Shown: positions 1 to 64,000 of the stretch, piece by piece | How positions within the stretch are numbered: the first letter of the stretch is position 1 | How the letters are laid out: each line of letters starts with the position of its first letter | NCBI GenBank assembly: GCA_025526995.1 | Contig: JAHLKG010000008.1 | Location: 744,001-808,000, forward strand | Reading direction: 5' to 3' | DNA: 64,000 nt | DNA from: Powellomyces hirtus | Lineage: Eukaryota > Chytridiomycota > Chytridiomycetes > Spizellomycetales > Powellomycetaceae | Position numbers and translations under genes: made by a program | Notes under the pieces: generated by a model | Database searches by the model: none | The model's input: only the letters and a program-made list of their open reading frames with translations | What the model was told of the DNA's origin: nothing

Positions 1-39
1 GTGATCTCCCTGTACAAACAAACAATTACTGTACTTTAG

Positions 40-220
40 GCGCTCGACAACTCAGCGGGAGAACACTGTAACGAAAACCAGTGGTTTCTTCACGCCCTGG
101 GCCGACCACTGTACCGCTCCGTCCAGTACTTGTACGGCTCTTTCAGCTCAGCGGCGACCCCATTGTTCCCATATTTGGGCGTGAAGAATGACGACATGCA
201 TCGGTTCTTCCCTATTGTGC
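40..220 (+). CDS. partial exon of an unrecognised host gene
   Basis: An open stretch of about 60 codons follows a plausible 3' splice site (TTTAG at 35-39) and ends at a plausible donor (GTAAG at 221). It encodes an aromatic-rich segment with the local motif QWFLHALGRPLYRS. The rest of the gene lies left of the window. No following exon could be joined in frame with certainty: a candidate beginning near 294 reads a few residues and stops. I recognise no family. Confidence 0.3.
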
Positions 221-593
221 CAAGTAAGAAAACATATTATGAAAAACGGTGAGGGATAATGTGCGTATGAAAACAAATGCTTCTACCTGAGGATGACGTT
301 CGAGATGGGTGGAAAGATGGGCAATATTAACGAAGATCCCGGCTTGAACTCTCTATAGCACCCCACACATTGTAACAACACGATATCTGAATACCATCAG
401 GATAGCTGGACCGTAACTTTAGCTACAGCAGCTTCCCCAGGGTGGTTCACCCTTCCCTACTATTGGCGATTACATCAACTTGTATTCCAAATGGTCAAGT
501 CAAATAGAATTTCGAAAAACTATGGCCAACAGCTAGCTACCTAAGATGCAATGGACTAGCTAAAAGCGCAACAAGAATCAATTGGTTCTCAGG
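221..593. other. intergenic or intronic stretch, nothing recognised
   Basis: This stretch holds the likely intron after the partial exon and the 3' side of the next gene on the minus strand. No domain, RNA or repeat was seen. Confidence 0.3.
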
Positions 594-2830
594 CTACATG
601 GAAGCCATAGGGGCAGTCGCAGTCAGCAGATGCTCCAATCCCCACGCCTCCAACTCTTCCATTGCAGCCTCCCAACCAACACGTCCATAAAAGTACTCCC
701 ACAACTGCTTCTCATACGGCCCATACAGCACCTGCTTAAGCGGCGGCATATGAAACGGCGGCAACAGAATATTCGGGTGCATGATGCTGTCCAGATACGT
801 CCTGTACAAATACTTTTGCGCGAGCAACGGGTTCGGACGGGGTGGAAGACGGTGTCCCGACGACCCGGACGAAGCCGCTGCGACTGCTGCGACCGCGGCC
901 GCGTGCATGACTTGCGCTGTTTGCTGCTGTTGCTGTGTCGGTGTTGATGGCGTTTGCGGAGTGGTGGGGTTGTCAGTCGATGGCGCTGTTTTGGACGCGG
1001 GTTTTGTTTTCCGCGGTGGTCGCAGTCCCCATGTCTGCTGCGGCATCGCGAACTCTGGTAACGGAGCTGTGGATCCCACACCGTTGTTGGCGCCGGGTGG
1101 GGAAGTTGGCGGGAGCAAAATCGCGGGGATCGAGATGTGGTCGCCCGGTGTCGTGACGCTGGAGCGTTGGCTTTGAGGGGGCGAGATTCTGCGGGATGCG
1201 CCGGCGGCGGTGAGGAGGCTTAGAGGGTCGTTGACGAGATCGGATGATGTGGATGCGGAAGCTGCCATTCGTAGCATCTGGGCGGCTGCGGCTGACGCCA
1301 ACTCGTTCTCGCTCTCGCTTTCCGAGACCTCTTCCACGGCAGAGAAGCGGGGTGGTGGGTCTGCGGCTGCGGGATCGTCTTTTTCGATGGGTGGCAGCGT
1401 GTTGCTGGTTGCCGCGCTGGTACTGCCCACTTTCTTCTTGTATTGCTTTTTTTCTTTCATTGTCGTTGGCGCGGTCGCCGTCGCGCTTGCTGGCGCTACA
1501 TCAACGGTACCTCCCAGGGCACTAGGGGCAGGACCAGCACCCGGAGCAGCCGGAAGCTGATGTTGCTGAAGAGATTCCGCTTCCGAACTCGACGCCCTCG
1601 CCATCGAAACCTCTTCTTCCCGCACCGCCGCCGCCGCACTTGCCTTCTTCAACGCTTTCACCGCCGCCCGTTTCTCCTCCAACGTCGATTTCGCACCTCC
1701 ACTCTCACTGCTACCACTCCCCGCACTCTTGATTGTGGTGCCCCGAATCGACGTTCGACGCTCATGTCCAACCCGCTCCGGTCGTTTACTCTTCAGATCC
1801 GCAGCCCCTCCACCTCCTCCTCCTCCTCGCTGCTGAGATTTGTTTCTCGGCCCTTTTTTCCCGTCCCCGCCGTCTTTGTGGAGATGCTCTTTCCCACCCG
1901 CGGCGGCAATATGGGCTCTGGACACCTCGCTCAACCCCACGAATTCATACGTGGTGCCGGATAACAACGCAATCAGCTGCTTTGTGCGTTCGTAGTCGAC
2001 CGCGGTGATTTTCCCGCTCGGGGGTTGCGTCTTCTCCGCTGCGGCTGCCGCGGGCGCGACTTTGGTGGTGGTGCTAGCTTTGGGTTTCTTCCGTTTCACC
2101 ACCTTTTTTTTCAACGCCGTCATATCCTGCGGGGACTCGTTCATGATCGACGTGAAAAACGTCAGTGGCGTTTTAGCCTTCTCCGTCCGAGACGAGTTCC
2201 ACCCCTTCCCGACATCCGCAGCGGGCGGATGGGTCGTCGTCCCTGCTTTCACGCGCGTGCGCCCACGGGATTTTGTGGGGGATGTGACGGGTGCAGTCGT
2301 ATATGGTTTTTTGCTCCGTTTTTTGGCAATGCCGCCTGCGGCGGCTGCGGTTTCAGCGGCAGTTTCTTCGGGCACGACCCCCGTTTGGAGTCTTGCGCCT
2401 CGACTGGGGAACCGCACGTTCCCCGTCCCCCGTGAAGTGACGGACCCGCGGCTGAGGGAGCCGGCGCGGCTAGTGCGGCGCGACCCGGCGGCTGAGGAGC
2501 GGTCGTCTACGCCCATTAGTCTTCCACCTCCTTGCGACGACCTGATACAACCACAAAGAAAAAAAAAATTTCAGACCACCCTATCACCTCCCAAAACCCC
2601 CATGCTGAGATACATCACAACCCATACCACCGACTCCCCCTCCTCGACCGGCCCCACCCGGGCGGCGGGTTATCCGTGATTTTTTCAGCCGTCAATGGAC
2701 GCTCGGCAAATAGGGCATGCTCGTCTTCCGCGTGTCCACCGAGGGAAGTATGGTTGGGGGTTTCCATGAGTCGGCGGAACCCTTCAAGTGAGGATGAGGT
2801 GCGGCGGCGCGGGCTGCGTGTTGATGCCAT
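594..2830 (-). CDS. low-complexity basic protein, function unknown
   Basis: Two exons on the minus strand (2830-2628 and 2541-594) join with an 86-nt GT..AG intron into a 716-residue model in constant phase. Most of the protein is compositionally biased (Ala, Ser, Lys, Pro, Gln runs, basic clusters), typical of a disordered nuclear or chromatin-associated protein. The last 80 residues are ordered and aromatic, with pieces such as QKYLYRTYLDSIMHPN and GRVGWEAAMEELEAWGL, and are the only part likely to fold. I do not recognise the family. The start at 2830 is the first ATG in the upstream exon; a longer open frame reaches 2986 without an ATG. Confidence 0.55.
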
Positions 2831-3304
2831 TGTGAGGTCGGAGTATGTGGAGTGAAGGGTGCGGGGGGTTGGTATGTGTAGCGAGTGTTCTAAAGTTCGG
2901 AAACAAGAAGGTTGAGCAACTTGTCCTTCCTTGACCAAAGCCAAAGAGGTGCAAAGCGAAACCAGACCTAAAAACAAATCTACCAACTGCTTGCTCTACT
3001 TCTACCTCGCACTACCCCGTGCAGCAACAGCAAGCTCATACATGGATTTAGAAAGAAAAAAAAAAGAAATCTACGAAAAGCCTCGATCAGGGGACTGTGG
3101 CTGACTTTGGCCACAAGCCCTGCTTACGTGATCTGTAAAACGCGCGTTTCTTCGTCCGCGCGGGAAATTCCCCGGCGCGGTGTCTTGAGACTCCGCATGC
3201 AGAACTCTGTATGGAGATACTTGTCCTTCTCATTGGAAAAGTCAAGGTACTTCCAAGTTCAGCCAACTGATATGTTCCCAATGGTATGTACGAGCTCTTC
3301 ATTC
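2831..3304. other. intergenic, nothing recognised
   Basis: The stretch between the basic protein and the 3' end of the GDSL hydrolase holds only short open frames without recognisable motifs. It probably contains the 5' UTR and promoter of the upstream minus-strand gene. Confidence 0.3.
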
Positions 3305-3938
3305 CTACATGTACTTGACCAACGCCTCATAAATACACTCTCCCGTCCTATCATACCCAGCCGACGTCAAATGTACATGATCATTCCAAACCACCTTCCT
3401 CTCCTCCTCCTCCATTCCCTCCCACGGGATCTCCCTCCGTATATCATGAAAAACATAACCCGGCGCCTGATGCCCCTCCAACAACCTATTATAAGCCTCC
3501 ACATCCCTCCGAAACGCTTCCGTCGCTTTTCCACACTCCAACTCTGATTCCATCACATTCAGCATCATCACGCGTGCCCCACTCTGCCATGCCATCTCAA
3601 CGCCCTTTCGCATCTCGCCAAAGATGATGGTTGGAGCCCGCCGCACCCAATATCATTGATCCCCGCCATGATAACAATCCAGTCGTAAGGACCGTTGTGG
3701 GCAAGATCGGCAGTGAGCCGCGGGATGATGGTACCGGGGGCGAGGATGCTGTCCCCGGACTTCCCGTCGGTGGTAATGTGGGATGGGTGGAGATGAGTTG
3801 TTGGACCGTGGGGTGGTGTGATAGGAGGGTGTAGAGCCGGTGGGAGTAGGGGTGGAAGGAGGCGCCGTAGTTGTGGTACCCTTCGGTAAGGGAATCGCCG
3901 AAACACAGAATGTGCAAATGGGGTGAAGATGGCGACAT
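3305..3938 (-). pseudogene. SGNH/GDSL hydrolase with two frame breaks
   Basis: All diagnostic blocks of a GDSL/SGNH esterase (IAH1-like) are present in the right order but in three reading frames. The N-terminus from 3938 has FGDSLTEGYHNYG (block I, nucleophile Ser). A second frame carries DWIVIMAGINDIG (block III, GxND). A third carries VVWNDHVHLTSAGY (block V, DxxH) and ends at 3305. The switches lie near 3765-3785 and 3645-3660. Neither is bounded by GT..AG, so introns do not explain them. Members of the family hydrolyse small esters such as isoamyl acetate. The gene is either decayed or hit by assembly indels; long homopolymers elsewhere in the host DNA make the second possible. Confidence 0.7.
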
Positions 3939-4439
3939 GTTTTTTTGGCGACGGGAATGGGCGTTTGGGAAAATGTGCTGGTTTCAAACAGCTGGCCGGT
4001 GCCAACGCAATTGATGGAGTTATACACAGGTCAGTGAATCTACGGCCTATCTACTATTTGGACTACGGACTTTTGGCGGTGAATTTGTGGGCGAGTCGTT
4101 TGGCGCCACGCCCGCAGTTCTCTATCCTGTACACCGTCCTTCGGCACATGTAGGTATTTTTACATTTCATTACAATGTGTACTACAAAACGACAACTTGG
4201 GACACATTACATGGCATACTGGTCTTCGAGGCGTAGGGGGATTACACTTTGATGCCGAGAAGACTGCCTGCAGTCGAGTCGGACGGCGGAGGTGGGGGGA
4301 ATACAGATATGGTATATACATAAATCCAAAGCGAGATTCCGGTATTTTGCTGCACAGGTTGTGTGAGCAGGGGGTATGTTTTTGTACAACGGTGCAGGAT
4401 ATCGTTTCACTGCGAGGAGCGGCGTGGGCGAGAGAGCAT
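3939..4439. other. intergenic, nothing recognised
   Basis: About 500 bp between the GDSL gene start and the RasGEF stop codon. No conserved motif, RNA or repeat was seen. Confidence 0.3.
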
Positions 4440-7400
4440 TTATCGGTGGGGAGAGGTTGATGCGGTGCGCGGTTCTAGTTCCAATGAACGCTCGTATGAT
4501 TGCTGTGGAGATCAACAACGACGCAAATGAGCCAAAGCGTTGATTTCACTTGCGTTACGACGATGACTCTCACCTCTTCACTCATGACAGGCTGGCTGAG
4601 GATCAAGGTCGCGATGTACGGGTTTCGCACAACGTCGTAGGGTCTACAAGGATTGCCCAGTGAGCTTTCATGTTCTCACATCTGCTGTACATGCATAATC
4701 AATACTTACACTTGCTGGAAATTCTGAATCATGAGAATCACGTCGCCCATGAGCAGGAATTTCGGGAGATTGATGGATCCGTCCGGACGCTTGTCCTTGT
4801 TCTCGTCAATGTACACCAGGTCTCGCAAAAACACACCACTGCAAAACAGAGGTTTGCATTAGCTCCTTGGAACTGCATGGCTGAGGACAAATACTTGTCG
4901 GACGCTTACAGGTAAGGAATGCAGGGAAGTTCGCTTTGACGCAGCGCCTGGCGATACAGCGCAAACGACTTGTCCGAACTCATGAGCTTCTCCAGCGCCT
5001 GATGGTTGCGGTACGACTGACGGTCCTGCAAGAATTTCCGGGTTTGGCGGAGTCGCAGGATTGCGCCGCTGTTGATTCCGGCGAGCACTGCCATTAGGGT
5101 ATTGTAATTGTTGCTGTTTCGGAGCACCTAGAGATGATTCAAGAGTCAACCTCCGTCCGTGGGCTTCAACAACAAAACATGACAGGTGGTGACGGTGGCG
5201 TACCTGGGCAATCTTCATGAACTTCCCAAGGACTTGTGCACGAGTCTTGACTTTCCGTTGAGCCAGAATCCTCGTAGTGACCCTACATTTGTAGTGAGCT
5301 ATCGTTTTGTGCGTATTTTATCAGCTCTCGGCATCCTTACCAAGACGAGATAAAGTTGAAATGGCCAATGCTGGCAGCGACGGATGCAGCATGCCGTCCC
5401 TTATGAGTTCGGCTCCAGATATGCTGCAAAAGATCTCGCGGCTGGAAGAGATCATACGATAAGGAGAACAATATCATCACAATGAAGTCTTTAAAGAATG
5501 CCAGCCCACCTTGATTCTGGAAAATATCTCAGCTTCGAGAATATTAAGCTGCTTTGCAATGTCCTCGTTATCAAGCTCCAAAAACGAGACACCAGCAGCG
5601 GTCAAATTAGATCCATAGATGCTGCCATGTTCCGTCCCATCCGAATGCGACGACATGCTAGTCGTATTGGAGTTCGCAGAGCGACGATCAAACGATCTCG
5701 CGGATGCATTTTCAGCGTCGCCGTACCCAGATCTCTTCCCACCAAAGTCTTCCGACGACTTGGACCCCGACAACCGCTGGTGAACGGACCGCGCGTGCTC
5801 TTCCAACGTACTGTCGTCATATCCGGAATGCGGGCTCGAGACGCTGGGAGACCGCGCCACGTCCATGACGTCTGTGAGACCCCAGTCGGAAAGTTCTCGT
5901 TCCGCATCGGATGGAGGTTCACGGAATACCAGGCTTCCCAGTTTTTGACAGATTGCTGCGTAGGCGGGCCGGGATGAGCAGATCTCCAGGAACACATGCA
6001 TCGTGAATCGCATGATGTCTGAGTGAAAGTCACACCAATAGTCATTGCACCAGTGTATCAAAACGTTGCACACTCTGTGAATGTGCAGGATCAGCAACAA
6101 AGGATCCTCCAAGAAGCATGAAGAACGTGTGATTGTCCCACCTTAGTTGCACAGCGTTGATAGGACCTCCTCTTGCTTGTGTTTCATCGTCCTTGTCTTC
6201 CATCGCATCAAATCGATCCATAAGGCGGTCCAAGAGTTCGCTAGGCCTCATAAACTTTCGATACAGCATCAAGAACACCTTCACGAACTCCATATCTATT
6301 TAACAAGTTTAGCGTCCAATGAATGAAGCGCAGATCATTAGTCTTCCGCAAACACTGTACCATGAGCATGCGGCGATGTGAGTCGCTCGATCAACTCGTC
6401 CAAGGCAAATCCCAGGCGACCCGTACCAGAGCTCCCGGAAATGACGCTGCGAGTTTCACAAATGAGAAATTACACCAACAAGTGGCCACCGACCGGAACA
6501 TTGCCATACCTTAGAGTGCTATCATCGGCGTTACTTGAGAGATGCTTCCAGTTCTTGGAAGCAAAAGAATCATAGCTTTGCAGAAATGGATCATCTGGCA
6601 TTGTGTCTTCACTAGAGATCTCTGATATATCCGTGCGTCTGGATCTCCTCCTCACATCGGTATCCACGGACGGCAGTCGTGGCCGGTTGTCTGTATTAGC
6701 CCCACGTTCTGTTCCAGCGGTAGATGGGTGTGGGGACTCTGTTCGTGCCGCACTCGTCTGCGCTGCGTCCTGAGAGTGTGCCGAGACTGATGGATGCGGT
6801 GACGGAGTTGCACGATCTGAAAATAATACATCAGACGCGTTCGAGGCAGGCTCCTGTGGCGAGGGCACAAACCTGCGCTCAAGTTGAGTTCTCTTTGCTC
6901 TTCGGCCATCTCTGATGGAGTGCGAAGATGCGGCATTGGGTATAGCCCCAGTTCTTGTACTGAGGCCTGCGATGCGCGGTGTAGCTCTCTTTGCTGAGAT
7001 GCAAGAAGTGACGGGGGACGCAGAGATCCAGTTGACTCGCGAAGCTTTTTGAGTTGAGTCCGCAACATGGTGTATTTGGGGTCAGTCGATGGGTCGGGGA
7101 CTTCAGGCTGGGCGGCATCTGTTTTGGCGCACAAGATTAATACATTGCGAAAAGATGGCCAAGGAGCAGAATGGGGAGGCCGACCTTTTTTTTTCACGAT
7201 CTGAATCACGAGGCTGCGAATGATCATCATCAAACCAGCCCCAGCTTCGACCAGGTCCCACCGAACCTCGCTGTAGTGAACATTGAATACACCGGCCAAT
7301 TTTGCCCCCAGTGCAGATTCCACTTCTCGCATTTCTTTGTAATCCATCTGCCATCCTACAAGCGCCGTTGGCGTTTGGTTTTCGGCGGCTAAACAATGTC

Positions 7401-8119
7401 ACAAGCCAACAAATGTCAATGCTCCACACGCGGATGATGTCTCACACCAAGTAGAACGCATACCAAGAAGATCCAGCATATCGAGAAAAGAAGCCCGATT
7501 AGCGACATCGTAGCATAGAATCAAGCCGTCCGAATCCGGCGTCACCTGCAATGCACGATAGTTGTTAGTTTCATTTCCGAGAGAGACATTGGCTTTGCAA
7601 ATCATACCCTCAAGTGCACCGGCCGATCTGTCACGTGCAATATATCGCTCTCATTCACCATGTATATACGGACAAAGCACTGCTGATCACGCAAATACAG
7701 CTGATACGTCTGCCATGGTTGTCCTAACGTCAAAGTAAGATTTGAACGAGAGATCCTTCCACTCACAGGGTCGTGCGAACGTGAAACACCCACCATTGGA
7801 CGTGACATGGGTTGCTTTCGTTACGACACTCAAGCGTTCCACAAACTCTCCTACTCGAGTATGAGGTATCCCAACAACAGCGATGGAGAATGCCCGGAAC
7901 GTGTTTTGAGAAGGCTCGACATTCTATGGAAGCACACGAAAAGTCAAAGTCCATTGTGGAATCCATTTTAAATAGACCTTGCGTACCTGAACCATTCCGC
8001 GTTTCACCCCGTCTCTTGTAGAGAACTGTATTTCGTGAACGGGTAGAAGCCACTTGGTCAAATTTTGAAAGTAACTCTCGTTGTTATTCAGCAATTGTAG
8101 TGTTGCACGTTTTATAGGT
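4440..8119 (-). CDS. Ras-like pseudo-GTPase fused to RasGEF_N and RasGEF (CDC25) domains
   Basis: Sixteen exons (8119-7987, 7923-7794, 7723-7608, 7545-7464, 7388-7185, 7118-6873, 6816-6510, 6446-6361, 6295-6142, 6074-5510, 5441-5341, 5282-5204, 5127-4910, 4838-4710, 4664-4574, 4502-4440) keep phase for 900 codons to a TAA. The C-terminal third is a RasGEF catalytic domain: a REM/RasGEF_N segment (FALDELIERLT, then FVKVFLMLYRKFMRP), then RDLLQHIWSR, GHFNFISSWV, the LRNSNNYNTLMAVLAG core, and the closing EEQSYERSLELEPR. The N-terminal part resembles a Ras fold but lacks its chemistry: the P-loop position reads VVGIPHTRVGEF without GKS, and the NKxD position is replaced. A Ser-rich linker joins the halves. 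RasGEFs load GTP on Ras at membranes. The first exon or exons are unresolved. Confidence 0.82.
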
Positions 8120-8600
8120 CTGAGCCCTGAGCTGTAAGGTTACAGCAGATTTTCCTCGATAAAATCAACGTAACCGAATTCTCGGGATCGCGTTTTCGAT
8201 GGGGCTGCGCCGTTCATTTCCTTCTTTGGCGCAAACTTGCACTTCTGTAACAGTGGCGTCGAACTTTTTAAGTTTCTAAAATACTCTTTGGCTCGCTTCC
8301 GGCCCACACCTTCCAACAGGATTCGAAGCAGTGTACCCCACCAAAAAAACAGGGCGTGATCTGAGCACAAGGGCTAGAGGTTATGGAGCCCGGTTAAGGC
8401 AAAGGACTGTATTGACGCGAACTGGATTGGGAAGCGGAAACAGGTATGGAGCTGTAATAAATTTTTGACAGTGGGTATGTACAGCAAATTAAGGCCACAG
8501 CTTTTTGCAGAAAGGAGCGCAAACATAGCAGGCGAGAGATTGAAGCCCTCAGTGAGAACGCTTCGGTATCGTTCCTTTGCAGCGGGACATGTCCACAAGA
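8120..8600. other. gap between RasGEF gene and kinase-like gene
   Basis: An open minus-strand frame from 8370 to 8140 is rich in Lys and Arg. It is in frame with the RasGEF exon but separated by a TAA and 24 nt, too short for a normal intron. It may hold the missing 5' exon of that gene. Nothing else was recognised. Confidence 0.3.
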
Positions 8601-9865
8601 CTAATGTCCACGCATGTAAATCTTTGGCTCTCGGTAGACGGCAGCGCTCCCTCTGGCACCCCTGACGCCAACCTTCATCATTTCACCCCTCCACGCGACT
8701 TTATCTGTGCCTTCAAAGTCCGCCTCTTGCAATTTGCAGAACGGATGCGCCAGCACTTGTGCAGCATCGATGAGAACCTCGTCATCCGGTTCCAGCAACT
8801 TGGCCAACAAGTCCGCAGCGTTGGCCACCGCAGGATGCCAGTTGGGCTCTCTGTTCATCCGCTGGGCGTCGAGTTTGTCGGTCAACTTTCGAGAAATGTA
8901 GGTCGTTGTGGATTTCCGTACAAATGACGAGTTGAGGTAGTTGAGAGCACAATTTGGAACGTACGGTTCCAGCCACCGCCCAAAAAGAGAGCCAAGCGCA
9001 TGGATATCGGGGGCTGTAAAATCGGGCGGCGGTGGAGCGGCTGCTGCGTTGCTAGTGGCTGCAGTAGCCACTGGGGAGGACACCGAGGGTGGTGGCGGTG
9101 GAGGGACGAGGAATTGGGCATCCCCCCATGATGTTATCAGCAATGATGAAGATTCCGAGTCTGCCGGACCGGTAAGCATCAGCGTGGATGGCGAGATGCA
9201 GGTATGCGCTATCTTGAGACCGTGAATCCCGTTCAAAGTCTATCCAATTAGAAAAGGGAGCCAGTGTCAACTTTCGCCTTGAAAAACAAAAAAGACATGC
9301 AGCGCACGAGGACTGGCCAATCTCAAGCTTACCTCGGCCATAGCGCGCACCCATCGGGCAATCACCACCAAATCGACGTCCGCAAAGTTTGGCAGATTCT
9401 CCAATTTGCGAAAAACCAGAACGGTTCCGCTTCCCGTGTCTCCGTCTTCAAATGAATCCAAGAGGGCCACGGCGTTTGGGATCCGATTGTCTCTGAGCGT
9501 CCGCAAGACTGTCAACTCGTGCGCGATCCTCGCCTGCGAGGAGCCTCGCTTCAGCACGACGGACATGCCGGTCAACGTATCGTGAGCTGGGGTCAGCGTC
9601 GCATGATGAGTGCTTGTCTAAGTACAAGCCATGACGAGAAGATGTGGGTGAGATAAGGTTGCAGTAAATCCACGATTGGGGGGGGGGGAGGCGAGTGACC
9701 CACAATTGGCGGCAGCGAGGCATCGGTTGTATAGCGATCTCGAGCGCGCAAGACGGCTGGTTCTGGCAGTGGTGGAACAGACGTCGGAGAACCTGACGCA
9801 GATTGTTGTAGGCTCATATCAGCCAGTTTGGCGGCCAGGGGGTCTGTTAGTGGTGAAGCCGTCAT
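8601..9865 (-). CDS. protein-kinase-fold protein, probable pseudokinase
   Basis: Three exons (9865-9700, 9586-9333, 9239-8601) give 352 residues in constant phase. The N-lobe pattern is recognisable: MSVVLKRG carries the VAIK-type lysine, and HELTVLRTL the helix-C glutamate. The C-lobe ends with the subdomain XI pattern AADLLAKLLEPDDEVL followed by LAHPFC. The catalytic loop position reads GLKIAHTCISPSTLML, with no HRD aspartate, and the DFG position reads ITSWGDAQF. Both catalytic aspartates are therefore missing, and a scaffold or regulatory role is inferred. A proline run and an Ala-rich loop are inserted after the DFG position. The assignment as kinase fold rests on pattern order only. 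Confidence 0.65.
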
Positions 9866-10434
9866 TGCTGGGTGTGACCTGGGCTGTTGTTAAAGAAAGG
9901 TGTCGGGGGGAAAAACCGAGAGGAAAGAGAATCTTATGCTAACCCTCCTTTCGGCGGTCGGTGATGTGAAGCTAGCTTATTTATGAATGTGGAGATTTTT
10001 AAAGATTTGCTTGTGTGGAATGTGATGACTGGTTGGGAAAAGTGGTGGGAGGAACGGAGGGGTACGGAATAGGGATGATGTGATGGGAGATTCTGTTATC
10101 GCCAGACTTGGCCAGTCACGTGATGATAACAGGGAATCTCGCGCGCACCAGGCGACTGCGCACAACACAGCCATTTGCTCGGATCCGTTTCGATGAACTG
10201 CACATGATTGAATCTCAGCCGATGCTTATATACATCTATAGCAAGAAGTGTTCTCCGCTCTGCAGCGAGAGTCCCAATATCTGGTAATCCAATCTAGGGA
10301 GCCATGTTTTTGACTCTATGCATCTATCTATGTACACGATGGGTATGTTCTACAGAAATGTAATAATGGGGGAATGAAAGAAAACGCAATGTCGCATTGC
10401 TAGCGTGTCGTGTGCTGTCATTTTGTCAAGCTGG
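9866..10434. other. intergenic, nothing recognised
   Basis: Probable 5' region of the kinase-like gene and 3' region of the methyltransferase gene. No domain or RNA was seen. Confidence 0.3.
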
Positions 10435-11901
10435 TCACAGTATGACAGGTTTTCCCACTGCAAACATGAGTTGACGCATCATGGGCGAAAAATTCCCAGT
10501 TTCATCCCGCACATGGAGGAGGTGAACAGGGTACGTAGGTCGTTCGTAAGAGGCCTCGCCATCGTCTCCTTTCCATGAGCAGACAAAGACGCAAAAGAGG
10601 GGAAAGTTCCGAGAATTCGAGTCTTTCGACCGGCCATAAACGTCCCACCGCTGCACCACTTTGAATCCAACCTCGGATGCCGCGTGTTCGGTCCTGGGTA
10701 TCTCGCGTCCAGTCTGGCAAACGACGAATCGGGCTTCTGGATTATCTCGCGTCAACGCCTTGGCAGCGGCCTGCATATAAGTTTCGATTCCTCCACGCAG
10801 TTCAAATGAGCACATTCCGCGTTGCGGGTGTGTCGGGAGTGAGCCGTGGGTTGTGGGAAAGTAAGGGGGTGTGCCGGTGACCAGGTCGTAGCTGTTGGGG
10901 CCGTCTGGGGGCACCAGTGAGCCTGCCGCAAGGTCTCGGAGATCACCGTGGATGATGGTCGTGAGGGGAACGGTGCCATTGTACGCTGCGGTGCGAAGCG
11001 CAAGCTGAACGTGTGTGGTTTGCGCTTCTATCCCTGCCGCGCGGACGAGATGGGTGGTGGATGAGTGGTCGGCGAGCAAGCCCCAGGTCACCATGCCGAG
11101 CACGGATCCCAACCCGGTTCCAATATCGAGGTACTTTATGGGTGTGGGCTGCGATTGGAACTCTCTGGACGCAGCGAGAGCTCCCACCACGCGCAACGCT
11201 ATCGCAGCCGTACACACGTCGTCTGTAGTGTAGCGATGCTGATCGCAGAGTTGATAAATCATCCATCCGCCGGCCAGAGAAGTTAGCATTTCGCCTGGCC
11301 GCGGCGCCCAGTCTCCTCCATCTCGCCCAGTTGCTGCCGACTCGACGTTTCCCCGCGGCGCCGGTCCGCGCATCGTCCACCCCTCTAGCGCTTTGAACGG
11401 GCGTACTGCCGGTTTTTGCTTTTTGCTCGCGCCATTGGACGGTTCGAGTTGGTGACCAGTTCCCTTGCAAGGTGCACATGGTTTCATCGCAGCTGGAGAC
11501 CGTCGAGGTTGCGGGGCGACCGCGGTTTTCCCATCCACTGTCGCGCCCGCTCCACCCTCAGTGACAACTTTGGGTCCCCTCACCGTCTTTACTCCCTTGA
11601 CTCGAACAGAACCACTTCCACCGCATTTCCAACATACTGTCGCCAATGGTCCTTTCCCTGCTGGTGTCAATGGCGACAGACTTGGCTGAGACTCCTGTGG
11701 CGACAGACTTGGCTGAGACTCTTGTGGCGATAGCCTTGGCTGAGACTCTTGTGCCAACAGGTGTTTTGTGTTTTCGACGTAACGGTGGGTTGCTGAATGA
11801 AAGAAGAGGGGAGTATCGGTGTCGACCAAACGACAGGCGTCCATGCTAGGTGACCGAGCGCTGCTATGCGGACCGGCAGGACCTGCTGGTGCTGCAGTCA
11901 T
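10435..11901 (-). CDS. class I SAM methyltransferase, TrmN6-like, with CxxCxGxG zinc knuckles
   Basis: An uninterrupted 488-residue frame from the ATG at 11901. The C-terminal half is a Rossmann-fold methyltransferase: motif I is YLDIGTGLGSVLGMV, and the catalytic NPPY-type motif reads LVTGTPPYFPTTHG, as in N6-adenine tRNA/rRNA methyltransferases of the TrmN6/YfiC group. The N-terminal part has two CxxCxGxG knuckles (CWKCGGSG and CAPCKGTG), as in DnaJ-type zinc fingers, which may bind nucleic acid. Between 11670 and 11757 a 27-nt unit occurs three times, encoding QESQPxLSP repeats. Substrate is inferred only. The frame remains open upstream across the tRNA without an ATG, so that part is unlikely to be coding. 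Confidence 0.72.
   Translation of the reverse strand: MTAAPAGPAGPHSSARSPSMDACRLVDTDTPLFFHSATHRYVENTKHLLAQESQPRLSPQESQPSLSPQESQPSLSPLTPAGKGPLATVCWKCGGSGSVRVKGVKTVRGPKVVTEGGAGATVDGKTAVAPQPRRSPAAMKPCAPCKGTGHQLEPSNGASKKQKPAVRPFKALEGWTMRGPAPRGNVESAATGRDGGDWAPRPGEMLTSLAGGWMIYQLCDQHRYTTDDVCTAAIALRVVGALAASREFQSQPTPIKYLDIGTGLGSVLGMVTWGLLADHSSTTHLVRAAGIEAQTTHVQLALRTAAYNGTVPLTTIIHGDLRDLAAGSLVPPDGPNSYDLVTGTPPYFPTTHGSLPTHPQRGMCSFELRGGIETYMQAAAKALTRDNPEARFVVCQTGREIPRTEHAASEVGFKVVQRWDVYGRSKDSNSRNFPLFCVFVCSWKGDDGEASYERPTYPVHLLHVRDETGNFSPMMRQLMFAVGKPVIL
11670..11757 (-). repeat. 27-nt tandem repeat inside methyltransferase gene
   Basis: Three near-identical in-frame copies of a 27-nt unit encode QESQPxLSP. 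The repeat preserves frame and lies in the disordered N-terminal region, so copy number could vary without breaking the gene. Confidence 0.8.
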
Positions 11902-12033
11902 ATTGCTGGGTGACGAGACAGTTGACAGCGGGAACCTATGCAGTGCAGGAAAGCCTATACAATGAATTCCAGGAGAGAGAACGAAAGCGCATTCCCTCTT
12001 CCATGTGCCCAGGGAAAAGACAAAAAAGTTTTG

Positions 12034-12106
12034 AGGAACCACTGAGAGTTGAACTCAGGACCTGCCGCTCTGCAGGCGGCCGCTATAACCACTTAGCTAT
12101 GATTCC
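12034..12106 (-). tRNA. tRNA-Cys (GCA)
   Basis: A full cloverleaf can be drawn on the minus strand. Acceptor GGAATCA pairs with TGGTTCC, leaving a T discriminator. The D stem is GCTA/TAGC. The anticodon stem GCCGC/GCGGC holds loop CTGCAGA, giving anticodon GCA. The T stem is CTGAG/CTCAG with loop TTCAACT. U73 and GCA are the identity elements of cysteine tRNA. No intron is present. It lies just upstream of the methyltransferase gene on the same strand. Confidence 0.93.
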
Positions 12107-12568
12107 TTTTTTTCTAGGGGGGTGGAATGTGCCTTTCCAAATTCGGATGCTATCACGGGAGAACTACTGCGAAATGGCACGTACGGACCCCCGACTTTTG
12201 GCCCGAGACCGGAGGACCCTTCGCTTGCGCCTGCGTCTGCTCTGCCCGCGCGCCGACTGCTTGCAGCTCGCCTGGCTCCCCTCCATCTCTTGCAATTGCC
12301 TTCGCACTTGCCCTCGCAATTGCCTGCCTGTTTTTGGTCCCCTGCACACCCTGCATCTGCCTACCTACAGTACCTCGTTGGTATGTTCCCACGGTTCCCT
12401 GACACAACCTTTTGCTGGGGCCGTTCGTTCCCCAGCAATTAAGGTGGGGCAAGTCCACTGTTATGTGAGCCGTTGCTGAACGTAACTTTGGACCCCTAAC
12501 CGGTTGTGCCAGGTTGCCCATCAAGTCTGGATCCAGCTCTGCCCTTTTGCTCACACCCTGCGGAAGCT

Positions 12569-13989
12569 ATGCCCAAATTTGCAGAGACCATGAATAACCT
12601 CTCAGACCTTGAGGAGGGCGAGCTCCCTGAACCTCGAAAACACGGAAAGCACAGGCCGGGCAAGCATGAGCGCCGGGCTGCAAAGCACAAAGCAGAAAGA
12701 GATGAGCAGAGGGAGAGGTATGTTTCCCTGCTTTCGGCACTTTGAGTTATTATTCTTCTGACTCTTTAGCAGTGCTCTCCACCCCCACAGGCGTCTCCAA
12801 CCCAGGAATAATAAGCGGGACGGTCGAAGCATGACAGAGGACAGTGAGCATTATGGTGAATCACCGCCACGGGCCCACCCATCCACCTGCAACATTCGCT
12901 CACATTTTAAGCAGAATTCCAGAACGCAGTTTCTCGCACCAACAGCCTCCTGCCCACGTTCTTCAAAGGTGCCACCGCCATGTCCTTCAATTACACCTTG
13001 CCTGTCGGTCCTCTGAGCCACCCTCCCCTTTACCATGTCTGCGCCTGCAAAGACGTGTCCCCTTTTCGCGAGATTGGTGACGAGCCTGCCAACTTGGACC
13101 GCAATTCCACTCTGGGTCTCAGCAAAGACCAGCAAGTCCTGTTCTGGCACATCCCTTGGGGAATGGATCACGTACACGCTGATTTGCTACCAGACTTGGA
13201 AGCATTTGGAGCAGCTTACCCCCACTCCAAGAAGGGCACTGCCGCCACGGATTGTCGCCATCTGATTGCCGAGGATGATCCTGAACGTGAACGAAAGCTC
13301 AATTTTCTTGCAAACTGCTCCCCGCACTACACGGTCCATCTTGGTGTGCATAAAATGTGCAATCTCGATCATGTCAACAAGAAGTTTTACAACATCACAC
13401 CTGAAAGTACGGATTTCTCCAGCTATTTCTGATATTATTGTCTCATTTTTCCTTTTTTAGGCAGGGGAAGCATTGACAGGGACCGTGCTGTCGTTGCTCT
13501 CAAGGCTACACACGACTTCAACGCTTTGGCACGCATTGTGGGGGAAGGGCTGAAGGTTCTGGATGCCAACGTCTCTGCAACCTATAAGGAAGCTTACAAT
13601 CGCATGGACCCATACTGCAAGGACTTTTGGACAAACACGGACAACGACACCTTCCCATATTTGATCATCATTTACAACGAGTTCTCAAACCTTTACCGTG
13701 ACCTTGGTGATGCAAAGGATGGATTCTGCACTAGCGTTGGCCTGGAGTCCTTTTGGGGCTACATATGCATTCCTGAGCTTAAAATCAGGATCAGGTACGT
13801 CTCGTCTCACACACATGTTGTCTTTGATAGTTTCTGTTTAATTTTTCTTTTGTGTACAGGTTTGCGCCTGGAGATATCATCTATCTACGATCATGGGCTC
13901 TTGCACATCAAGTGACAGACATTAAGGGGAAGGAGCGATACTCAATGGTGTTTGTCATGCATGAGGCGGTGGTCAAAAAGCGCAACTAG
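12569..13989 (+). CDS. TET/JBP-like 2OG-Fe(II) dioxygenase-fold protein
   Basis: Five exons (12569-12717, 12791-12843, 12930-13406, 13461-13794, 13860-13989) give 380 residues in constant phase. The N-terminus is basic and Glu-rich. The C-terminal 80 residues match the pattern of the fungal TET/JBP-like dioxygenase family: a segment where HxD is expected (here YRD), GFCTSVGLESFWGYICIPEL, then FAPGDIIYLRSWALAHQV carrying the distal histidine, and KERYSMVFVMHEAVV carrying the 2-oxoglutarate arginine. In fungi such proteins often travel with KDZ transposons. The first iron ligand appears replaced by tyrosine, so catalysis is doubtful. The assignment is from pattern memory and is moderate. Confidence 0.55.
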
Positions 13990-14163
13990 CTTCTGAATAG
14001 TCTAATGTTGAACAATTGACTCTAAGTTATTGTGATGTTGCGCATTGCTAATGTTTATCTTGAAGCCCGATCCAAGGTGAGCAGTTATTTACAGAGATCT
14101 TCCCAGTGATGTATATATATATTCAAAACACTAACACAAACAATTGACAGCGGATCACCAACA

Positions 14164-16241
14164 TTAATCTTGCTTCGGGCCGATGAAATACCAACGGCAA
14201 TCCCAGGTGCCTTTGCCTCCTGGCTTCCGCTTCTGCTTGGTCCCACTGCTCACAATGGTTCGTAAAGATCTGATGTTGGTCATCAGCAGTAGAACACTTC
14301 TGCTTTGGCCTGGTGCCCAATCCTTGAGGGTTGCGCTGTACAGGTGATTCCTGTGACGTTCAAGGAACTCTCCGAACATCTGCCAGATAGAGGCAGGAAC
14401 CAAGGTACCAGCGTTGCCCTTTGGACATGGCACAGTAAAATCAAACACACCCTCCTCTCCAGTGTGAAAGACTCCGCCCTCAGGAAATTCCTCGTTTAGA
14501 AACTTTTGGAAGAGCCACAATGCATCGCCTTGGCTTTGGACCCGAGCGTTTTGCCTGACTTTGCGTAGTGGCCCCTCTCCTTGGGGAATAACTATGGGTT
14601 CCGCAGCTGGAGCAGCAAACCAGCCAGGGCCTGGGGCCAGCGCAGGAGCGACGCCTGTTAAGAGCTGCCGTTCGCTTGCCCACAGCTGTTCCAAAATGTC
14701 GCCATTTTCGACCATGGCAAACTGGGATCTTCTGACAACTCCTTGAGTCCTGCTATTTCCAGGCCGGATGAGGAGTTCACCTTTCTTGTTGAGTAACCCG
14801 ATACCATCCGGAAGAAAGGTGACGAAGCGTTCCGTGTCGTTGTCAAGAACACCAATGGCCTCTTGGTGAATTGGAACTATAAGAATGTGATCTCTTTCAG
14901 CGGGGTCCTTCCAACGAAGAACCATTCGAGCGTTTTGATGGACTATGACTTGACGGCGCTCCAGAACTCTTGTGAAGCTGTAAATTGGATTGTTGACAAA
15001 GCGCCGCAAAACACGCTCCTGCTGTTGTTTGGGAGCAAAATGATTTGGAGGAAGCCCCGCTGTCAGTTGCTCTCCTTTGAATTGGAGCGCCTGCTGACGG
15101 AGGATGGGATCTTTTATCCAGTCATTCCCAACAACACCAGGTGGTGCCACGAATTGCAAGACATGGACAAGTGGATCAACTCCCGCCGGGAGCAGTGCAG
15201 CAGCTTGCAAGGATGACATCATGAGGGATGTGCCCTGGGATAGAGCCAAGCCCCATGCGAAGAAGGCATCTTTCCTGACAGCATCGGTTTCTGGTGGTAT
15301 GTGCATCATCGTGTTTGGAAGCTGCATTTTCCATAGCGAGGTTACGAGTGAAAGGCGCTCCTGAGATCCTGGAGCTCCTGCAGCATATCCCGCTCTCTGA
15401 ACCCTTTCCTTGGACCTCTCTGACATCTCTTCTTTGTAGCCAGGGGATTCAAGGTAAAGTCTTGTAGCTGCTGGACGTGCCGCACAATATTGCGTCCAAA
15501 CAGTACGGAGTGCTGTTTTGGCTGCGTTGAAAGCTTGAAAGAATGCTTGTATAGTGGGATCCGTATTCTGCACACTGGAGACAGCCATGACATGATCCAG
15601 TATGGCATCTCTGTCTTGCATGCCTCTGCGGAGACATTTCTGGGCAGTATCGGCTGCAAAAACGGTCAGCATCCATGTGAAGTCCATCACTCGGCGTACT
15701 TCGAGTCCAATTCCCATGGTTTGGTACTTGTCGTAGCCTGGATCATAGTGTGCAATTACTAACGTTGAGGAGCCTGCCGGATATGTGTCAACATTGTCGA
15801 CCGTGATCCAAGTGAGGGGCGCAAAGCTGCATCTTCGAATAGTTTCCACAAGCTCAAGATAATCTTCCGTGGGTATCCCATATGGATGTGCAAAGTGGGC
15901 GGAGAGCACAGCAGTGGGTTCTCGCCCCATAGAGACTGTGACTAGCGGCTGCACAAGAGACAGCCAAAATCTCAAAAGTTCCATGACAAATTTTCTTTCC
16001 CTGTGTCGCAAGTATGGCCACAGATTAACAAAGGATATGAATTCTGGAGGGAACTCTGACGGGCTCCAACTTTGGGGCAATGATTCCCGAGTAGCTTCAT
16101 AGTGTTGTAAGCGAGCAAGGTAGTCACGCACAAGGTTTGCAGATCGAAAGACAGATTCCCTTCTAGCATCTCCAAGGTAAGTGCCTCCCAAAAGATAGTG
16201 CTCTTTTGTAATGTCTTTACCAACTACCGCTAGTAGTCGGA
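14164..16241 (-). CDS. host gene disrupted by the viral element, 3' part
   Basis: A long uninterrupted frame of about 690 codons that runs into the element's terminal palindrome at its 5' end. The last host bases are the target-site copy TCGGA at 16237-16241. The frame continues exactly at 41198 on the far side of the element: with the element and one TSD removed, the codons join as GFR then LLAVVGKDITKEH without shift. The protein has no domain I recognise; it is globular in composition, with a GKGTWDCRWYF C-terminus. Any ATG seen at the junction belongs to the element palindrome and is not a real start. Confidence 0.7.
16237..16241 (+). repeat. target-site duplication, left copy (TCGGA)
   Basis: TCGGA immediately precedes the TG terminus of the element and recurs directly after its CA terminus at 41198-41202. 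A 5-bp duplication with TG..CA ends is what a retroviral-type DDE integrase produces. Confidence 0.92.
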
Positions 16242-16293
16242 TGTCGCAGGCCACTGATCCAACTCACGTGAGTTGGATCAGTGGCCTGCGACA
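16242..16293. repeat. perfect 52-bp terminal palindrome, left
   Basis: Two 26-bp arms, TGTCGCAGG... and ...CCTGCGACA, meet at a central CACGTG with no loop. The same palindrome ends the element at 41146-41197. Such a structure resembles a duplicated hairpin telomere. Confidence 0.95.
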
Positions 16294-16392
16294 GGTACAG
16301 TTGGATGGTTTGTGCCTATTTTGGGCACTGGTACATTTAGCACGGTTTGCCCAGGGTCATTGGTACATTTGCCATGGTTTGCCAATGAGAAG
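16294..16392 (+). repeat. subterminal GGTACA...GGTTTG repeats
   Basis: Three imperfect copies begin with GGTACA at 16294, 16330 and 16362, each followed about 10-15 nt later by GGTTTG. They sit directly inside the palindrome and are mirrored at the other end (about 41047-41145). Position suggests binding sites for the integrase or a terminal replication protein; this is inference. Confidence 0.7.
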
Positions 16393-17058
16393 GCACTTTT
16401 GGCGACCTAAGTACAAGTTCAGTTAACACTTTGCGACGTTTTGGAGCTGTGTGTACTCAAAGGTCACTTAGCTGCCGTGTGCTCCCTTTTGGCCTCCCTT
16501 CCACCGACGCGTCTGTCCTTGCCCAAGCCACACGTTGTCCGAAAGCCCGCGACTTTGATTACGTAAGCACCCTCTCTCATCTGTGCGTACTTTGCGCCAA
16601 AACAGCAAAACCCCCCTGGGAAAGAAGGGTTTATGCCCCAGCATCCAAACGGACACCAGTTGTATTCTTCTACTTAGACCAAGTAGAAGCGCTGAATTGT
16701 TTATAGCGCATCCCATAGCTTGATGTATGTGTCCTAAGTGAGCCGCTTGGCTCCTTGTCCTATTTGGCGCTTTAGCCTCCTCGCCCTTCCACTGTACTGA
16801 GGCTACCACCAGTTGCGACTTTGCTTAAATAGGATTCTATTCACACCTCTTCCGCCTATCGATAGCTTCCTGTCGTCGCTGATACACTTGTAGTTGAACA
16901 GCTGACCCCTTATCCCCTCCCGCCCCATCCATCCCCCTGTCTCATCCATTGCCTCCTCTAGACCCTGGGTACCTTGGGTTCCATTGACAAATGCCTCCAT
17001 GGCTCCATCGAGGTAACGCCTTATACCCATGTTCCATTTGTTTCCATTCATCGAAAGA

Positions 17059-17214
17059 AACCCAAGAAACCCAACCCAAATTCTATAAAAAACTTATATT
17101 GTAAATCGTATTTCATATTTTTTTGTTCACTCACAAGTTGTCAACTTCTTTTTTCCACTTTGCCTCTCTTCTGTCAAGATTAATATTCCTTTTGGGTACT
17201 GGGTTTCTTGGGTT
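17059..17214 (+). repeat. inverted-repeat unit A (left TIR copy)
   Basis: About 155 bp bounded by AACCCAAGAAACCCA and its inverse TGGGTTTCTTGGGTT, with an AT-rich core containing AAAAAACTTATATTG. Related units occur at 17496, 24783, 28853, 39788 and 40225. Confidence 0.8.
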
Positions 17215-17495
17215 GCCTCTCGATGCCCTCTCCATAAGCCTTCCCAACGTTACCCAACTTGACCCATTCCTCCATACTCTCCCTACATACCACTCCCTCT
17301 ACTGCTAATATGGGAGCCTTGTGCCCCACTCGATTCTAAGCTCTGCCTTTCACATCCTGGCCTCCGCATCCTCCCCTGTCCCTTTGAGATTCCCAGAGCT
17401 GCATATGTCTTGTTTTTTTCACGCGTTTTGGCTACCGGTGTGTCCAATGTCCAACGCATTCCTTCTTTCTCATAGCCACTCCTTTCTCGCTTACC

Positions 17496-17650
17496 AAACC
17501 CAGGAAACCCAACACAAATTTTATAAACTTCTTATACTAGGATTCCTTTTTTCAGAATTTTCTCTCTCACACGTGCTCAACTCTCTTTTCCACTCTTACC
17601 CGCCTGACTTGCAGCTTTCTTTGTCCCCTGGGTACTGGGTTTCCTGGGCT
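17496..17650 (+). repeat. inverted-repeat unit B (left TIR copy)
   Basis: A diverged copy bounded by AAACCCAGGAAACCCA and ACTGGGTTTCCTGGG, same length and layout as unit A. The core is different in sequence except for the AT-rich TATAAACTTCTTATA-like segment. Confidence 0.75.
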
Positions 17651-17812
17651 TACTCGAGGGGGGATTCTGTCCACCCCGCTCTTTCCCCTGTTTTCTCTTT
17701 TGCATTGATCGATCAAAATGGCCGACTTGGCACTGCTCACTGGTGGGACAGTCTCCTCCCATTACTCAGGGGGCAGCCCTGTCATGCCCAGGCAACCGGT
17801 AATCGCCAGGCA

Positions 17813-17820
17813 TATATAAC
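17813..17820 (+). promoter_or_regulatory. TATA box for the 87-residue ORF
   Basis: TATATAAC lies 36 nt before the ATG at 17856, just inside the left TIR boundary. Similar boxes precede the recombinase (18297) and polymerase (25387) genes. Confidence 0.55.
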
Positions 17821-17855
17821 AGGGTGCACCACTAACAACCCACCCACAAACCAAA

Positions 17856-18119
17856 ATGCTTCCAACAGAACTACTTTATCATGTCCACCGCTACTGTGAC
17901 CGTGATACAGGGCTTACTCTAGCTAAAGCCTGTGGTCTATACTTCTCCATTCGCCAAAGGGCAAACTCCTTGGCAGAAGAACCTTGGAAGAGGCGGCCCT
18001 TTCATCCCGCTATTGAGGCCAAATGGGAACTAGTGTTCAACGATCGTATTCGTATTCCCAACACGGACATAGATGAATACATAAGCAGGCGAATGGTACA
18101 TATTGCTATGGGGCGTTAG
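17856..18119 (+). CDS. small viral protein, 87 residues, unknown
   Basis: The first gene inside the left TIR. It starts at an ATG 36 nt after a TATA box and encodes MLPTELLYHVHRYCDRDTG..., with mixed helical composition, three cysteines and a basic RRPFHP stretch. The opening MLPTELLYHVHRYCD resembles the first helices of an F-box (LPxEll..i), which would suit an adaptor to host ubiquitin ligases; at this length the match is only suggestive. No other family is recognised. Confidence 0.6.
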   Translation: MLPTELLYHVHRYCDRDTGLTLAKACGLYFSIRQRANSLAEEPWKRRPFHPAIEAKWELVFNDRIRIPNTDIDEYISRRMVHIAMGR

Positions 18120-18296
18120 AGAGATAAGCTTAAAGGAATCCCCTCGTACTGAATTGTTCTATAGTCGCTTTCTCAATAAATCAGTTCTTTCCCAACCTTG
18201 CACCCTAAACGCCGCAGATGTCTTGCTTTTGTGTAGCGTTTTGGCTGCCGGAAGTGGATGACCACATATACGCGGAGACAGATGAATTTAAAAAGC

Positions 18297-18305
18297 TATA
18301 TAAAG
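18297..18305 (+). promoter_or_regulatory. TATA box for the tyrosine recombinase gene
   Basis: TATATAAAG lies 46 nt before the ATG at 18352 and stands out of an otherwise mixed sequence. Confidence 0.55.
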
Positions 18306-18351
18306 GGACAAACAGTGTACAATACTAAAATTGGAACAACTGACCCAAACA

Positions 18352-19365
18352 ATGGACCCTCAATTGAACTACAAATTCTTCTATGACATTATGCAGCGTG
18401 CGCACACTTCGCGAAAGTACCAGGATAGCACAAAGAAGAACGACTTCATTTACTTGCACGCTCAGAGGGATAACTTGCACCGTCTCCAAAGTGGAAAGGC
18501 CCTCATGAATCACCTCGAGAGTGTATATGGTAAAATCGATGCTCAATCCAACTACGCCAAAATGTACAGCAAAATCTGTAAAAATGCGACCATTGAAGAG
18601 AAGGCTATCATTCTTGGAGACACCTTACCAAAAGGTGCAGATGTTAAAACGTACTTTGACGAGCATGTGCATCGTTATTTCAAAGCGCACTCTAATGATC
18701 GCATGAAGGAGACGCACATCGAGGACGTTGACAGCCAGTTGATGAGTGACAAGAACCTCATCAACTATATTGACATGGACGACATGAAAGAGAAACTTTT
18801 GGAGAAACTGAAAACCCTTAACCGGAAGAACATTGTCGCCAACCAGATGATTGTTGCCTTTGCAATCCTGATCATGTCCAACAAGATCAGACGCCTGGAT
18901 GTAGCAATGATCAAATTCAGAAACATTCAAGAGAACGATAACGCCATCCTAAAGGACGACTGTAGCGGGTTCACCATCAAAGAGACCACCAAGACCAAGG
19001 TGAAGAACTGCCATATCGAGTTCAGCAAAATCATCGAGCCTTATGTGTGCATGTTGATGAAAGCACGACGCGCCCGGAAGGAAGACTACCTTTTCATGAA
19101 GGTACAGTCAAGGCAGGGGGTTGGAAAACAACCGGACACACACTGGTTTGGCAGGGAATTCAAGAAGAGGCTCTTCCAAATGTTTGATAAGAACGTGACG
19201 GTGAGCATGCTTCGAATTTCCATGGGAATCAAACTCTCTGAGAAGGACCGGGGAGATGTCAAGTACCAAAGGTACATTGAAAGTTTCATGGGGCACACCT
19301 ACGCTGTGCACCAGCGATACTACAATCTGTTCAAGTCCCTCCCGGGGCGCTTGGAGCAGGACTAA
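18352..19365 (+). CDS. tyrosine recombinase (phage-integrase fold)
   Basis: 337 residues from ATG 18352; the frame is open upstream but has no ATG. The C-terminal half has the order of a tyrosine recombinase: a first arginine region (SNKIRRLDVAMIKF), a second region with VSMLRISMG, and the closing box FMGHTYAVHQRYYNLF with the histidine and the nucleophile tyrosine. The usual HxxR appears as SMLR, so the histidine of that pair is replaced. Such enzymes are encoded by many PLVs and virophages and by Crypton elements, and act by site-specific strand exchange. Its stop overlaps the 3' end of the opposite-strand DDE integrase by 4 nt. The TSD argues that the DDE enzyme made this insertion, so this one may serve genome resolution or excision. 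Confidence 0.8.
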   Translation: MDPQLNYKFFYDIMQRAHTSRKYQDSTKKNDFIYLHAQRDNLHRLQSGKALMNHLESVYGKIDAQSNYAKMYSKICKNATIEEKAIILGDTLPKGADVKTYFDEHVHRYFKAHSNDRMKETHIEDVDSQLMSDKNLINYIDMDDMKEKLLEKLKTLNRKNIVANQMIVAFAILIMSNKIRRLDVAMIKFRNIQENDNAILKDDCSGFTIKETTKTKVKNCHIEFSKIIEPYVCMLMKARRARKEDYLFMKVQSRQGVGKQPDTHWFGREFKKRLFQMFDKNVTVSMLRISMGIKLSEKDRGDVKYQRYIESFMGHTYAVHQRYYNLFKSLPGRLEQD

Positions 19366-20726
19366 TCGGTGTGCAGGCTGTTATACTCTTCTACTAACTC
19401 TGGCGCAAGATCTATCAACTCCCTTTCCCCCCTCCATTCATCACTATCGCTATTATAGCCTAAATAACGGACCCTGTACTCTACCCTCCCCCTGTATCGT
19501 CGTTTACCTAAAATAAACTCAATCTCGTACTCTGCTTCTTCATCGTTGTTGGCGTTGCTTATTCTCAGTGACTTTCTCCGTTGTCTTACTTGTACTTGTT
19601 CAGAGTCTCCACGATTAACCAGCTCGTTGTGTACGAGAGTGTCATCTTGTGGTGCGTTTGAGTCTTCAATGTCTTCATCAGACAAGTCATCCAAGTCATC
19701 ATCGGCTTCTTCCATGTCCCTACTGAGGATGGGCGGGATCTCTAGCAGGTCCGTTCGCGCGTACCTTCCTTTAAGTACATCTCCATTCGCGTTGGCTAGC
19801 CTGTAGGAAGGGAGAAAGTTGGCATACGTCGAGTTAAGCCGTTGGACAACGGTTAGGATCTCCTTGTTCCAGTATCCAAGCAGGCCGGGTTTCTTGACTG
19901 ACGATTGGAGAACTCTACGCGCCCTCACCTGCTGTCCAACGTAAAGAGGGCGCATCATCTTTTTCGTCTTATAGCGCGAGGCAAGGTTGGACGCAATCTT
20001 CTCCTGCACTCTCTGCTGCATCTCATCGCCTGCGTTCTCCAAAGAGTTCGGGGTGACACCTGTAGCAAATGACTTTGAGTTGTTGATTGAATCTATAACT
20101 CCCTGGAAACGCGGCACCCACCTCTTGTCTCCGTGGAGCTCCATGAGCCTGTAGAGTGCTGCCTTGATGTCCCCTCCACGTCTTTCTATGAAGGAGTTTG
20201 CTTGTGGTCTTGCAGGTGCAGAGTAGGTATACTTAATCCCACGCTTGTCTAGGAGGGCCCTGTAGCGCGCTTGGAAGGTGCTCCCGTTATCTGATTGGAT
20301 AATTGTGACCTTCTTTCCTTCCTGTTGCATCTGATCCAACATGGACTCGATTGCGTCTACCGTTTCTTTCTCCTCTTCAGTGCGCAAAGGTCGCGCCCAT
20401 GACTTCTTGGTGAAGCCGTCTATAACATGGGAGAATGCTATGTAACCGCTGTCGGGATACGTCCGCATAGAGACATTATCTAACTGCAAGTAACCCGGCT
20501 TTGTGATCTGTAGGGGGGCAATAGTGGAGCGGTTAGAGTTGGGCTTGTTCTGGGTTTGCCAAGAGCTCTGGTTTTTCAACCAGTACAGTATGGCACGTCT
20601 GCTTCCTTTAAACTCTGGGTGCTTAGCGAGAACAGCGTCCCTTAAGCGATCTCTTCCAAACGGGTACGTTTCATAGACCTTCGAAACAAGTTCCTCTTCC
20701 TCCGGTGATAGTGGAACAAAAGACAT
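19362..20726 (-). CDS. RVE-family DDE integrase with C-terminal chromodomain
   Basis: 454 residues. The catalytic triad is clear: D83 (YLQLDNVS), D146 (IIQSDNGSTF) and E181 (NSFIERRGG), with 34 residues between D146 and E181 as in retroviral integrases. An N-terminal helical, zinc-free segment precedes it. An acidic linker at about 335-360 leads to a chromodomain (about 400-450: YRVRYLGYNSDSDEW). Polinton/Maverick elements and mavirus-type virophages carry this architecture; the chromodomain can steer insertion to marked nucleosomes. The enzyme joins 3' ends to staggered target cuts, in keeping with the 5-bp TSD and TG..CA ends here. All three catalytic residues are intact. Confidence 0.95.
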   Translation of the reverse strand: MSFVPLSPEEEELVSKVYETYPFGRDRLRDAVLAKHPEFKGSRRAILYWLKNQSSWQTQNKPNSNRSTIAPLQITKPGYLQLDNVSMRTYPDSGYIAFSHVIDGFTKKSWARPLRTEEEKETVDAIESMLDQMQQEGKKVTIIQSDNGSTFQARYRALLDKRGIKYTYSAPARPQANSFIERRGGDIKAALYRLMELHGDKRWVPRFQGVIDSINNSKSFATGVTPNSLENAGDEMQQRVQEKIASNLASRYKTKKMMRPLYVGQQVRARRVLQSSVKKPGLLGYWNKEILTVVQRLNSTYANFLPSYRLANANGDVLKGRYARTDLLEIPPILSRDMEEADDDLDDLSDEDIEDSNAPQDDTLVHNELVNRGDSEQVQVRQRRKSLRISNANNDEEAEYEIEFILGKRRYRGRVEYRVRYLGYNSDSDEWRGERELIDLAPELVEEYNSLHTD

Positions 20727-20761
20727 CTCGTGATTCTTTAAGCTGTAACTTACATATTTGT

Positions 20762-21472
20762 TTAAAAGTAGTCCTTGAAGCCATCCTTGTCGCAGTATCT
20801 ATACATGGTTTTGGCATCGTCGGCTGCGAGATTGATATAGCAGAAACTGTATGGCTCTGAAGTGCACTCGGTAAGATATGTGAGAACTTCCTTTCTGTTT
20901 TTAAAGGCTGACGTGAGCAGTCGCGCCAACGCCTCCATGTCTTCCGCGTTGTTTTTGAATATAATGAACTCCGTGGTATTGTTTTTCATCTTACGCGTCA
21001 AATGCCCGGATACGGACTGTATGCAAACCATGGAGGAAATCCCAAAATGTCTTCCACGTGTATACAACTTGGAAAGTTCTTTGTTCAGTTCTTTGCCTTG
21101 GGCATTATCTCCCGCATCATCAATCATCAAGAGAAGTGTTTTCCCATTGTTGGACAGTTCCTTTTGCTCCTCAAGAATCTCCTTTATAGACGCATTGGTC
21201 ACCTCGTCGGTGAAGTAGATGTTCTTATGTTTTGTTTTCTTGGCCAGTTCTTTGATTGACTTGTTGTACATGACTGTATCCGACATGATCACAACTTTGG
21301 AAAACACCTTGGCATACACGTCTTCGATCAACCCAGCTACCAAAGCGGACTTCCCGGATTTTCTTGGAGCGATAAGTGTGGTACATAGTGGCGGGTCTTG
21401 AATATCGAGCGGGATTCGAGGATCCCGTTGCCTTCTCTTAGTAGGAAAGATGGGCTTCGGCTTATACGACAT
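20762..21472 (-). CDS. FtsK/HerA-superfamily genome-packaging ATPase (A32-like)
   Basis: 236 residues. Walker A is LIAPRKSGKSALV (residues about 33-45), and Walker B is the hydrophobic LLLMIDDAGD. Downstream lie the sensor-like GISSMVCIQSV and a C-terminal helical segment. Length and motifs fit the A32/FtsK-HerA packaging ATPases of PLVs, virophages and adintoviruses, which pump DNA into preformed capsids. It lies downstream of nothing on its own strand except the integrase 35 nt away, and diverges from the capsid cluster. The gap of 36 nt to the divergent minor capsid gene implies a compact bidirectional promoter. Confidence 0.92.
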   Translation of the reverse strand: MSYKPKPIFPTKRRQRDPRIPLDIQDPPLCTTLIAPRKSGKSALVAGLIEDVYAKVFSKVVIMSDTVMYNKSIKELAKKTKHKNIYFTDEVTNASIKEILEEQKELSNNGKTLLLMIDDAGDNAQGKELNKELSKLYTRGRHFGISSMVCIQSVSGHLTRKMKNNTTEFIIFKNNAEDMEALARLLTSAFKNRKEVLTYLTECTSEPYSFCYINLAADDAKTMYRYCDKDGFKDYF

Positions 21473-21508
21473 AACTTATTTCCTCTTCTTTACATAAAGC
21501 AGAGAAGA

Positions 21509-22234
21509 ATGTACGGCGAGTTCCTTTACTCATCTCTGAAGCAACGTGTCTACAACATCCAACCTAGGCGGGTGGAGGCGTTCAAGATCCTCTCCGTCTC
21601 GTTCCTGCAAGACTGGGATCTGGTAGAAAACGGGGTGAACAATAAGATTGCCTTTGCCGAACAAGGAAGTGACACTGTTCTATACGCAACCATCCCCAAC
21701 GGTAACTACTCGATCGTGAACTTTGGGGACGCAATCGCCTCCGCCTTGACTGCAGCCTCGGGGGCGGGCAACACCTATGAAGTGACATATAGCCCAGTAA
21801 GCCGACGACTGACAGTTTCTACAAGTGGGGTTGATTTCAAGATTCTCGAAGGATATCGCGGCACCACAGCCTATGTATTGACTGGGATGAGTAGCAGGTA
21901 CGAGACGGGATATGGAAAGAGTCTTACCTTGAAGAATCCTGTTAACCTTAGCGGGAGTTACCCGGTCCTGCTGACGTCCAACATCTCCGTAAAGGGGCAA
22001 GTGTATCTCACTGACTACACCGACGCTGCGCAATCTATTGTTGCCTCCATGACACCAGATAGTTTCGGAGACATTGTTACTTGGACGAACAATGGAGGCG
22101 AATATCTCCCGGTTGAAGAAACGGTCTCTCGAATAGAATTCCACCTTGTTAACAGTCTCACAGGAACAGAGGTTTCCTTAAATAGCCCGTTATCTGTGCG
22201 TTTTGCCATTCTAGACGATAAAAGCGATGTGTAA
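21509..22234 (+). CDS. candidate minor capsid (penton) protein, single jelly-roll type
   Basis: 241 residues from ATG 21509. It is rich in beta-prone segments and Gly/Ser/Thr, with YATIPNGNYSIVNFGDAIA near the N-terminus, a pattern common in PLV and virophage penton proteins in which a short N-terminal sandwich precedes a jelly roll. It sits directly before the major capsid gene, the order usual for these viruses, and is close to the packaging ATPase. The assignment rests on size, composition, the NYS motif and synteny, not on a strict signature. Confidence 0.75.
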   Translation: MYGEFLYSSLKQRVYNIQPRRVEAFKILSVSFLQDWDLVENGVNNKIAFAEQGSDTVLYATIPNGNYSIVNFGDAIASALTAASGAGNTYEVTYSPVSRRLTVSTSGVDFKILEGYRGTTAYVLTGMSSRYETGYGKSLTLKNPVNLSGSYPVLLTSNISVKGQVYLTDYTDAAQSIVASMTPDSFGDIVTWTNNGGEYLPVEETVSRIEFHLVNSLTGTEVSLNSPLSVRFAILDDKSDV

Positions 22235-22263
22235 GTTTTTTTTTCTAAGGTAAGCTTTAAAAA

Positions 22264-22791
22264 ATGAGCCAAGAAGATCCCAAATTGCAACATGAAGAAT
22301 CGAGTGCCGATGGGGAACCTACCGAGGAATCCCAACCGGTGCAAGATACCGACCAACAGCCTGAACAAGAACAGGTACGAGAGCCAGAGGTAGCTCCGGC
22401 ACCACTCAAAAAGCCCCGCTCCCCCGGCCAAATCGCAGCCATGAAGAAGGCCACCGAGGCACGAGCCAAGAACCTCCGGGAGATGCAGGCCCGGAAGAAG
22501 AAGGAGGATGCTGTTCTAGAAAAGCAACGCAAGATCGACAAGGCCAAACGCATTCTTGAAAAGGAGAAGGAGGAACGCAGGATTAAGCGCGAGGCACGAA
22601 AGAAGGCGTTGGAAGAAAAGCAAAAAGCCAAACCTGTACCCAAAGCGCAACCTAAACCCAAAGCGCAACCTAAACCCAAGGCAAAGACCGCCGCTCCATC
22701 GCCTGCTCCTGCCACCAATCCATACACAACCTTTGTAGAATTCGATCAGTCAGAGAGTTCAGATGATGACTATGGAGGCATATTCGGATAG
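22264..22791 (+). CDS. charged Lys/Glu-rich coiled-coil protein of the capsid cluster
   Basis: 175 residues. An acidic, Gln/Pro-rich N-terminus is followed by a long uninterrupted charged helix (about 50-120, Lys/Arg/Glu heptads), then a tandem KPKAQPKPKA segment and an acidic tail ending FDQSESSDDDYGGIFG. Placed between the minor and major capsid genes with 29 and 36 nt spacing, it is likely co-expressed with them and could be a scaffold, a genome-condensing protein or a capsid cement. No family is recognised. Confidence 0.7.
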   Translation: MSQEDPKLQHEESSADGEPTEESQPVQDTDQQPEQEQVREPEVAPAPLKKPRSPGQIAAMKKATEARAKNLREMQARKKKEDAVLEKQRKIDKAKRILEKEKEERRIKREARKKALEEKQKAKPVPKAQPKPKAQPKPKAKTAAPSPAPATNPYTTFVEFDQSESSDDDYGGIFG

Positions 22792-22827
22792 TCTTACTAT
22801 TATTTTTTTTCTACAGCTGTAGTAAAT

Positions 22828-24078
22828 ATGTCTCAAGTAGCATCAATTCCTCGCAACTGGATCTATTCCTCCAACACGTGGGCAAAACCTTTCAGTGATG
22901 CTCGAGGTGAAGGACTTGCTGTATATAGCCCAGTAGGTCAAAGTGAATATTCAACGAAAAGCCGTAACCTTACACCAATCAAGATTACATGTGATTCCAA
23001 CTCTGTCAGTTTCCTACTGCAGAAACTTATTTTGTCCATGGATATCACTGCCGTCAATGATGGAGTACCTGTCAGTGGGGCAGGTTTGGTTAACACCAAA
23101 CTTGGAATGGAATCGATCATCCAAAGCCTTACCATCAAAGCAGGGGGCGAGGTCATGGCCAAGATCGACTCATACCCCGCATACCTTGCCCAAACTTACC
23201 GCAGTTTGAACAAGGGCTACAAGCAACTTCTCCAGAACATGAGTCGGTATGGGACCAGCAACGTCTTCTCTGGAACCCATACCGCATCGGTGTCGTTTCA
23301 TCCAATGGTAGGTGCACTCCACGCTAGCAATGGCCAAAGTTTCCCCACGTGGGCATTGCCAAACCAGGCCTTGACCATCGAAATCGTACTCGCAGACCCG
23401 TCCACAGTTTTTACCAGTGGGAATGTGAACGAGATCCGAGTATCCAATATCCGTTGTCTTGTTCCATACATTACGCCCCCTCCCAGCGTCGTCTTCAATG
23501 TCACGCGTGCGATCGCAGATGGCAAGAGTATCTTTTGGGACTACGTACGTAGCACTCAAACCGAGAACCCATGCAGTGGAGGCCAAAAGAACACCTTCAA
23601 TCTACATATGTCAGGCGTAAGGTCGTTGGTTGGAATAGAATGTTCCTTTGTCGATGATGATGTTCTCTCTGATCCCACCAAAGACAAGTCCGAGATGTTC
23701 TCTTCGCAGAATCTAAGGTCTTGGAGACTCCAACTCGGGCCCAATGCTACGATTCCATCGGGTACGACTGGTATAACTCATAGTCCTTACGATAGGCAGA
23801 CGCTGTTGGTGTCTCAATTGTCCAACAACGACTTTGAGCAAATGGCGGACCTGGACATAAATTTCGCAGACTACGACCAAAAACAGTTCTCCTTCAGTTA
23901 CGGTTTCCAATCAAAGGACGAGGGCTCCACCGCGGCCCTATCCTTCACCGGGACCGATGCAATCCTGAAAATTCACACGGAACATGCCAGTCCCCCTCCA
24001 TCCCAAAAAGTGCGTTTGTTGACTAGTTACCACGAGAATGTCACATTGTCCATTGGAGGGCTAGTTACCGTTTTGTAA
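22828..24078 (+). CDS. major capsid protein, double jelly-roll type (candidate)
   Basis: 416 residues. The N-terminus MSQVASIPRNWIYSSNTWAK is followed by a beta-rich chain with repeated strand-loop patterns. These include LILSMDITAVNDG, SIIQSLTIKAGGEV, a long loop region (SYPAYLAQTYRSLNKGY), then LTIEIVLADPSTVF and a second set of strands ending HENVTLSIGGLVTVL. Size and layout fit the shorter double-jelly-roll MCPs of Polinton-like viruses, which form trimeric hexons. Position after the candidate penton and near the ATPase supports it. A structure prediction would settle the fold. Confidence 0.83.
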   Translation: MSQVASIPRNWIYSSNTWAKPFSDARGEGLAVYSPVGQSEYSTKSRNLTPIKITCDSNSVSFLLQKLILSMDITAVNDGVPVSGAGLVNTKLGMESIIQSLTIKAGGEVMAKIDSYPAYLAQTYRSLNKGYKQLLQNMSRYGTSNVFSGTHTASVSFHPMVGALHASNGQSFPTWALPNQALTIEIVLADPSTVFTSGNVNEIRVSNIRCLVPYITPPPSVVFNVTRAIADGKSIFWDYVRSTQTENPCSGGQKNTFNLHMSGVRSLVGIECSFVDDDVLSDPTKDKSEMFSSQNLRSWRLQLGPNATIPSGTTGITHSPYDRQTLLVSQLSNNDFEQMADLDINFADYDQKQFSFSYGFQSKDEGSTAALSFTGTDAILKIHTEHASPPPSQKVRLLTSYHENVTLSIGGLVTVL

Positions 24079-24145
24079 GGCAAATTTGCTGGACTCCTGC
24101 ATCACGTAAACTAACGCGTTTGATTTTGACGCGTAGCCAACCGTC

Positions 24146-24154
24146 TATTTAAAG
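24146..24154 (+). promoter_or_regulatory. TATA-like box for the zinc-knuckle gene
   Basis: TATTTAAAG lies 33 nt before the ATG at 24187. It resembles the other element boxes but is less exact. Confidence 0.4.
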
Positions 24155-24186
24155 ACACGAGCTGTATTTTGTATCTATACTGTAAC

Positions 24187-24372
24187 ATGGAAGAAACCAA
24201 CGCACCAGCCACAACTACCGCTACTACACGAAAACGCGACTGTAAAGGAGGCTGTGGAAAGGAGATCGACTGGATCCCCCATAGGCCTTGGTGCTGGAAA
24301 TGTTATCAAGAGAAACTTGCCACCAAGGCTGCCAAGTGGAGTCTGCTTGATACCGATCAAGAGGACTCATAA
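24187..24372 (+). CDS. small zinc-knuckle protein, 61 residues
   Basis: Encodes a Thr-rich lead and then DCKGGCGKEIDW and WCWKCYQEK: a CxxxC and a CxxC pair 17 residues apart, enough for one zinc site. It may bind nucleic acid or a protein partner. The stop overlaps the opposite-strand 86-residue gene by 6 nt. No family is recognised. Confidence 0.65.
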   Translation: MEETNAPATTTATTRKRDCKGGCGKEIDWIPHRPWCWKCYQEKLATKAAKWSLLDTDQEDS

Positions 24373-24627
24373 GGCCATCTTTTGTTTGCTTTTTGGCGTC
24401 CTTGTTATTCTTATGTGAAGATGCCCATTGGGATACGGTAGCCCATCCAGATCTGCAATCTTTTTAGCCGTTCCTGGATTTATTTTCATTTGAAGGGCTA
24501 GAGAACGGATACTTGGGGCGATAAACGTCTTGGTTACCCCATAATTCTCAAAAGTCCCTATGTAGTCAAAGTTACTGGCAGGCATTCTTTTGTAGTATAG
24601 TATTAAGCTACAGGTTTTTCTTCTCAT
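24367..24627 (-). CDS. small viral protein, 86 residues, unknown
   Basis: Starts at ATG 24627. The middle carries SIRSLALQMKINPGTAKKIADL, which looks like a helix-turn-helix pair (LAxxxxINxxTAxKI), followed by a basic tail. A DNA-binding regulator is possible; this is inference from the pattern. Convergent with the zinc-knuckle gene. Confidence 0.6.
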   Translation of the reverse strand: MRRKTCSLILYYKRMPASNFDYIGTFENYGVTKTFIAPSIRSLALQMKINPGTAKKIADLDGLPYPNGHLHIRITRTPKSKQKMAL

Positions 24628-24754
24628 GTGTGCGTTTGCTTAAATATGACTTGCTCTGAGCTCAATCGATCAAACGCGCGGGAGAGCTTTCGTATAACAT
24701 GGCCTTGCCTTGCCTCGACGCACCGAGGGACATGATGGACTTTGGGTTCCAATG

Positions 24755-24942
24755 GGACAAGTGGTGGAGAGGGCATCGAGCGGGAACCCAAGAAACCCAG
24801 TACCCAAAGCAAATATTAATCTCGACAGAAGAGAGGCAAAGTGGAAAAAGGAAGTTGACAACTTCTGAGTGAACAAAAAAATATGAAATACGATTTACAA
24901 TATAAGTTTTTTATGAAATTTGGGTTGGGTTTCTTGGGTTTC
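24755..24942 (-). repeat. inverted-repeat unit C, internal copy of a TIR segment
   Basis: A copy of unit A in right-TIR orientation, bounded by AACCCAAGAAACCCA at 24784 and TGGGTTTCTTGGGTT near 24941. Similarity to the TIR continues leftwards to about 24755 (GAGAGGGCATCGAG). It has several substitutions, so it is older or less constrained than the TIR copies. Confidence 0.85.
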
Positions 24943-25466
24943 CCTCCATTAATCGAGTGAGAGGGAATCCGGGTTGGTGGTACTGCCTCGATGCTGGTAT
25001 GGAGGGAGTCACATGGAGCACCCAAGCTGCCCAGGGTGCAGCTGAGTGACTGTCCCACCAGATTACATCAGGATCGCAGCACGTGCATGCCAAGAAAATC
25101 GAAAACATGACTGTGCCATCCGCTATTACATCAGCTCTACCATCACGTGGAGCTGCGAACATTGCACAGTGACTGTGCCCGAGCTTACCTGTCCTTCGGC
25201 TTGGACGCCTACTACATTATTATATCAGAATGCGACCTTGTGACCGCTGAAGCTTTTGCGCAGTGACTTTGCCACTGTTACCTGTGTGTCGGGTATGTGT
25301 AGCTTGAAGCGTTCTTACATCAGCACTGCACCACGCGTAGGCCAAATTCCTCTGACTCCGCATGCCTATGTGCGTTTAGAGGACAATATAAAGACTGTTC
25401 ACTAATATTAACGAACCGGTATCCAACCTTGGAAAACACCCTGCAGTCAACAGTCAACAGTCAACA
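24943..25466. promoter_or_regulatory. intergenic upstream region of the polymerase gene
   Basis: About 500 bp without a convincing gene. It holds loosely repeated segments such as TGACTGTCCCACC (25047, also found at the inner edge of the right TIR), several TTACATCAG or TTATATCAG words, and a TATAAAG at 25387-25393, 74 nt before the polymerase ATG. Three direct copies of CAGTCAA lie at 25443-25466, just before the start. It may hold the replication origin or a strong promoter. Confidence 0.45.
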
Positions 25467-27068
25467 ATGAGCGGAACCAAAAACACCCCTTACGAAACCG
25501 ACTACGGCAAACGCATCGAGTGTCGCTACTTTTCAAACAACGAACTCTACAAATGGATTGATAAAGATCACCAGAACAGGAGAATTGCCGTGTGGGAGCG
25601 TGACCTGGACGGCGTCGAAACCTACACAAAGTATGATGCAGCCGGTGTCCAAACCGTTACCAAGACCGATAAGGATGGCAACGAGACGGTTTCCATTATC
25701 CAACCCAAAGCAGGCGTTGGCTCGGCAGTACTTACCACCGATAAACCTGAAGCAAAAGAGAATAAGGATCAGCCTCTGACTGCTAACCAGCCGGTGAAGC
25801 GCAAGCGAGCTGCTCCCGACAGCAATGCCAAAGCACTCCCCATGGCCACTCAGAAAGAGAACCAACCCGACGTTCCCAAGGGGAAGCAGATCAACGAGAA
25901 AGGGAAGAAGGCACCAGCTGCCCCCAAGGCAATTGTCCAGCAAGTTCCCCAGAAGGGGAACAAGCCCAAGGGGAAGCAGATCAACGAGAAAGGGAAGAAG
26001 GCATCAGCTGCCCCCAAGGCAACTGTCCATCAAATCCCCCAGAAGCAGAACGAACCCAACGTCTCCACAGTGCTCGAACCTGCTGCTGCCGGAGATGCAA
26101 ACGACCACGAAGACGACGACGAAGGTGACGATTCAAGCCAATATCATATGGCTTTGGATGTTCTCCCCGCGGACGAGGCTGCAGATGCCAACCAGCAGTC
26201 AGAGAAGCCTACGATTGTCACTGTTTGCGTTCCCAATAATGTCAACTGTGACCCCGAGGATGAAGAGGAAAGATATTATTGGGAGTTTCCTGTCGACAAC
26301 GTCAAAATGCATACCGCCATGGAGAAGGTTGAATGGGCCAACGAGGCCAAAGTGGACATGTTGATCAACTGCACGTACACCGACTCGAATTTGAAGAAGA
26401 AGTTGAAACTGTTCAGAAAATGCAATGTCGCCGTCAATCAGTATCGAATTGAGTACACCTACTCGAAGTACTCCATCAACGAAAGCGGACGACTTTTCGC
26501 CCGGAATGGGGTTGGCCTCCAGGCCTTCCCTCGCGATGTTAGGGCTTTCATCGCCAAAGAGTTTTACGTCGATGTTGATTTCGTCAACTCAATGCCTACC
26601 CAACTCTCTCAAGTGTTCCACCAGGAGAATATCAAATGTGACAAACTGGACGAATACGTCGAGAACCGGCCAAAGGTGCTAAAAGAGCAGCGCTTAACCA
26701 AGAAAGGAGCCATTGCCCTCATGCTGAACTCGGGTTCTGTACCCACCAACGAGTTCTTTGCGGGTATCCACTCCGCCATCTATAAGCGCCTCGTGCCCTT
26801 ATGGCAAAGCGACAATCCCTATTACAAGTCATTGTGGGACCACATTCGCACAATACGACACAACGACATTAAAGGAAATAAAGAAGGGTCCTTTGTCAGC
26901 CTCGTCATGCAGACTTTCGAGAACCGCGCTCTGCTGCCCATGATCTCCGAACTGCATAAGATGGGTTATGAACTCGACGTTCCCATCTTTGACGGGGGAC
27001 TTGTTCGTAAGGATCCTTTGAGAATCGTGGACAGCACGGTGTTGGAAAAGTGCTCTGCGGCTATTTAA
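25467..27068 (+). CDS. TVpol-like family A DNA polymerase, N-terminal and polymerase part
   Basis: 533 residues. The N-terminal 230 residues are low-complexity with a 30-residue unit repeated twice (25879-26058, PKGKQINEKGKKAxAAPKA). The polymerase segment follows: motif A-like FYVDVDFVNSMPTQL (about 367), a motif B-like RLTKKGAIALMLNSG (about 408) and a motif C-like VPIFDGGLV (about 508). This set (D-x-VNS-P, K-x3-x-NSG, DGG/DGx) is what I know from the transposon/virophage polymerase (TVpol) family, normally one chain with a C-terminal SF3 helicase. Here it stops 19 nt before the helicase frame begins, in another frame. See the separate finding. Confidence 0.8.
   Translation: MSGTKNTPYETDYGKRIECRYFSNNELYKWIDKDHQNRRIAVWERDLDGVETYTKYDAAGVQTVTKTDKDGNETVSIIQPKAGVGSAVLTTDKPEAKENKDQPLTANQPVKRKRAAPDSNAKALPMATQKENQPDVPKGKQINEKGKKAPAAPKAIVQQVPQKGNKPKGKQINEKGKKASAAPKATVHQIPQKQNEPNVSTVLEPAAAGDANDHEDDDEGDDSSQYHMALDVLPADEAADANQQSEKPTIVTVCVPNNVNCDPEDEEERYYWEFPVDNVKMHTAMEKVEWANEAKVDMLINCTYTDSNLKKKLKLFRKCNVAVNQYRIEYTYSKYSINESGRLFARNGVGLQAFPRDVRAFIAKEFYVDVDFVNSMPTQLSQVFHQENIKCDKLDEYVENRPKVLKEQRLTKKGAIALMLNSGSVPTNEFFAGIHSAIYKRLVPLWQSDNPYYKSLWDHIRTIRHNDIKGNKEGSFVSLVMQTFENRALLPMISELHKMGYELDVPIFDGGLVRKDPLRIVDSTVLEKCSAAI
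25879..26058 (+). repeat. 90-nt tandem duplication in the polymerase linker
   Basis: Two almost identical 90-nt copies encode a 30-residue Lys/Ala/Pro-rich segment. In-frame, so it lengthens a disordered linker. Confidence 0.8.
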
Positions 27069-27087
27069 AGCAGAGACGAACTTTGAC

Positions 27088-28782
27088 ATGAAAATCGTGG
27101 AGAAGCCAATGACGGTCTCCGCCGAGTTCTACAAGAAACACCGATTGAGCGAATTACTTGCGGCAAAGGAGGATGTGGAGTCCTCAGATGAAGATGACAC
27201 CGATGGCGAAGAGGAGGAAGTTCCTTTGACAACAGAGGAGGCAGCCATAGCACGGGCGTCCAACAGTATGACACATGTTGACTTTGCGAAACTCACAAAC
27301 GTCATCTGCAACGGGGTGTTTGTATTCGACGCGAAGCAGTTTTGGATGTTCGACAAGAAATGGCATCCAACGGTTAATCAAAGGGTACGCTCTTACATCG
27401 ATCAGACTATTACCCCCATCTTCACCAGCAAATTCGACGAGATAGTTGCCAATCTTGAAAGCATCGAGAAGAAAATGACCAACGCGCAGAAGACCAAGAA
27501 GTGCGAGGCAATCACGGATATGTACGAAGTCTGGGCCGAAAAGAAGCGAGGGATGGAAAAGTTCATCAGGATGCTTGGAACCAACAGCCAAATCAATGCA
27601 CTGGTGGAATGTTTCCAAACAGAAGTCTTGGACGAAAAGTTCCTCGAGAAACTGGACACCGATCCCTTCAAGATAGGGGCAAACAACTGCTACATCGACA
27701 TTCGTACTGGAAAGACCCATTCCTACACGAAAGATGTGCTCATCACCAAGAGTGTCGGCTACGATTACTTTCTGGACGACTCGGAGAAAGACCTCAAATT
27801 GAAAGCGGAGTGGCTTGAGTTTGTGGAACAATTGTTCCCGATTGAAGAGGAGAGACATATTGTTCACATCTACATGGGATACTGCTTGCGGGGAGACCAC
27901 CCGGAGAAAATCTTTGCGATGTTCATGGACAAGAGCGGAGGCTATTGCGGCAAATCGAAGTTCGCAGAGGCGTTTATGAAGGCCCTGGGCACTTATGCAA
28001 TAAAGGGGGTTAATACCCACATCTATGCGAACACTGGCTTCTCCAATCAAAACGGACACAACTCTGCGCAGTTTGCCACCGAAGGGCGCAGATTGGCCAT
28101 ATTCGAGGAGTTGGACGAAAAGAAAGACCTCGACAACAAGAAGGCGAAGGATGTGCACGGGGGAAATGCGTCGGGGAACGGAAGACGCCCGCACTCCAAA
28201 GTGGACGAACACATTGACTTTATCACCAAATGGATCCTGATCTTCAATGATCTTTGCCAACCGAAATTCGACACTGGGGACATAGCGCTAGTTACCAGAA
28301 TTCTGGTTATCTGCTTTCGCGCAAAGTTCTTTCCTACCATGGAAGAATTCAACGCATCCAACCATCCGTACAAACATCTTATGGATCCTCATGTCGGTGA
28401 AAAGTTCCCTGCATGGGCACCTTATATTATGGAGTGGGCGCTCGAAGGATATCAACACTACATGAAGGAAGGCTTCAGGAACATTCCTGCCTCGTGCAAG
28501 GAATGGAAGAAAGACGTGTCTGCCGCAGTCGACAACTTGGTGGATTTCATTGATGAGCATTTGGTGGAGACGGGCGATGAGGACAATGTTTTGGAACTGA
28601 AGGCCATAAAGGAACGAATGTCACCAAGCATGAAGAATCGCTTCAAGAGCAAAGACCACCTCATCGACCGCCTTTCGGCCTGCTTGGGGCGGCACTATAT
28701 AGATACAGGAAAGGGGGACACTAGGAAGACAGACTTCTGGCGTGGATGGCAGTTATCAGAGCGAAGTAGTAGATTTTTTTGA
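27088..28782 (+). CDS. SF3 (D5-like) helicase, C-terminal part of the TVpol-type protein
   Basis: 564 residues from ATG 27088; the frame is open further upstream into the polymerase gene. A helical N-terminal region precedes the SF3 core: Walker A FMDKSGGYCGKSKF (about 278-292), Walker B RLAIFEELDEKKDL (about 333-346) and motif C KWILIFNDLCQPKF (about 379-392), then the arginine finger region LVTRILVICFRAKF. SF3 helicases unwind viral DNA at initiation. The Walker A spacing and GKS are intact, so it should be active. It is fused to the polymerase in known TVpol proteins; here it is in the +1 frame. Confidence 0.88.
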   Translation: MKIVEKPMTVSAEFYKKHRLSELLAAKEDVESSDEDDTDGEEEEVPLTTEEAAIARASNSMTHVDFAKLTNVICNGVFVFDAKQFWMFDKKWHPTVNQRVRSYIDQTITPIFTSKFDEIVANLESIEKKMTNAQKTKKCEAITDMYEVWAEKKRGMEKFIRMLGTNSQINALVECFQTEVLDEKFLEKLDTDPFKIGANNCYIDIRTGKTHSYTKDVLITKSVGYDYFLDDSEKDLKLKAEWLEFVEQLFPIEEERHIVHIYMGYCLRGDHPEKIFAMFMDKSGGYCGKSKFAEAFMKALGTYAIKGVNTHIYANTGFSNQNGHNSAQFATEGRRLAIFEELDEKKDLDNKKAKDVHGGNASGNGRRPHSKVDEHIDFITKWILIFNDLCQPKFDTGDIALVTRILVICFRAKFFPTMEEFNASNHPYKHLMDPHVGEKFPAWAPYIMEWALEGYQHYMKEGFRNIPASCKEWKKDVSAAVDNLVDFIDEHLVETGDEDNVLELKAIKERMSPSMKNRFKSKDHLIDRLSACLGRHYIDTGKGDTRKTDFWRGWQLSERSSRFF

Positions 28783-28852
28783 AGGAAGAGTATGTAGGTG
28801 ATGTGCCTATTGGGTGATGATGTGTGACGAGCTGGAGCTGGGGTGGAGGGTC

Positions 28853-29005
28853 AACCCAGAGAACCCAGCACACAGAGCGACAACTATTATTTAGCCTATT
28901 ATATTTGTAGTGATGGGAGAGCTTGACGTTTTGTGAGATAGGAAATAACATTTAAAATTCATACTACAAGAAGTTTGTAAAATTTGGGTTGGGTTTCTTG
29001 GGTTT
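28853..29005 (-). repeat. inverted-repeat unit D, internal
   Basis: About 153 bp from AACCCAGAGAACCCAG to TTGGGTTTCTTGGGTTT. The right end matches units A and C closely, including the AAAATTTGGGTTGGG shoulder; the left end and core are diverged. It fills the gap between the helicase and the next gene. Confidence 0.75.
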
Positions 29006-29010
29006 CTGGC

Positions 29011-29352
29011 TTAATTCAATTCACCACTTTGAACCTTATCTATGAATTCCTGACCCTGTTTCTTGATCTCTTGCAGTCTTCTTACACCCTTCGTCGCCGT
29101 GGAATCAACGCGCCGAGATGTCTCCTTAATCTTATCAGAGAATAATGGAGAGTCCTGAACGGCGTCGTTAACATTTGTGATAAACTTTGACGCCTTCCCT
29201 GCGTGTCCAACCGCTGTGTTGACAAAATGGCGGGCCTTCTTGGCGTAGTCTGGTGCATGAGAGATGAATGTATTAGCCTTTTTCTTTAAGTTGGCAAAGA
29301 ATTTTCCCATTCCCTCTTTTTCTTGTAGCTTTGGAAAATAAATCGCTTCCAT
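29011..29352 (-). CDS. small basic amphipathic-helix protein, 113 residues
   Basis: From ATG 29352 (an alternative ATG at 29310 gives 99 residues and leaves more room for the divergent promoter). It is nearly all helical: GKFFANLKKKANTFISHAP is a strongly amphipathic basic stretch, followed by KKARHFVNTAVGHAGKASKF and a charged tail. Capsid-associated membrane-lytic or DNA-binding proteins of adenovirus-like viruses (pVI or pX type) look like this, but there is no signature. Divergent from the 518-residue gene with only 11 nt between start codons. Confidence 0.6.
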   Translation of the reverse strand: MEAIYFPKLQEKEGMGKFFANLKKKANTFISHAPDYAKKARHFVNTAVGHAGKASKFITNVNDAVQDSPLFSDKIKETSRRVDSTATKGVRRLQEIKKQGQEFIDKVQSGELN

Positions 29353-29363
29353 AGTGTAAAGAG

Positions 29364-30920
29364 ATGGCATTCTATAGAGCAAACTACCTGGAGTTCCAGG
29401 GAATCAACCAGAGTAAAGGTGTGCCTAACGTCCAACGACACCAGATCGGGCAGGCATTGGATTACTCCGACCTCGACGAATACGGTCGCCCCAATGTGAC
29501 GTACTCTTGGAACCGGAACATCCACGACAAGGATATGGCCACCAAGAAGACCTATACCGCCCCCGTTCGTGAAAAGCAAGTATCGTCTGCTGAAGTCATG
29601 CGCATGTCGGCTGGAGAACATCATACCAAGGCATACAAGGACGGCCAAGAATATGTCAAGGCCGAACGGGACTTTCGAGCAAAGGAAAGGTACCTCGACT
29701 CCATCACTCCATCTAGGAGGAATCACACCGTAAGCATTGGAACTTCTACCTCCACCAGTGGCTTACCTATCCCTGATACCAAAGGCAACGTGTTCCACTA
29801 CAACGCTGCTACAACTGCTGCAACGGGCATGATGTTCGAGGCGCCCCACGATCTCCCTGAGGTACCGCAGTCTGCCGATCAGTTAAACTCCAATTCCAAG
29901 CGCATCAATCCTGTTATTCTTACAAGAGAGAAGGCCATCGCCATTGACAATGCAACGGGTGCCGGTACCATTACTTGGGGCTCCAGCAGCGTCCTCAAAC
30001 CTCCTGTTGTAAGTAATCCTTTCGAGTATCAGAATCCAGTGATGCCGGGCGCCTTCCCAGACATGGGTGTTGTTGATGTAAAGAGAGAAGAAGAGATGAC
30101 GGATGCGTTCTACATCAAATCAGAACCTATTGAAGTAAAGCCAGAGATTGCCTTGACGACCATTAACGATCCAAAAGAGGTCGAGGATATCATTGCCAAT
30201 ACTGAAATGTCCAGGGATACCTTTGTTGCAGCATCTGCGCATTCTCCGTTTGCCAATCTTCGTCGCAAGCCTTATGCAAGGTTGAAGGCTCCCAAGAAGG
30301 AGAAGCCAACAGTTGAAAAAGCCGTGCTACGAACAGTGGATGCCGCACAAGAAAGGATTGCCCTGGGGCCGATGGAGCCCTCAAGGGAAGTCCAGGTCGA
30401 AACCATAAATCCTAGAGTCAGAGCGCAAACATTGGATCCTGTATCAACCCGTGGTGTAAAGCGAAGCAATGATGCAGAGGAGGGATCCGGACGTCCTACG
30501 CAAAAGCCACGCGTTGGAGATCTTCCAGAGGCGTTCCGATTGAATCCAAGCGTAAAGCGAGTTGCACTTGCTGGTGCCCCCGGGAGGCCAACTGTTCACA
30601 AGAAGCAACGAACTGATGCTGATGTCGAGGAGATCACTCTAAGATCCGTCAAGGCGGTAACCAAACAACGCCGTGGACGCAACATCAATGCACAGATTGA
30701 TGCGACTGCAGTCATTGATCCCCGCCCGCAACGAACGGAAGCCGTGGCGGCTGGCTTCCTTCGACCGATTGCCAAGTTGCGCGGTCAGCCACACGTCGAC
30801 TTTGCCATTCCTCCAAACTTTGAAGTGAATCCAATGATTGAAGAAGCAACCGGACTTAGAAAGAAGCGGACTCCTGCTGCAGGTGCAACAAGACCTACCA
30901 AACGACAAAAAATTATGTAA
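29364..30920 (+). CDS. large viral protein, 518 residues, probable structural or core
   Basis: The N-terminal 110 residues are Tyr/Asn-rich (FYRANYLEFQGINQSKG, YSWNRNIHDKDM). The rest is low in hydrophobics and contains repeated basic clusters (RRKPYARLKAPKKEKP, RPTQKPRVGD, RGRNINAQ) and ends RPTKRQKIM, which looks like a nuclear signal. It could be a core protein that binds DNA within the capsid. No family is recognised. It directly precedes the fibre gene, 97 nt apart on the same strand, suggesting late co-expression. Confidence 0.7.
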   Translation: MAFYRANYLEFQGINQSKGVPNVQRHQIGQALDYSDLDEYGRPNVTYSWNRNIHDKDMATKKTYTAPVREKQVSSAEVMRMSAGEHHTKAYKDGQEYVKAERDFRAKERYLDSITPSRRNHTVSIGTSTSTSGLPIPDTKGNVFHYNAATTAATGMMFEAPHDLPEVPQSADQLNSNSKRINPVILTREKAIAIDNATGAGTITWGSSSVLKPPVVSNPFEYQNPVMPGAFPDMGVVDVKREEEMTDAFYIKSEPIEVKPEIALTTINDPKEVEDIIANTEMSRDTFVAASAHSPFANLRRKPYARLKAPKKEKPTVEKAVLRTVDAAQERIALGPMEPSREVQVETINPRVRAQTLDPVSTRGVKRSNDAEEGSGRPTQKPRVGDLPEAFRLNPSVKRVALAGAPGRPTVHKKQRTDADVEEITLRSVKAVTKQRRGRNINAQIDATAVIDPRPQRTEAVAAGFLRPIAKLRGQPHVDFAIPPNFEVNPMIEEATGLRKKRTPAAGATRPTKRQKIM

Positions 30921-31017
30921 AGTCGCGTGGGGCAAGACGCGTCGTGACATGTTTACCTAAGCTTGCAGCTCCCTAGCTGAGCTGAAAGTATTTGTAGGCC
31001 AACTAGTAATTAGACAC

Positions 31018-34000
31018 ATGTCAGGCCTAAATAGCAGAACATCCTCAGGCCTCAGGAACCTTGAAGACACCAACCTCATTAGTCCCGTTGTCTCGGGCAA
31101 CATGAAGGCATTCACTGCCAATAGCAAGATTACTGGATTCCAAAAGGTCGCTGCAGATACCATAGAGAACAAGCACGGTCCTTTGTTGGTTAACGATGTT
31201 ACATCCTCGGATCCAATCACTGTTACCAAAGAAGGGGAGGGCGTTGTGTCCCTGGGATTGGAGATTGACGACAAGTACCTATCGATAGATGAGGGTGCCC
31301 TGAACTACAAGCCGGATGTGTACGAGTTTCCTTTAACCCATGAATTAGAATCCAAAACTGTTGAACTAATCACTGCCGCACCATTCGCAGTTACAGAAGA
31401 AGGCCTCTCCCTGTTCCATGACGCCTCGTTGGAGATCAAGGAAGACGGAGATCTCTCGGTTGTAAAGGAAACATTACAAGCCCCTTTGGCCAGAGACGCC
31501 AACGGGATCAAACTGGTGCTTGACGAATCACTAAAGGTCCAACATGGAATGCTGGGACTGGATTACTCTGATCCATTGTTTATTGATTCTGAAAGTAAGT
31601 TAACACTCAATCACGATTCAACACTGCAGGTGAATGCCGAAGGGCAGCTCTCGGTTGTTTGTGAAACCTTGACGGAGCCAATCGTGCGGGGGGAGGATGG
31701 GTCGATTACTTTCAATTACGGCCGAGGCCTGAAACTGGAGGACGGAGAACTGGTGAGTAACACTGAGGATGTGCTGAAGCCCTTGGGGGCGCTTCACAAC
31801 GGCGGAATCTTTGACATGGGAATGGATGAATTGACCGAGTTGGGCTACGACGCATTGGCAGACCTTACAGATGAAGTACCTGATACAGACATCACTTTGC
31901 TGCGTTTGCGCACGAGTGATGACTTTACTCAGAAGAACACACTTGCATCGTTTGGAGGCAAGGCCCTGGCTATCAAGTCCAAAGGAAACAATAAGATTCC
32001 ATTCTACGGGGTCTTTGACGGGTTTAATGTTTCTAGTCGGCTGGAATACAATGACACGCTCTCTGAGCTGTCCGTCCCGCATGTAGAACTTAGTCAGAAT
32101 TTCAATCCCAATTCAAACGAGGCTGTAACGCAGTCATATGTAGCGCAGTATATTCAAAGTGGCTCGGCTATTGATGTAGCACCAGAAACCAATAATAGAC
32201 GGCTTCTCAATGTTCGCACTGATGCAACTTTACAAGTTGATGCCAACAACAATCTGTGTGTTAACGTTTCTCCTTTGGTTAATGGGTCATCTGTTAAGAT
32301 CGACGGGAATGGTAAGATAAGCGGTGGCTACATTTTCCAATCGGCAAATGGAGTGCGGCTTCGAGAGGGCACCAACAACGATGTCGTTTTGGCGCTTAAT
32401 GTCGAAGGGGCACTAGAGAAGGTCGGACTCAACACAATCAAGGAGAACATGACCTTTGAAAGTGGATTAAAAAGAACAGGGAACAGCGTGGCACTCGATT
32501 TACAAGGGAGCGAACACATCCAAGTGCAGGGAAACACCGTTTCGACAACGTTGAAGCCATACACCGCCGGCCAAAATGTTACAATCAGCAACAACACCAT
32601 CTCTGTAAACATTCCTGAAGAACAGGACTACAGCGCAGGAGCTGGTTTGAGCCTGATGGGCCGTACCTTTATCAATGATCTACGAATCAGCGCGGGGATG
32701 GGGATAACCGTAATGGGTAGCGCAGCTACCGGGTACATAATCTCAAGCCAAAATCTCAAGACCCAGGACGATGATGATGACGAGAAAAAGACTGATAACG
32801 AAGATGACACACTGAAAAACGAAAACAATGAAGTCGTGCAGTCGACAAGTCCTACAAGTCTAATCTTTCCGATACCGCTGATCCCAATCCCCCCGATCCC
32901 GCCCATTCTGCTGGTGCCGATCTTTCCTATTATTGGCGTCCTGCCTTCTCTACTTGGTTTCCTAGGAGGGTTTGCTGTAATATTTGGGTACCAGCGGGAA
33001 CGCAAGAAGAAGAAGAATCCGGACGGTACTGATCAAGTTGACGAGAATGGAAATCCAATCTACAATCTCGATGATGATGGAAACTACATCTGGTCCGAAG
33101 GATCCAATGTTGTTATTCACTCAGACAAGGATACTAGACGCACAACATTGATGTTCGACTCCTGGCCAGAGGACGTAAGGGTTGGGAGGTGGTGCTATGG
33201 AATGAACTTGGAAAAGACTTGGGAGTTTGAAGAGAAGATATCGAGGCCTTGGACCATTGAGACCGTTAGTTCTCTCGTTCAACCATTGGACACGCGTTTG
33301 CTCATTGCTGAGTCATCAGTCGCCAACCACGGCGGGCGACTCTATGGGGCAGAAATCGCTCTGGATGCTGTGGAAGCCAAAGTGTCTATTTTGGAAAGTA
33401 ACAGCCCAATAACCGTTGGGAAAGGACTGGTCAAGAACAGCAACATTATCTCAATTAACCCGTACCAATCAGAGACACTCTCTGCCATTGGTGACGTTAT
33501 TTTTGGGATGCAACGTCTATTCCCCTCCACGGTGTTCTTCAACGATAGTGAACCCTCGACAACCACCGTGGTCGGAGAAGCGTGGGGAAATGGAACGTAC
33601 ACAATTAGTAGTAGTCATACTGACAACGTTAACCGCTCACATAAGGCCTAATCATTCTATGGAGCGAGTTTGTGGTTTACCAATGTATACACGACTGCAG
33701 GTGTATCGAGTAGAACAACTGAAACCACAGCGGCGGGAGTTTCGTACAAGGGAGAATGGATTCAGATCCAGCTCCCCGCAGCCAAAAGCATCTCAGCCAC
33801 GAGACTTAGGTATCGCGACGGGGGCAACATTCTTGGGATGCCCCAGACCTTTGCAATCTTAGGTTCGACCGATGGGGCAACCTGGAATCTGTTGTATCAC
33901 CAGTCTACACCCGTCGGATGGAGCGATTCCAACCGTGATCCGAAATGGTTTACCTCGACGAACACTACAGCATACAATTTTCTCAGGTTCGTATGTCTCA

Positions 34001-37000
34001 CCAATGGAGGCAATTATGCATATTGTGGAGTCAGATTGGAGTTTTTCACTCCACTTGATTCCGTTACAATTAACAAACCTCTGTTTATTGGTAACGGTCT
34101 CACAGGATCCAATGCAACCTTTTCAAAGACAATAACTGCCGAGGCAGCTCCTACAATTGGAGCTCATCTTGTGAACAAGACCTTCACGGATGCTACGTAT
34201 GCAACCATTACAGCCTTGGGGGGGACTAACACTAATCTGACATCGCTTACAGCCAGGGTTACAAGTGCAGAAACCTCATTAACTGGGAAACAGGGGACAC
34301 TCAGTGTTTCTTCAGGTATCACTCTTTCCAACAATGTCCTTGGATACGACTCGGCTATAATCTCTACAAAGGCTTCAACTGACGCTTTGGCCACTAGAGT
34401 TACCAATGCTGAATCGTCTTTAGCGGGGAAGCAGGGGTTGCTCAGTGTCTCTTCAGGTATCACTCTTTCCAATAATGTTCTTGGCTATGATTCGGCTATA
34501 ATCTCTACAAAGGCTTCAACCGATGCTTTGGCCACTAGAGTTACCAATACTGAATCGTCCATAACAACACTCCAAACCGGGAAGCAAAACGCGCTCTCGG
34601 TCGCTGCAGGGATTACTTTAACCAATAGCGTTCTTGGCTATGATTCGGCCATCATAGCAACCAAAAGTTCAGTTGATGCTCTCGCGACATCGAAGCAGGA
34701 TGTGCTAACCGCTGGGACTGGACTTACCAAAACCGGAGCGACGCTATCAGTCAATGCTTCTCAGCCGCAGATAACTTCAGTTGGAACACTTACATCACTA
34801 GCGGTCAATGGCTACATCAATATAACCAACACTGGAAGCGTAGCGCTGTCTATAGCAGATAATGTATCCTTTGGACGATGCGGGTCTAACACGCAGTGGT
34901 TTTCAAACGCACAAACCGGAGATGCAATCATTCGAGCATCAGGCTCAAAAGTCATTAGGCTAGGGACAAATACAAATGCTTCAATCGTTGATATTTTCGA
35001 TGGAGGTATGGTTCTCAACAGTGGAAACCTTACGGTAGCCACTGCGCCGACTCTAGGTAACCATCTTGTAAACAAAACATATGTTGATGGATCATTTGCC
35101 TCCATAGGATCCTTGACTACTACAAACACTAATGTCACGAACCTCACGGGTCGAGTGGTCTCTCTGGAAAGCGGGGGTTCAACAAATAAAGAAATTACCG
35201 TCTGGAGTAAAATCAAGGGCAGTGATACAGTCCCCGTCCCTCTTCCTCCAGCAGGGGGAGCTGCCCTTACGGCAGGAACCTCTACTCCAACAACGTGGGA
35301 ATACTTGAATGGAACTTATACTTTAACGGCTTCAAGTATCTACTCGGCTGGATATGAAGCCTACAGAGGTTTCAAATCGGAACGGTTAACCGCTCCATGG
35401 GTCTCTGGAAACGGTACTTATAACTCGACAACTGGTGTATATACTACTTCAACAGCCTCTTGGATTGACTCAAATAGTACGTTCGTACCGGGCGAATGGA
35501 TTGCCGTAGATCTCCCCGCTGCTCGAACAGTTTCTGCAGTAACAATTTACCAAAGGCTTGGCGAACCTTCTCCATCAATGCCCTTGAGAATAGCGGTGCT
35601 AGTTGGACAATCAACCGGGACCATGACAGTGGCGGTCGACCAAGATAATATACCAGACGTCCCAAGTCATACGCTAAACTTTACCGCAGGCTCCTACAAG
35701 TACATAAGACTTGTGTGTCTCAGAACAAGAACACCTTTTACCTTCTGTCACTTTTCCTTTAGTCTCACAACAACCACCGCCGGGTTCCCCCTGGCCCTCG
35801 ATCACTCTGCAGTAAAGATTGCTTCCACTGAGGAGTCTACCTCTTCCACAACCGGTGCCCTCCAGGTAGCTGGAGGTGTTGGAATCGGTAAAAACTTGTT
35901 TGTAGGAAATGTCAACAATGTCGTGAAGAACGTTACAGCGGAAACCGGAGCCTTGCTTGCTGCATTTGGAACAACTACTGCACAGAGAATCCAATTCTAT
36001 GATGGGGACGCGGCAACTCTAGGTGCTCGCATTCACATGAATACTGGTAACGCATGTAGTATCACCACAGCAGGAAGTTCGCTAAATCTAAGTCCAGTTG
36101 TTTCAGTTGTAATAACGCCAACAGGAGAGTCCACCTCTTCCACAACCGGTGCCCTCCAGGTAGCTGGAGGCCTAAGCGTTCAGAAATCAATCAACATCGG
36201 AACAGGAACAATTCCCTGCGGAATAACGACTGAGGTCGGGGGGTCTACTCCTCTCATCAATGTTGGAGTTAACTTCCGCCACACCCCCGTTACGACAAGT
36301 GGAGCGGCTGCCCTCCGCATTGATGGAAGGGGGGTTGGGGCCAACGGTACACCTTTTTACTTTTTCACTCGACTGGCTGGTCAAAGCGAAATAGCAGTAG
36401 CAACCATAGACATGACTGGTAAATTGGCGCTTAATGGCGGGTTGTTGAATCTTACAAACACTGCTTCAACCGGAAATTTGATTCATTTCTCTTCGGCTGG
36501 AGTTCAAGCGCCGACATTTTCAACTCGGTCGACTGGAACCAAAATCGTCCTCTATCCACAAATTGCTGCAGACTATGTCGATTATGTGGTGGGGATGGAA
36601 GGGGGACACATATGGAATTCAGTGCCTAATACAAATAACACTTTAGGGTTCAAGTGGTATGGGGGCACTACTCAAATCGCTCGATTGGATGCAGTGGGGA
36701 ATCTTAGTCTCAATGGCTCCGTGGATTCAAAGGTACCAACATTTTTTATCGTCGACAACACCCAAATTACTACCTACCAGAATCTACCAGCCAACGTTGT
36801 AACCAAAATTCAAATGGTCACTACAACTAGATACAACAAAGGAGTTCAATCTGGTTGGAGGAACGGGACCTATGACTACGTTATACCAAAAACTGGTCTT
36901 TGGCAATTCCACGTTTCGATTGGATTGACCAACTTTATAGGGAATAACAATATAATGTTCTCCATCGACGTGAATGGAGAACTACCTCCAGACCGTATCT

Positions 37001-37188
37001 CCACTCAAGCAACCATTAATGCGCAGTTTCCAAACCAGTATTCCACCGTGCAAGGCACATTTCATTTGCTACTGAACGCGAATGATATAATTTCGTTAAA
37101 GTTCAACCCTACAATCGCTTGCTACACCGCTGGGTTGGATTGGAACTGCATATCGAAATTATCTGGTCAACTGATAGCAGCCTCTTAG
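31018..37188 (+). CDS. giant adenovirus-like fibre gene, interrupted by one in-frame TAA
   Basis: One reading frame of 2,057 codons is broken only by TAA at 33649-33651. Before it (877 codons): beta-spiral shaft-like repeats of the form LTLxxDSTLQVxxEGQLSVV (about 90-240 and again 400-590), an acidic patch, a Pro/Ile-rich hydrophobic segment (about 615-658) and the first strands of a discoidin-like domain. After it: the rest of that domain (GEWIQIQLPAAKSISATRL), three repeats of about 50 residues (LSVxxGITLxNxVLGYDSAII), a second discoidin-like domain (GEWIAVDLPAARTVSAVTI), two ESTSSTTGALQVAGG repeats known from phage and giant-virus fibres, and a C-terminal C1q/TNF-like head (about 36740-37188). 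No ATG follows the stop until about 33838, within the domain, so the second half is not a separate gene. Role: receptor attachment spike. Confidence 0.85.
33649..33651 (+). other. in-frame TAA splitting the fibre
   Basis: The codons before (AAC CGC TCA CAT AAG GCC) and after (TCA TTC TAT GGA GCG) keep the same frame. The stop falls inside the first discoidin-like domain; the second, intact copy at about 35230-35790 shows that residues on both sides belong together. Confidence 0.9.
34285..34710 (+). repeat. three tandem repeats in the fibre
   Basis: Copies begin near 34285, 34426 and 34580 (spacing 141 and about 153 nt), each encoding GKQxxLSVxxGITLxNxVLG followed by YDSAIIxTKxSxDALAT. Copies one and two are almost identical at DNA level, a sign of recent duplication. 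Confidence 0.85.
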
Positions 37189-37526
37189 TACTTCTCGTTG
37201 ATGTACGTGATCTCCAAATAATCATGGATCGTTAACTCTTTGCATTGATACCTAGCGAACACAAGGAGCTTCCGCCTTTCGCCGTCCTCTGTCTCCAAGT
37301 TTTGGAATGCTATGAATCCTTTACGGTTCTTCCAAAGCATCTTGCTTTTGTGCACGCTTTTGAACGAGCTACACAAAAGCAATTTGTGAAAGAGACCTCT
37401 ATTCTCGATAGTGGGCCTTACAATCCACATTGTATCCTCGCCATGAATTTCTCGGTACTCTACTGCAATCTTTACGAACTCGGCTTCCGTGTTACAGTCA
37501 ATTGTACGCGCGTTTGGCGGATTCAT
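37185..37526 (-). CDS. small viral protein, 113 residues, unknown
   Basis: From ATG 37526. Contains WIVRPTIENRGLFHKLLLC and a basic SVHKSKMLWKNRKGFIAF stretch, with alternating strands and helices of a small globular protein. It overlaps the fibre stop by 4 nt tail to tail, like other convergent pairs in the element. No family is recognised. Confidence 0.65.
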   Translation of the reverse strand: MNPPNARTIDCNTEAEFVKIAVEYREIHGEDTMWIVRPTIENRGLFHKLLLCSSFKSVHKSKMLWKNRKGFIAFQNLETEDGERRKLLVFARYQCKELTIHDYLEITYINEKY

Positions 37527-37809
37527 TGTTTTTTGTTATACTAAAGTAACAAGCTTATAACGTCCTAGGCAAGACGCGATAAACTGCCTCCAAGGAAGAA
37601 AAATGATCAGTACGGTTTGGCGACGCGTACACTAATTTGCACCGTGAGTTTTTGATTGGGAAGATTGATTGGATCTTAATCTTTCCGATACCAAGGGAGT
37701 TTCCATCACTGAGATGAGAAGCGGAACCATTGATTTGGCACTCTAATTTTTCTACCTCACTTATCCCACCGAATGACAGATGGAGCTACAATTTTGAACA
37801 CTATTGGAA
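37527..37809. promoter_or_regulatory. divergent intergenic region
   Basis: About 280 bp between the divergent 113-residue and response-regulator genes. It should hold both promoters; no clear TATA box was seen. Confidence 0.3.
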
Positions 37810-38493
37810 ATGAGTACTGAAAGCAAAAAAAGCTGCTTTAACTTGCTTCTGCAGCTCCAAGTGCGGAAGAAGGACTTGACCCCATCCACCAGTGAGGCAA
37901 AACAGATAATACAAGATTTCACCACCAACGTTGTGGAACTCGTTGAAGGCCTTCACACCAGTCTCTACGACTCGTCCGACCAGGATACGCGAACAAGCAA
38001 CAAAAACTCTTCCGAGAACACTGAACAGTTTCAAGTCGAGTTAGGCTGGACTATACCCAACCATGTGACCCCTGCGACACTTGAACCTTCGGCGGATACT
38101 CCCACCATCCACATCCTCTTTGCGGATGACGATGTCATTACACAACGAATGTTTGAGCGTTATTGGAAAAAGTACTCCCCTCGCGTTTCAGTGTCTACTG
38201 CATCAGATGGCGTCCAAGCCATTGCTCTATTTAAGAAACAACGCTTCTCCATTGCATTTACCGATATTGAAATGCCATTTAAGGATGGCCTTACTGTTGT
38301 TAGTGAAATACGGGCTTTCGAAAGAGAGACCTCTTCACCACCGGTACCCGTCATCGGCGTAAGTGGTTACTCTACGCGTTCGTACCAAGAAAAGGGTATG
38401 GCTTTGGGATTCACTGATTTTGTACAGAAGGGGGTAGGCTTCCAAATGAAGGATTGTCATACTTTAGTAGAGCGTTACTGCGGCGTCATCTAA
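37810..38493 (+). CDS. response-regulator receiver-domain protein (virus-encoded)
   Basis: 227 residues from ATG 37810. Residues about 1-95 form a helical then disordered lead. Residues about 99-225 are a REC domain with all key positions: acidic pocket FADDD (D106-D108), phospho-acceptor D152 in AFTDIEMPFKDG, switch residue S185 in VIGVSGYS, and K207 in DFVQKGV. In fungi, REC domains receive phosphate from hybrid histidine kinases through Ypd1-type carriers (the HOG stress pathway). No output domain follows, as in SSK1-like or decoy proteins. In an element this size the gene is unexpected. It may have been captured from the host, though it lacks introns and its codon use looks like the neighbouring viral genes. 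Confidence 0.9.
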   Translation: MSTESKKSCFNLLLQLQVRKKDLTPSTSEAKQIIQDFTTNVVELVEGLHTSLYDSSDQDTRTSNKNSSENTEQFQVELGWTIPNHVTPATLEPSADTPTIHILFADDDVITQRMFERYWKKYSPRVSVSTASDGVQAIALFKKQRFSIAFTDIEMPFKDGLTVVSEIRAFERETSSPPVPVIGVSGYSTRSYQEKGMALGFTDFVQKGVGFQMKDCHTLVERYCGVI

Positions 38494-38560
38494 ACGTCGG
38501 CGTTTGTTAAGCTTCAATGAACCGCGCTTGTAAATTTTTCAGTATTGTATAGGTAAAACA

Positions 38561-38908
38561 ATGTACTTTAACCGAGAGACATCTACATTTAAAGACAAGG
38601 CTTCTGTGGACGCTATTGTTAAAACTTTTGAAGACGACCCAGTGTTCTCCATTGTCCCTGAAAATGTCAGGAGGGAGATCCTAGATGCCTTCTACAAGGA
38701 CTTGGCAGAGAACCGCGTCGAAGAACTACTCCGCAAATCCAAGCCAAAGACTCCAAGGAAACGAAAGGCCGCCCCAAAGAAGGAGGATGAAGACTCCAAA
38801 AAGAAGGCAGCCCCAAAGAAGTCGTTTGATGTCCGCCGTGCAGCAACGAGGGAGAAGACAGAAGAGCCTGTTGCTGTCTTTGGCGACCAAACAGAAGACA
38901 AGGAATGA
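38561..38908 (+). CDS. small Lys-rich protein, 115 residues
   Basis: An ordered N-terminal half (FKDKASVDAIVKTFEDDPVF, then VRREILDAFYKDLAENRVE) is followed by a basic tail with repeated PKTPRKRKAAPKK and KKKAAPKKS, resembling linker-histone tails. Probably binds DNA; it may condense the genome. Starts 67 nt after the response regulator on the same strand. Confidence 0.65.
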   Translation: MYFNRETSTFKDKASVDAIVKTFEDDPVFSIVPENVRREILDAFYKDLAENRVEELLRKSKPKTPRKRKAAPKKEDEDSKKKAAPKKSFDVRRAATREKTEEPVAVFGDQTEDKE

Positions 38909-38962
38909 AAAGCATTATGTCTTATTGAAAAGTGTTTACATCGTTGAGGGATAACTATCCTA

Positions 38963-39376
38963 CTAGTGGAGAATCTTAATATCTTTAATAGGGTGACGGC
39001 ACAGGGGGCAGAACATGTCATCAAAGGCATCTAGTTCAAGCATGCATTTTCCGCATGTATGGTGACCACAAGCTAAGACGACAATGGTAAGTTGCTCATA
39101 TGTTTCGAAACATACAGGACAGTCCAACTCAGGTTTCTCCAATGATTGACTTTGTGCGATTTGTTGCACTCGAAGCCTGCCGAGCTGTTCTTCCAAATGC
39201 TCCGCGTTGCGTTGCTCGAGTTGTGCATCCTCTTCCAAGCGAGACGTGAGCCTGGCCAGACGGAGTCGATAGTGGCGGGCAAGTACTCGATAGTGTAGTC
39301 TTGCGCCCGACACGGTGAGCCTTTGAAGGGCAGCCTCTGCGAGCGGTGCAAATTGACGGTTGCGTTGAGCTGGCAT
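38963..39376 (-). CDS. RING-finger protein (putative E3 ubiquitin ligase)
   Basis: 137 residues from ATG 39376. An Arg/Leu-rich helical N-terminus (heptads, coiled coil about 25-75) leads to a C3HC4 RING near the C-terminus: LDCPVCFETYEQL, then LACGHHTCGKC, then MFCPLCRHP. RING proteins recruit ubiquitin-charged E2 enzymes. Viruses use them to remove host defence factors, but the target here is unknown. The frame stays open upstream to 39538 without an ATG through a repeat tract, so the shorter start is preferred. Confidence 0.85.
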   Translation of the reverse strand: MPAQRNRQFAPLAEAALQRLTVSGARLHYRVLARHYRLRLARLTSRLEEDAQLEQRNAEHLEEQLGRLRVQQIAQSQSLEKPELDCPVCFETYEQLTIVVLACGHHTCGKCMLELDAFDDMFCPLCRHPIKDIKILH

Positions 39377-39500
39377 TGTGTGACTGAGGAATTGGTTGGT
39401 GACTTGAGCTGATGGTTGGTGACTTGAGGAATTGGTTGGTGACTGCGCTGATGGTTGGTGATTGAGGAATTGGTTGTTGCCCGAGGAATTGGTTGGAGGG
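39377..39500 (-). repeat. tandem repeat upstream of the RING gene
   Basis: GAATTGGTTGGTGACT and GATGGTTGGTGACT units of about 20-30 nt alternate over some 100 nt, directly before the RING start codon. Read on the minus strand they would encode NQFLxHQPSAQ repeats, but there is no ATG. May be a promoter or leader array. Confidence 0.6.
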
Positions 39501-39604
39501 CAGTTTTGGCCTGCATTTTTCCGTTGGCTTTTATCCAAAAAAATTTCCCACTTCTATCGACAGAAAACCGCGCTTTTGGCGATTACCGGTTGCCTGGCCA
39601 TGAG

Positions 39605-39700
39605 TGTCCCACCAGTCGGGTTGCGCGGGAAGAGACAGTACGTCACTGTCCCACCTGTCGGCTTGCGCGGGAGGAGACAGTAGGTGACTGTCCCACCAGT
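39605..39700 (+). repeat. 42-bp tandem repeat at the inner edge of the right TIR
   Basis: About 2.3 copies with period 42, each starting TGTCCCACC and containing TTGCGCGGGA and GAGACAGTA. The left TIR has a single collapsed copy at the matching place, so the arms differ by a repeat expansion or loss here. Confidence 0.8.
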
Positions 39701-39787
39701 GAGCAGTGCCAAGTCGGCCATTTTGATCGATCAATGCAAAAGAGAAAACAGGGGAAAGAGCGGGGTGGACAGAATCCCCCCTCGAGT

Positions 39788-39943
39788 AAGCCCAGGAAAC
39801 CCAGTACCCAGGGGACAAAGAAAGCTGCAAGTCAGGCGGGTAAGAGTGGAAAAGAGAGTTGAGCACGTGTGAGAGAGAAAATTCTGAAAAAAGGAATCCT
39901 AGTATAAGAAGTTTATAAAATTTGTGTTGGGTTTCCTGGGTTT
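39788..39943 (-). repeat. inverted-repeat unit B (right TIR copy)
   Basis: Mirror of the unit at 17496-17650. Confidence 0.75.
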
Positions 39944-40224
39944 GGTAAGCGAGAAAGGAGTGGCTATGAGAAAGAAGGAATGCGTTGGACATTGGACACA
40001 CCGGTAGCCAAAACGCGTGAAAAAAACAAGACATATGCAGCTCTGAGAATCTCAAAGGGACAGGGGAGGATGCGGAGGCCAGGATGTGAAAGGCAGAGCT
40101 TAGAATCGAGTGGGGCACAAGGCTCCCATATTAGCAGTAGAGGGAGTGGTATGTAGGGAGAGTATGGAGGAATGGGTCAAGTTGGGTAACGTTGGGAAGG
40201 CTTATGGAGAGGGCATCGAGAGGC

Positions 40225-40381
40225 AACCCAAGAAACCCAGTACCCAAAAGGAATATTAATCTTGACAGAAGAGAGGCAAAGTGGAAAAAAGAAGTTGACA
40301 ACTTGTGAGTGAACAAAAAAATATGAAATACGATTTACAATATAAGTTTTTTATAGAATTTGGGTTGGGTTTCTTGGGTTT
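40225..40381 (-). repeat. inverted-repeat unit A (right TIR copy)
   Basis: Mirror of the unit at 17059-17214. Confidence 0.8.
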
Positions 40382-41145
40382 CTTTCGATGAATGGAAACA
40401 AATGGAACATGGGTATAAGGCGTTACCTCGATGGAGCCATGGAGGCATTTGTCAATGGAACCCAAGGTACCCAGGGTCTAGAGGAGGCAATGGATGAGAC
40501 AGGGGGATGGATGGGGCGGGAGGGGATAAGGGGTCAGCTGTTCAACTACAAGTGTATCAGCGACGACAGGAAGCTATCGATAGGCGGAAGAGGTGTGAAT
40601 AGAATCCTATTTAAGCAAAGTCGCAACTGGTGGTAGCCTCAGTACAGTGGAAGGGCGAGGAGGCTAAAGCGCCAAATAGGACAAGGAGCCAAGCGGCTCA
40701 CTTAGGACACATACATCAAGCTATGGGATGCGCTATAAACAATTCAGCGCTTCTACTTGGTCTAAGTAGAAGAATACAACTGGTGTCCGTTTGGATGCTG
40801 GGGCATAAACCCTTCTTTCCCAGGGGGGTTTTGCTGTTTTGGCGCAAAGTACGCACAGATGAGAGAGGGTGCTTACGTAATCAAAGTCGCGGGCTTTCGG
40901 ACAACGTGTGGCTTGGGCAAGGACAGACGCGTCGGTGGAAGGGAGGCCAAAAGGGAGCACACGGCAGCTAAGTGACCTTTAAGTACACACAGCTCCAAAA
41001 CGTCGCAAAGTGTTAACTGAACTTGTACTTAGGTCGCCAAAAGTGCCTTCTCATTGGCAAACCATGGCAAATGTACCAATGACCCTGGGCAAACCGTGCT
41101 AAATGTACCAGTGCCCAAAATAGGCACAAACCATCCAACTGTACC

Positions 41146-41197
41146 TGTCGCAGGCCACTGATCCAACTCACGTGAGTTGGATCAGTGGCCTGCGACA
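41146..41197. repeat. perfect 52-bp terminal palindrome, right
   Basis: Identical to 16242-16293. Its outermost bases are CA, followed directly by the TSD. Confidence 0.95.
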
Positions 41198-41202
41198 TCG
41201 GA
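41198..41202 (+). repeat. target-site duplication, right copy (TCGGA)
   Basis: Direct repeat of 16237-16241. Confidence 0.92.
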
Positions 41203-42157
41203 AGCCAAGGTAGCTTTTACCCAATGCTTGTGATCGGATGCTTTCTTTGTATGCGTCTGTAATCGGGTGGTGAAGAGTTCCAGTAGTCGTCGGGTTTTTC
41301 TCTCCAAAGGCTACTACTTGTTTGGTCCACTGAGCAATGCCATTGTATGCTGCTGTGTCATGCTGTGCTGGACGAGTGTGGATATCACTTCGGAGTTCCG
41401 AAAAGAAATCAGTCTTCAATGAGCAAAATACAGCATGGTCAGCAATGGATGGTATGTAAGATGCATAAAATCCTCCGGGAGCTTGATTGAGTAGACGCTC
41501 AAATGTGAAGAATGCGATCAACACCCGCTCCCTGTCATCTCGATATACTCGGCTCACAAACTCTGGATGAGTTGCTCTGGGCACAAGAAAAGTACGCGCG
41601 GATTGATACACATCAGGAAACTGATCTTAGAGTGTTGCTAGAAATTGTGAGAGCAGACCGTACAGTCGATTGGTGACATCTGCAACAAAGCGATCATAGG
41701 GAGTGCTGGGTCCCTCAGTAGTTCCAACATAGCGCAAAAAGAAGACTTCTTTTCGAGGACAGGCTGTGAGAGTATCAATCCACACTCTGGTTTCCAAAGG
41801 ATAAATGCCATCGTCTTCCCATTGCGAGATCAACCGTTCCAAGTCGATCCTTGCCAAAGCCCAACTTCGAATGTAGTAAACTTGTTGTCCTGGTGCAACT
41901 GTGAAGGTTTGATCCACTTCGTCCAAGCACATTCCCTGCTTCATTTCATCATCCGTTACAGTAAGATGATTGGAAAAAGTAGCATTGAAACAAGCAATAT
42001 CTTGGTTTGTTGCCGAAAATGGAGGACACATAAAAGTTGTTGAAGGAGGTGTCAGGCGTGAAACGTCAAGCTGAAGTGCCACCATACGATCCCAAATGTG
42101 GTTATGGATTTCATTTCGCAGCCGAAAAATGTCCTCAGATCTTGCAGGTGCAGCCAC
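41198..42157 (-). CDS. host gene disrupted by the viral element, 5' part
   Basis: Two segments in the same frame, 42157-41630 and 41626-41198, separated by one TAA (41627-41629), continue after the element into 16241-14164. The upstream segment has KEVFFLRYVGTTEGPSTPYDRF, faintly like the start of a GIY-YIG nuclease domain (strand, RYVG, T, R). Downstream is an Arg-rich region (YRDDRERVLIAFFTFERLL). The true first exon is not seen; the frame begins without an ATG at 42157. The in-frame stop may be a mutation or lie in a very short intron. Function unknown. Confidence 0.6.
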
Positions 42158-43004
42158 TCAAGGGTAGAGCCGAGCCGAGTGTGACTTTCGCATGGCTGTC
42201 ATGTATGGAACACGGTACGGTTCGACAAAAGCAGAGTGGAACGTTTCCAGAATGTCACGCTTCCTGCCTGCATGGATTGAGAAATATATGAATAGGAGTC
42301 AATATATGATGAAACAGTAGAGTAGACACAGCTGCAAAGTTCCGCCTGTCGCTGAAGAATATTTGACAGCTATTTGACAGCACAACATACTAGCGGAGTG
42401 GTTAATAAACGCTGCCATGGTTTTATGGAAACAAAATGTAGTTCCGTTTAATAGTACAGTGAGTGGACTGATTGTTGTAAAAGAAAGAAATGAGAAACGA
42501 GCAAGACATGAAGAGAAAAGCGAGGCAAGGCTTTATATACAAGGACGTGACTGACGGGCCAGTGATGTGAGCATTGGGCACAGCTGAGCTGTACAACAAG
42601 CGGCTGGGCTCAGCCTTGTGCAAGGAAAATGGATGCTGCGGCAAACAAAATTTCTGTGGATGGAATCAGCTATGGGAACATTTTGGAGAAAGGAACCAGC
42701 GGTGCGTTAAGACTGGCAGCCATGGTCTGCCTGCATGTCCAGTCCAGTTTAAGGCATGTTGAAAGTGTGGCAGAGTAAGATCAGTCACTCTCTTGCACAG
42801 TGGGAGCAGACATACTATATACATGCATCTTCGCTCTGTTAAAGCTTCACATAAGGTATATGTTCAAAGAGAAGGAAGGGTAAGGGATAATCCAACAGCA
42901 TGGCCCGCAACTCCGCTAGACCTGTATCTAGGACTGCTCAGATATTCAACGCGTCCTTGAATCAACCTACATTAAGGATTATTCACTTCTTAACAAACTC
43001 TACC
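42158..43004. other. intergenic, nothing recognised
   Basis: About 850 bp upstream of the disrupted gene. It probably contains its missing first exon and promoter; no motif was found. Confidence 0.3.
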
Positions 43005-43260
43005 ACTGAGCTATAATTCCGGGCCGCTCTACCACTGAGCTATAATTGCCGTAACAAACCGGCACTTTGCGCGGTTTGTCTCCCTCACAATCTCGCAAAC
43101 AGCCTCATATCTGCATATCTTATTTCTACTCCATCTACTTGCTACAGGACCCGAGAGACAAAACCGCGCAAAGTGCCGGTTTGTTACGGGAATTATAGCT
43201 CAGTGGTAGAGCGGCCCTTCCGCTGACGCGGAAGGGCCTCGTTTTATAGGGATAGAAGAC
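43005..43260. repeat. inverted repeat with tRNA-derived ends
   Basis: Two arms of about 60 bp (43031-43091 and 43157-43218) are inverse complements with a spacer of about 65 bp. The outer part of each arm is the 5' half of a tRNA (GGAATTATAGCTCAGTGGT, D arm and box A), and the inner part is AAACCGGCACTTTGCGCGG. The left side has a second, truncated tRNA half in tandem. On the right the tRNA continues into a GC-rich hairpin (CCTTCCGC/GCGGAAGG) at the anticodon arm but no T arm follows. No functional tRNA can be folded. Confidence 0.75.
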
Positions 43261-44608
43261 CAGAGTCAGGGTGGCCTATATGCCGTAAAGGGCATCACGT
43301 CTTTTATGAAAAAATGAAGAGGCAGTGATGCATATCAGTTTGCTGAGAGAGCGTGTCATTTGATGACAACTCATCATCAGTTTCTCGTACCCAATTCTCA
43401 TTGACACGTAGGCTGAATATCATGCCTTTGCTCTATCAGTCTATTGATGCGTTTGTCAAAAGCACCGCACACATGTGGTACCAGAAGCCGACGACAAAGG
43501 GAGCACTGTGACGGTATCGAAAGCATAGATGCGTAAAAGGTAGATATATGTTACTAACTCAAACTACACATCTATAGGGTCGGTAGCAGCTTCTACCCTC
43601 TGCCCCTGGTCTCGGCATGCGGTTGTCTCCGTCTCAATCTCTATCTAAAGACCACAGCCGCACAGGATTCATCTACAATCAAGCTTGCCCACTCGTGAAA
43701 CTGCGCTTCTGACTAGTGTTCGAGTTCTCTTTTTTGTGTCGTCTCGCGTATAATCCCGATGTGCCAATCAATTGCATGTCGTCGCGCGTTTCTCCGTCAC
43801 TATGTGCGGTACTCCTTCCTTAAGATTACTCTGACCAGTTCACTGTTCCGACGTGCCATATTTTACCTCTCTTCCAATCTTTCGCAAAAGTTACGGGTCA
43901 AGCGGTACATTTTCGAACTGGCAGCGAAAATACAAGTAGTAGAGTCTACCAAGTTACTCACACGCATAGTGGGTTTGGATGCCCAAGCCTTCCGTCTTTA
44001 CATCAAGATTGAGCACCATAATATCATCGTGCGCATTCTCCTACCGCTGCCACCGCTTTCGAGATGCCCCCTTTATCTCTAGCGATGTTACAATCCTTGG
44101 ACACGTGAGGTGACGCGGCAAAGACAAAGCGCGTGTCAAACGCCATGGCTGGATCGATCCGACTAACGCCACCGTTCCAATCGACGGCCGGCGCCGAGTC
44201 CCAAAGGGGTCGCTTTAGGTCGCGCAGCACATTATTCATTACGGCTCCTACGGCCAGGCGCACTGTACTGTCACCACCCAACCTTCCCCCCCAATTTCGC
44301 AGGAGCAAATTCCATCCCCCGAAATTAATAGACAAGCAAGCGGTATAATTTGTCACCACCGCCTCGCTGATTTTGCAAATCCGTATTAGCCGGGCTAGAA
44401 AAATAGACTCGAAGCTACTCAAGGCAGTACTTCGAACCCTTGCCCCGCTAGGCTCCGAGCCGCTGTTGTTCACAGTCCTTTGACATCTCCACTACTTTTT
44501 GGTGGCTGAAACCTGCGTGAGTCACTCTCGCCAAACCAGCAGAGCCCGAGAATCAATCCTGTACTGATCCCGGCCGACCCACTTTCTGCAGCTCAAACTG
44601 CTACAGCC
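43261..44608. other. intergenic, nothing certain
   Basis: About 1.3 kb before the myosin gene. A minus-strand open frame (44473-44024) has protein-like composition but no ATG and no motif, so it is not called. Confidence 0.3.
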
Positions 44609-47600
44609 ATGGCAGCGGAGAAAGCGTTGGAGGTGTACACCAAGGGAACCGAAGCATGGTTCCCAGACGACAAGGAAGGATGGGTCATGGGAAGACTGAC
44701 GGCAAAGACAATAACGGGCGACAACGTGAAGCTGGCATTCTCTGTTGAATCGACGGGACAGGTACATTGAGGGTTCCCCTGTCATGGGGCATGGGCGGAG
44801 CGGCATGGGCAAATGTCGACCAGTCTGCGCATTCCTGTTGCATCACGGTAACGACGAGAGACAAGAGACAAGACACTCATACGCAGTTGCTTTCGTAGAA
44901 CATCACCTTTGAATCGACGATTCCAAAACTCAACGCCAACAAAGCCGGCGATCTCCCACCACTACAAAATCCTCCAGCACTGGATGGCACAGATGACTTG
45001 GCCTACTTGTCATACCTTCACGAGTGCGTGGGCGTTTGACAATGATACCCCGTGCTATCGCATCCTTACACTCTTACTCAACAGGCCGGCCGTGCTTCAC
45101 AACATCAAACTTCGATATCTGCAACAAAACATCTACACCTATTCTGGCATAGTCCTGATTGCTATGAACCCTTTCGCCAAGGTTCCGCTCTACGGACCTG
45201 ACATCATGAGAGAGTACTCGGGCAAACGGCGTGAGGAACTGGAACCGCATTTGTTCGCGGTCGCCGAAGAGGCGTACCGCAGCATGATTCAAGACAAAAA
45301 GAATCAGTCCATCATTGTCAGCGGTGAAAGTGGTGCCGGTAAAACGCAGAGTGCCCGTTACATTATGCGATACTTTGCCACGGTAGAAAGTGGGGGATCG
45401 AGTAGCGGCGACAGTGAAGTCGAGCGATCCGTCCTGGCTACGAACCCTATCATGGAGGTCTGCATCAATGGCGAGATATAATGGAGCAACAATTCGCGTT
45501 ATTGATATTCGTATTCCCATTGTCACAGGCATTTGGAAACTCAAAGACAACTCGTAACGACAACTCGTCTCGATTCGGAAAGTACATGGAGATTCTGTTC
45601 TCTACGCCAACGAAAGAGAATACCACAGTCCGCATCACGGGAGCAAAGATTCGCACATATCTTTTGGAACGCTCTCGTCTGATCTTCCAGCCTGCCACCG
45701 AACGAAACTACCACATCTTCTACCAGCTTTGTTCTGGTGCCCCTGCCGCGGAACGCAAAGATCTCGGTCTTGGCTCTTGGGATACGTTCTTCTATCTCAA
45801 CCAAGGTGGATCTGGAACCATTCCTGGAGTTGATGACGCCGCAGAGTTTGTCGAGACCTCAAAGGCGCTCTCTGACGTTGGCATCTCGTTGCAAACGCAA
45901 TGGTGAGCCGTTGTGTTTTACAGTCGTTCTGCGGTTTCTTTTCGCTCGTGCTCTAATCACAATCATCGGCCAGGTCCATCTTTAAAATCTGCGCTGCTTT
46001 GCTACACATCGGAAACATCAAAATCGAAGCCAAGCGCGACGAGTCATACATTGCAGATGACGACCCGGCGATGCTGCAAGCAGCTTCTCTTCTTGGCATC
46101 GATGTCAAGGAATTCAAAAAGTGGATCACCAAGAAGCAGATCATCACGCGATCGGAAAAGATTGTCTCCAATGTCAATCAATACCAGGCTTTGGTTGGAA
46201 GGGACTCTGTCGCGAAATTCATCTACTCAATGCTGTTCGACTGGCTTGTCAAAGTGATCAACGTGAATCTGTCAAAAGAGGGCGTGGAAGAAGGTCAGCG
46301 ATTTATCGGTGTACTGGATATCTACGGTTTCGAACACTTTGCGAAGAACAGCTTTGAACAATTCTGTATCAACTACGCCAACGAAAAGCTTCAGCAAGAG
46401 TTCAACGCTCACGTTTTCAAGCTCGAGCAAGAAGAATATGTCGCCGAAAAAATTAACTGGTCCTTCATTGATTTTAACGACAACCAGCCGTGTATCGATC
46501 TAATTGAAGGAAAACTGGGTATCCTCGATCTCCTGGATGAAGAGTCTCGTTTGCCATCAGGTGCCGATCAATCCCTCATTACCAAGCTGTACCAAAGATT
46601 TGGTGTCCCCACGCAAAAGTTCTTTGAGAAGCCCCGATTCGGACAAAGTGCCTTCACCATCAAGCACTACGCTACCGATGTCACATATGACATTGAGGGA
46701 TTCATTGAAAAGAACAAGGACACCGTGTCCGATGAGCAGATGGGCGTTCTGAACGCCAGCGAGTTTGATTTCTTGAAGGAAGTTATCAAGATCGAGGAAG
46801 AGCCCAAGCCGGAAGTAACATCACCGGTACGATCAAATTGCTTTTGCGGGTGTCGGTCTCTTCATCATCCAATCTCTACTTTTTTGCTCCATTACAGGTT
46901 CGGGGAGGTCGCGGAGGAGGTTCATCCATGAAGAAGCCCACTCTTGGATCCATCTTCAAGGCTTCCTTGGTTAAATTGATGGAGACCATCCGTCAGACAG
47001 AAGTGCACTACATCCGTTGTATCAAACCCAACAGTGCCAAGGCTGCGTTCAAGTTTGAACCACCCATGGTTCTCCAGCAATTGCGTGCTTGCGGTGTTCT
47101 TGAAACCATCCGTATCAGTTGCGCCGGTTACCCCTCCCGAACAGCCTTCTCTGATTTCGCCGATCGATATTACCTCCTTGTCCCGTCTGCCGAATGGGAT
47201 CCCAACCCGAACGCTCTAACACTCAGCATTGTGCGTAAGGTCATCAACGACGACGACAAGTTCCAAATGGGTCTGTCAAAGGTGTTCTTCCGCGCTGGTC
47301 AAATGGCGTTCCTCGAGAAGCTCCGAACGGAGCGACAGAGAGCCTGCGTCATTATGATTCAAAAGAACGTACGAGCAGCAGTCTACCGCAGGAGATACCT
47401 GCGCATGCGTGCGGCAGCCGTCAAGATTCAAACCTCAACCCGAGCGGCCCAGGCACGGAAGGAATACAAGGTGCGCCGCGAAACCCGCGCCGCCATCAAG
47501 ATCCAGAAAAATGTTCGCGCTTGGTTGTCTCGCAAGCGATTCAACCGAATCCGGGACGCTGCTATCAAGGTGCAGAGCACCTACCGTATGGCCAAGGCCA

Positions 47601-49928
47601 AGGCAGAGGTGCAAGCTATGCGAAGACTCCGCTCCGCGATTCTCATCCAGAAAGTGTTCCGCGGTTACCGCGCACGCAAGGCCTACAAGGCGACAAAACA
47701 GCGAATGGTGTTGCTTCAGAGCTGCGTACGTCGCCGGATTGCCGTAAAGGAAATGAAGACGTTGAAGGCCGAAGCCAGATCGGTTGGCAAACTCAAGGAA
47801 ACCAACTACAAGCTGGAAGGCAAGGTTGTCGAGCTTTCTCGTACCTTGGCAGCCAAGAACGAGGAGAATGCTCGTTTCAGCGAGAAGCTTGCCGCTCTCG
47901 AAGAACAAGCTCGGTCATGGCGCGAAAAGTTCGAAAAGGCCGATGCTGGCGGCAAGAGTGCCGCGGCCAAGGTCGAAGAGGGCAGCGCGGAGCTGAAGCA
48001 GGAGCTGGCGACTGTCCGAGCCGAGAAGGAAAAGGCCGACAAGGAGATGGACAAGCTTAACGTGATGCTCAAGCGCAGGGACGAAAAGATCGAGAAGCTC
48101 GAGGAGGCTGTCAAGCAAGGCAAAGAAGAATTTGCCAAGTTCAAGGCCGAGAAGGCAAACTACGTTCCCAGCAAGAAGGAAGAGGACGGCGAGAACGCGG
48201 CCCTGAAGAAGGAGGTTGCTGTGCTGCGGGACCAGATGGCACGATTGCTTGCTGGAAAGTACCGTGCCGATCGCGTCGCCGACTCGATGCTGGCCGCCGC
48301 GACCAGTCCCACGTCTGACCACCACACACCGAGTCCCTACAATGCGCCATACCCGCTCGAGACCCGAGGATCTGTTACTAATCAGATTGAGATGGACATG
48401 GCAGCAGCTGCCGCCAAAGCCCGACCTCGACGCCACAGTTTCGTGGAAGGACAACAGTCGCCTGTGCAGGACCGTGCGTCCAACAACGCAGCGCCAGCGC
48501 CCCTCACGCCGCGAAAGAGTCGAGCCAACATCATGATCGACACTGCTATCGGCGCCGGCGGAGTGCCGAGCCCAATGTCTGCGGGCGCAGGTGTCATGCT
48601 GGAGACAGAACGATCACTGCGGATACTGGAAGAAAAGGCGTTGGAAGACGAAATCATCGACGCGCTCGTGACAAATCTCCGCATCCCATTGCCCTCAACG
48701 CAGACTGTCGCGACACGCAAGGAGATCTTTTTCCCTGCCCACTTGATTGGCAGTACCATGGTCCAACTGCTGCAATATGATCTTGCCGGACGCATGTTGG
48801 CAGTCATGACCAATGTTATGAAGGCCATCCAGAATCTCACCATGAAGTTTGAGGACGACTACGTGTCTGCCTTCTGGCTTTCCAACTGCTACGAGCTCCT
48901 CTGCGTTGTGCGAACCACACAAGAGAAGGAGCGAGCTTCCCGCCGCAGCAGCGTTGGCAACACCGAGGCCGGCGAATCCGAACGCAGCCTTGACAAGGTG
49001 CGCAACGATCTGGACTATCTTCTCATTGAGATCTACCACGGCTGGATCAAGGAACTCAAGAAGCGGCTCGCCAACATGATTGTCCCAGCCGTGATTGAGA
49101 ACCAATCTCTACCCGGTTACATTTGCAAGCAGTCGGGCGGCCTCTGGGGCAAGTGGGGCAAATCGTCTTCGTCATCCCAATTCACCATCGAACAGCTGCT
49201 CAACTTTTTGTCGAAATTGAGCAAGACCATGCGGTGCTATTACATGGAGGACTCGATGACCAGACAGATCCTCACCGAGCTCTTGCGTGTCGTTGGCGTC
49301 AGTGCATTCAACCACTTGCTCATGAGAAAGAACTTTTGCACCTGGAAGCGTGGAGTGCAGATCCAGTACAACGTCAGCCGACTTGAAGAATGGTGCACGA
49401 GCCATGGAATCGCGGAAGGTAGGAAGAAGAAGAGAAAGAAATGGCGTCTCACTATGGCAGTGCTCTGATCCTCTGCATGTTTTGGTGGGTTACAGCCACT
49501 CTGCATCTCCAACAGCTGCTGCAAGCCGCCAAGCTCTTGACGCTCAACAAAACATCGCCGCAAGACATCGAGACCATTTTCGATGTCTGCTTCCTCCTCA
49601 ACCCGACACAGATCAAGAAGCTGCTCTCCCTGTACTACGCAGCCGATTTCGATTCTCCGGTAAGCACCATACCGCAAACCTGTGCCCATTCTCTCCTTTT
49701 CTCCCATTTCTCATGTCTGCTTTGTCTATTTTCTAGCTCTCCCCGGAACTCCTCAAAATCGTCGCCTCCCGAGCCGTGCTCAACGAAAAGTCGGACATTC
49801 TCCTGCTGGACCTTGAACAGGCGCCCGATTTCGCCAAACCGCCGTCGAAACCCGTCGACGTCATTGAGCGGTTCGTCCCGGCGTGGATGAGTCTGCCCAA
49901 CATTTCTGCGGTCGTGGCGGGCAACTAG
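44609..49928 (+). CDS. MYO2: class V myosin heavy chain
   Basis: Eight exons (44609-44761, 44899-45023, 45085-45457, 45529-45902, 45974-46826, 46898-49418, 49496-49659, 49737-49928) give 1,584 residues in constant phase. The motor has the P-loop [14 protein letters not shown], switch [11 protein letters not shown], switch [12 protein letters not shown] and the actin/converter region ending [16 protein letters not shown]. Six IQ motifs follow (about 47340-47750), then a coiled coil (about 47760-48230), a Ser/Pro linker and a DIL cargo-binding domain (about 48590-49928). Class V myosins carry secretory vesicles, organelles and mRNA along actin. The length matches fungal Myo2/Myo4 proteins. All ATPase motifs are intact. 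The symbol follows the yeast orthologue. Confidence 0.97.
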
Positions 49929-50789
49929 ATCCCACACAAACCCATCCCCCCGCCGCCCAGCACCCAACAACCGAAAACATATCACTACATGCAACGGCGC
50001 CAAAATACCACCAGCAGGGAATAATCAACCTTCTCGCTTCGTCACACCCTCACTCCTCCCCCGCGCCCCCTCCCCTCCTCCCCCTCTTACGGATATATGT
50101 ATTTTTTTTCTACACTTTGTCATTTGTTGTTTATCTTGATTTGCTGTTCTCGTCGTCACGTTGGTGCCCTCTCCAATCATCCATCATTCATCCGCTCGTT
50201 GGCATATATCTCTCTCATCTCGCTCTGATACATATACTCCACCCCCCCTCCCGACGCACCCCCCAGTCAAACCATTTTTTATACCGCCCAATTGAACACC
50301 CCACACACACTCACACACACACACACAATTGTTTCTCTATGGATTTGGTGTGCTCCTGTCTATACATACATGTGCTGCGATGGAACTGGATTATGAGCGA
50401 TGTGTAGTTTGGTGAATTTGCCGCCTTTTTTTGCATTGTGTTGTTTGTACCAAACGGGCGTGAATGTCGAGACCGATTTGAGGGGTATGAAGCAAGCAAG
50501 CAATGTGGTGGGATGCACAGGAACGGTTGTGTTAAATTTCCATAAAGTGGGTAGTTTTTTGGGGTTTTTGCTATCTATCTGACATAAAAAACAACAACAA
50601 CAACAACAACAAACGAGAGGACGCGGGTGGGTTTTTTCGTTTTTCGTTTTTGCTTCACTGTTTGGCCGCAAGGTCACAAGGAGCGTCATTCGTATTCGTC
50701 AGACGGGCAAAAAAATTCTCTCGCGGGAGTTTGGAGGGGGGGTTCTCCGCGGTTGGGCGCTGTTGCGTCCCGACTGAATGGTGTGGGGT

Positions 50790-50816
50790 ATGTGTGTGTG
50801 TGTGTGTGTGTGTGTG
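50790..50816 (+). repeat. (GT)n microsatellite
   Basis: About 13 GT dinucleotides in a row, ending in GGGTG. Confidence 0.9.
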
Positions 50817-50992
50817 GGTGCCCGTGGCGGCGCATGCGGTGAGTGAAACCCGGCGCGTATCGTGTAGCTCGACATGGAGGGATGTGGTTGCGTGCGGAGG
50901 TTGACCAGGTAAGAATTGGGAGGGGCGGACCCGACTTCTGCGACAAACGTCGGCGGGGCGGTGGGGTATGATGGGTACGTCATGTACAAGAC

Positions 50993-51008
50993 GGGGGGGG
51001 GGGGGGGG
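50993..51008 (+). repeat. poly-G tract (16 nt)
   Basis: Sixteen consecutive G. Similar G or C runs occur at 56931-56943, 57001-57013 and 57680-57691 in host non-coding DNA and not in the element. Confidence 0.9.
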
Positions 51009-51149
51009 TGCAGGGAGGGTGGTGTTGGGCGGGGTGTGGTGGGGGGTTTTGCGACTACCGCCAAGTGACGAGGACCTCGTCCGTTCGGAATCTGCAATTG
51101 CCGTGAGTTTTTTTCAGGGTCTCGTGAAACGGGGGGGCAAAAGTAGGTT

Positions 51150-52294
51150 TTACCGTTGTGTGCACCACGTGTCTTCCAGTGGGGTTACGTGGCCCGTCTT
51201 GAATGCCAGAAGGCCGGCTTGCGCGATCATGAGGCCGTTGTCGATGCAGAATCTTGCACGTATGATTGCGGGGAGGGTTAGGGGGAAGGGTGCGTTGAAG
51301 AAGAAATGCATTCGTGGAGGTACGTACCGTTCGTCGGTGGCAAACAGGTATCCGCCACGCTGTTTGACCATAGCGCCCATCATATCCTGCAAACGCTCGT
51401 TGCACCCGACACCTCCAACAATAAGGACTTCCGTCGCGCCGATATGCGCCAGAGCGCGCTCCGTGATCTCAACCAGCATCGCAAACACCGTTTCCTGCAG
51501 GGAATAGCACAGGTCTTCGGGTGTAAGGGCCGCCTCGTCTTCTTCCGCCTTCAATCCATTCGCAGCCAGCCCTTCAATGTGGGACAAGATTCCCGAGAAC
51601 GACACGTCCATCCCCTTGACCGTGTACGGCAGCTCGACAAACTTGTTGCCCCGTTTCGCATACTGCTCAATATTCCAACCGGGGAACGGGTCGTTGGGTA
51701 AGCCCAGAATGCGCGCAAACCGGTCCAAACAGTTTCCGACCGCAATATCAATCGTCTCCCCAAAGATGCGATACCGCTGTTCCGCGAACGCAATCACCTG
51801 CGTGTTGCCGCCGCTGACGTACAACACCACGGGGTCTTTGGCGCCGGTGATCATCCGCCCCATTTCAATGTGCCCCACGCAATGATTCACACCCACGAGC
51901 GGGACGTTCCAGAGGAGACTCAGCGTGCGCGCCGCGACGGCGACGGAAACGAGCGGGCCGCCCATCCCGGGACCTTTAGTGAAACATATCACGGCAATGT
52001 CGGATGGGGTGAGCCCGGCTTCGGCTAACGCGTCCTGCGTTAGGGACACGACATGGGCGCGATGGTGCGCGGCGGTGTCCCGGGGTAGAAAGCCATGACC
52101 GGGGGGTGTGATGTAGGTATGCCGAGGGTTGGCGAGTACATTCACTTTTCCGTCGTCCGTGTGCTCGATAATCCCGACACCGATCTTGTTGGCCGAACCC
52201 TCTATGAAAAAGCGCAGGGTCAGAGCTTGACACATATACCAAAACAGCAACAGAAGCTGCCCCTCGAGATCGTACCAAAGCCAATCGCATACAT
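51150..52294 (-). CDS. KAE1: Kae1/OSGEP, tRNA threonylcarbamoyladenosine synthase subunit
   Basis: Three exons (52294-52276, 52201-51328, 51252-51150) give 331 residues in constant phase, the usual Kae1 length. The first exon is only 19 nt and supplies MYAIGF, which joins [16 protein letters not shown]-fold motifs are intact: the metal-binding [23 protein letters not shown], the [12 protein letters not shown] region and [13 protein letters not shown], ending [15 protein letters not shown]. Kae1 is the catalytic subunit of the KEOPS complex, transferring threonylcarbamoyl to A37 of ANN-reading tRNAs in the cytosol or nucleus. Confidence 0.97.
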
Positions 52295-53956
52295 CTTTTG
52301 CTCTAGTTTCTTTGGCAGTTAAAATGTCACCGGGATTTCATAGGTTTTTGGGGTTGGAAAACTTAAAAGATCAACCACTTCATGAGTCAGAAGCCACGTG
52401 ACTCGTGGAAGACCGGGCATCCCAGATGAACCACGGCGACGTGAGTTGTGGCGGTTCAACTCGAGTACAAATGGAACTCCTTCACACGATTCACAAGGGT
52501 GGGCTTTGTTTGTCTTCCAAGAACAGCATCGGAATACAAATGATTGTGGTCGGCATCCAGTACACCATCGATTAACTGCTGGAGCCATAGAAGTAGCATG
52601 TACAAAACCATGGCTGCTGCCAGGTGTCTATCGATACCATATATCAAGCGAACATGCAAACGCGCCATGCGCATCGCGGAGACGGCGTGCGGCTTAGAAC
52701 CCAGTGCATGGGTCGGCATGTTTTTTTTGCTCTTGTTTTTATAGTTTCTGGTGGCGATCTCTATTCAGATGAGGCCAAGTCTGTCAGTGATTCATTTGAG
52801 CAAGCATCGATGTGGCCGGCCGACTTTGCAAAGGAACCTTTGGGAACTGTTCATTATAGACATGGGGTCCCTGCAGGTTCGATTGGGGGACACACCTCAT
52901 GCAAGTTAAACTGAGACCAATGGGGTCAGCCATGCCGTGGATAAGAAAAGAAGGAAGTCCATCCAATGATTGAAAAGCGCGCCTTGCCGTTAAGCGAAGA
53001 GCGTGGCGTTTGGGAGTTTAGAGTCAGTCAGCCATGATAGATGTGGGATATCTTCATGATGAGAGTGGCAGAGGGTGAGTCACACGCATCGCACATGCCA
53101 AACACGCATATTTGACTTTGCACTCGGTGACTGACTGACTGATGGACTCTTCAGAATTCTCATTGATTGCCCAAACACTTTTTTGCGAACTAACTGTATC
53201 GCTAAATGACTCGCTGAATGACGCGCAAACGCCAATATCCGTAAATTCCCTTCTTGCTTCTTTTGAAATGTCACCTGCTTTTATTACGTTCTTTTGAAGA
53301 TTGAGTCCATTCCTGTGTCTTCTTTTTCTCTCCGCGCGTGCGCCTCATTATCCCATCTATCTACCCAGAGTCACGTTTGACGCCCCGCACGTCCGTCCGT
53401 AGTATTCTTCTAACGTAGCCACTTTATCGATACGTTTGGTGTTTGCTGTCTTGTCGGTCTGTCTACCTCGGTCTGTTCTGTATATCGATAGTTGTTGGAC
53501 TTTTGTTCGATATATCCCCCTATTGTGCCCCACGGAAACCCAAACGCCTCCCACAGCCTTCCCGCTCACTGACGGAACGTCCCTTCCGCGTGCCCCCGAC
53601 CTTTTCTATTCACTTCTCACTCATACCCCTGTCGAAGATATACCCTTGTTTCCAGCGCCCATCGATACCTGTCGCCTCTGTGGAAAACCGATATAAATAC
53701 CCCCCCACACCCTGTCAAAGCCCCTCTTGCCCCTGTGGGACTGGCCTTTTCCCCTGACCAACTTTGGATGATTCCGACCAACTGCATCTTCGCACACAAG
53801 GAATTTGCACACCCCCCAAGTACGAAACGCCTGGGAACAGCCTAAACACCCAACCACATCACCACTCACGATACAACTGTCTCTCACCATCATCACAGGT
53901 CTCTCTCTTTTTTTGTTGTTCTTCTTTACAGCAGCACTCAAAAAGCAACATCAGGC
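52295..53956. other. intergenic, nothing recognised
   Basis: About 1.66 kb between divergent genes. Only short open frames without motifs; probably promoters and a long 5' leader of the membrane-protein gene (pyrimidine-rich from about 53280 on). Confidence 0.35.
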
Positions 53957-56073
53957 ATGCAGGTGTTGCACGGCGCAAGCCGTACACTGAGCGGCCCAAG
54001 AACTAGCCACAGCGGCACTCCTCTATCAGTTACGATCGAGTGTTTCCAGCCAGACGCAGCGTCACCGCTACCAATGCGGGCATTTCGAACACCAGCAGTC
54101 GGTTACTCGCCCGGGTCAACACCGCCAAACTCTTCTCCTCGGCTTACCCGGTCACCGCCTTTCCGGCGTCCGCCACAGCCTTACCATTTCACTTGGGAGC
54201 CGGCCAAACGACCAAGAGACTGCATCAACTCGGGCCCTACCAAGCGACCTTCGCCCCCACCGCCTCCGCAACCGCCCCCTTCCACACTGCCGGACTTGGG
54301 AGAAACGCCAACCAGCTCACCTCCTTCAGAGAGAAGCAACTGGCAGCCTGTCAATTCAGCAACACCGTACAATTTTACCTGGGCCAAGGGCTTGTCCCAA
54401 GTGCCCGTTACCGCACTCGCCATCCTTGTAAAGGTGGCATCCTACGTCATCATCGTCAGCTATTTGGCCGTGACGATATACCTCCTCGTATGCGTTTACG
54501 CCTACACGATACTGACCACCATCCTCAAGCGCTGCCCTCCTCTGATCAAAGCCGGCTTCAGAGGTGCCTGCAGCGCCGCGCAAGTAGCTGTCGATACCAG
54601 CGTTGCCGCTTTCAAAGTTGGACGATTCGTGGCCAACAAGGCCGTCGGGATGTGGGCATGCTATGCGCCTTCATGGTAAGCTTCCCCATCCTTGCTACCG
54701 TTTGTAAAAACGCGTGCGCGTGCTTTGTTGGGGTGCGAACGGTAATTGTTGGTGGGTGCGCAGCACAAGCAAGCATTTTGGTTTTTCACTGCTTGTTGGG
54801 CTGTCTTCTCTTTTCCGTGTATATATTTTCGGTTCATTTTTGTATTTATCCACTGTACATCTGTTCTTGGGTCGAGCGGGATTCCCTTTCCTTCACCCCC
54901 ATTCTACTTTCCCCATTTGTTTTTTGTCTATCATCGTTTTGTCGTTCCGCTGGCTGACGTTTGTCGTGATTTCTGTGTTCTTTTTCAAGGTCGTCGATAC
55001 CGGTCTTTGGTCGCGCAGCTCGGCAGGCCACATCAACCACTCCCCAAGCGGAACCTGATACTCCGACCACAGAAGGTGTAACGACGACAGCCACCCCACC
55101 CCGACAAGCGGACATCGAGCGACTCCGCCGTTCCGCCGAAGCGTGCGCGAGCGTGTTTTCTACGATTCCGCCTACGTGTCATCAAACAGGCTGGAAGGCG
55201 GGCCTGCCCAAGCATTATTACACCTCATCCGAGGACGAGGGCGGCGATAAACCATTCGATTCCACTTGCACTTTGTCGGAAATCGACGACGAGGAGGATG
55301 ATCAGCTTCCGTACCCATCGCCTTCGTCTTCCCCTGTGCGTGGCGATGGTGGCGTTATGGATCTGAAGCTTTCTCCAAAAGACGTGGCTGACTCGGATTC
55401 GGACGGCGGCGAAGCCGATGACGATGACAGCGGCGCTGACGAAGCCCCAGTATGTAGGAGACGTTCCCCATCGCCGCCCGTGCGCGGCGGAGGAGGCATG
55501 AATGTCTCGGGCAGAGGAACCCAGCGTCGTCCGCTTAGCTACGCTGACGTTGTCAAGCTATCGGTCAGAGACAGCGGATTCTACGAGGTCTCATCATTAG
55601 CGTCGGACACGTCCTCAGTATCCTCATCCCCAACCGCCTCGGTAGCTCCACGCAGTGTTCTGGCCTCGCACCAACAGCAAGCCGATCATGTTTTTGACAG
55701 TACCACCACCCTCTACAGCGACGTTGAGGACCACTCAGAGCCTTCGCTTCAGATGCACTACGACCCGGAATTCGAACGCCTTTACAACATCGGCCTCACC
55801 AAGCCAAGACTCAAACACGGCGGCGTACACGTGGAGGCTATTTATGAGCGCTGGAACGGAGGCCGCAATTTCCAGAATACCCTCCGCCCCGACTGTTATG
55901 TCCCGCTCGCCGGCCTAGACAAGCAGACTGGCGTCTTTTGGCGCGCCAACGCGGGATTTGATAAGCAGCTCTACGACGTTGCCAAAGGGTATCGCGATTT
56001 TGCAATGCCGCACGATTGGAACCCGCGCAAACCGCCTGTTCGCATATCGAACTGCAAACTCATGGGTCTATGA
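53957..56073 (+). CDS. two-helix membrane protein with disordered tails, unknown
   Basis: Two exons (53957-54675 and 54990-56073, intron 314 nt) give 600 residues in constant phase. The first 150 residues are Pro/Ser-rich and disordered. Two closely spaced hydrophobic helices follow (about 150-195: VTALAILVKVASYVIIVSY and YLLVCVYAYTILTTIL). The C-terminal half is acidic and Ser-rich (SSEDEGG, DSDGGEADDDDSG) and closes with an ordered segment (HYDPEFERLYNIGL, KQLYDVAKGYRDFAMPHDW). No signal peptide was seen. The family is not recognised; a membrane-anchored adaptor is a guess. Confidence 0.65.
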
Positions 56074-57509
56074 ACCCTTTCAGAGAGAACCGGGGGTCAC
56101 TCTCTCTCTGATCATGCCCTCTCACTTTTGGTGCTTTTTCTATTTCCTCCCACTTTTTGACGACCTCTTCCCCGTTTTTGTTTGCGTCCGTTGGCTGTTT
56201 ATATCCCTTCCCCTTGGAAAAGCTTTTGTGCTTGTTTGTTAGTTGAGTGTTTCCTCAAAACCTGGAAACAAGATTTCGGGATACAAATATGAAATACAGT
56301 CCATATTTAGCAAAAAAGCCACTAAAAGCCACGGCTGAGCACCGCGTCTGCAACTCTCTTACAATCCAATTGTCTGACCACTCTGCTTCTAGTTATCCCT
56401 CCCTCGAGATCACAACCATCCAATTGTACCCTGAGAGCAATGCATCTTTCCTCACACCCTGCGCCGAGGTTGCAGCGCAAAATCCCCGATCATCCCTCTG
56501 TACGTCTTAGTCTTCACCACCCCCCCGATTCCCAAACTGGGACCAACCCATCGCCCAAACTTGTGTCCCGAAACTCGCTCTTTCCCCTTGTCGCGGAGAG
56601 ACACACACCTCCGTATGGCGATAAGGAGTGCGGAGCTTTTTTATGTCTGTAAAGGTCGGGAATTGTGGCGCCGTGAGTGGGATCAAGTTTATCAAGAGCG
56701 GTGAGTAAAGTGCGTGAAAATGGCCGAGAGTGGGTGAGATGAAAACATCATCCTCTCAAGTTCCTCCGCGGAACCACACCGACTTCCTCAACGCCCCACA
56801 AAGGCACCAAAGTTGCATCTCCTTGGGATGGCCTCACCACACCGCCTCCCACACCGTCTTCTACAGGTCGTCTTGGAAAGGGGTGCGCGTTTGGTATCGA
56901 GATGGAGAGGTGGGTTGATTGGTGTTACATCCCCCCCCCCCCCAAAGTGGGTTGATACCCGCGTTTTTGGATCAAGAATTGGGACGGGAGGGGAAGGAAG
57001 GGGGGGGGGGGGGATAACCCAGACTTGCCGATGAGGGGAGATGGAGAAATGCGAGATGAGGCGGGGCAAAGATGGGGGTGGTGGTGGTGGTGGTGCCTTA
57101 CCCCGGGGCGGCGTTCTGCCAACGTCGACAAACGCTTGCTTTATGATGCGAGATTTTACTGTAAGCAGAGGCGCTGGCGACGGGACTCGCCTATCTTTTG
57201 AATTACTTTTTCGCCATCCTGGCTCCGGGAAATGAAACAAAGTTGTATGCCACAGTCTTCTTTACCCGAATTCCATCATTGTGTTCGATCTACAGTTTCA
57301 CATTTGTATTTCCGTCTACTTTTCAACAAACGAGACTGAACAGGTCCCCCTCAACGGTCCCTGATGTGAAGCCTAACGCTAATTGGATCACCCCGCGTAT
57401 ATTCCCACAACAGTTTTCTATGGATGGGGTCTAGCTAGACAGGAAGTTCAGTTTTTTGCCGCAATCTATCGTTTGAAATATTTCTTTTGAACTATGTTTT
57501 TTGGGGTTC
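56074..57509. other. intergenic with G/C homopolymers, nothing recognised
   Basis: About 1.4 kb between convergent genes. It holds a C13 run at 56931, a G run at about 57001 and a (GGT)n tract near 57075. No gene was recognised. Confidence 0.5.
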
Positions 57510-58628
57510 TTAGCGACCGAGGAGGTTCATGGTGGCTTCGTATGCGACAAACGTCGCTGCGTTGACGGGAGCCGCTCGTGCCATGCATGCCCAGAAACCT
57601 ATAGCGCCAGGTATGACGTGTTAGAAAATTCATCTGGCAAAAAAAAAAAAAAAGACCAGCGTGGACAAAGTGACGACACGGGGGGGGGGGGGCAACACAT
57701 ACCTCTATACAAGCCCTTCATACCCTCCTGCGCCAACGTCTTCCTAGCACAATCCACCATGCCCCTATACTGTCTCGTCTCCTTCTCGAACCCATCTGTC
57801 TGCAACTTGCTCTTGACGACATCAATCGGGTACACGCTCAACCACAGGGCATACCCTGCGGTGGCGCCATACGCACACTGTTTCCACAACTCAATCTCAT
57901 TGCGTTTCTTGCCTTCTTCAATCATCGCCCGCTGCATCAGCCACTCGTACGTCGAGAAATAGGAGCCGTACCCAACAAACTCGCGGACGAGCGTCACGCA
58001 TTGGCCCTTGTACAGCGCGGATACACCGTATGCGGAGGCGACTTTGCGCGCGAAATCAAGCGGGCCGGAATACCCGCCGGCGGCGGCGGCCCCGCGGCTT
58101 TGCACTTGCAGCCGGGTGCGGACGTGCTCGATCGGACCCGACAGCACCGAATTCGCGATCCCGGACGCGGCACCCGCGACAAACAGCTGCCCCATCGTCA
58201 AATGCGTCGGCTCGCGCGCCCCGTTCCGCGCATTCATCAGCGTCAGTTCGCGTTTGGCCGTCTCGAGCGCTCCAAACTGGATCGCCACGCACGCACCCAC
58301 CCCAATCAGCGGCGTCAGCGTGCCCTTGTAAAACCCGGCAAACCCTTCATTCTTGAGCGTTTGCTTGACACAATCGCCCATCCCCGAATACGTCGGCTTG
58401 TCCCGTGGTTGCGTCTGCAGGCGCACTTTTACAGTGTCGAACGGCTGGTTTGGAAACGGACCCCAAAGAAAACCCACTTTAGAGAAATGCTGGCTTGCTG
58501 CTAACAAATAAAATCGAATCACGATGGTCGGAACTGACCTGCCCCGTGAGGACTTGCGTCCATCCCGCCACGGTCCCCGCAAACAGCTCCTTGGAGGTCT
58601 TCCAAGCGTCGACATGTTCGTTCGGCAT
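57510..58628 (-). CDS. mitochondrial carrier family protein (carnitine/basic amino-acid carrier type)
   Basis: Three exons (58628-58539, 58444-57703, 57598-57510) give 306 residues in constant phase, the usual size for six-helix mitochondrial carriers. The three PxD/ExxK/R signatures are present: QPFDTVKVRLQTQ, then GPIEHVRTRLQVQ, then YPIDVVKSKLQTD, each closed by an aromatic-Gly loop (GFYKGTLTP, ALYKGQCVT, GLYRG). The overall pattern is closest to the Ymc1/Ort1/carnitine-acylcarnitine branch. It exchanges small metabolites across the inner mitochondrial membrane; the substrate is not determined by what I can see. A G run lies in the second intron. Confidence 0.92.
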
Positions 58629-58911
58629 TGTGGGCTAAGCCGTTGTGGATGGGATGGGAGAAGAGGTGGAGGAGGAAACCGGGGGACACCGACGCATTAT
58701 CCAAAAACATCCATCCACGACAAGCCCCCCCCACGACGCGTCTTGCATCGGTGTGACTGTGGAGATCTTGTATACAAAATAGTTCTGCTCCGATGGTCTT
58801 GTTCCAAAGACTAAGATAAGGCCGGTCAATGTAAAGATGGACTATGTAAAAATACACTATTCTACTTGTACATACAACACATACACTCAGAACCTATGTA
58901 TCCCCATAACC

Positions 58912-60568
58912 CTACAGTTCCTGCAGCGCGATCGCTCCGGCGTCTCCGGCGGCAACCAGCAGGTTTGTTTCCTGGTGAATGTCTATCGAGTTGTAGCCAA
59001 GCGGGTGGGAAGAAGACTGCAATAAAACGAAAAAAACCCAGAATAGTTAATCCCCCATGCGTGGTCGGGGGGCTTTTGCTCAGTCTCGCATACCTGGTAT
59101 CGAAGCAATCCCGATGTTGACTTCCAGTTGTGGCTGAGATCAATGCCCTCGGAACTCCATCTCGCCACGCTATCAATGTCGGGAGGGGAGGAACAGTTGC
59201 TTGGTAAGGCGTCTCGTCACACATTGAGCGCGAAGACGGGATGGCATTGTGACAGAACATACCATATGCTACCGTCTTCAGAGCAGCTGACAATCTTGCC
59301 TGGTGTATCTGGATGGAACTTCACGTCCCAAACTGCAAATCAAGATAGAGGGGGTTGAGTTAGCATATCCTTGATAAATGGGCGCGTGAGAGAAAGTTTA
59401 TATGTCCCCTCACCTTCGCTCGTATGGACATTCAGTCGCTCTACAGCAGCTTCACTCATCTTGCGAAGGTCCCATATTCCAACAATGCCGTTCGCGTCCC
59501 CGGTTGCTATCTTGTCGTGCTGTACATAACAACGAGGTGAGCAACGAAGAAAGCGCGAGTGTTCTTCTTGAGCCCAATTGCGTTGCACAACGTTTACCAA
59601 GGTGGGATGGACTGTCAGGCAGTTGATGAAGGAGGGTGGGTTCTTTTGGCTGTATACCGGATAAGAAAAAATGACCGCACGTCAGAGACATACAACACAC
59701 GAGATGGCATTTCGCAAAGCACGCCTTACTCGCTGAGTCTGAGACCAGGCGCTTCCTGTCTGATGTCGTATATCGTAAGCTGGCCCGACGAACTTGCGGT
59801 TACCTGAATGCGCGCCCCAGCGAGTCAATACCGCAAGTCAAAGCATATCGTTATAATGAGGGCGCCAAACGCACTAGTTCGTTCCCGCCGCGCCATTCCA
59901 ACGCTGTTATCTGACTAGTGTCTCTTCCGATTTCCCGCACCGACTGTCCATTGATTCTGGCAATGACAATCTTTCCATTGTCGCCAGCTAATTGAGTACA
60001 AAAAAAAACATTCATCATATCAATGATAGAGAAGCCAAAAATTGAAACACAAGCAAAGCCACCTACCAATAGCCACCTCAACACCTCTGATATGCAACGC
60101 CCCAACTCCAACACCTTTCCCAAACGGCGCGTATCCACCCACAGATTCTACCCGCCCACCCTCCTCCGCATCCACATTCCCAGCCGCGGGAAGCTTCCAT
60201 ATCCCCACACCGTGAGTCCCACCGGTCAGCACCACGTCCACGCTTGCCCACCCCAATGCCTCGCACACGCCGGGTAATCCCACGGACCCGACCACATCCG
60301 ACCGGTAGTGTTGGGACCCGGCTAAATGGTCTGGCCGCTTCAATCGGTGGAACTGGAGCACATTGGGCGTGTCGTGGATGCTGGCGGCGGTTAATGTCGT
60401 TGGGTTGGGAGCAAAGCGGATCTTTGTAGGATGCGCGGCTGCGCGGAATTCACTGTTGGGTTGGAGGGTTTGCGTGAGTAAGGAGTCCGGTAGAGATATG
60501 GTAGGGGTATGCGACTTGAGTAGAAAGAGTTACCAAAAGCCTAACGAGGCGGTCGTTGTTGCTACCAT
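58912..60568 (-). CDS. NUP43: Nup43-like WD40 nucleoporin
   Basis: Nine exons (60568-60534, 60452-60067, 59987-59875, 59803-59730, 59649-59598, 59519-59414, 59332-59263, 59199-59094, 59016-58912) give 348 residues in constant phase. WD40 blades are visible: GNVLQF-type first blade, TGGTHGVGIWKL, SSGQLTIYDIRQ, ATGDANGIVGIWDLRK and CSEDGSIW. The tail (GYNSIDIHQETNLLVAAGDAGAI) matches the closing blade of Nup43, which belongs to the Y-complex scaffold of the nuclear pore. The blade order and final motif fit Nup43 better than other WD40 proteins, but families of this fold are easily confused. Confidence 0.72.
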
Positions 60569-60846
60569 CTTTATTCTGACGGGATGTTAAAAAGAGATCT
60601 GCTTCTATTAGGTGTCACAAAGAACCTGTCAATGTGATCCAAGCCACGTTCGACGCGCTCTTCACAAGAAACAATCCATAAGCGCTCAGGAGCGACAGAT
60701 ATGTCGTTCATAAAGGTACGCAAGACATGCTATGGAAGTATGAGAGAAGTGGGGAGGCTGCAATGTAAATCAGCTGTAATGTACAAAGTTCGGTATATAC
60801 AATATCTCTAAGGCTGAAGAAGATCTTGTTTGAGGACAGCTCAGCC

Positions 60847-63304
60847 TTACTTTCCAATTTTGAACCATTTTGGCTTCTTGCTTGCCGCCGCAGTCCGGTT
60901 GGTGCTACTGATGCCACCTCCGCTATTGGGCTGATCCCTTTCGTCACCGTACAGCGGCGGTTGAGACTCTTCTCGCTGTAGTCCTGAGTTCGACGACGAT
61001 GATGCAGCTGACGCGCCTCGAACGGGCGGCAACCAAGCGGGTCGTTTTGATGCTGGTGTGGGTACGGAAGGGCTTGCAGGACTGGCCTCACTGGATGTTC
61101 GTGACGGTACCGGCTCCGCCTTCCGATCCCCTGTATCTGGAAACGGTTGGATGCGAGCTCTCCATTCTGGTGCGATCCAGTCAGAGCCGTCAGACGAGAG
61201 GCGATCGTCACCCTCTTTCCATTTGAAGTATACTAAGCATGCAGGTGCAAGACCGGCATCCCAAAAGGACTGCTCGGCGTCCAATATCCGCATCGGTGGT
61301 GTAGTGTACAGTACAAATGACCGGGTCGGCGTTGCGAGGACGGATGCCACTTTCGAGTATAATACCTTGACTATCACAGCGAGCGCGCATTAGCAACAAA
61401 TCTGAGAGAGAATACGAAAACAACAAAGGGAAGAGAATGGCGAGGTGAGAACGAGGGCCCGCGCGCTTTACTCACGTTTATCGCCGCTAAGGAATCCACA
61501 TTGGATCGTGCGATGATCCGCAAATCTCACACGAATCATAGTCTTTGGGTATTTGCTCCGTTTCAGTGCAACTTCACGATCCCGCATTGCCTTTGTCATC
61601 AGGGGCGCGTTGGACCCGGCCGATCCACCATTTCCACCAGATCGCGCCACCAAGACACGTAGCTCAGCAGATGACAGCTCATAGAATGAGTCCGGGAGGG
61701 TAACTGCATCAAATGAATGTTAGCATTTCAGTTTGGCTGTGGGTATTGTACCTTTGAACTGAGTTCTTACTTTGGGGATATGGAGCTCCCTCCGGCGGTG
61801 GGTGGAATATCGCGAGACTCCCAGTATCCATTTCTTCGTCATTCTCCACACTATCCGCTGCTTTATCATTGCCATGGTTGAGCGTGGTTGGCGCAATGGA
61901 TATTCCGTCCACACCGCCAGTGCTACCACCTATTTGAGGGGTGGGGGCCACTGTAGAATCATTGTTCATAGACGCCGGTACCGCGTCAATTGTTCGATGC
62001 TCTTCAAGAGGCAAAGCCGCTTGTGTTGCATCTATATCCATCGGGACGGGCGTCGATTCCGGTTGCTTTTTGCTCGAGGATGCTTCTTCGCGGCTGCCCT
62101 CCGGGAATGCTGACGATTCAGCGGGTACTTTGTCAATGTCCATTGGCGTGTAGTCCAATTCCTCATGCTGATCAGTATATGCGATCTCTGCACCGTTAGT
62201 TGCTAATACCGACACCGATGAATCTGAGCTCTTAAACACCGGACCAGTTGCTGGCTTGGACACCTCTCCTTTCAAGACCACCGAGCCTTTCATTGATACA
62301 GATGACGATGGCCGCTGATCAGCAGTTTCCGATGCCGATGCTGTGATCGCAATAGGCGTCGACAGTAACCCTGGAGGCGTTTCTTGCGCATGCGTTTCTA
62401 CTGCTCCGGCGCTTGATAACGCACTTTCAATGTGAGATGCTGCAGGGTTCGATGGAGCGGAAACAGAATGAGGCTCCACTGGTGTTGTCGAAGCTGGAGC
62501 GCACATTTCAGACAGCTCAGTAGGACGCAGAAGAACCCTTATCACGCCATTTCCAGATGACAAGCCGGCTTTGCGAAGAGTTGTATTCTGGAGCGCTTCG
62601 ACTGTGCTGAACTGATGAGGGGAAAGAAAATGAGCGAGCACGACTAAACTCCTCCTGTGAATGTACTGTGCAGTACCTCTTTGTTCATGAGGACACACAC
62701 AGGCATCATATACACCTCCTTCTTGACCTTCATCATTCCGCGCTCCACAACATCCTTGCGATTCGTCAAGTTCAAAGCCCTGTAAAAGGTAATCCATTCA
62801 ATACAAAGAACTATTGGGCCGGATTCAGGACCTTTCGGTGTTTGCCGTAGGCAGTCGGGCTTGTACTCACGCGTTGCGAGATTCCCAATTCCGCAAGATA
62901 TCCCATAGCAATGTATCAGCGGAAAACTTATCGACCAACCGCTCTCCATCGGGAGTCTGAAGAGCAACGATAACTGGGCCACTTGGGGCGTTCTGCACTG
63001 GTATCAATGTCAATTTGGCACCTTGCGCCAAGTTTGCAAACCGGATGTTGAGACCAAGATCTAGCGTCGTCCGTCCATGTCTAACAAGAAGAAGAGTCCA
63101 AATAAAACAAGCGTCAGCCACACTACTTAAGCATAAGCCAAGCTCCTTCTTTGACATATCATACTTCAGCCCAAAGGCATCAGGACTTCCAAGGGAGAAC
63201 TTCTCGACGGCTTCAATCACGAGTTGCTTCAGAGGCGTTGACGGGGTGGTTTTTATCGTATGGGTGCGCGAGGCGATATGTGGATGTGTTATCGTGACCG
63301 ACAT
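60847..63304 (-). CDS. TUG/ASPL-type UBX-domain protein (p97/Cdc48 cofactor)
   Basis: Six exons (63304-63165, 63080-62871, 62779-62677, 62611-61771, 61703-61476, 61370-60847) give 681 residues in constant phase. N-terminal ubiquitin-like TUG-UBL1 domain (MSVTITHPHIA..., then GRTTLDLGLNIRFANLAQGA), followed by a second ubiquitin-like stretch (GPVIVALQTPDGERLVDKF). A long disordered, Ser/Ala/Pro-rich linker leads to a C-terminal UBX domain (KTMIRVRFADHRTIQCGFL, VLYSKVASVL, FVLYTTPP). TUG/ASPSCR1 (yeast Ubx4) disassembles p97/Cdc48 hexamers and regulates ER and vesicle traffic. Confidence 0.88.
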
Positions 63305-63502
63305 GCTTTTTTCCAGGTTTGCCGACAGGGTGATCTCTACGAAATCTGTCGTTGCTCTGGAAGACTGAAGACCAATCCAGGGAATGACAAACGCGACCGC
63401 ACGTGACGGTAACCGAATAAGCAGTGCTCCGCGCGCCACGATATCCTGTCATTTTTGGGCGCACCACATTTGTCTCTTGATTGCCACCAAAAGAGCATCA
63501 AG

Positions 63503-63973
63503 ATGGCAACTATCAAATCATTGCAAGATCATCGAGATGGAAACAATCAGATTGAGCAACTGGCTCTGGGCGTAAAGCTGATGTCCAGCTTTTTAACTCG
63601 GTTTGGTAAGTTGTGGCTTCGATTCAGTGCCAGCTCATCGGCAAACCTTGTCCGACCTTATATATTCTTAGACAACCACGCCCGCAGCCGAATCAACCGA
63701 ATGAACGAAACTCTGACGCACTTGGAACGCAATGTGCTTGTCCTGCAAGCAAAGCAATCTAGCACGCTGGATCCGCCGGCCGCCCAGCTCCACTCTCAAG
63801 ACGTCACGCCGCGAGACAGTGCGGGTGCTCTGGCGGACTCAGTTGCGTCGCTGAATGACCAGCCAGGACAGGAGTTAGCTGCCGAAACAGCGCAAGATCA
63901 GCAAAATGCAGACGTGGCGCAGGGAGACGGCGTTCCGGTAGATTTGCCTCCAGAGCAAGTTGCAGCCGAATGA
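63503..63973 (+). CDS. BRK1: BRICK1/HSPC300, SCAR/WAVE complex subunit
   Basis: Two exons (63503-63605, 63672-63973) give 134 residues in constant phase. The first 80 match BRK1 along its length: a helix with QIEQLALGVKLMSSFLTRF, then DNHARSRINRMNETLTHLER and VLVLQAKQ. BRK1 is the small coiled-coil subunit that assembles the WAVE complex, which turns on Arp2/3 at the leading edge. The C-terminal 55 residues are an acidic, Gln/Ala-rich extension not usual in the family. The gene supports a chytrid host with actin-driven crawling cells. Confidence 0.85.
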   Translation: MATIKSLQDHRDGNNQIEQLALGVKLMSSFLTRFGKLWLRFSASSSANLVRPYIFLDNHARSRINRMNETLTHLERNVLVLQAKQSSTLDPPAAQLHSQDVTPRDSAGALADSVASLNDQPGQELAAETAQDQQNADVAQGDGVPVDLPPEQVAAE

Positions 63974-64000
63974 GAGCGAATGACACAAACAAACAAGCTG

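What the first reader, a model, noticed from the sequence alone, without database searches (positions are those of the whole stretch)
16242..41197. Complete Polinton-like virus integrated in a chytrid-type genome
A 25-kb element with a full viral gene set, exact TSD, TG..CA ends and near-identical TIRs. Most published PLVs come from algae, protists or metagenomes; an intact copy with a giant fibre and signalling genes in a fungal host would be new or little described. The intactness of the integrase triad, ATPase and helicase motifs suggests recent activity.
Basis: partly seen in the sequence, partly recalled or inferred. Interest (0 to 1): 0.95.

Follow-up and report, generated by a model that had tools for sequence, protein, structure and literature searches.

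The report
Chytrid Polinton-like virus with palindromic ends
A 25-kb virus is stitched into what looks like a gene of a soil chytrid fungus, and its two ends are perfect 52-letter DNA palindromes, as are nearly all known ends of its sister copies, which suggests that its free genome is capped by hairpins.

Summary
In detail: 16242-41197 is an integrated Polinton-like virus (PLV), 24,956 bp, with 1,516-bp TIRs (3 mismatches), TG..CA ends and a 5-bp TSD. Rejoined flanks give an 833-codon open frame, so it is no misjoin. Host: Powellomyces hirtus. PLVs in chytrids are known (Spizellomyces punctatus group, 2021; six Powellomyces "MELD virus" taxa).

In this genome all 15 known ends of at least eight sister elements, this one included, are 52-54-bp palindromes (14 perfect, one with a single change), in five different sequences, always followed inward by GGT. 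Elsewhere in the 260 kb held, no gapless palindrome arm exceeds 9 bp. The five copies complete on one contig have 5-bp TSDs and no recognised protein-primed polymerase. Seven of seven with the region held carry, besides the rve integrase, an ORF that by eye resembles a tyrosine recombinase. A plain-ended PLV in this genome (C26) has, by eye, a protein-primed-type polymerase-helicase.

Best reading: a hairpin-ended linear genome, with the recombinase-like protein as candidate telomere resolvase. Structure prediction was off; hairpins are inferred, not shown.

The parts
16237..16241 (.). target-site duplication TCGGA, left copy
16242..17757 (+). left terminal inverted repeat, 1,516 bp
   Evidence: 3 mismatches to the right repeat
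16242..16293 (.). left terminal palindrome, 52 bp, perfect (axis CAC|GTG), proposed opened hairpin telomere
   Evidence: I4; 16242-16300 as single-stranded DNA folds at -31.5 kcal/mol, z -11.2
16294..16296 (+). GGT next to the palindrome, the same at all 15 known ends; proposed nick or resolution boundary
18352..19365 (+). tyrosine-recombinase-like protein, 337 aa; candidate telomere resolvase
   Evidence: motifs read by eye (R..TKTK..SMLR..GH..Y); no recombinase family in Pfam or NCBIfam
19362..20726 (-). rve (DDE) integrase with C-terminal chromodomain
   Evidence: rve 4.4e-11, Chromo 8.3e-9
20762..21472 (-). packaging-ATPase-like protein
   Evidence: Walker A by eye; alignment A5; no packaging family in Pfam
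21509..22234 (+). minor capsid (penton) candidate
   Evidence: alignment A6; no Pfam hit
22264..22791 (+). basic protein, 175 aa, conserved in sister elements
22828..24078 (+). major capsid (hexon) candidate, 416 aa
25467..27068 (+). replication protein whose C-terminal half resembles the N-terminal part of DUF5906 helicase fusions
27088..28782 (+). D5_N / superfamily 3-type helicase
   Evidence: D5_N 1.3e-13; primase_Cterm 7.2e-17 (below NCBIfam cut-off)
29011..29370 (-). small conserved protein, 119 aa
29364..30920 (+). conserved protein, 518 aa
31018..33651 (+). adenovirus-fibre-like protein
   Evidence: Av_adeno_fibre 2.2e-7
33838..37188 (+). large fibre-like protein with F5/8 type C domain
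   Evidence: 1.2e-9
37185..37526 (-). conserved protein, 113 aa
37810..38493 (+). response regulator receiver protein
   Evidence: 6.4e-17
38561..38908 (+). conserved basic protein, 115 aa
38963..39376 (-). RING finger protein
   Evidence: 3.8e-9
39682..41197 (-). right terminal inverted repeat
41146..41197 (.). right terminal palindrome, 52 bp, perfect
   Evidence: I5
41198..41202 (.). target-site duplication TCGGA, right copy

Best explanation
This is an integrated PLV of the Spizellomyces punctatus group in Powellomyces hirtus. Its free linear genome probably ends in terminal hairpins: each end is half of the palindrome, folded back on itself. Before integration the hairpin is opened at the palindrome-GGT boundary and copied, which regenerates a full perfect palindrome with a 3' CA end; the virus's own rve integrase then joins that end to host DNA with a 5-bp stagger. 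The second recombinase-like protein (tyrosine-recombinase type) is not needed for that integration and is the best candidate for forming or resolving the hairpin ends. The hairpins stand in for the protein-primed polymerase that classical Polintons use to copy their ends and that this lineage appears to lack. Shown: palindromes, TSDs, integration, co-occurrence. Inferred: the hairpin, its opening, and the recombinase's role.
For: 15 of 15 known ends of the family in this genome carry the palindrome (14 perfect, one with a single change), while the longest other gapless palindrome arm in the 260,614 bp examined (window plus fetched stretches, much of it element DNA) is 9 bp. Five different palindromes (6-18 of 26-27 arm positions differ between types) are each perfect, so both arms change together, as copying through a hairpin predicts. 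All 15 are followed inward by GGT; a genome-wide pattern finds 14 of the 15 ends and one other place, against 2 matches of the reversed control. TSDs are 5 bp in 5 of 5 elements complete on one contig; two more, split over contigs, I paired by their flanking 5-mers (CCCCC in a C run, GCGTC), so they are no independent proof. A recombinase-like ORF, by eye, is present in 7 of 7 elements whose region is held. Replication modules differ (D5_N helicase with separate or fused partner; Prim-Pol; Herpes_ori_bp) and none is protein-primed as far as recognised. The plain-ended PLV C26 has a 274-bp TIR, a 6-bp TSD, no palindrome, no recombinase-like ORF that I recognised, and a polymerase-helicase with, by eye, the altered motif described for pPolB-S1H fusions (passages of PMC11071308). 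In other hosts, too, PLVs with a tyrosine recombinase tend to have a primase-helicase and the others pPolB: the two such elements among 13 in a cryptomonad (passages of PMC12747079) and five oomycete elements (passages of PMC7805220). Phaeoviruses offer a precedent for palindrome plus telomere resolvase (passages of PMC13236599).
Against: No free viral DNA or fold-back read was seen. Recombinase identity rests on motifs read by eye: Pfam Phage_integrase is only 0.02 (below cut-off) for the C13 and C50 proteins and absent for the window's, C3, C30a and C30b proteins; that family finds nothing in the whole genome; profile comparison with Cre, lambda Int and TelN is not significant; and a search with the C30b protein finds the C13 and C50 ones but not those of C8, C25, C3 or C30a, so a common origin of the seven is not shown. 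Published PLV papers read such recombinases as integrases, so here it could be a second or left-over integrase. The absence of pPolB is weak evidence: DNA_pol_B_2 has no hit over cut-off anywhere in the genome, and it also misses C26, which I read as pPolB-derived. The palindromic elements share one capsid lineage, so the link with replicase type is not independent, and C26 is a single contrast. Phage protelomerase sites show only marginal resemblance (best 57 of 2,000 shuffles, uncorrected).
Confidence: 0.55

Rival explanations
1. The genome ends are hairpins, but they are opened and copied by a parvovirus-like self-priming (rolling-hairpin) cycle with a nick at ACC|T, by a host or helicase-associated nuclease; the recombinase-like protein does something else, such as resolving dimers or serving as a second integrase.
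For: The same palindrome evidence; the invariant GGT boundary is what a fixed nick site would leave; recombinase identity is weak; published PLV papers read such recombinases as integrases (passages).
Against: No Rep-type or other nickase was recognised by eye among the ORFs read (Pfam was run on only part of them); a recombinase-like ORF is present in 7 of 7 elements.
Confidence: 0.27
2. The palindrome is a two-sided protein-binding or recombination site (for the recombinase, the integrase or an origin), kept symmetric by selection on an open-ended linear or circular genome; no hairpins exist.
For: The outer arm (T[AG]T[CG][AG]CAG) is similar between types, as a binding site would be; dimeric enzymes favour symmetric sites.
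Against: The inner arm differs almost completely between most types yet stays perfect; that natural protein sites seldom need 26 exact pairs is recalled, not tested. The C8 and C3 arms differ at 9 of 26 positions, all mirrored.
Confidence: 0.15
3. Assembly or library artefact: fold-back chimeras or a viral contig misjoined to host DNA.
For: Inverted duplications are a known long-read artefact (recalled).
Against: Five insertions at different places with matching 5-bp TSDs on one contig each; an 833-codon frame restored across the empty site; palindromes only at element ends.
Confidence: 0.02

Closest known systems
Spizellomyces punctatus group of Polinton-like viruses (Bellas and Sommaruga 2021, PMC7805220; passages read)
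   Same: Chytrid host of the same order; capsid protein 66% identical to Spizellomyces punctatus SPPG_02195; integrated. That SPPG_02195 is the element of that paper was not checked.
   Different: No palindromic or hairpin ends are mentioned in its main text (0 occurrences of either word); I could not fetch those elements to look.
Powellomyces chytrid fungus MELD viruses 1-6 (NCBI taxa)
   Same: MELD virus 5 hexon is 66% identical to the window's capsid.
   Different: Names and one protein only; I found no paper describing them and could not see the records, so whether one of them is this very element is unknown.
Phaeovirus endogenous elements with telomere resolvase and telRL-like palindrome (PMC13236599; passages read)
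   Same: Eukaryotic dsDNA provirus, palindromic site, proposed telomere resolvase, separate integration enzyme.
   Different: Giant virus; the palindrome is internal and a circular form is part of the proposed cycle; integration is ascribed to a tyrosine recombinase, not to an rve integrase.
Phage N15 and PY54 telomeres
   Same: Palindromes of 56 and 42 bp beside a protelomerase gene.
   Different: N15 site has mismatches; no detectable homology to TelN (the PY54 protein was not compared); the N15 prophage is a linear plasmid, not integrated (passages).
Polintons/Mavericks and pPolB-S1H PLVs (C26 in this genome, by my reading)
   Same: rve integrase, TIRs, ATPase, capsid genes.
   Different: Protein-primed polymerase; 6-bp TSD and no palindrome at C26.

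Membership tests
Polinton-like virus (S. punctatus group) | Double-jelly-roll major capsid protein | tested here: inconclusive
   Capsid_N 0.011, below cut-off; homologue named hexon; no PDB profile match; fold not predicted, tool off
Polinton-like virus (S. punctatus group) | Minor capsid protein and packaging ATPase beside the capsid gene | tested here: met
   Homologues lie together in C8, C25, C3, C30a, C30b, C13, C50 and align with C26; functions named by eye
Polinton-like virus (S. punctatus group) | Capsid related to one of Spizellomyces punctatus | tested here: met
   66% identity over 100% of the query (P0005)
Polinton-like virus (S. punctatus group) | TIRs, integration, 14-40 kb | tested here: met
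   size range from the abstract of PMC12220804
[quoted passage not shown]
   No such ORF recognised in the element; no DNA_pol_B_2 hit over cut-off in the genome, though that model also misses C26
Telomere resolvase (protelomerase) | Sequence homology to known resolvases | tested here: not met
   No such Pfam or NCBIfam family; hhalign with TelN not significant
Telomere resolvase (protelomerase) | Tyrosine-recombinase catalytic residues R, K, R, H, Y | tested here: inconclusive
   Read by eye in alignment A4; Phage_integrase 0.02 in C13 and C50 only
Hairpin-ended linear virus | Covalently closed ends in free DNA | not testable with these tools
   No raw reads or free viral DNA available
Hairpin-ended linear virus | Terminal palindrome in the duplex (replicated) form | tested here: met
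   15 of 15 ends, 14 perfect

The most novel reading that the evidence does not exclude
A whole lineage of fungal PLVs has traded protein-primed replication for hairpin telomeres: a tyrosine-recombinase relative works as a telomere resolvase on self-copying terminal palindromes, while a retroviral-type integrase inserts the opened ends. The recombinases seen in other PLVs and assumed to be integrases may likewise be end-processing enzymes.
Probability: 0.3. Interest if true: 0.82.

Novelty: new variant of a known kind. Interest (0 to 1): 0.62.

Why it matters
Many PLVs lack a protein-primed polymerase, and how they copy the ends of a linear genome is open to my knowledge. Terminal palindromes that stay perfect while their sequence changes point to a direct, checkable answer, and would explain why one element carries two unrelated 'integrases'. 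It also gives a simple rule to test across published PLVs: plain ends with a protein-primed polymerase, palindromic ends without.

Tried and rejected
Tried without result: relatives in IMG/VR with the capsid, ATPase, C26 capsid, part of the C30a recombinase, C13-type recombinase and C30a helicase (no relatives; these scans start from short conserved peptides). The replication protein at 25467 found one 20.6-kb contig, L054, with no palindrome arm of 12 bp or more in the 12,428 bases held. Capsid against phage records: none. PDB searches with the capsid and recombinase profiles: none; the single recombinase gave only chance-level hits. PHROGs: nothing useful. Protein search with the 337-aa recombinase found only itself. 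Phage_integrase family in the host genome: none. Rfam: one tRNA.

Considered and rejected: misjoined contig; palindromes as chance or artefact; classical Polinton (with the limit stated there). The outer-arm likeness to the PY54 site (ACCTAT..CAG) is marginal and was noticed after the fact, so I do not build on it. The mirrored-arm check is a restatement of perfect symmetry, not an extra test. In some searches a script picked the wrong record for the window; the C8 repeat figures come and the empty-site result. On re-checking I lowered the novel reading from 0.33 to 0.30, because one search does not link the recombinase-like proteins of the two groups and one search also misses C26, and I no longer count the two split elements as TSD evidence.

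Papers: PMC7805220, PMC10120064, PMC11071308, PMC12747079, PMC12220804, PMC4642659, PMC11071296, PMC13236599, PMC12085832 and PMC11814242 were seen as passages only. Two likely relevant papers, PMC11426020 and PMC8502044, are not held. That I found no description of palindromic PLV ends rests on searches of an open-licence library, on listings and on passages.
Full report
What is there. The window is bases 744001-808000 of contig C8 of a 29.26-Mb genome in 60 contigs. The element 16242-41197 is 24,956 bp long, with TIRs of 1,516 bp that differ at 3 positions, TG..CA ends and a 5-bp TSD, TCGGA. When the two flanks are joined with one TSD copy, a frame of 833 codons runs open, stop to stop, across the junction on the - strand; the junction is at codon 141 and the first Met at 227, so the start would lie in another exon. 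By my estimate 141 further open codons in the right frame would arise by chance about once in 900 trials. The insertion therefore very probably broke a gene, and the flanks belong together. Of this frame only the 606-aa ORF was scanned, without a Pfam hit.

Host. Of 22 proteins related to the capsid, the named ones come from Powellomyces hirtus, Spizellomyces, Phlyctochytrium and Gaertneriomyces, apart from one named after a Powellomyces MELD virus; a few are unnamed. One P. hirtus hit lies on a contig of 323,471 bases, the length of this genome's C30. The host is taken to be Powellomyces hirtus, order Spizellomycetales. I tried twice to read its ribosomal RNA; the tool did not complete.

Genes. 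From left to right: a tyrosine-recombinase-like protein; an rve integrase with chromodomain; an ATPase; a minor capsid candidate; a major capsid candidate; a replication protein; a D5_N helicase; several conserved proteins; two fibre-like proteins of 877 and 1,116 aa, the first with an adenovirus-fibre match (2.2e-7); a response regulator; and a RING protein. The replication protein at 25467 resembles the N-terminal part of DUF5906 helicase fusions of other chytrids and of one metagenomic virus contig. Names for the ATPase and minor capsid rest on motifs and gene order, not on Pfam.

Sister copies. The capsid search finds seven loci in the genome, C8, C25, C50, C13, C3 and two on C30; C11 and C19 add element ends. 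That makes at least eight elements of this lineage, the window's included. Five are complete on one contig (C8, C25, C3, C30a, C30b). Flanking 5-mers suggest that C13 and C50 share one element (CCCCC, in a run of C) and C50 and C19 another (GCGTC); that pairing is inference. The copies differ in state: in C25 the ATPase, minor capsid and integrase matches fall into 2, 4 and 4 pieces, and the C3 integrase match holds two stop codons by the tool's count, one of which may be its end. Between copies with open frames, amino-acid-changing differences are rare against silent ones (capsid pN 0.115-0.159, pS 0.709-0.735 for C13, C3 and C30b), which means long purifying selection. The copies are mosaics: the C8 and C3 response regulators are almost identical with no silent change, while their capsid genes are near saturation.

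The ends. The main finding is at the ends. Each end of the window's element is a perfect 52-bp palindrome. All 15 known ends of the lineage carry one: five types, 52 or 54 bp long, 14 of 15 perfect and one (C3 right) with a single changed base. In the 260,614 bp of this genome that I held (the window and the 24 fetched stretches, much of it element DNA), gapless perfect palindromes have arms of at most 9 bp except at those 15 ends, where the arms are 22-29 bp (22 is the changed C3 end, and arms beyond the nominal 26-27 are chance matches of flanking bases). The outer arm is similar between types, the inner arm mostly not: C8 and C3 differ at 9 of 26 arm positions, C8 and C30b at 18 of 26, C13 and C30b at 6 of 27. 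Yet symmetry is kept. Every palindrome is followed inward by GGT. A pattern for the inner boundary matches 15 places in the genome: 14 of the 15 ends and one other place on C2; the reversed control pattern matches 2. As single-stranded DNA the left end folds at -31.5 kcal/mol, z -11.2.

A contrasting element. C26:286214-307191 is another PLV in the same genome: 20,978 bp, TIR 274 bp, TSD GTCGCT (6 bp), and no palindrome with an arm of 11 bp or more at spacers 0-4, 6 or 8 in the pieces held. Its ATPase and minor capsid are about 30% identical to the window's. It has an rve integrase and a large protein with a RecD-like helicase towards its C-terminal end and, by eye, polymerase motifs B and C with K-T-D in place of D-T-D. 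A change of the first Asp of that motif is described for the pPolB-S1H 'Tlr1-like helicases' of PLVs (passages of PMC11071308). Pfam shows no polymerase there, so this assignment is mine.

How it probably works. A linear genome needs a way to copy its ends. Polintons use a protein-primed polymerase. In the palindromic elements I recognise none, though the family search that shows this also misses C26 and so is not strong. Their replication genes are of three other kinds: D5_N helicase with a separate (C8, C25) or fused (C3) partner, Prim-Pol with DUF5906 (C30b, and a fragment by eye at the end of C50), and a Herpes_ori_bp-like protein (C30a). A hairpin end solves the problem and explains why the two arms change together: one arm is copied from the other each time the hairpin is opened. 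If it is opened at the ACC|T boundary, copying yields a duplex that ends in a full palindrome, in the window's element with 3' CA, the end that rve-type integrases usually join (recalled), and a 5-bp stagger gives the observed TSD. Types C13 and C30 end in TA rather than CA, which fits that part less neatly. This chain is inference.

Two recombinases. Each of the seven elements whose region is held carries, besides the rve integrase, an ORF that looks to me like a tyrosine recombinase. The TSDs point to rve-type chemistry for integration, so the second enzyme is free for another task, and telomere resolvases are relatives of tyrosine recombinases. In a cryptomonad and in oomycetes, too, the recombinase goes with a primase-helicase and not with pPolB (passages of PMC12747079 and PMC7805220), but those authors, like others, take it for the integrase. 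I therefore treat 'hairpin ends' as likely and 'this protein makes them' as a candidate.

What is known. A PLV in Spizellomyces punctatus and a group of 27 related viruses, proposed as fungal dsDNA viruses, were reported in 2021 (PMC7805220, passages), and Powellomyces MELD virus taxa exist. A large survey of protist genomes left fungi out (PMC10120064, passages). Three PLV papers whose main text I searched hold neither 'palindrom' nor 'hairpin', and the one hairpin mention of PMC11071308 is a reference title. Of the ten papers that hold both 'polinton-like virus' and 'hairpin' I looked into four; none of the passages shown speaks of PLV ends. Telomere resolvase with a telRL-like palindrome is proposed for phaeoviruses, which are giant viruses (PMC13236599, passages). 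So the element belongs to a known kind, and its ends make it a new variant as far as these searches go.

Noticed in passing
24742-25005; 17056-17120; 28943-29007; 39881-39945; 40319-40383: A 264-bp stretch between the capsid and replication genes is an 83% copy of part of the TIR, and a motif like AACCCAAGAAACCCA recurs in TIRs and between genes; it may be a shared promoter or regulatory element.
   Followed up: no
37810-38493; C30:91243-91626 in L037: Response regulator with the usual acidic and lysine positions by eye; near-identical in C8, C25, C11 and C3, while 11 other matches in the genome are only 25-38% identical. C30a carries a different receiver-like ORF (by eye). Possible interference with host phosphorelay.
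   Followed up: partly
L040:5149-7221 (C30b); similar ORFs in C13 and C50 (by eye): ORF combining a Dam-like stretch (4.9e-5, below cut-off) and a C5 cytosine methyltransferase (DNA_methylase 3.1e-36).
   Followed up: no
L039:2983-4050 (C30a): Papain-like protease with a possible carbohydrate-binding module (Peptidase_C1 4.9e-11; CBM_5_12 1.9e-5, just under cut-off); could help passage of the fungal wall.
   Followed up: no
C26:286214-307191 (L046, L044, L048, L049): A second, distantly related PLV with plain ends whose fibre-like ORF resembles that of the window's element (48% in one stretch), although its capsid is not found by the window's capsid; fibre genes may be exchanged between PLVs. 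A retroelement polyprotein-like ORF (by eye) lies just outside its left end.
   Followed up: partly
C13 end, C50, C19 end, C11 start: Several contigs of this assembly stop inside these elements; C50 may bridge C13 and C19 through two insertions 2.9 kb apart.
   Followed up: partly
14164-16239 and 41204-41626: The interrupted frame, 833 codons across the rejoined site, has no Pfam match in its 606-aa ORF; the rest was not scanned.
   Followed up: partly
C13, C50, C19, C30a, C30b ends: Two end classes exist in one family: TG..CA (C8, C25, C11, C3) and TA..TA (C13, C50, C19, C30a, C30b), both with GGT inside.
   Followed up: no
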